Notes under the pieces: generated by a model
What the model saw: the letters and a program-made list of their open reading frames with translations, nothing else
Database searches by the model: none
What the model was told of the DNA's origin: nothing
Source: Neocallimastix lanati (nom. inval.)
Taxonomy: Eukaryota; Neocallimastigomycota; Neocallimastigomycetes; Neocallimastigales; Neocallimastigaceae
Assembly: GCA_016946835.1 (NCBI GenBank)
Contig: JACVTC010000366.1
Coordinates: 10,001-37,969 of the forward strand
Length of the DNA stretch: 27,969 nt
Direction of reading: 5' to 3'
Part shown: positions 1 to 27,969 of the stretch, piece by piece
Layout: every line of letters starts with the position of its first letter
How positions within the stretch are numbered: the first letter of the stretch is position 1
Translations under genes and position numbers: made by a program

Positions 1-989
1 ATATAGAATACTATTAAATAATATTATATATTATAATATAATTAAAATAAATATGAAAATATATTGATTAATTTATTTTTATTTATTTGACAAAAAAAAA
101 ATGATTCAATAATTTTTTATCTTCCTTCAAAAGACCTGTTTATATTTTTTTTTTTTTTTTTTACTTTTAAAAGTGTTGTTTTAATAATATGTTTTCAAAA
201 TATTTACTTTTTATATTTTTATATGTTCTATTTTTTTTTTTAAAAAAAAAAATAATTGTTTTTTCTATATAATTTTATTTATTTATTATTTAAAAAATTT
301 ATTACTTTTATATAGAAAAAAAAAATATAATAAATATACTTTCTTTTTTGTCATTTTTTTTTCCAGATTTTAATTTATTTTATATTATTTAATTTTAAAT
401 TTTTTTTTTTTTATTGAAATTTTCCTTAAATGTCTCTTCCATTTAATGTGGTATTTTATTTTTTATCCTTTTTTGGTATTTTTTTTTTTATTATTTTTAT
501 TATTATTTAAATTTAATTTTTTTTAGTATCCAAATAAAATATATTTTAATACGTCAATTAAACTTAATATATTGGTTCAATTTAAAAATAGTATATTTCA
601 ATATATTATTTCTTTTTATTTTCATTTCACATGTTTATTTATTTTTATATTTTTTTATGATATTTTTTTTTAATATGAAATGTTTACAAATTTTAATAAA
701 CTTTATTAAATATATTTTTTTAAAGTGGATATTAATATTATTAATAATATTAGTTAAATCATATCTATTGATTAATTAAATTAATAATTAATAATAAATA
801 TAATATTACATTATTAGTAAGGGTTAGTATTCATAATATTCATAATATTTGTAATATTACTAAGGGATAGAGTTTATACCTTTGATAATCTATAAACAAA
901 AGATATTTAATAATTTTTATTATCAATCTTTTAAAGCAAGTAATAATTGAATTTAAAAAAAAAAAAAAAAAAAAGTTTTATTAAGAGTA
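1..989. other. AT-rich leader upstream of ORF1, no gene seen
   Basis: This stretch is almost pure A/T with many A and T homopolymers, and I see no coding potential on either strand. It should contain the promoter and 5' UTR of the family 1 element, but the 5' end of that element cannot be placed because no second copy reaches this far and no telomeric junction occurs here. An A tract at about 955-974 lies just before the ORF1 start, and an in-frame TGA at 948-950 closes the ORF1 frame upstream. The single GGGTTAG at 821-827 is an isolated telomere-like heptamer in the opposite orientation and is probably chance. Confidence 0.5.
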
Positions 990-3101
990 ATGAGAATGGC
1001 TTCTTCTTCAAATAGAACAATACATTTTGAGGAAGGAAAAATTTTAAGAAAACTTCCGGAAGATCATCCTTTGTCTTTCGCTTCCGAAATTCATCTGTTT
1101 TTCGTTATGAATGGCAAACAAGCAAATGAAAATCAAAGAAAGCTTTGCCCTATTTTCTGTGCTAAATGCAAAAAATCTCTAACAAGAACATGTACTAATA
1201 AAAAAAAAACTAAATACTACTATGTCCGTTGCGAGAGTTGTAACAATTCCATTTCTTGCTCCCTTTTGAAAGCTTTTCTTGAAGACCTATACGACCACGG
1301 TTGTATAGACTTTAAGAGAACAGGAGACTTTACCATGCTGGGTAAACAAATAAAAAGTGGGACAATTATTTTTAAAAGAAAAGACAATCCAGAATTGGAA
1401 GATCTGGAGATTGAATTTAAAAGTCCCAAAGACGATGATTTAATAAATGGTTTTCTATTAAAACCAGTAAATATTACCCCAGCTGGTTCAAAATATACTA
1501 TTTCTAGTATTAGAGAACTTTTTTATTCCCCTTATGACTATTATAAGTCAAATGAAATAAGAATGAAAAACCCAGTTGTTTATGAAAGCTCTACTCCTAG
1601 TTCAGAAACTGAAAATTTATTTGAAAGTATAATTTCTCAAGATTTTCTTGAAAATAATGATACTTTAGAAATGGATTCTGATACTCCATTAAATTCCGTT
1701 ACCACCCCCACTTCCAAAAGACCAAGAATTTCAAACCAGAGAGAAGAAGCGGAGGCTAATTTCAATAATTTTTCGAATTCCTATAGCTACCACAATGATT
1801 TCTATCGAATGACTATCGAAAACAATTATTTAAAGCAACAAATTATGAGCAAGGACTTATTAATCAACAAATTAATGGATGAAAATAGAATCCTAAAATT
1901 CAAAAGTAATAATGCCTCTTCGTCCGGTGAAAGGAATACTTTTTTGAATCCTGCTTACCCTAACCCATTGTCTTCTGCTGCCATTGCCACTGCCGATGCC
2001 GATGCCGATGCCGATGCCGCTGCTGTTGCTTCTGATGAAATTCTGATGATGGAGAACGGAAAATCAATTAATGATCAAGAGTTAATTGATCGAATTCAAA
2101 ATATTAATGAAATGGTAGCAAAAAAGCAAGATAATCCTGTCTACCATTCCGTTAATGAAATTTTATCTCAGGAAGAATTACCTGAGAACTTAAAAAACTT
2201 GAATAAAGATAAATCCTTCATCATGAAGTGCATTTTAGGATTGAAGACGAGCCCAAGAAGAAAAATAAATCCAAAAAATCTGGTTAAAGTTTATGCCAGA
2301 ATTGAGGCTCAGAAAACAAGATTTGTACGGTTTTTTTTAAAAAATCTTGGAATTCCTTCAAGCCAACTCAAAAATATTTCTTTTGTTGGCAAAAATATTT
2401 GTGAATTATTAGTTCACAAAAATTTTAAGGATCAATTAATTAAAGTTCTTCAATCCTGCGAAATTGAGATTTTAAATGATTTCGATCCAAGTGTATGCAC
2501 TAAAGAAGGAGAGGCAAAAAGTGAAGACATTAAGAGGACTGAACTTGCCTATTATAAAAGAATAACTGATATTATTAATAGGAGAGAAAGTCCTGAATAT
2601 GTTAAAGAATATTATAAGGAAGTGCTTCTGAATACTAAATTTCAATTAATACATGTTCCTTTTACCCCTAATAATATGAATAATACTAATTACAACAGAA
2701 ATAGGAACAACTTAGCAGAAGCAAGTAGTAGCAGCAGTAGCAGCAGCAACAACAATAATAATGAAGTTAATGGTCCTTACCGTGCCTATGATCACAATAG
2801 TTTTAGTCTTTATGAAAGCTATACAGGGGAAGATGAAGATGAAGTACTAACAGATGAAAATAGATACAGTACATATGATTCCGATACCGCTTCATCTGAA
2901 AATGAAGATGATATGGAAGCTACTGGTAATGAAATCATACATGAAGAGCAAATAAATAATGAAATAATGGAGGATAGTAATAAAAGAAACCCTATGGAAA
3001 CTGATACAAATGAAGATATTACTTTAAATAAAGTTAATATGGAAACTGATGATAAAGAAAACATTAATCTAATTAATAATAATATTATAAATAATATGGA
3101 T

Positions 3102-3141
<40 letters not shown>

Positions 3142-3153
3142 TAAATAATATGG

Positions 3154-3198
<45 letters not shown>

Positions 3199-3249
3199 TA
3201 AATAATATGGACATTAATAATAATAATAATAATAATATAAATAATATGG

Positions 3250-3285
<36 letters not shown>

Positions 3286-3377
3286 TAATCATGAATAATA
3301 TTATTCAAGGGGGGGTAAATTCTGATTTAAGTAATTATTCGGAACCAATTCAATCAAGACAATATAAATCTGAATAA
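990..3377 (+). CDS. LINE ORF1 (gag-like nucleic-acid-binding protein), 795 aa
   Basis: Probable ORF1 protein of the family 1 retroelement, expected to bind element RNA in an RNP. Visible layout: an N-terminal zinc-binding-like cysteine cluster (C57-x2-C60, C81-x2-C84, with further Cys at 53, 68 and 90); a charged helical stretch at about 271-305 that could form a coiled coil; a conserved domain at about 400-555 containing LKNISFVGKNICELLV; and a long acidic, Asn-rich C-terminal tail. The cysteine cluster and the ~400-555 domain both have clear counterparts in the protein at 14174-16387, which supports a real gene family. Two in-frame ATGs (990 and 996) are possible starts; the second has A at -3 and G at +4. 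Simple-sequence coding is prominent: alternating Ala-Asp near residue 335, Ser runs, and INNMDI plus poly-Asn repeats near the end. The reading frame overlaps that of ORF2 by 47 nt. Function is inferred from position and similarity to LINE architecture, not from a database match. Confidence 0.85.
3085..3290 (+). repeat. Coding minisatellite INNMDI plus poly-Asn in ORF1
   Basis: About four imperfect copies of an ATAAATAATATGGA(T/C)ATT core separated by AAT runs of different length. They encode INNMDI blocks joined by poly-asparagine. Run length varies between copies, as expected from replication slippage. The repeat stays in frame throughout ORF1. Confidence 0.9.
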
Positions 3378-4228
3378 TTACAATAGTAATAACCAAAATC
3401 ACATTAATTCTATTAATGTTGATTATAGGGTTATTTATAAAAATTTGAATGATATTAACTATATAACGTCTATTATACCTAACCTTTACGATGTTGAAAA
3501 TAATACGGTTGAAGTTAATCATCATTCCTCCCCCCTTACTACTAATATCCATTTCAATACTTTTGTAAATCAATGCAAAAATGCTAGTCCTCGCTTAAAT
3601 ATTTTATATGTAAATGCTAGAGGATTTTCAAAATATAAACAAAAGTATATTTTTAATTGCCTTCTATATATTTATGATATCATATTTATTAGTGAAACAT
3701 GGTTCATAAATTATATAGAATTATTTAAAAATCCACACCTATTAGCAAGTACTCCAATTAAAGAAAAAAGAGGTACTCGCTATAATAATGGAATTATGTG
3801 TTTTATAAATCCATTATTAAAAGAAAAAGTTTCCATATTACAAGTAACCGAATATTATATCCTATTAAAAATATTTAATAAAAATATAATGGCGGTTTAC
3901 TTTCCTCCATCTTTATCATCAATCCAATTTAAAAAAAGTATTTCTACTTTTTATTCTCCTGATATGATATTAGGAGATTTTAATATTTCTATTTCAATAT
4001 CTTCATTAAATAATAAAAAGGAAAAAGAAAAATTCTTTATATTGAAAGAATTTTTAAAAAAGTATTATTTACATTACAATGTTCCCTATAATCCAAAAAA
4101 TATAATAAATAAATGGGATCATTGCTTTTCTAAAAATAGTTTAAATACATTTTTATATCTTAATAACTCATCTTTTCCAACGGATCATCCTTCCTTAGAA
4201 GTAATGATCCCTTTAGGTAGTAGTAGTA

Positions 4229-4285
<57 letters not shown>

Positions 4286-4395
4286 TTAATAATAATATTA
4301 ATATTAGCAATAATATTAATATTAATCATAGTTATAGTTATAATAATATTAATGTTAGTAATACTATTAATATTAATAATAATTATAATTATAAT

Positions 4396-4452
<57 letters not shown>

Positions 4453-6427
4453 GTTAATGTTAATAATAGTTATAATAATATTAATGTTAGTAATGATATT
4501 AATATTATAAATAATTATAATAATATTAATGTTGATAATTTTAACCCTAATGATATTAATAATAATAGTAATAGTGATGATAATAACGATTATAGTTTAT
4601 TTAATAATTCTTTTAGTTTATTTAATAATTCTTATAGTTTATTTAACAATAGTTATAGTAATAATAATTTTAATAATAATAATAATAATATTAGTAATAA
4701 TAGTTTTAGTTTATTTAATACTTTTAATAATTCTTTTAGTGATGAAAATAATATTAATAATAACTCCAGTTTTAGTTTATTTAATAATTTTAATAATTCT
4801 TTTAATGATGAAAATAATATTAATAATAACTTTAGTTTTAGTTTATTTAATAGTTTTAATAATTCTTTTAATAATGATAATGATAATCATAATCATAATA
4901 ATAATTTTAATGATATTAATAATGATACTACTACTACAATTAAGAAAAGATATGTTATTAAAAATTTAAAACTTCCTTTAATTAGAAATTCTTTTTCAAA
5001 TAGAATTGATATATTTTCAAAAATAACCTTGCAAAATTCAAAAACTTTGATCAGTAAATTTCAACAATCTTCAGTGGAGGTAAAACAAAATGTTATAAAT
5101 TCCTTCGATGAATTAATTAGGGGATTTATACAAGATACGAGTTCTGATTTATTGGGTTCTTTATCAACAAATAAAAATGTGTACCAATCTCCCGATATAG
5201 ATAAGTATTTTTTTGAAATTGGAAAATCTATATCGAATAATGAAAAGTCAAAAGTCGACAGTACCAACGATGAATTAGAACAATATTCTAATTCAATTTC
5301 AGAAAAAAATCCAATTGAAGTAAATACGGTACTGAGACTTTTTAAAGAACATTTAAAAAACTCAAATGAGAACCCTCAATTTATTGAATCAGAATCGCCA
5401 AATTTGACGCCTCTTGAAGATGTTTTCAACTATTATAAAAAAATATATAAGTATAAAGCTGAAGAGTTTAATCCAAAGGATCTAAGAAGAAATTATTTGG
5501 GAAGCTACGACGAGGAATTTTATAAGTATTTAAACGAGGATAAAATTACCTTTAAAATTACAAAATTATCATCCAACAAAGCGTGTGGAATAGACGGGAT
5601 TCATTCGGTAATGTTAAAAACTCTTTTAGGAACAGACTTTCCAAAACTTTTGCTCTATCTTTATCAAATGTGTATAAAGTTTGGAATGACACCTAAAGGA
5701 TGGAATGAATCCGTTACCTTTCCTATTCCAAAAAAGAAGAAATCCTCGTATATCAAAGATTTTAGACCAATATCAATAACAAATACATTTCGTAAAGTAT
5801 TTGAAGGTCTATTATTAGATTATATGAATACGAAATTGAAAAAAGAACTTAAATTGTGTGGAAATCAAGCAGGATTTCGTTCAGGGTATTCCACACTAAC
5901 ACATGCTATAGCCTCAAATGAAACAGCTCAAAGTTATAATCCAAAACAACATCATGTTTTTTTGGATTTAAAGAAAGCCTATGATACCGTTCCAATTAAA
6001 ATGTTGATGAAGAAATTGGAAAAAAGAAATCTTCCCAAAGGTATCATTTCATTGATTGCTTCGTTATTTTCTGGATGTACTACAAGAATTATTGTAAATC
6101 AGGAAATAACGGATGAAATAGAAATACAAAGAGGCTTACTACAAGGTGCTATTTTATCACCTTTACTTTTTAATATTTTCATTGATGATTTAGCATCAGA
6201 ATTGACAGAAAGGTATCCAAATGATCCATTACCTCATTGTCTTTTCTATGCTGATGATATTAAATTAAATAATGAAAATAAAGATAATATGCAAAAAATG
6301 ATAGATATCTGTTTTAAATGGGCTGAAGAAAATGGAATGGAGTTTAACATTGAAAAGTCAGCTTTCCTTAGTGATCCTTATTTTAATAACAATAATGATA
6401 ATGATAATGATAATGATGATGATAATG

Positions 6428-6462
<35 letters not shown>

Positions 6463-7708
6463 GATAATGATAATGATAATGATGATGATAATGATGATGA
6501 TAATGATGATGATAATGATGATGATAATGATGATGATAATAACAACATAAATAATTATAATAATAATAATAACGTGGATGATCTTCCTTTTTATTTAGGT
6601 TCAGAAGAAAATAGACTTCCAAAAAAAGAAGAATACAAGTATTTGGGTTTTATTCATAGATGTTCTGGAATTAATTGGAAAGAACATTTAAATAATTCAG
6701 CAGAACGATCATTAAAATTGTTAAAGTCTCTGAATTATTATATCAATAAATGGTCGCCTTCAATTAAGTTATTCATATTTAGATCATTTATTAGACCAAT
6801 GATGGAACATTCTGCTTGTCTTTCCTTTTACTGGATGAAAAGTATTGAAGAATTTGAAAATAGAGAATTAAATTCCAAAGAACCCTTTGAAGAGAACCAT
6901 CTTTATAATAAAGTAATGAGACTAGGAGTTAAATGGATCTTAAATACTAAACGTTTTCGTATAGGCTTTTCTATTTTAGGATTACCTCCAACTTTAGAAA
7001 GACTCTATACATTATCATTAAAATTTAAAAGGCACATTAAAGAAATAGATGAAGATAATCCTTTAAATGTGGCCTTTTATATCAATAACTATAAAAGTAG
7101 GATCCCAAGAAATTCCTTTTTTTATAAAGTTATGGACTGGGATCATTTGTTCCATTTAAAATACTTTGGATTAAAAGATCCAGTGATACCAGACGACGAA
7201 GACCCGAATGATCCAGATATAGATCTTATTGGTTTGGATTCAAGAATAAAAGATCTTATTTATAAAAGTAACTTTGGAAGTTCAGCGTTAACAAGTTGTA
7301 TTCTTCCATTTGCAAGAGTGAAAAAGAAGACCGATAAAAATTATATTAAAGAAACTAATTCTTCTGATCAATGCATCTATATCAATGATCCTATAACAAG
7401 ATATAGAGCAATAAGATGGAGATTAAATACTTTTCTCTATAAAAAGATCTGTCCAATATGTCATAGGGAAATGAATAGAGCTCATATTCAGAAATGCAAA
7501 TTATTTATGCATGTTCCCTTTTGGCATTTTATATGCAACGATGACATCTATGCATATAAAAGTGAACTTCGAAAGTATGGTGATCATCCACCACCAAACT
7601 ATAATATACTAGACAGTATATTAAATAATAAAAATTATGATAAATTTAGAATTATCACCGACTTCCTTTATAAATTTTGGAATGAACTATCATCATCTAC
7701 TACTGCTG

Positions 7709-7740
<32 letters not shown>

Positions 7741-7782
7741 GCCAATAATACCATTAATAAAAATTATAACTTCAATACATAA
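3331..7782 (+). CDS. LINE ORF2: APE-type endonuclease + reverse transcriptase + CCHC knuckle
   Basis: Polymerase polyprotein of a non-LTR retrotransposon. Residues are numbered from the TTG codon at 3445. An AP-endonuclease-like domain spans about 50-255 (VNARGF, SETW, GDFN at 177-180, TDHPS at 246-250). An Asn/Ser/Phe-rich linker covers about 257-495. The reverse transcriptase starts near 690 and shows motif A LDLKKAYD (D841), motif B QGAILSPLLFN and motif C YADD (D937, D938). A (Asn-Asp)n insertion lies at about 979-1045, followed by the thumb-side YKYLGF. A C-terminal knuckle C-x2-C-x7-H-x3-C spans 1336-1351, and the protein ends in a poly-Thr tail. No RNase H domain was recognised. All catalytic motifs look intact, so the enzyme could be active. 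The frame is open from 3331, overlaps ORF1 by 47 nt in the +1 frame, and has no ATG until codon 118 (3796), inside the endonuclease. Expression therefore probably needs frameshifting, reinitiation or a non-AUG start; the start given is the edge of the open frame. Confidence 0.93.
4216..4945 (+). repeat. Asn-rich low-complexity linker between endonuclease and RT
   Basis: AGT and AAT triplet runs followed by longer imperfect coding repeats of the type SFSLFN-FNNSF-DENNINNN, repeated about three times at 4600-4900. The segment encodes a linker of about 240 residues between the endonuclease and RT regions and keeps frame, so it is tolerated by the protein or spliced around functionally. No intron signals are evident. 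Confidence 0.85.
6382..6575 (+). repeat. (AATGAT)n microsatellite inside the RT-coding region
   Basis: AAT and GAT triplets alternate for about 190 nt and encode Asn-Asp and Asn-Asp-Asp-Asp runs. The insertion sits between the NIEKSAFL segment (motif D region) and the YKYLGF thumb-side motif, a loop that is short in most LINE reverse transcriptases. The frame is preserved. Confidence 0.9.
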
Positions 7783-8252
7783 ACAAAACAAAACAACTTT
7801 TAGAATTATATAATTAAAAGGTAAATATAAATTTAATTAAATTTTTAAATTATTTCAAAAAAATTTTTTTTTGTTACACCAAAGTTTAATTATTTTTTTT
7901 TTTTAATTTTTTTTTTTTTTAAATTAAATTTTTTATAATTTTAATTATAATTAATAGTAAATTAAAAATTTTTTTATTATTTATTTATTAAAATTTTAAA
8001 TTTAAGAGGCCTTTTAAAATAATTCTTTTATTTTAAAGTGACCTTTATTTTTTATTTTTTATTTTTATTTCTTTAATTTTTTTTATAAAATAAATTATTA
8101 TATTTTTAATTATTTTATGAAAAATTAAAAATAAATTTTTTATATATTTAAATATATATTTATTTATTTAAATATTTTATTTAAAAAATATATAATAAAT
8201 TTATTAATTATTTTTTTTTTTTTATTTAAAGTCTTTACTTTTTTTTTTTTTT

Positions 8253-8270
8253 TTTAAAAGGCCTTTTAAA
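8253..8270. repeat. 18-bp perfect palindrome centred on GGCC
   Basis: TTTAAAAGGCCTTTTAAA is a perfect palindrome. A near copy with one mismatch lies at 8001-8018. Such GC-centred palindromes stand out in this A/T background, but no function can be assigned. Confidence 0.7.
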
Positions 8271-8547
8271 TTTTTTATTATTATTTTTTATTACTATTAT
8301 CAATAATTACTAACTATATTTTTTATTTATTTAATTTTATTATTAAATTATATTATAATTAAAATATTTTACAATTCAAATACAAAAAAAAAAAAAAAAA
8401 AAAAAAAAACAATACATATACAATATTTTCAACTTATTATCCAATAATTATAAAAAATTTCATTACAATGTATCAAAAAATAATTATTTTTTCAATATAA
8501 ATACATTCATTATTCATTCAAACAATAAAAAAAAAAAAAAAAATTTT

Positions 8548-8655
8548 AAATCCAATCAAAAATGCAAAAAAAAAAAAAAAAAAAAAAATAAAATCAATCA
8601 AAATTGCAAAAAAAAAAAAAATTTAAATCAATCAAAATTGTAAAAAAAAAAAAAA
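8548..8655 (+). repeat. Three copies of an A-rich ~36-bp repeat
   Basis: The core AATC(C/A)ATCAAAA(A/T)TG(C/T), followed by a run of A, occurs three times in a row with small changes. It is probably a slippage-derived minisatellite in the presumed 3' UTR. Confidence 0.65.
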
Positions 8656-9013
8656 ATGAACCAATAAATAGGACCAAAAAAAAAATTTCAATACAATCAA
8701 TATTTTTAATTTGAAGCCATACAAAAAATAAAAAAAATTCAATATAATCAAATATAATTAATGTTTAAAGCCATATAAAAAATAAAAAAATTTAATACAA
8801 TTATAAAATTTCAATTTTTTATCCAATAAAAATAAAAATGTATTAAAAAATATAAAAAATTTTTTTTCATCACATATATTATAATATAATAACAATATAT
8901 TTAAATACAAAAAAATAATACAAAAAAAATCTACTACAAAAAAAATTACAAAAAAAAAAAAAAAAAAAATAATAATAATAATAATTATTATTAAAAAAAA
9001 AAAATAATTTTAT

Positions 9014-9086
9014 TTCTCCTAATGTATAATCCAAAATACATTATGGTTTTTTCTCCTAATGTATAATCCAAAATACATTATGGTTT
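9014..9086 (+). repeat. 37-bp tandem duplication containing a hairpin
   Basis: Two near-identical units (9014-9050 and 9051-9086). Each contains AATGTAT and ATACATT as 7-bp inverted arms around an 8-nt loop. Confidence 0.85.
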
Positions 9087-9320
9087 ATTATTTAATTATT
9101 TTTTTTTTATTAAATAATTATATTTATTATAAATCTTTTTATATCATAACGGTAATTCATATTTATCTATTTATTAATTATTATATATATTTTGCGGTAC
9201 AAAAAAATTTATTTTTATTTTTTGTACTACATTATTTTTGATAACTCTAAATAATTATATTTTTTTTTATATTTTTATTTATTGTTATTAAAAAATTTTT
9301 TATTGACTTTTTTTTATTTA

Positions 9321-9394
9321 CACTTTTAAAATAATTATTAAAACTATTTTAAAAGAATAAAAACAAATAATGTTAAATAATTATTTTAAAAGTG
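9321..9394. repeat. 19-bp perfect inverted repeat, 36-nt spacer
   Basis: The arms at 9321-9339 and 9376-9394 are exact reverse complements, each beginning or ending with CACTTTTAAAATAA or its complement. They could form a stable stem in RNA. It may be a structural element of the 3' UTR or a tiny palindromic insertion; nothing decides between these. Confidence 0.8.
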
Positions 9395-9440
9395 CACTTT
9401 TTAATTCATTTAATTTTTAATATTTTATTTTTTTTTCTCT

Positions 9441-9539
9441 TATATAAAATAATTTAATAATTTTTTAATAAATAATTTTTATAATAATTTTTATTATTAT
9501 TTTATTATTTATTATTAAAGAATTAAATTATTTTATATA
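9441..9539. repeat. 17-bp perfect inverted repeat, 65-nt spacer
   Basis: The arms at 9441-9457 and 9523-9539 (TATATAAAATAATTTAA and its reverse complement) match exactly. The spacer is simple A/T sequence. Confidence 0.75.
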
Positions 9540-9742
9540 TAGTTTTTATTTAGTATAAAATATATTTTTTTTATTTATTTACATATTAGATTTTTATTAA
9601 TTATATAGTTTTATAATTTTTCCTTTCTTTATTTACCCTTTTAACTTTTACAATAGTTATCCTTTTATTTTACTTTTAATATAATTCTATAATTTTTATT
9701 ATAATTCTTCTTTTATATTTATATTTAAAAAATTTATATTAA

Positions 9743-9817
9743 AAATTTTTCTTGTGTTCCCTTTATATATAAATTATTATAAATTTTTCTTGTGTTCCCT
9801 TTATATATAAATTATTA
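9743..9817 (+). repeat. 38-bp tandem duplication
   Basis: Two nearly identical units starting at 9743 and 9781 share AAATTTTTCTTGTGTTCCC and the following AT stretch. It is a simple direct duplication within the presumed 3' UTR. Confidence 0.85.
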
Positions 9818-10200
9818 AAAGATTTATTTTTTTTTAATCTTTTTATTTAATTATATATAAATAACATAAGAATAATTATTATTTTATTTTTTATTTTCTT
9901 TTATTCTTTTTTTATTTTATTTTTATTTTTATCTTTTATAAATTATCTTTTATAAATTATCTCTATATATATATATCTTATTTTATTATGTCTTCATAAT
10001 AATTTAAATATTTATATAATACCTTTTATTTTTTTTCATTATAATAATTATATTTTTATAACCTTTATTATTCTTTCAACCTTACCTTTTTTTATTTATT
10101 TTATTTACTTTGGTTAATAATTACTTTACTTTATTTACCCTTTATTTTTTAATTATTAACTCTTATTTTATTATAGTTATTATCTTTAGATAATAATTAT

Positions 10201-10290
10201 AAACTTTTATCATTTTATATAATTTTATATAAATTTTTATCATTTTATATAATTTTATATAAACTTTTATCATTTTATATAATTTTATAT
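10201..10290 (+). repeat. 30-bp repeat, three tandem copies
   Basis: Three head-to-tail units beginning AAACTTTTATCATTTTATAT, with one C/T difference in the second. The same repeat begins the family 1 copy at 26841, so that copy is truncated inside this array. Confidence 0.9.
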
Positions 10291-11420
10291 TTTTATAATT
10301 ATATACTTTTTATTATTATCTTATATAATTATTTCTTTTAATAATTATATATACTTCTTTTCTTTTCTTGTATAATTATTTACTTTAAGTAATTATACAT
10401 TTTTTATTATCTTATATAATTATTTCTTTTAATAATTATATACTTTTATTTTATTTTATTATATAATTATATATCTTTTATAATTATATATTTTTTAATT
10501 TCTTATATAATTATTTTCTTTAAATAATTATATATACTTCTCTTTTTTCTTATATAATTATTTCTTTTAATAATTATATACTTTTTATTATCTTATATAA
10601 TTATATACCTTTTATAATTATATATTTTTATTATTTACTTATATAATTATTTATTTTAAATAATTATATACTTTCTTTATCATTATCTTATATAATTATT
10701 TGCTTAAAATAATTATATACTTTTTATTTACTTATATAATTATATATCTTTTATAATTATATACTTTTATTTACTTATATAATTATATATCTTTTATAAT
10801 TATATACTTTTATTTACTTATATAATTATTTATTTTTAAATAATTATATATTTTTTCATTATCTTATATAATTATTTCTTTTAATAGTTATATACTTTTT
10901 ACTTACTTATATAATTATATACTTTTTATAATTATATATTTTATTATTTATTTATATAATTATTTCTTTTAATAATTATATATTTTTATTATTATATTAT
11001 ATACTTATATATCTTTTATAATTATATATTTTTTTTTTCACTAATATAATTATTTGCTTATAATAATTATATATTTTATTCACTTATATAATTATTTGCT
11101 TATAATAATTATATATTTTATTATATTTTATTCACTTATATAATTATTTTCTTATAATTATATATTTTTATTATTATCTAATATAATTATTTATTTTAAT
11201 AATTATATTTTTTATTTTTTATTTTATTATATAATTATATTTCATTTATAATTATATATTTTATTCATTTATATAATTATTTATTTTAATAATTATATAA
11301 TTATATATTTTTATTATTACTTTTTATAGTTATATACTTAGATTAATATCTTATATAATACTTAGATTATTATCATATATAATTATTTACTTATAATAAT
11401 TATCTATTTTAGATATATTT
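10290..11420 (+). repeat. Array of about two dozen short A/T hairpins
   Basis: TATATAATTAT, a 5-9 nt T-rich loop and ATAATTATATA recur about every 45-60 bp, separated by short pyrimidine-rich spacers (often CTTTTTATT). Each unit could fold into an ~11-bp hairpin. The same array is present in the copy starting at 26841 with fewer units. This is consistent with unit gain and loss, and with the array belonging to the element. Confidence 0.85.
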
Positions 11421-11486
11421 ACTTATAGATATTAATACTTAATAATAGTTATTTTAATATTTCCTTTTAGAGATAGTCAAGATATT

Positions 11487-11506
11487 GAAATTCCTCATGG
11501 GATTTC
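11487..11506 (+). other. Conserved 3' UTR hairpin GAAATTCC-TCAT-GGGATTTC
   Basis: An 8-bp stem with one G-U pair in RNA and a TCAT loop. It is retained in the copies at about 17083-17102 and 27772-27791. It sits in the non-repetitive terminal part of the family 1 3' region and is a candidate recognition structure. Confidence 0.6.
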
Positions 11507-11590
11507 AGTATACGAATTTTAAGTTAGTTAAATTTTCATAAATTTTCTCTTAGATATAGTTAATTAGAATATTTTCCTTTTTTAGATAAT

Positions 11591-11609
11591 GGACATATTT
11601 AGTATATCC
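11591..11609 (+). other. Hairpin GGACATA-TTTAG-TATRTCC
   Basis: The copies at 17187-17205 and 27875-27893 form a perfect 7-bp stem with a TTTAG loop. This copy carries A for G in the 3' arm, giving one mismatch. It is a possible structural element of the 3' UTR. Confidence 0.55.
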
Positions 11610-11956
11610 GTTTTACTTTTTAATCAAAATTTTAAATACTTTAATTTACTTTTGATCAAAACTTTAATAACTTTAAATTTATTTTTGATCAAAATTTTAA
11701 TAACTTTAAATTTATATTTTTTATCAAACTTTAAATATTTTAATATTAAATAATTTTATTAGTTAGTTAAATCTTTATTAATTTTAACTTAGTAATAATA
11801 TTTAATATTTCAAATTACTTATTAATTCTTATAATAGTTATATTTAGTAAATACTTTAAATAATTTTTATATTATTATATTTTATTCTTGTAATTATTAT
11901 ATTTATCAAATACATGTAATACTTTGTAAATCTTAAATAAATAAAAGAATTTAAAA

Positions 11957-11981
11957 CCTAACCCCCCTAACCCCTAACCCC
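11957..11981 (+). repeat. Telomeric repeat junction, 25 nt
   Basis: CCTAA followed by runs of six, four and four C, separated by TAA, between the family 1 tail and the truncated family 3 copy. The register (CCTAACCC directly after TTTAAAA) is the same as at the other six junctions. C-run length varies more here than elsewhere. Confidence 0.9.
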
Positions 11982-13057
11982 TTTCTGGAATGTCTTTAAA
12001 CTCTTCCAGTTGACACTTTTGTTAGCTGGACTCTTTTTGATTTAAACTCCGGTTCTCACTTTTGATTACTGGAATGTAATCTCTCCGGTTTCCTTTTGGA
12101 ATGATTTTTTGGTTCCTTTTGGTTTTCAGGATTTCTGTTGTCTTGCTGAACTCTCCGGTTTACTCTTTGTTGGTTTGCTGGATTCTCTTTCGGTTATTCT
12201 TCTGGTTACTTGATTGGTTGTTGGATTCTCGTTTGCTTATTCTCCAGGGTACTCCTTTGATTCAGAGTTCTTGTCTTTTAGTTCTCTTGTCTATTCTTTG
12301 GGTTATTCTGGATTCTTTGGATCCCTTTTTTTGGTTCTCGGTTCTCCGACCTTACCTTCTTGGGATGTATTTTCTTTATTCTCTATGATTGTTATAATAA
12401 TTAACAATACTTTTAATTAATTATTATTTATTTAATAATTAATTATTTTATTATTATAATAATCTATTTAATAAACTTATGTATAATTGTTATTATTTAT
12501 ATAATAACAATATTTTTTAATCAAAATTGTTTGATTATTATTTCTCATAATAATAATCTTCTATAAAATCATGTATTAATTATTATTATTTTCATAATAA
12601 TAATAATTTTCTATTTTAAAATGTATTATTTATTAACTCATGTATTAATTATTATTTCTCATAATAATTATAAACTCATGTATTAATTATTATTTTTATA
12701 ATAATATTAATTCTTAAAGATTGTATTAATTATTATTTTACAATAATAATTACTTAATATTTAAAGTTATTATTCGCTTGCTATAATTATTATTATTTTC
12801 TTAATAATAATTCTCTAGAATAGTATAGAATTCTTTGTTACAAATAGAATAGTTTAAAAATCTTAGAATAGATTTTAATATCTAAAATAAAAATCTTATT
12901 TTCTATTATTATTTGTTTAAAATAATAATAGTCGCTAGAATAGTTTAATAATTAAACTTCTTGAAAATCAATAATGATTTTTCTTAAATTATATATACAT
13001 TAATAATGTATTAACTATTTTGATTAATTTTATTAAATAAAATTATAACGTTTAAAA
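11982..13057 (+). mobile_element. Family 3 copy 1, 5'-truncated non-coding retroelement
   Basis: It matches 18024-19099 and 25750-26825 with no net insertion or deletion; by eye I see one substitution (A at 12534, T at 18576). The first ~400 nt are less AT-rich and pyrimidine-rich with recurring CTGGATT, CTCCGGTT and GGTTATTC words. The rest is A/T with many short hairpins. It starts abruptly after CCCC, just 3' of the position of a hairpin present in the longer copies. No convincing ORF: a hydrophobic 95-codon frame exists but shows no independent support. Confidence 0.85.
12995..13011 (+). other. 3' terminal hairpin of family 3
   Basis: ATACATTA-A-TAATGTAT forms an 8-bp stem 46 nt before the CCTAACCC tail. 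Family 2 has the 18-nt palindrome ATACATTAATTAATGTAT 42 nt before its tail, and family 1 has TACATGTA (11911-11918) 38 nt before its own. It is a candidate RT recognition structure. Confidence 0.6.
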
Positions 13058-13066
13058 CCTAACCCT
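13058..13066 (+). repeat. Telomeric junction CCTAACCCT
   Basis: Nine nucleotides of telomeric repeat directly after the GTTTAAAA end of family 3 copy 1. The following 44 bp repeat the last 44 bp including this motif. Confidence 0.85.
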
Positions 13067-13110
13067 ATTAATTTTATTAAATAAAATTATAACGTTTAAA
13101 ACCTAACCCT
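13067..13110 (+). mobile_element. 44-bp extreme 5'-truncated family 3 tail, or tandem duplication
   Basis: An exact repeat of 13023-13066, comprising the last 35 nt of family 3 and CCTAACCCT (13102-13110). Either a reverse-transcription event that stopped after about 35 nt or a local tandem duplication would give this. The join to CCCT at both sides is what the first model predicts. Confidence 0.75.
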
Positions 13111-13127
13111 ACAATATTAAATATTAT

Positions 13128-13169
<42 letters not shown>

Positions 13170-14173
13170 TTAAATATAATTTAAAGTAAAAAAAAAATAT
13201 AATACTTAAAAAAGATATTAATATTGCCACATTAAAGAATCTCTACTGTAAAAATTTTAAATAATATCAATAATATCTTTATAAATATTAAATAAATATT
13301 AATATTTTATTTAATAATATTTAAGATTAAATTAAATAAATTTTATAGTTTGTACCAGTAATACAATTAATATTTATTTAATTTTATAAATTAATAATTT
13401 TATAAATAAAAAATTGATATTAAATTTTAAGAAATATATATTTTGAAATTATAAATTAAAATCATTAAATATTACAAGTGTAAAAAATTTTAATTAATAT
13501 TATAAATCAAATCAAAATTATAAATATATGAATATTTATATTATATAATAATTAATATTTAATTTTTTTTTTTTTTTTTTTGTCGTAAATTTTATTTGTT
13601 ATTTTTTAAATAAACGACTAAAATTTAACAATCTTAAGTTTCAAAAAAAAAAGAAAAAATAAAAAATAAAATTATTTGGAACGATTATTCATTATGATTT
13701 GAAATTATTTATTAAAAAAAAAAAATAATACTACTTATTTTTATTTTAATATGAATTAATTAAAAATCAATTTTATTATATTAAAAAATAAAAAATAAGA
13801 AATTAAATTATCATAATAATTTAAATAAATAAATAATAATAATAAAAAAAAAAAAAATTTATTAAAATATTAATAATATGTAACTCCTAATTATTAATTA
13901 AAAGTAAGGAGGATGTATGATAATATTAATAATTAATATTTATAAGATCTTTTATTTCTAAATTAAAAATATATAAAGGTTTGTACCATTAAAATTTTTG
14001 TAATTATAATTAATAGAAAAAAAAGTTAAATGCAAATTATAAAGGGGATTTAATTTTAAAATAGGAGATTTAATTTTAAAATATAAATAGAAGACAAATT
14101 TTTAAGTAAAATTTTCATTAAATAAAAATATTCTTTATAATTAAATATTCTTATAAATTTTTAATATCTTATA
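13111..14173 (+). other. Presumed 5' region of the family 2 element
   Basis: AT-rich DNA between the preceding telomeric junction and the family 2 ORF, with T tracts at about 13128-13163 and 13563-13581 and no coding potential. GTTTGTACCA occurs near 13348 and 13979, and the 20-nt unit GGATTTAATTTTAAAATA is doubled at about 14044-14085. It probably holds promoter and 5' UTR; nothing specific can be identified. Confidence 0.5.
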
Positions 14174-16387
14174 ATGCCATCTAAAGGGGAAGAAGTCTTA
14201 AGCTACGCCGGTGTTTACCACTTGTCATTTATTCTTAGTGGTAAAAACCAAAGCGCGGACGGACGCCCTATTCCGATCCGCTGCAGAAGATGCGGGGGAA
14301 TTTTTACTAAGACAAGTCATACCCGCCTCTACTGCTCGAACAAACGAAAGAAATGCAACAATAGCTGCACCTTTAGTGCTCTTAAGGCGTATCTTATTGA
14401 TCTTTATAATCATAAGATCGTCTCTCTCAGTAAGGGAAATGATAACATACCTCTTATCCTATTCAAGAATGGGAGACAGGTCATATCTCTCCCCTTCCAA
14501 AGTCCTAATCCCAAGGACAAAACTAATGAAGACCTCTTCAAACCGGTACCAGTAAAGAAGCTACTCACGATGGTGCCTAGTTTGAGAAACCATTTCTGGT
14601 GCAAATATGATTATTGTAGACCAGAAATGAACGACAAAGAGGAGATTGATGTAAATCAAACCCTCCTCTCTGCTGAACCTACTACCTCTTCTAACGGTAC
14701 TACTCTAGTCATCGCAGCACCTACCCAAGATGCTGCGATGAAAGAAGCTAACTCTGGGGAAGAACTCGTTGGAAAGACCGTCAGTAATCCCATGATTACT
14801 GAAGAGCCTATCTTAAAGCCGGTGATTCCCTCCACAACGAAAGAAGTAGATATCTTAAGCCAAGAAAGGTTATTCAAGAAGCCAGTGACCGAAGGGACTG
14901 GTAAAAGAAAAAATAACCCCTTGGAAGAAGATGAACGAAATCCTAGCATTGAGAGATATCTCTCAAGCTGCCAAAATTCGGCCCCTAAAGAGCTCAATCA
15001 GTTCGATTTAGACGAATTTAATCGTCTTAGAACTGAGAACGCTCATTTAAAAAATTTATGTTATAATAGTAAGATTGAAATTTCCAATCTTACTGAATCA
15101 ATAAGAAGCCTAGAAGAGTCTTGGAAAAAGGAGAAAGTTAAACTTTCATCCCAAATTTTCAAGGCTCAGAACAACTCAGTAGCACTTAGTACGGTGCTAC
15201 AAAATAAGTCTGAAGCCTCCCCCTCTCGACTTTCTCTTGAAATATTAGAGAAAAAGGAGAGGATCAAAAAAATGATAGAAGAAAAAAAGGGAAAATGTAA
15301 GGATATTACAGATTCCCTTGAGAAGAATGCCGACCATCTTCCTCCACAGCTTCAACGAATAAGAAGTCAGGAAGATGGCCTCCCCTTAATTCAGGAAAGT
15401 ATCCTGAGCCTCATTATGAGGCAACCTAAGATCATCCGAAAGGATGATCTTGACTTAGTATATATTAAAGGCATTCAAAGGCAACCCATCTGGGTTATCA
15501 AAAAATGCCTTAGTAATCTTGGAATACGACATTTTTATATTAAAAATGTCTCGTTCATTGGTAAAGACATTTGCGAACTTACAGTTCTCAAAAGATCCAA
15601 ACCAATGATTATTAACATCCTTAAAGTTTTTGAAAACTCATTCAAAGTTCTCGAAAACTTTAACCCTGTTGCTGTTGACAATGCCTCTACAGCTAATGAT
15701 GAAGATATTCTTAGAGTAGAAAAAGCATGCTACCGAAGAATATCTGAAACTATTAATAGAAAAAGAAGTCCTGATTATATTAAGGACTTCTTTTCTAATG
15801 TTATCCAGAATATTAAATTTACCAAATTTAATATTCCTACGCCTACGCCTACTGCTGTTCCTGATGAAGCTTCTCTTAATGTAGAAGCCTCTACCTCAGG
15901 TAATAACTTCGCTGCTCCTTCTTCGGTTTGTGCCCACGATAATGCTCCAGCTACCATCAATGATGCTCCAGCTAACTCGCCCGGCTCGACCTCGGAAGTA
16001 GCTAATGCTGCCCTCCGCTCTAGTAAAGAAGCCATCTCTGCCTTTGCCCTTGCGCTAAAGGAAAGGGTTGTTAGCCCATCAAAGGGCTTTGCTGCTTTTA
16101 AGGCTGCTAATCCAAGTGGCCCTCTTGAATCCCCAGAGTTCAAAGGTACGTCTGAACTCTTTGAGGATGACAGCCTAAACACGGAGGATGATAATGATTC
16201 AATTATCTCCTCAACGTTAACTCCTACAGTGCCAATTGAGCACTACCATGAAGCCGGGATGGATATGTATAGTGACACTATAATATCCAATTCCCCTAAT
16301 ATTCTCAGTACAACTATTAATCCATTAAATCCTATGGATTATAGTTCTGAGGATATTATTGAATCTATGAAATATATCAATGAATAA
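14174..16387 (+). CDS. ORF1/gag-like protein of the gag-only element, 737 aa
   Basis: Homologue of the ORF1 protein at 990-3377. N-terminal cysteine cluster (C37-x2-C40, C54, C61, C65) is followed by SALKAYLIDLYNH, which matches LLKAFLEDLYDH in the other protein. A charged helix at about 275-325 and a Lys/Glu-rich helix at about 356-385 look coiled-coil-forming. The conserved domain spans about 385-555 with IKNVSFIGKDICELTV and a CYRRISETINRKRSPDYIKDFF block. The C-terminal 180 residues are Ala/Ser/Pro-rich, then acidic. The expected role is binding and localising element RNA, inferred from the family. Unlike its relative it has no poly-Asn and is visibly richer in G and C with many C-ending codons, so the two have evolved under different base composition. 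The start ATG at 14174 is the first in the frame. No ORF2 follows. Confidence 0.85.
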   Translation: MPSKGEEVLSYAGVYHLSFILSGKNQSADGRPIPIRCRRCGGIFTKTSHTRLYCSNKRKKCNNSCTFSALKAYLIDLYNHKIVSLSKGNDNIPLILFKNGRQVISLPFQSPNPKDKTNEDLFKPVPVKKLLTMVPSLRNHFWCKYDYCRPEMNDKEEIDVNQTLLSAEPTTSSNGTTLVIAAPTQDAAMKEANSGEELVGKTVSNPMITEEPILKPVIPSTTKEVDILSQERLFKKPVTEGTGKRKNNPLEEDERNPSIERYLSSCQNSAPKELNQFDLDEFNRLRTENAHLKNLCYNSKIEISNLTESIRSLEESWKKEKVKLSSQIFKAQNNSVALSTVLQNKSEASPSRLSLEILEKKERIKKMIEEKKGKCKDITDSLEKNADHLPPQLQRIRSQEDGLPLIQESILSLIMRQPKIIRKDDLDLVYIKGIQRQPIWVIKKCLSNLGIRHFYIKNVSFIGKDICELTVLKRSKPMIINILKVFENSFKVLENFNPVAVDNASTANDEDILRVEKACYRRISETINRKRSPDYIKDFFSNVIQNIKFTKFNIPTPTPTAVPDEASLNVEASTSGNNFAAPSSVCAHDNAPATINDAPANSPGSTSEVANAALRSSKEAISAFALALKERVVSPSKGFAAFKAANPSGPLESPEFKGTSELFEDDSLNTEDDNDSIISSTLTPTVPIEHYHEAGMDMYSDTIISNSPNILSTTINPLNPMDYSSEDIIESMKYINE

Positions 16388-16766
16388 ATATATTTCATAC
16401 GATTTCAGTTTTAATTAAATATACTTACTTTACGAACAAACTAAAATTTAATTTCTTTATAAATTTTATTTTAAAATATTCTACTAGATTATAAAAACTT
16501 TATATTCTTTTAGATAATTACAAAAATTCTTTTATTAGAATTACTTTTATTATTCATTTACTTTAAAAGAATAATTTTTCTCTTCCTTAAAATTCTAAAC
16601 TTTATAGATATATACTTTTTTTTTACTTTATCGAACTTTTATTTTTTTACTAAAAATGTATTAATTTACTTAAAATCATGTAGTCATGATTTCATATAAT
16701 TTATATATACATTAATTAATGTATTATCTAATCGAATAATTTTAATAAAAATTACAAAGTTTAAAA
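16388..16766 (+). other. 3' UTR of family 2 with terminal palindrome
   Basis: A/T-rich, non-coding. The perfect 18-nt palindrome at 16707-16724 lies 42 nt before the tail. From about 16680 to 16766 the sequence aligns with the 3' end of family 3 (shared ATGATTT, TATATATACATTAAT, AATGTATTA and GTTTAAAA blocks), indicating a common origin of the 3' ends. Confidence 0.7.
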
Positions 16767-16775
16767 CCTAACCCC
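16767..16775 (+). repeat. Telomeric junction CCTAACCCC
   Basis: One and a half telomeric repeats between the family 2 tail and the truncated family 1 copy. Same register as the other junctions. Confidence 0.85.
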
Positions 16776-16776
16776 T

Positions 16777-17552
16777 ATATAATTATTTATTTTAATAATT
16801 ATATTTTTTATTTTTTATTTTATTATATAATTATATTTCATTTATAATTATATATTTTATTCATTTATATAATTATTTATTTTAATAATTATATAATTAT
16901 ATATTTTTATTATTACTTTTTATAGTTATATACTTAGATTAATATCTTATATAATACTTAGATTATTATCATATATAATTATTTACTTATAATAATTATC
17001 TATTTTAGATATATTTACTTATAGATATTAATACTTAATAATAGTTATTTTAATATTTCCTTTTAGAGATAGTCAAGATATTGAAATTCCTCATGGGATT
17101 TCAGTATACGAATTTTAAGTTAGTTAAATTTTCATAAATTTTCTCTTAGATATAGTTAATTAGAATATTTTCCTTTTTTAGATAATGGACATATTTAGTA
17201 TGTCCGTTTTACTTTTTAATCAAAACTTTATATACTTTAATTTACTTTTGATCAAAACTTTAATAACTTTAAATTTATTTTTGATCAAAATTTTAATAAC
17301 TTTAAACTTATATTTTTTATCAAACTTTAAATATTTTAATATTAAATAATTTTATTAGTTAGTTAAATCTTTATTAATTTTAACTTAGTAATAATATTTA
17401 ATATTTCAAATTACTTATTAATTCTTATAATAGTTATATTTAGTAAATACTTTAAATAATTTTTATATTATTATATTTTATTCTTGTAATTATTATATTT
17501 ATCAAATACATGTAATACTTTGTAAATCTTAAATAAATAAAAGAATTTAAAA
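16777..17552 (+). mobile_element. Family 1 copy 2, 5'-truncated 3' end
   Basis: It matches 11181-11956 with no net indel and only scattered substitutions (for example G at 17200 where 11604 has A). It starts at the 5' base of one of the array hairpins, directly after the telomeric motif. It contains no coding sequence. Confidence 0.9.
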
Positions 17553-17567
17553 CCTAACCCTAACCCT
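17553..17567 (+). repeat. Telomeric junction, 15 nt
   Basis: CCTAACCCTAACCCT between the family 1 copy 2 tail and family 3 copy 2. It is two regular CCCTAA-type repeats. Confidence 0.9.
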
Positions 17568-19099
17568 AATAAAAGCGTTTGTTCTATTGTTTATTCTCAT
17601 TATTTATTTATTTTTAAATATTGTTTAAAATAATAGTTTTATAATTATATTGTTTTTATATTTGCATCATCCCTTTGATAAAACAAAATAATAAATAAAT
17701 TATTTTAAAAACAAATAAATTTTTATGAATCCGTTTTTTTATTTTATTTTATTTTATTAATATAAATAAATTATTTTAAATAAAAGAATAAATCCCTTTG
17801 TATTAAAATGTAAATTAAAAGTGGACCTATAATATTTTGTTTTATTTTATAATATTTTGTTTTATTTTTTTAATAATAAAGAAATTTAGAGTATAAATAT
17901 CTTTTGTTTTTTTTTAAAATATTTTTTCCGTATTAATGAGTATTCGTTTGCAATATTCATTATATCAAAATAAAATAAAATATATTTAAATAATTCGCCC
18001 AGAATTCAGGTTTTTTAACCTGTTTTCTGGAATGTCTTTAAACTCTTCCAGTTGACACTTTTGTTAGCTGGACTCTTTTTGATTTAAACTCCGGTTCTCA
18101 CTTTTGATTACTGGAATGTAATCTCTCCGGTTTCCTTTTGGAATGATTTTTTGGTTCCTTTTGGTTTTCAGGATTTCTGTTGTCTTGCTGAACTCTCCGG
18201 TTTACTCTTTGTTGGTTTGCTGGATTCTCTTTCGGTTATTCTTCTGGTTACTTGATTGGTTGTTGGATTCTCGTTTGCTTATTCTCCAGGGTACTCCTTT
18301 GATTCAGAGTTCTTGTCTTTTAGTTCTCTTGTCTATTCTTTGGGTTATTCTGGATTCTTTGGATCCCTTTTTTTGGTTCTCGGTTCTCCGACCTTACCTT
18401 CTTGGGATGTATTTTCTTTATTCTCTATGATTGTTATAATAATTAACAATACTTTTAATTAATTATTATTTATTTAATAATTAATTATTTTATTATTATA
18501 ATAATCTATTTAATAAACTTATGTATAATTGTTATTATTTATATAATAACAATATTTTTTAATCAAAATTGTTTGTTTATTATTTCTCATAATAATAATC
18601 TTCTATAAAATCATGTATTAATTATTATTATTTTCATAATAATAATAATTTTCTATTTTAAAATGTATTATTTATTAACTCATGTATTAATTATTATTTC
18701 TCATAATAATTATAAACTCATGTATTAATTATTATTTTTATAATAATATTAATTCTTAAAGATTGTATTAATTATTATTTTACAATAATAATTACTTAAT
18801 ATTTAAAGTTATTATTCGCTTGCTATAATTATTATTATTTTCTTAATAATAATTCTCTAGAATAGTATAGAATTCTTTGTTACAAATAGAATAGTTTAAA
18901 AATCTTAGAATAGATTTTAATATCTAAAATAAAAATCTTATTTTCTATTATTATTTGTTTAAAATAATAATAGTCGCTAGAATAGTTTAATAATTAAACT
19001 TCTTGAAAATCAATAATGATTTTTCTTAAATTATATATACATTAATAATGTATTAACTATTTTGATTAATTTTATTAAATAAAATTATAACGTTTAAAA
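17568..19099 (+). mobile_element. Family 3 copy 2, non-coding retroelement of 1.53 kb
   Basis: It aligns with 25294-26825 without net indel, and I found no difference by eye in the parts compared. The 5' ~450 nt, absent from copy 1, are A/T-rich and include a doubled ATAATATTTTGTTTTATTTT unit, then the hairpin CAGGTT-TTTT-AACCTG at 18007-18022. The pyrimidine-rich, less AT-rich core follows, then the hairpin-rich A/T tail. Whether 17568 is the true 5' end or a truncation cannot be decided from two copies. Confidence 0.85.
18007..18022 (+). other. Hairpin CAGGTT-TTTT-AACCTG at the truncation point of copy 1
   Basis: A perfect 6-bp stem with a TTTT loop, repeated at 25733-25748. Family 3 copy 1 begins at the base equivalent to 18024, one nucleotide beyond the 3' base of this stem, where a reverse transcriptase moving from the RNA 3' end would first meet it. 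Confidence 0.7.
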
Positions 19100-19115
19100 C
19101 CTAACCCCTAACCCT
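19100..19115 (+). repeat. Telomeric junction, 16 nt
   Basis: CCTAACCCCTAACCCT after the family 3 copy 2 tail, with one four-C repeat. The sequence to the right does not match any of the three families. Confidence 0.9.
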
Positions 19116-19276
19116 ATCTTGAAAATTTAGTTGTGAAGGGTTCAACATTTAATAAAATATACATTTAATTGATAAGCATCTTATAATATAATTTTAATTT
19201 GTTCATTAGTTATTTCAATAATTGTAAACCATTAAATCTCAACACTATTTTTTGAAACACACACACATACAAACAA

Positions 19277-19312
<36 letters not shown>

Positions 19313-19470
19313 AAAAAAACAAACAAAAAAAAAAAAATAAATTTTAATTTTTCATAAACAAGTAATATTGTATTTTCAAATAATATATTATTATATGCCT
19401 TTTTATTATATTATTTAAATAAAATTTGAATCTTTATTAATTTTTAAATAAAATATCTAAGTCTCAAATC

Positions 19471-19507
<37 letters not shown>

Positions 19508-20291
19508 ATAAATAAAAAAAATGAAATATATAATTTAGTTTCTTTTAAAATAATTATATTAGAACTATAAAAATATATCATTTAATTACTATAAAAAAGA
19601 AATTATTTGTAAAGTGAGTGACCTTTAATTATTTATTCTTTTTATTTTTGATTTAAAAAATATTTAATATTTAAATATATATAAAAAATATTATATTTAA
19701 AAAATTATTATTAATAATTAAGAAAAATTATTTAATTTTATTTATTTTTTATAAAAATTATTAAAATACATATTTTATGTTATTATAAAGTTTTGACATT
19801 ATTTTTTTTATAAAAAAGTACTTTTATATTTTCTTTTTTATCATTATAGGTTTATTTTATTATGTTTTGAATACTAAATGATTAATTAAATATTAATCTT
19901 CAAAATCCTTTATAAAAATATTGTTAGTAATAAATATTAATATACTAAATAAATATATATAATATTTAAAGCTTAATAATTCTTGAAATAAAAATGGTAG
20001 TACAATAAATAATATATCTTTTAAATAATATTTCTTAAATGTTTATTTTATTAAAGAATGAATATTTAATAATTAATATTTAAATAAATATTCATCTTAT
20101 TAATAATAATTATGAATAATAAAAAATAGTAATAATATTAAAAGTTATGTACCTCTTGAAATAAAAATAATAAAATAATAAATAACATTTTATTTTATTT
20201 ATTTACATTTATTACTTTTTTTATCAAAATATAATATAAATATTTATTGATTATTATTATTAATTTTACTTATATTTTATATATCCACTAA

Positions 20292-20918
20292 TTTCAATAA
20301 CCCAAAAAATTTCTTTGACCTTAAATCTTCTTTGACCCTAAATTTTTCAATAACCCAAAAAAATTTTTTGACCTAAAAATTTTTTGACTCTAAATTTTCT
20401 TTGACCCTAAATTTTTCAATAACCCAAAAAAATTTTTTGACCTAAAAAATTCTTTGACCCTAAATTTTTCAATAACCCAAAAAAATTCTTTGACCCTAAA
20501 TTTTTCAATAACCCAAAAAAATTTTTTGACCTAAAAAATTCTTTGACCCTAAATTTTTCAATAACCCAAAAAAATTTTTTGACCTAAAAAATTTTTGACC
20601 TAAAAAATTCTTTGACCCTAAATTTTTCAATAACCCAAAAAAATTCTTTGACCCTAAATTTTTCAATAACCCAAAAAAATTCTTTGACCCTAAATTTTTC
20701 AATAACCCAAAAAAATTCTTTGACCCTAAATTTTTCAATAACCCAAAAAAATTCTTTGACCCTAAATTTTTCAATAACCCAAAAAAATTCTTTGACCCTA
20801 AATTTTTCAATAACCCAAAAAAATTCTTTGACCCTAAATTTTTCAATAACCCAAAAAAATTCTTTGACCCTAAATTTTTCAATAACCCAAAAAAAATTTT
20901 TTTGACCTAAAAATTTCT
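20292..20918 (+). repeat. 36-bp minisatellite with telomere-like words
   Basis: About eight near-perfect tandem 36-bp units from about 20619 to 20900, preceded by shorter degenerate variants back to 20292. Each unit carries TTCAATAACCC and TTTGACCCTAAATTT, so CCCTAA and AACCC words recur. Because 36 is a multiple of three, both strands give open frames, which are artefacts. Confidence 0.9.
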
Positions 20919-21139
20919 AAAGAGAAAGTTGTATTTCAAAATGTATCATAAATTAAATCAAATATATATTTAATATTTTATTTAATTTTAAAGATATATT
21001 TTTATTTTTTTTATAAAATAAAATAATAATGTTTAGTATTAATTTTAAATATATATTTTATTTTTTTTATTTATAATAATTTATTCTTTTCCTTTTTTTT
21101 TAATAAAATAAAAAAAGAAATAAGTAAATAAAAATTATA

Positions 21140-21460
21140 TATAAATAAATAATAAATAATAAATAAAAAAATAAATAATAAATAATTAAATAAAAGTAAT
21201 AAATAAGTAATAAAAAATAAAAAATAATAAATAATAAATAATAAATAATAAATAATAAATAATAAATAATAAATGATAAATAATAAATAATAAATAATAA
21301 ATAATAAATAAATAAATAAATAATAAATAATAAATAATAAATAATAAATAAATAATAATTAAATAATTAAATAATTAAATAATAAATAATAAATAATAAA
21401 TAATAAATAATAAATAATAAATAATAAATAATAAATAAATAATTAAATAATAAATAAATG
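21140..21460 (+). repeat. AATAAAT-type microsatellite
   Basis: Long runs of TAAATAA and AATAAATA with occasional TTAAATAA variants. The strand is almost free of C and G. Confidence 0.85.
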
Positions 21461-22299
21461 CTACAAAAAAAAAAAATTAAATAAAAAAATAATAAAATGA
21501 AAAAATATATATATTTATAAATTATTTTAATTGTTGTTAATTTCTTATTAATTATTTTTATATAATTTATTCGTGGTTATGTACATTAGATATTATTTTA
21601 TTTTTTAATTATTTAATAATTTTTATAGTTAAAGATTTAAATATTTTTATAATCCTAAATGTAGATTAATTATATTGTGTTTAATAAAATACTATTTGAT
21701 TTTATTTTTTAGTATAAATAATATTTTTATTTATTTTTATTTTTTTTTATTCCTTAAAAAAATTAATCATCTAATGTACTCTAAAATAAACTATAATTAA
21801 ATATTGTTCATTAATATTTTATATTTATTTTTTATCTATATATTAATATAATAATTAAAAAAAAAAAAAAAAAGTTTTTTCTTTTCAGCTTTAAAATTAA
21901 ATTTTGATTAAAAAATTTAAAAAATTAAGTTTTTAAAAAAATGGCATATCCGAAATTTTATTTTATAATTAATTTAATATAAATCTATAATTAAATTAAA
22001 AATTTAAATTTTTTGGACCAATCGATTTTTAAATAGAAAAATTTTTCTACTTTGACAAATAAAATCCGCTTTTGCTAAGGGGGTGGTCATTTTTTTTGGT
22101 TTTTTATCTATGTGATGGGAAAAAAAAAAAAAAAAAAAAAAAAAATAAATAAAATAAAATTATATAATCATTAAAATTTTAAATAGCGAAATAAAATTTT
22201 TGATTGTGGGTTTTTTTTTGGGATAATAATTATTTTTGGTGCATAGATAATATTTATTTTTTTTTTTTTAATTTTTTTTTCTTATTGCAAGCTTTTTAC

Positions 22300-24180
22300 T
22301 TTGTAAAAAGTTTAACTTTAGAAAGATAAAAGAAATAAATATTTTTCTTTCTTTCTTTCTTTTTTTTTTTTATTAATTTTTTTTATTATTTTTATTTTAA
22401 ATTATTTTATTTCAAAAATAAAATAAAAATAAAAATAAAAAAAAAATTAAAAAATGATGAGAGGAAGAGGGGAAATTTTTTCTTTTTTTTTTTTCTACTT
22501 TAGAAAGATAAAAGAAATAAATATTTTTCTTTCTTTCTTTCTTTCTTTTTTTTTTTTTATTAATTTTTTTTATTATTTTTATTTTAAATTATTTTATTTC
22601 AAAAATAAAATAAAAATAAAAATAAAAAAAAAATTAAAAAATGATGAGAGGAAGAGGGGAAATTTTTTCTTTTTTTTTTTTTTTTTTTTTTCTATTTTAG
22701 AAAAATAAAAGAAATAAATATTTTTCTTTCTTTTTTTTTTTTTTTATTAATTTTTTTTATTATTTTTATTTTAAATTAATTTATTTTAAAAATAAAATAA
22801 AATAAAATAAAAATAAAAATAAAATTAAAAAATGATGAGAGGAAGAGGGGAAATTTTTTCTTTTTTTTTTCTACTTTAGAAAGATAAAAGAAATAAATAC
22901 TTTTCTTTCTTTCTTTCTTTTTTTTTTTTTATTAATTTTTTTTATTTTTATTTTAAATTATTTTATTTTAAAAATAAAATAAAATAAAAATAAAAAAAAA
23001 ATTAAAAAATGATGAAAGGAAGAGGGGAATTTTTTTCTTTTTTTTTTTCTACTTTAGAAAGATAAAAGAAATAAATATTTTTCTTTCTTTCTTTCTTTCT
23101 TTTTTTTTTTTTTTATTAATTTTTTTTATTATTTTTATTTTAAATTATTTTATTTTAAAAATAAAATAAAATAAAATAAAAATAAAAATAAAATTAAAAA
23201 ATGATGAGAGGAAGAGGGGAAATTTTTTCTTTTTTTTTTTCTACTTTAGAAAGATAAAAGAAATAAATATTTTTCTTTCTTTCTTTCTTTCTTTTTTTTT
23301 TTTTTATTAATTTTTTTTATTTTTATTTTAAATTATTTTATTTTAAAAATAAAATAAAATAAAAATAAAAAAAAATTAAAAAATGATGAGAGGAAGAGGG
23401 GAATTTTTTTCTTTTTTTTTTTTTCTACTTTAGAAAGATAAACGAAATAATATTTTTCTTTTTTCTTTCTTTTTTTTTTTTTATTTTTTTTTTATTTTTA
23501 TTTTAAATTATTTTTTAAAAAAAATAAATTAAATTAAAAAATGATGAAAGGAAGAGGGAAATTTTTTTCTTTTTTTTTTCTACTTTAGAAAGATAAAAGA
23601 AATAAATATTTTTTTTCTTTTTTTTTTTTTTATTAATTTTTTTATTATTTTTATTTTAAATTATTTTTAAAAAAAAAATAAAATAAAAATAAAAATAAAA
23701 AAAAATTAAAAAATGATGAAATGGAAGAAGGAAATTTTTTTTTTTTTATTTTAGAAAGATAAAAAGAAAAAATATTTTTCCTTCATTTTTATTTTAATTT
23801 TTTATTTTTATTTTTAATTATTTTTTTTAAAGAATAAAATAAAATAAAAATAAAAAAAAAAAGTGATGAGAGGGAGGAGATGAATTTTTTTTTCTTTTTT
23901 TAATTGTAAAAGGCTAAAATTTTAGAAAATTAAAAACAATAATATATATGTTTTTTATTTAAAAAAAAATAAGAAAGGAAGAAAGAAAGAAAGGAAAAAA
24001 AAATAAAAGAATATAAGAATTTTTTTTGTTATCCTTTTTTTGCTTATTAAAAGGCTAAATTTTAGAAAGATAGAAAAAATAATATTTTTATTATGGTTTT
24101 TTCTTTCTTTCATTTTTATTAAAAAAAAAAAAAATAAAATAAAAAAATTAAATAAAATAAAAAAAATTAATCATTATGGG
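22300..24180 (+). repeat. ~180-bp satellite with purine/pyrimidine tracts, 9-11 units
   Basis: The marker TTTAGAAAGATAAAAGAAATAAAT recurs at about 22317, 22498, 22695, 22874, 23053, 23244, 23429, 23584 and 23749, with decayed copies near 23931 and 24060. Each unit then has a CTTT run, a T tract, an A/T part, AATGATGAGAGGAAGAGGGG and another T tract. Spacing ranges from 155 to 197 because homopolymers vary. The units degenerate toward the right end. Confidence 0.9.
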
Positions 24181-24394
24181 AAGAAGTATTTTTTATTATA
24201 TGTAAATTAATTAATTTTTTTTCAAAAGTTATTTATTTAAAAAAATGTCATGAAATGAGTATAACTATCTTTTTTTTATTAAAGACCTTATAATTTTAAA
24301 TGTCTTAAATTTATTTTAAAAAAGTTTTACTTTAAAATATGGATAACCCATTTTTTATTTTTAAAAATAATTATTAAAAAAAAAAAATAATTAA

Positions 24395-24545
24395 AAGTTA
24401 TAAATTAAAGAATCATAAATAAATAATTATTAACGTTTTTTAAAATTATAAATTAAAGAATCATAAATAAATAATTATTAACGTTTATTAAAATTATAAA
24501 TTAAAGAATCATAAATAAATAATTATTAACGTTTATTAAAATTAT
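24395..24545 (+). repeat. 48-bp repeat, three tandem copies
   Basis: Three units containing AAATTAAAGAATCATAAAT and TTATTAACGTTT in direct order, nearly identical. Recent local amplification. Confidence 0.85.
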
Positions 24546-24917
24546 AAATAATAAAATAAATTATATAATAGATAATAAATATAATACCTAAATAATACCA
24601 AAATATCAATATATATAACTAATAATAAAATTTATACAAAATTTTCATTTTAATATGATAATTTTAATATTTATATTAATATAATATTGAATGGATTAAT
24701 GTTTAATTTATAAATAACAAATAGTATTTTTTTAATGCTATTTTCATTGTATTATAACTATAATTTATTAATATTTAATTATGAAATTTAATTAATTATT
24801 AATTTTTAAATAACTATATTAAAATATTTTATTTATTAGTTTTTGTTTAATATTTAAATTATTATTATTTATAAAACTTTTTTTTTTTTTTTTTTTTGAT
24901 TAGATTTTTATTACTAT

Positions 24918-24922
24918 ATAAC

Positions 24923-24966
<44 letters not shown>

Positions 24967-25150
24967 AAAAAAAAAGAAGCAAAGCAAAAAAAAAGAAAAA
25001 AAAAAAGAAAAAAAAAGAAGCAAAGCAAAAAAAAAGAAAAAAAAAAAGAAAAAAAAAGAAGCAAAGCAAAAAAAAAGAAAAAAAAAAAAAAAAAAAAAAA
25101 AAAGAAAAAAAAAGAAGCAAAGCAAAAAAAAATATATATATATATATATA
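24918..25150 (+). repeat. A-rich tract with four AAGCAAAGC blocks, then TA repeats
   Basis: Poly-A broken by single G residues, with AAGAAGCAAAGCAAAA recurring four times at about 40-55 bp spacing, followed by a TA dinucleotide run at 25133-25150. Low-complexity slippage product; the Lys-rich open frame across it is not a gene. Confidence 0.85.
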
Positions 25151-25293
25151 TTATTTTTTTTTTAAATTTATAAAATATGAAAAACTTATATAAAATTAAT
25201 TACTTTTAATTCAGTTTTAAATTTTAAAAAATAATTTTAATTTAGTTTTACGAAATTATTTGAAATTATTAATTAAAAATTTATATTATATAA

Positions 25294-26825
25294 AATAAAA
25301 GCGTTTGTTCTATTGTTTATTCTCATTATTTATTTATTTTTAAATATTGTTTAAAATAATAGTTTTATAATTATATTGTTTTTATATTTGCATCATCCCT
25401 TTGATAAAACAAAATAATAAATAAATTATTTTAAAAACAAATAAATTTTTATGAATCCGTTTTTTTATTTTATTTTATTTTATTAATATAAATAAATTAT
25501 TTTAAATAAAAGAATAAATCCCTTTGTATTAAAATGTAAATTAAAAGTGGACCTATAATATTTTGTTTTATTTTATAATATTTTGTTTTATTTTTTTAAT
25601 AATAAAGAAATTTAGAGTATAAATATCTTTTGTTTTTTTTTAAAATATTTTTTCCGTATTAATGAGTATTCGTTTGCAATATTCATTATATCAAAATAAA
25701 ATAAAATATATTTAAATAATTCGCCCAGAATTCAGGTTTTTTAACCTGTTTTCTGGAATGTCTTTAAACTCTTCCAGTTGACACTTTTGTTAGCTGGACT
25801 CTTTTTGATTTAAACTCCGGTTCTCACTTTTGATTACTGGAATGTAATCTCTCCGGTTTCCTTTTGGAATGATTTTTTGGTTCCTTTTGGTTTTCAGGAT
25901 TTCTGTTGTCTTGCTGAACTCTCCGGTTTACTCTTTGTTGGTTTGCTGGATTCTCTTTCGGTTATTCTTCTGGTTACTTGATTGGTTGTTGGATTCTCGT
26001 TTGCTTATTCTCCAGGGTACTCCTTTGATTCAGAGTTCTTGTCTTTTAGTTCTCTTGTCTATTCTTTGGGTTATTCTGGATTCTTTGGATCCCTTTTTTT
26101 GGTTCTCGGTTCTCCGACCTTACCTTCTTGGGATGTATTTTCTTTATTCTCTATGATTGTTATAATAATTAACAATACTTTTAATTAATTATTATTTATT
26201 TAATAATTAATTATTTTATTATTATAATAATCTATTTAATAAACTTATGTATAATTGTTATTATTTATATAATAACAATATTTTTTAATCAAAATTGTTT
26301 GTTTATTATTTCTCATAATAATAATCTTCTATAAAATCATGTATTAATTATTATTATTTTCATAATAATAATAATTTTCTATTTTAAAATGTATTATTTA
26401 TTAACTCATGTATTAATTATTATTTCTCATAATAATTATAAACTCATGTATTAATTATTATTTTTATAATAATATTAATTCTTAAAGATTGTATTAATTA
26501 TTATTTTACAATAATAATTACTTAATATTTAAAGTTATTATTCGCTTGCTATAATTATTATTATTTTCTTAATAATAATTCTCTAGAATAGTATAGAATT
26601 CTTTGTTACAAATAGAATAGTTTAAAAATCTTAGAATAGATTTTAATATCTAAAATAAAAATCTTATTTTCTATTATTATTTGTTTAAAATAATAATAGT
26701 CGCTAGAATAGTTTAATAATTAAACTTCTTGAAAATCAATAATGATTTTTCTTAAATTATATATACATTAATAATGTATTAACTATTTTGATTAATTTTA
26801 TTAAATAAAATTATAACGTTTAAAA
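25294..26825 (+). mobile_element. Family 3 copy 3
   Basis: Same length and sequence as 17568-19099 at constant offset 7726. Unlike copies 1 and 2 its left flank is not telomeric, so its 5' end may extend further left than the homology shows. The right end has the usual GTTTAAAA tail. Confidence 0.85.
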
Positions 26826-26840
26826 CCTAACCCTAACCCT
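26826..26840 (+). repeat. Telomeric junction, 15 nt
   Basis: CCTAACCCTAACCCT between family 3 copy 3 and the next family 1 copy, in the standard register. Confidence 0.9.
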
Positions 26841-27969
26841 TTATATAATTTTATATAAACTTTTATCATTTTATATAATTTTATATAAACTTTTATCATT
26901 TTATATAATTTTATATTTTTATAATTATATACTTTTTATTATTATCTTATATAATTATTTCTTTTAATAATTATATATACTTCTTTTCTTTTCTTGTATA
27001 ATTATTTACTTTAAGTAATTATACATTTTTTATTTTCTTATATAATTATTTCTTTTAATAATTATATACTTTTATTTTATTTTATTATATAATTATATAT
27101 CTTTTATAATTATATATTTTTTAATTTCTTATATAATTATTTTCTTTAAATAATTATATATACTTCTCTTTTTTCTTATATAATTATTTCTTTTAATAAT
27201 TATATACTTTTTATTATCTTATATAATTATATACCTTTTATAATTATATATTTTTATTATTTACTTATATAATTATTTATTTTAAATAATTATATACTTT
27301 TATTTACTTATATAATTATTTATTTTTAAATAATTATATACTTTTTATTTACTTATATAATTATATATCATTTATAATTATATACTTATATTTACTTATA
27401 TAATTATATATCTTTTATAATTATATACTATTATTTACTTATATAATTATTTATTTTTATATAATTATATATTTTATCATTATCTTATATAATTATTTAT
27501 TTTAATAGTTATATACTTTTTATTTACTTATATAATTAAATACTTTTTATAATTATATATTTTATTATTTATTTATATAATTATTTCTTTTAATAATTAT
27601 ATATTTTTATTATTTTATTATATAATTATATATCCTTTATAATTATATATTTTATTCACTTATATAATTATTTACTTATAATAATTATCTATTTTAGATA
27701 TATTTACTTATAGATATTAATACTTAATAATAGTTATTTTAATATTTCCTTTTAGAGATAGTCAAGATATTGAAATTCCTCATGGGATTTCAGTATATGA
27801 ATTTTAAGTTGTTAAATTTTCATAAATTTTCTCTTAGATATAGTTAATTAGAATATTTTCCTTTTTTAGATAATGGACATATTTAGTATGTCCGTTTTAC
27901 TTTTTAATCAAAACTTTAAATACTTTAATTTACTTTTGATCAAAACTTTAATAACTTTAAATTTATTTT
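26841..27969 (+). mobile_element. Family 1 copy 3, 5'-truncated and cut by the window end
   Basis: It corresponds to 10215 onward in copy 1: three 30-bp repeat units, the hairpin array, then the complex terminal part with both conserved hairpins. It is about 340 bp shorter than copy 1 over the same span, the difference lying in hairpin-array units. It runs off the window before its expected TTTAAAACCTAACCC end. Confidence 0.88.

Follow-up and report, generated by a model that had tools for sequence, protein, structure and literature searches.

The head-to-tail array described here was probably built at a chromosome end of the gut fungus Neocallimastix lanati by APE-type LINE copies inserted one after another through target-primed reverse transcription. 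This reading best explains a single junction, TTTAAAA followed by CCTAACC, shared by three element types, their polarity and 5' truncation, their stop-free open reading frames, the telomeric tracts that lie outside the arrays, the telomerase (TERT) domain that the genome encodes, and the APE-fold endonuclease predicted by a structural model. The left side of the window, meaning the whole stretch of 27,969 nt that was analysed, is not the contig end: the window opens with base 10001 in a contig of 37,969 bp, and bases 5001-10000 of this contig read N, either a gap or a stretch that is withheld.

Seven plus-strand junctions were found in the window, and in all seven TTTAAAA is joined directly to CCTAACCC, with telomeric repeat and then the next element following (Table 1). 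The element 3' ends belong to three types (A, B and C) that have TTTAAAA in common. CCTAACCC occurs 13 times in the window against 0.14 expected from shuffles; 12 of these copies lie within the seven junction tracts, and the remaining one, at 1959, belongs to the ORF1 sequence and marks no junction. Genome-wide, TTTAAAACCTAACCC has 169 copies and its reversed control none, which together with the shuffles rules out a chance origin of the junction motif. The RNA 3' ends of the three types fold no better than shuffles (z -0.68, -0.71 and 0.15).

An earlier note on this DNA had described seven junctions of one structure between LINE-like elements that all point the same way, and each of these points is confirmed, with an ORF1 followed by an ORF2 that carries a reverse transcriptase (RT). 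The note also had the telomeric intervals as short, which they are; the measured tract lengths replace its range of 9-25 nt by 8-25 nt.

Table 1. Features of the array, in window coordinates
Feature	Position	Strand	Basis or remark
A-type ORF1, 795 aa	990..3377	+	no Pfam match
A-type ORF2, 1445 aa counted from first TTG	3445..7782	+	four more stop-free full-length copies
ORF2 predicted APE/EEP-type endonuclease domain, about residues 46-258	3580..4218	+	AlphaFold model, fold matches, motifs
ORF2 reverse transcriptase domain	5725..6654	+	Pfam RVT_1, residues 761-1070
CCHC motif close to ORF2 C terminus	7450..7497	+	motif search
A-type non-coding 3' region, 4174 nt, ending in TTTAAAA	7783..11956	+	9.2% GC, GC skew -0.45
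Two 37-bp repeats with TAATGTAT/ATACATTA inverted repeat	9013..9086	+	short A elements recurrently start at a repeat copy
Telomeric tract, 25 nt	11957..11981	+	
B-type element, 1076 nt, 5' truncated	11982..13057	+	
Telomeric tract, 8 nt	13058..13065	+	
B-type remnant, last 36 nt only	13066..13101	+	
Telomeric tract, 8 nt	13102..13109	+	
C-type element, 3657 nt	13110..16766	+	
Recurrent start site of short copies, about 54 nt upstream of ORF1C ATG	14120..14173	+	
C-type ORF1-like protein, 737 aa	14174..16387	+	
Telomeric tract, 9 nt	16767..16775	+	
A-type element, 777 nt, 5' truncated	16776..17552	+	
Telomeric tract, 14 nt	17553..17566	+	
B-type element, 1533 nt; recurrent 5' start AGCGTTTG a few nt inside	17567..19099	+	
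Telomeric tract, 15 nt	19100..19114	+	
B-type element, 7711 nt; 36-bp and 187-bp tandem repeats	19115..26825	+	
Telomeric tract, 14 nt	26826..26839	+	
5' portion of a further element, interrupted by the contig end	26840..27969	+	

Across the genome, junctions close to contig ends have the predicted orientation. Where a contig is at least 100 kb long and the junction lies no more than 20 kb from its end, the element 5' end points toward that end in 41 of 41 cases (40 of 40 for types A, B and C alone), and on the 16 contigs that carry junctions and end in a telomeric tract 58 of 59 junctions have the predicted polarity. These counts support the geometry proposed in the earlier note, that of a left chromosome end with additions primed by the TTAGGG strand or of site-specific insertion as in TRAS. 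Its suggestion that chromosome ends consist largely of retroelements applies to many of them, though not to all: among the 100 places listed, out of 150, 20 contigs have a terminal tract and 16 of the 20 carry junctions. The note had named internal dispersal in both orientations with ordinary target-site duplications as evidence against its view; a minority of junctions do lie deep inside contigs in both orientations, as only 7 of 14 junctions lying more than 100 kb from the ends of contigs of at least 100 kb face the end; these deep junctions look like old relics.

The polarity count covers 177 places, 11 of them outside types A, B and C, with some decayed ends; it includes C200:53485 and excludes C58:341721, C22:29549, C98:144947 and C98:224836, which are without the exact TTTAAAACCTAAC. 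On contigs after C297, the list of C-type ends may miss ends that precede T runs, because of the search pattern used. Matches to the 15-mer that are without a family 3' end (such as those on C146, C156 and C67) are probably due to chance.

At some junctions, for example C239:10516 and C721, little beyond CCTAACC(C) precedes other DNA, as would be produced by an ordinary LINE that has CCTAACCC as its own 3' end and inserts blindly with respect to telomeres. This explanation is very improbable in view of the uniform near-end polarity; moreover, the octamer often precedes further telomeric repeat with a varying number of Cs, and one B end has poly(A) instead.

The same array is found at the left end of a 1.57-Mb contig (C157; 99.83% identity over 10,011 alignment columns), and the array-bearing end is better visible there and on C57, C126 and C269. 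On C157, past the point that matches the last element of the window, the next junction, about 1.4 kb further along, is an A end. Blocks that recur identically on several contigs, like the repeated pair of B units in C177, would be expected if the main way in which arrays grew were recombination between telomeric tracts, or break-induced replication between them, with few real insertions, a process proposed for the MoTeR arrays in an excerpt of PMC8381367. Such exchange, however, copies existing junctions and creates none, whereas we count 91 distinct junction sequences, with truncation points and element orders that vary and one 5' start that recurs with differing telomeric leads. As the main source of the arrays it therefore seems improbable.

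The junctions keep a fixed telomeric register, CCTAA coming next at 108 of 111 exact 3' ends; poly(A) takes the place of the telomere at one of the 111, a B end. The 91 distinct inter-element tracts are short, 87 of them being at most 31 nt long, compared with 80-512 bp for the terminal tracts. Element 5' ends overlap the telomeric sequence by at least 1 nt in 47 of 55 cases (52% under the null). The search for telomerase reverse transcriptase proposed in the earlier note recovered the RNA-binding domain of TERT. Since terminal telomeric tracts and this domain are both present, a Drosophila-type loss and replacement of telomerase repeats is ruled out.

Short inner tracts and 5' overlaps resembling healed ends would also suit extension of the end without a nick, in the way of HeT-A/TART, where an eroded or critically short 3' end primes the RT and 5' truncation is partly terminal erosion. 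The polarity is as expected of end addition. Of two chromosome ends with 99.96% identity, one, on C126, has a single extra element, which sits exactly where element array and telomere meet and is the outermost one. We nevertheless judge nick-free extension rather unlikely: the putative endonuclease keeps its GDFN and DH motifs in five of five sequences (ORF2 and four relatives), and the same register at 108 of 111 ends is not obviously given by free ends made by telomerase. The earlier note had left HeT-A/TART-like and TRAS-like routes side by side; the predicted endonuclease is as in TRAS, replacement of the Drosophila type has fallen away, and terminal extension keeps the modest standing just given.

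ORF2 has a strong reverse transcriptase match (RVT_1, E 3.3e-34), and its endonuclease, missed by Pfam, was recovered by a fold search in which the AlphaFold model matched the LINE-1, TRAS1 and R1Bm endonucleases, pointing to an N-terminal APE fold. In the same five sequences, two of which end shortly after the CCHC, a search for the REL endonuclease motifs (CCHC, RHD/N, E and R/KPD) gave the CCHC only; RHD/N was absent and the set was complete in none of them. Four more full-length copies of ORF2 are stop-free and show 100% in the identity column, although their scores vary slightly; the C-type ORF1-like protein has 14 such copies, 13 of them at the top score. Neither ORF1 nor one relative, P0038, gave a Pfam match, and A-type ORF1 shares about 29-35% identity with the second ORF1 in two blocks. 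The 7711-nt B-type element has no RT match among the matches listed.

In C497, C507 and C175 the A end lies 4.17-4.18 kb from ORF2, as calculated from coordinates, close to the spacing in the window. Recurrent starts of short A copies at one repeat in this region hint at a possible 3' UTR promoter in the A type. In a second RT family an ORF1-like frame lies behind the RT, where the A type has its long 3' region. In a tree of 29 RTs, none of them a named R1 reference, the five RTs of gut-fungal type cluster together (100/100), and the stem of their group is long.

For target-primed insertion we propose the following steps. In each insertion the TTAGGG strand would likely serve as primer at a fixed position, ..GGGTTAGG-3', in a very short telomeric tract; the register would be set by a nick that the element's endonuclease presumably makes. 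Eroded tracts or innermost repeats may be favoured, and telomerase could re-cap the 5' end (the 3' end of the cDNA) through the 1-3 nt overlap. Non-coding and ORF1-only copies would be mobilised in trans by intact elements, and recombination between arrays may later spread blocks among ends. It is likely that new copies of the elements go into telomere stubs of very small length, in a genome where part of a telomerase gene can still be recognised. Tentatively, and with some doubt, we can go further and imagine that this anaerobic gut fungus has a two-part telomere, made of telomerase repeats and a dedicated APE-type LINE team that is drawn to critically short ends and rescues them. This would be a fungal counterpart of HeT-A/TART, independent of it, in which telomerase has kept its place. 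The team would comprise autonomous ORF1-ORF2 elements, RT elements with an ORF1-like gene behind the RT, ORF1-only elements and non-coding passengers.

In the N. lanati arrays, nature provides a test of the way in which a chromosome end is shared between telomerase and LINEs, and because stubs of one or two repeats are sharply preferred, retroelement rescue of short telomeres becomes directly testable. The endonuclease of the fungal telomeric LINEs MoTeR and FoTeR is of the REL type; if an early-diverging phylum has an APE-type lineage, this would suggest that targeting of telomeres re-evolved within fungi, with another enzyme and the same polarity. Stub insertion alongside telomerase, if true, would be a separate and apparently undescribed case of mobile elements that help to build chromosome ends: titles and abstract openings of open-access papers (a scope outside which subscription papers and bioRxiv fall) gave no description of APE-type fungal telomeric LINEs among the matches listed.

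Several known systems resemble these arrays in part. HeT-A is not known to encode an RT, and the ORF1-only copies here are comparable. Excerpts of PMC5537684 and PMC4700185 extend the likeness to HeT-A/TART/TAHRE of Drosophila to polarity, 5' truncation and, for the A type only, a long 3' region, which here has a strand bias; the difference is that N. lanati has telomeric repeats, also between copies, and a TERT domain. GilM/GilT of Giardia and Zepp of Chlorella are likewise located at telomeres and are set beside ours by description, not sequence; an excerpt of PMC5537684 gives Gil elements same-direction arrays and long 3' UTRs.

MoTeR1/2 of Pyricularia and FoTeR of Fusarium share fungal hosts and TTAGGG telomeres (excerpts of PMC7367193 and PMC12857005), and for MoTeR the former describes head-to-tail arrays in which the 5' end of an element is the one closer to the chromosome end and short tracts separate the elements, along with relatives that are shortened. 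The N. lanati arrays have this layout: the elements run head to tail, their 5' ends face the chromosome end, and telomeric repeat separates them. The enzymes differ, as MoTeR/FoTeR, of the CRE clade, are described with a C-terminal REL endonuclease, in contrast to the predicted N-terminal APE fold here.

The R1-clade TRAS/SART elements of Bombyx and Tribolium share the APE-type endonuclease, two ORFs, a fixed position in the telomeric repeat and coexistence with telomeric repeats, as described in excerpts of PMC5537684, PMC4700185 and PMC10088271. TRAS/SART have variable poly(A), joined to AGG in SART1 (excerpt of PMC7265360), whereas here TTTAAAA meets the repeat directly and poly(A) is confined to the single B end. 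The host here is a gut fungus, the A type has a long 3' region, and most elements lie one or two repeats apart.

The genome searched comprised 199 Mb in 762 contigs (C-numbers), of which C297 (37,969 bp) carries the window at bases 10001-37969. It was sequenced with PacBio (PMC8561657), and words beginning with telomer or retrotranspos are absent from that paper's main text. All seven junctions in the window have the structure TTTAAAA|CCTAACCC, and the junction 15-mer occurs 97 times forward and 72 times in reverse genome-wide, against 0 and 0 for a reversed control. TTTAAAA is common to all three 3' end types, of which A is found with CCTAAC in 60 places genome-wide, B in 78 and C in at least 28.

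The contexts of 116 junctions were readable. Within fetched stretches longer than 200 bases, CCTAA directly follows 108 of 111 exact 18-nt family ends; the three exceptions run into poly(A) (C57:3626), TCTAACCC (C22) and CCTATT (C98). On C57 (stretch L041, 3627-3754) a B element closes with roughly 128 nt of A-rich sequence rather than telomeric repeat, followed by another truncated B element, and from this end the element RNA may be polyadenylated. We also searched the genome for the A-end 18-mer without requiring a telomere after it; some further matches, on several contigs, continue into AT-rich DNA or ACTTCCTTAATG. The control of this search matched 11 times forward and 3 in reverse, which shows that chance alone also yields matches to this 18-mer in a genome as AT-rich as this one. 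At C58:405350, C120:154308, C126:184267 and C264:36574 an A-like 18-mer end precedes one common non-telomeric sequence, ACTTCCTTAATGTA, which may represent a different repeat or a duplicated, older copy.

The earlier note had proposed to test whether the junctions cluster at contig ends in one orientation; the successive additions it suggested would place element 5' ends toward the chromosome end. The distance counts cover contigs of 100 kb or longer. There the 5' end faces the contig end in all 41 junctions within 20 kb of it (13 ends), as predicted, and in 12 of 15 junctions at 20-100 kb; beyond 100 kb 7 of 14 follow this polarity. The first 100 of 150 listed telomeric places include 20 contigs that end in a tract. 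Junctions occur on 16 of these contigs, 59 in all, and 58 show the predicted polarity; the sole exception (C296:10476) lies in the contig's other part. Of the 35 contigs that hold at least two junctions, 32 have them all in a single orientation; junction copies are partly allelic or duplicated, and all these polarity counts therefore overstate independence.

Decayed, near-identical A ends followed by CCTAACCCTAA lie at C128:110141, C168:171621 and C141:122428, at least 25 kb from contig ends, with stop-filled RT pieces nearby on C128 and C168. These ends look like old relics, and resemble published MoTeR relics. Long telomeric tracts also occur inside contigs, at C269:29854-30029, directly behind a B end, and at C212:1486026-1486319, some 27 kb short of the contig end.

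Contig-end tracts are irregular (CCCTAA/CCCCTAA)n; the ten measured span 80-512 bp, lengths that are minima because the contigs stop within the tract. An alignment of C126 with C269 over 9,084 bp, beginning exactly at CCTAACCCC|TAGCG, shows 99.956% identity. At this boundary C269 directly has its terminal tract (441 bp in all), where C126 has an 836-bp B element plus 80 bp of tract. What separates the two ends is a single element in the outermost position, and its gain or its loss would fit alike.

Telomerase, whose presence the earlier note had proposed to check, is represented by its RNA-binding domain (PF12009), matched above the curated cut-off in two adjacent stretches of C106 (E 2.0e-4 and 4.3e-4) and in 0 of 14 control genomes. 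One stretch is interrupted by two stop codons, which may be an intron, and a frame near the domain resembles TERT motif A by eye.

Tracts between elements are at most 31 nt in 87 of 91 distinct cases, most commonly one repeat (7-9 nt, n=40) or two (13-16 nt, n=33); random insertion into the ten terminal tracts would yield 12% at or below 31 nt. Overlap of telomere and element was scored at the 55 of 91 5' junctions having a longer relative that passed filters. It reaches at least 1 nt in 47 of the 55 compared with 52% of 1,368 simulated joins (binomial 2.5e-7, which ignores relatedness of copies), and at least 2 nt in 26 compared with 22%. The telomeric match closes at CCC, CCCT, CCCTA or CCCTAA in 54 of 55, a count biased that way by parsing that demands CC. 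Telomerase adding GGG to the cDNA end via a short match would produce both the overlaps and the CCC-type match ends; a fixed second-strand cut would give the same.

Recurrent 5' starts were found in two groups of copies. The starts of short ORF1-bearing copies fall within about 4 nt of a single site roughly 55 nt upstream of the ATG. Such copies lie on C126 (allele C269), C177, C239 and C296 with a C end and on C175 with a B end, and their telomeric leads all differ. Short A copies start at TTTTCTCC, at a copy of a 37-bp repeat, preceded by at least four different leads: one on C57, one common to C126 and C253, another on C253 and one on C666. C97 has a diverged copy of this kind. The tandem 37-bp repeat could itself favour one start in the short A copies. 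Taken together, the recurrent starts look like transcript starts, and an internal promoter is therefore predicted.

The window A-type element encodes ORF1 (795 aa) and ORF2 (1445 aa), followed by a non-coding 3' region of 4,174 nt. The 5 kb that precede the window (C297:5001-10000) read N, as a gap or withheld sequence, placing the element's 5' end outside readable sequence. Full-length ORF2 copies free of stops number five (C297, C497, C175, C507, C191), each at 100% in the identity column, beside truncated and broken ones; in the four intact copies whose contig extends far enough, the distance from ORF2 to the A end is about 4.17 kb.

A second RT family, 49% identical, has five stop-free copies (C126, C175, C299, and C191 twice), all with an ORF1-like frame (broken on C126) about 1.4 kb behind the RT and then a B or C end. 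This gene order would invert the usual ORF1-ORF2 arrangement; none of the listed junctions falls between the two frames. The window C element encodes a 737-aa ORF1-like protein with 14 stop-free full-length genome copies at 100%. Its 2.65-kb form has no RT; on C126 this form matches the 3' part of the window element at 99.96% identity. The 7.7-kb B element holds 36-bp and 187-bp tandem repeats (window 20307-20911 and 22315-23540), and C191 carries a non-coding B element related to it.

RNA polymerase Rpb1-domain frames and a family-B DNA polymerase adjoin two telomeric arrays; one of the Rpb1-domain frames also weakly matches DNA ligase. Judged by its gene content, this set on C131 and C197, next to a chromosome end, resembles the DNA of a giant virus.

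Coordinates of second-family RT copies and of frames beside telomeric arrays
Feature	Location	Strand
Second RT family, RT with ORF1-like frame behind	C191:17097-24012	
Second RT family, RT with ORF1-like frame behind	C191:38930-45845	
Second RT family, RT with ORF1-like frame behind	C299:19132-26045	
Second RT family, RT with ORF1-like frame behind	C175:28104-35018	
Second RT family, RT with ORF1-like frame behind	C126:31451-38369	
Frame beside telomeric array	L052 (C131:1-10000) 5018-7462	+
Frame beside telomeric array	L056 (C197:1-10000) 4763-6259	+
Frame beside telomeric array	L056 (C197:1-10000) 6929-9766	-

On the features tested, the elements belong neither to MoTeR/FoTeR nor to the Drosophila HeT-A/TART/TAHRE set. 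MoTeR and FoTeR carry a CRE-group REL endonuclease (PMC7367193; PMC12857005), TRAS/SART an APE endonuclease, with poly(A) at the SART1 3' end (PMC7265360), and long 3' UTRs are a feature of HeT-A/TART/TAHRE and of the Giardia Gil elements (PMC5537684). Fungal MoTeR has a polarity and tracts as in the N. lanati arrays (PMC7367193), and for FoTeR variable tandem repeats are reported that are comparable to those of the 7.7-kb B element. The N. lanati elements work like MoTeR/FoTeR, TRAS/SART, HeT-A/TART/TAHRE and Gil.
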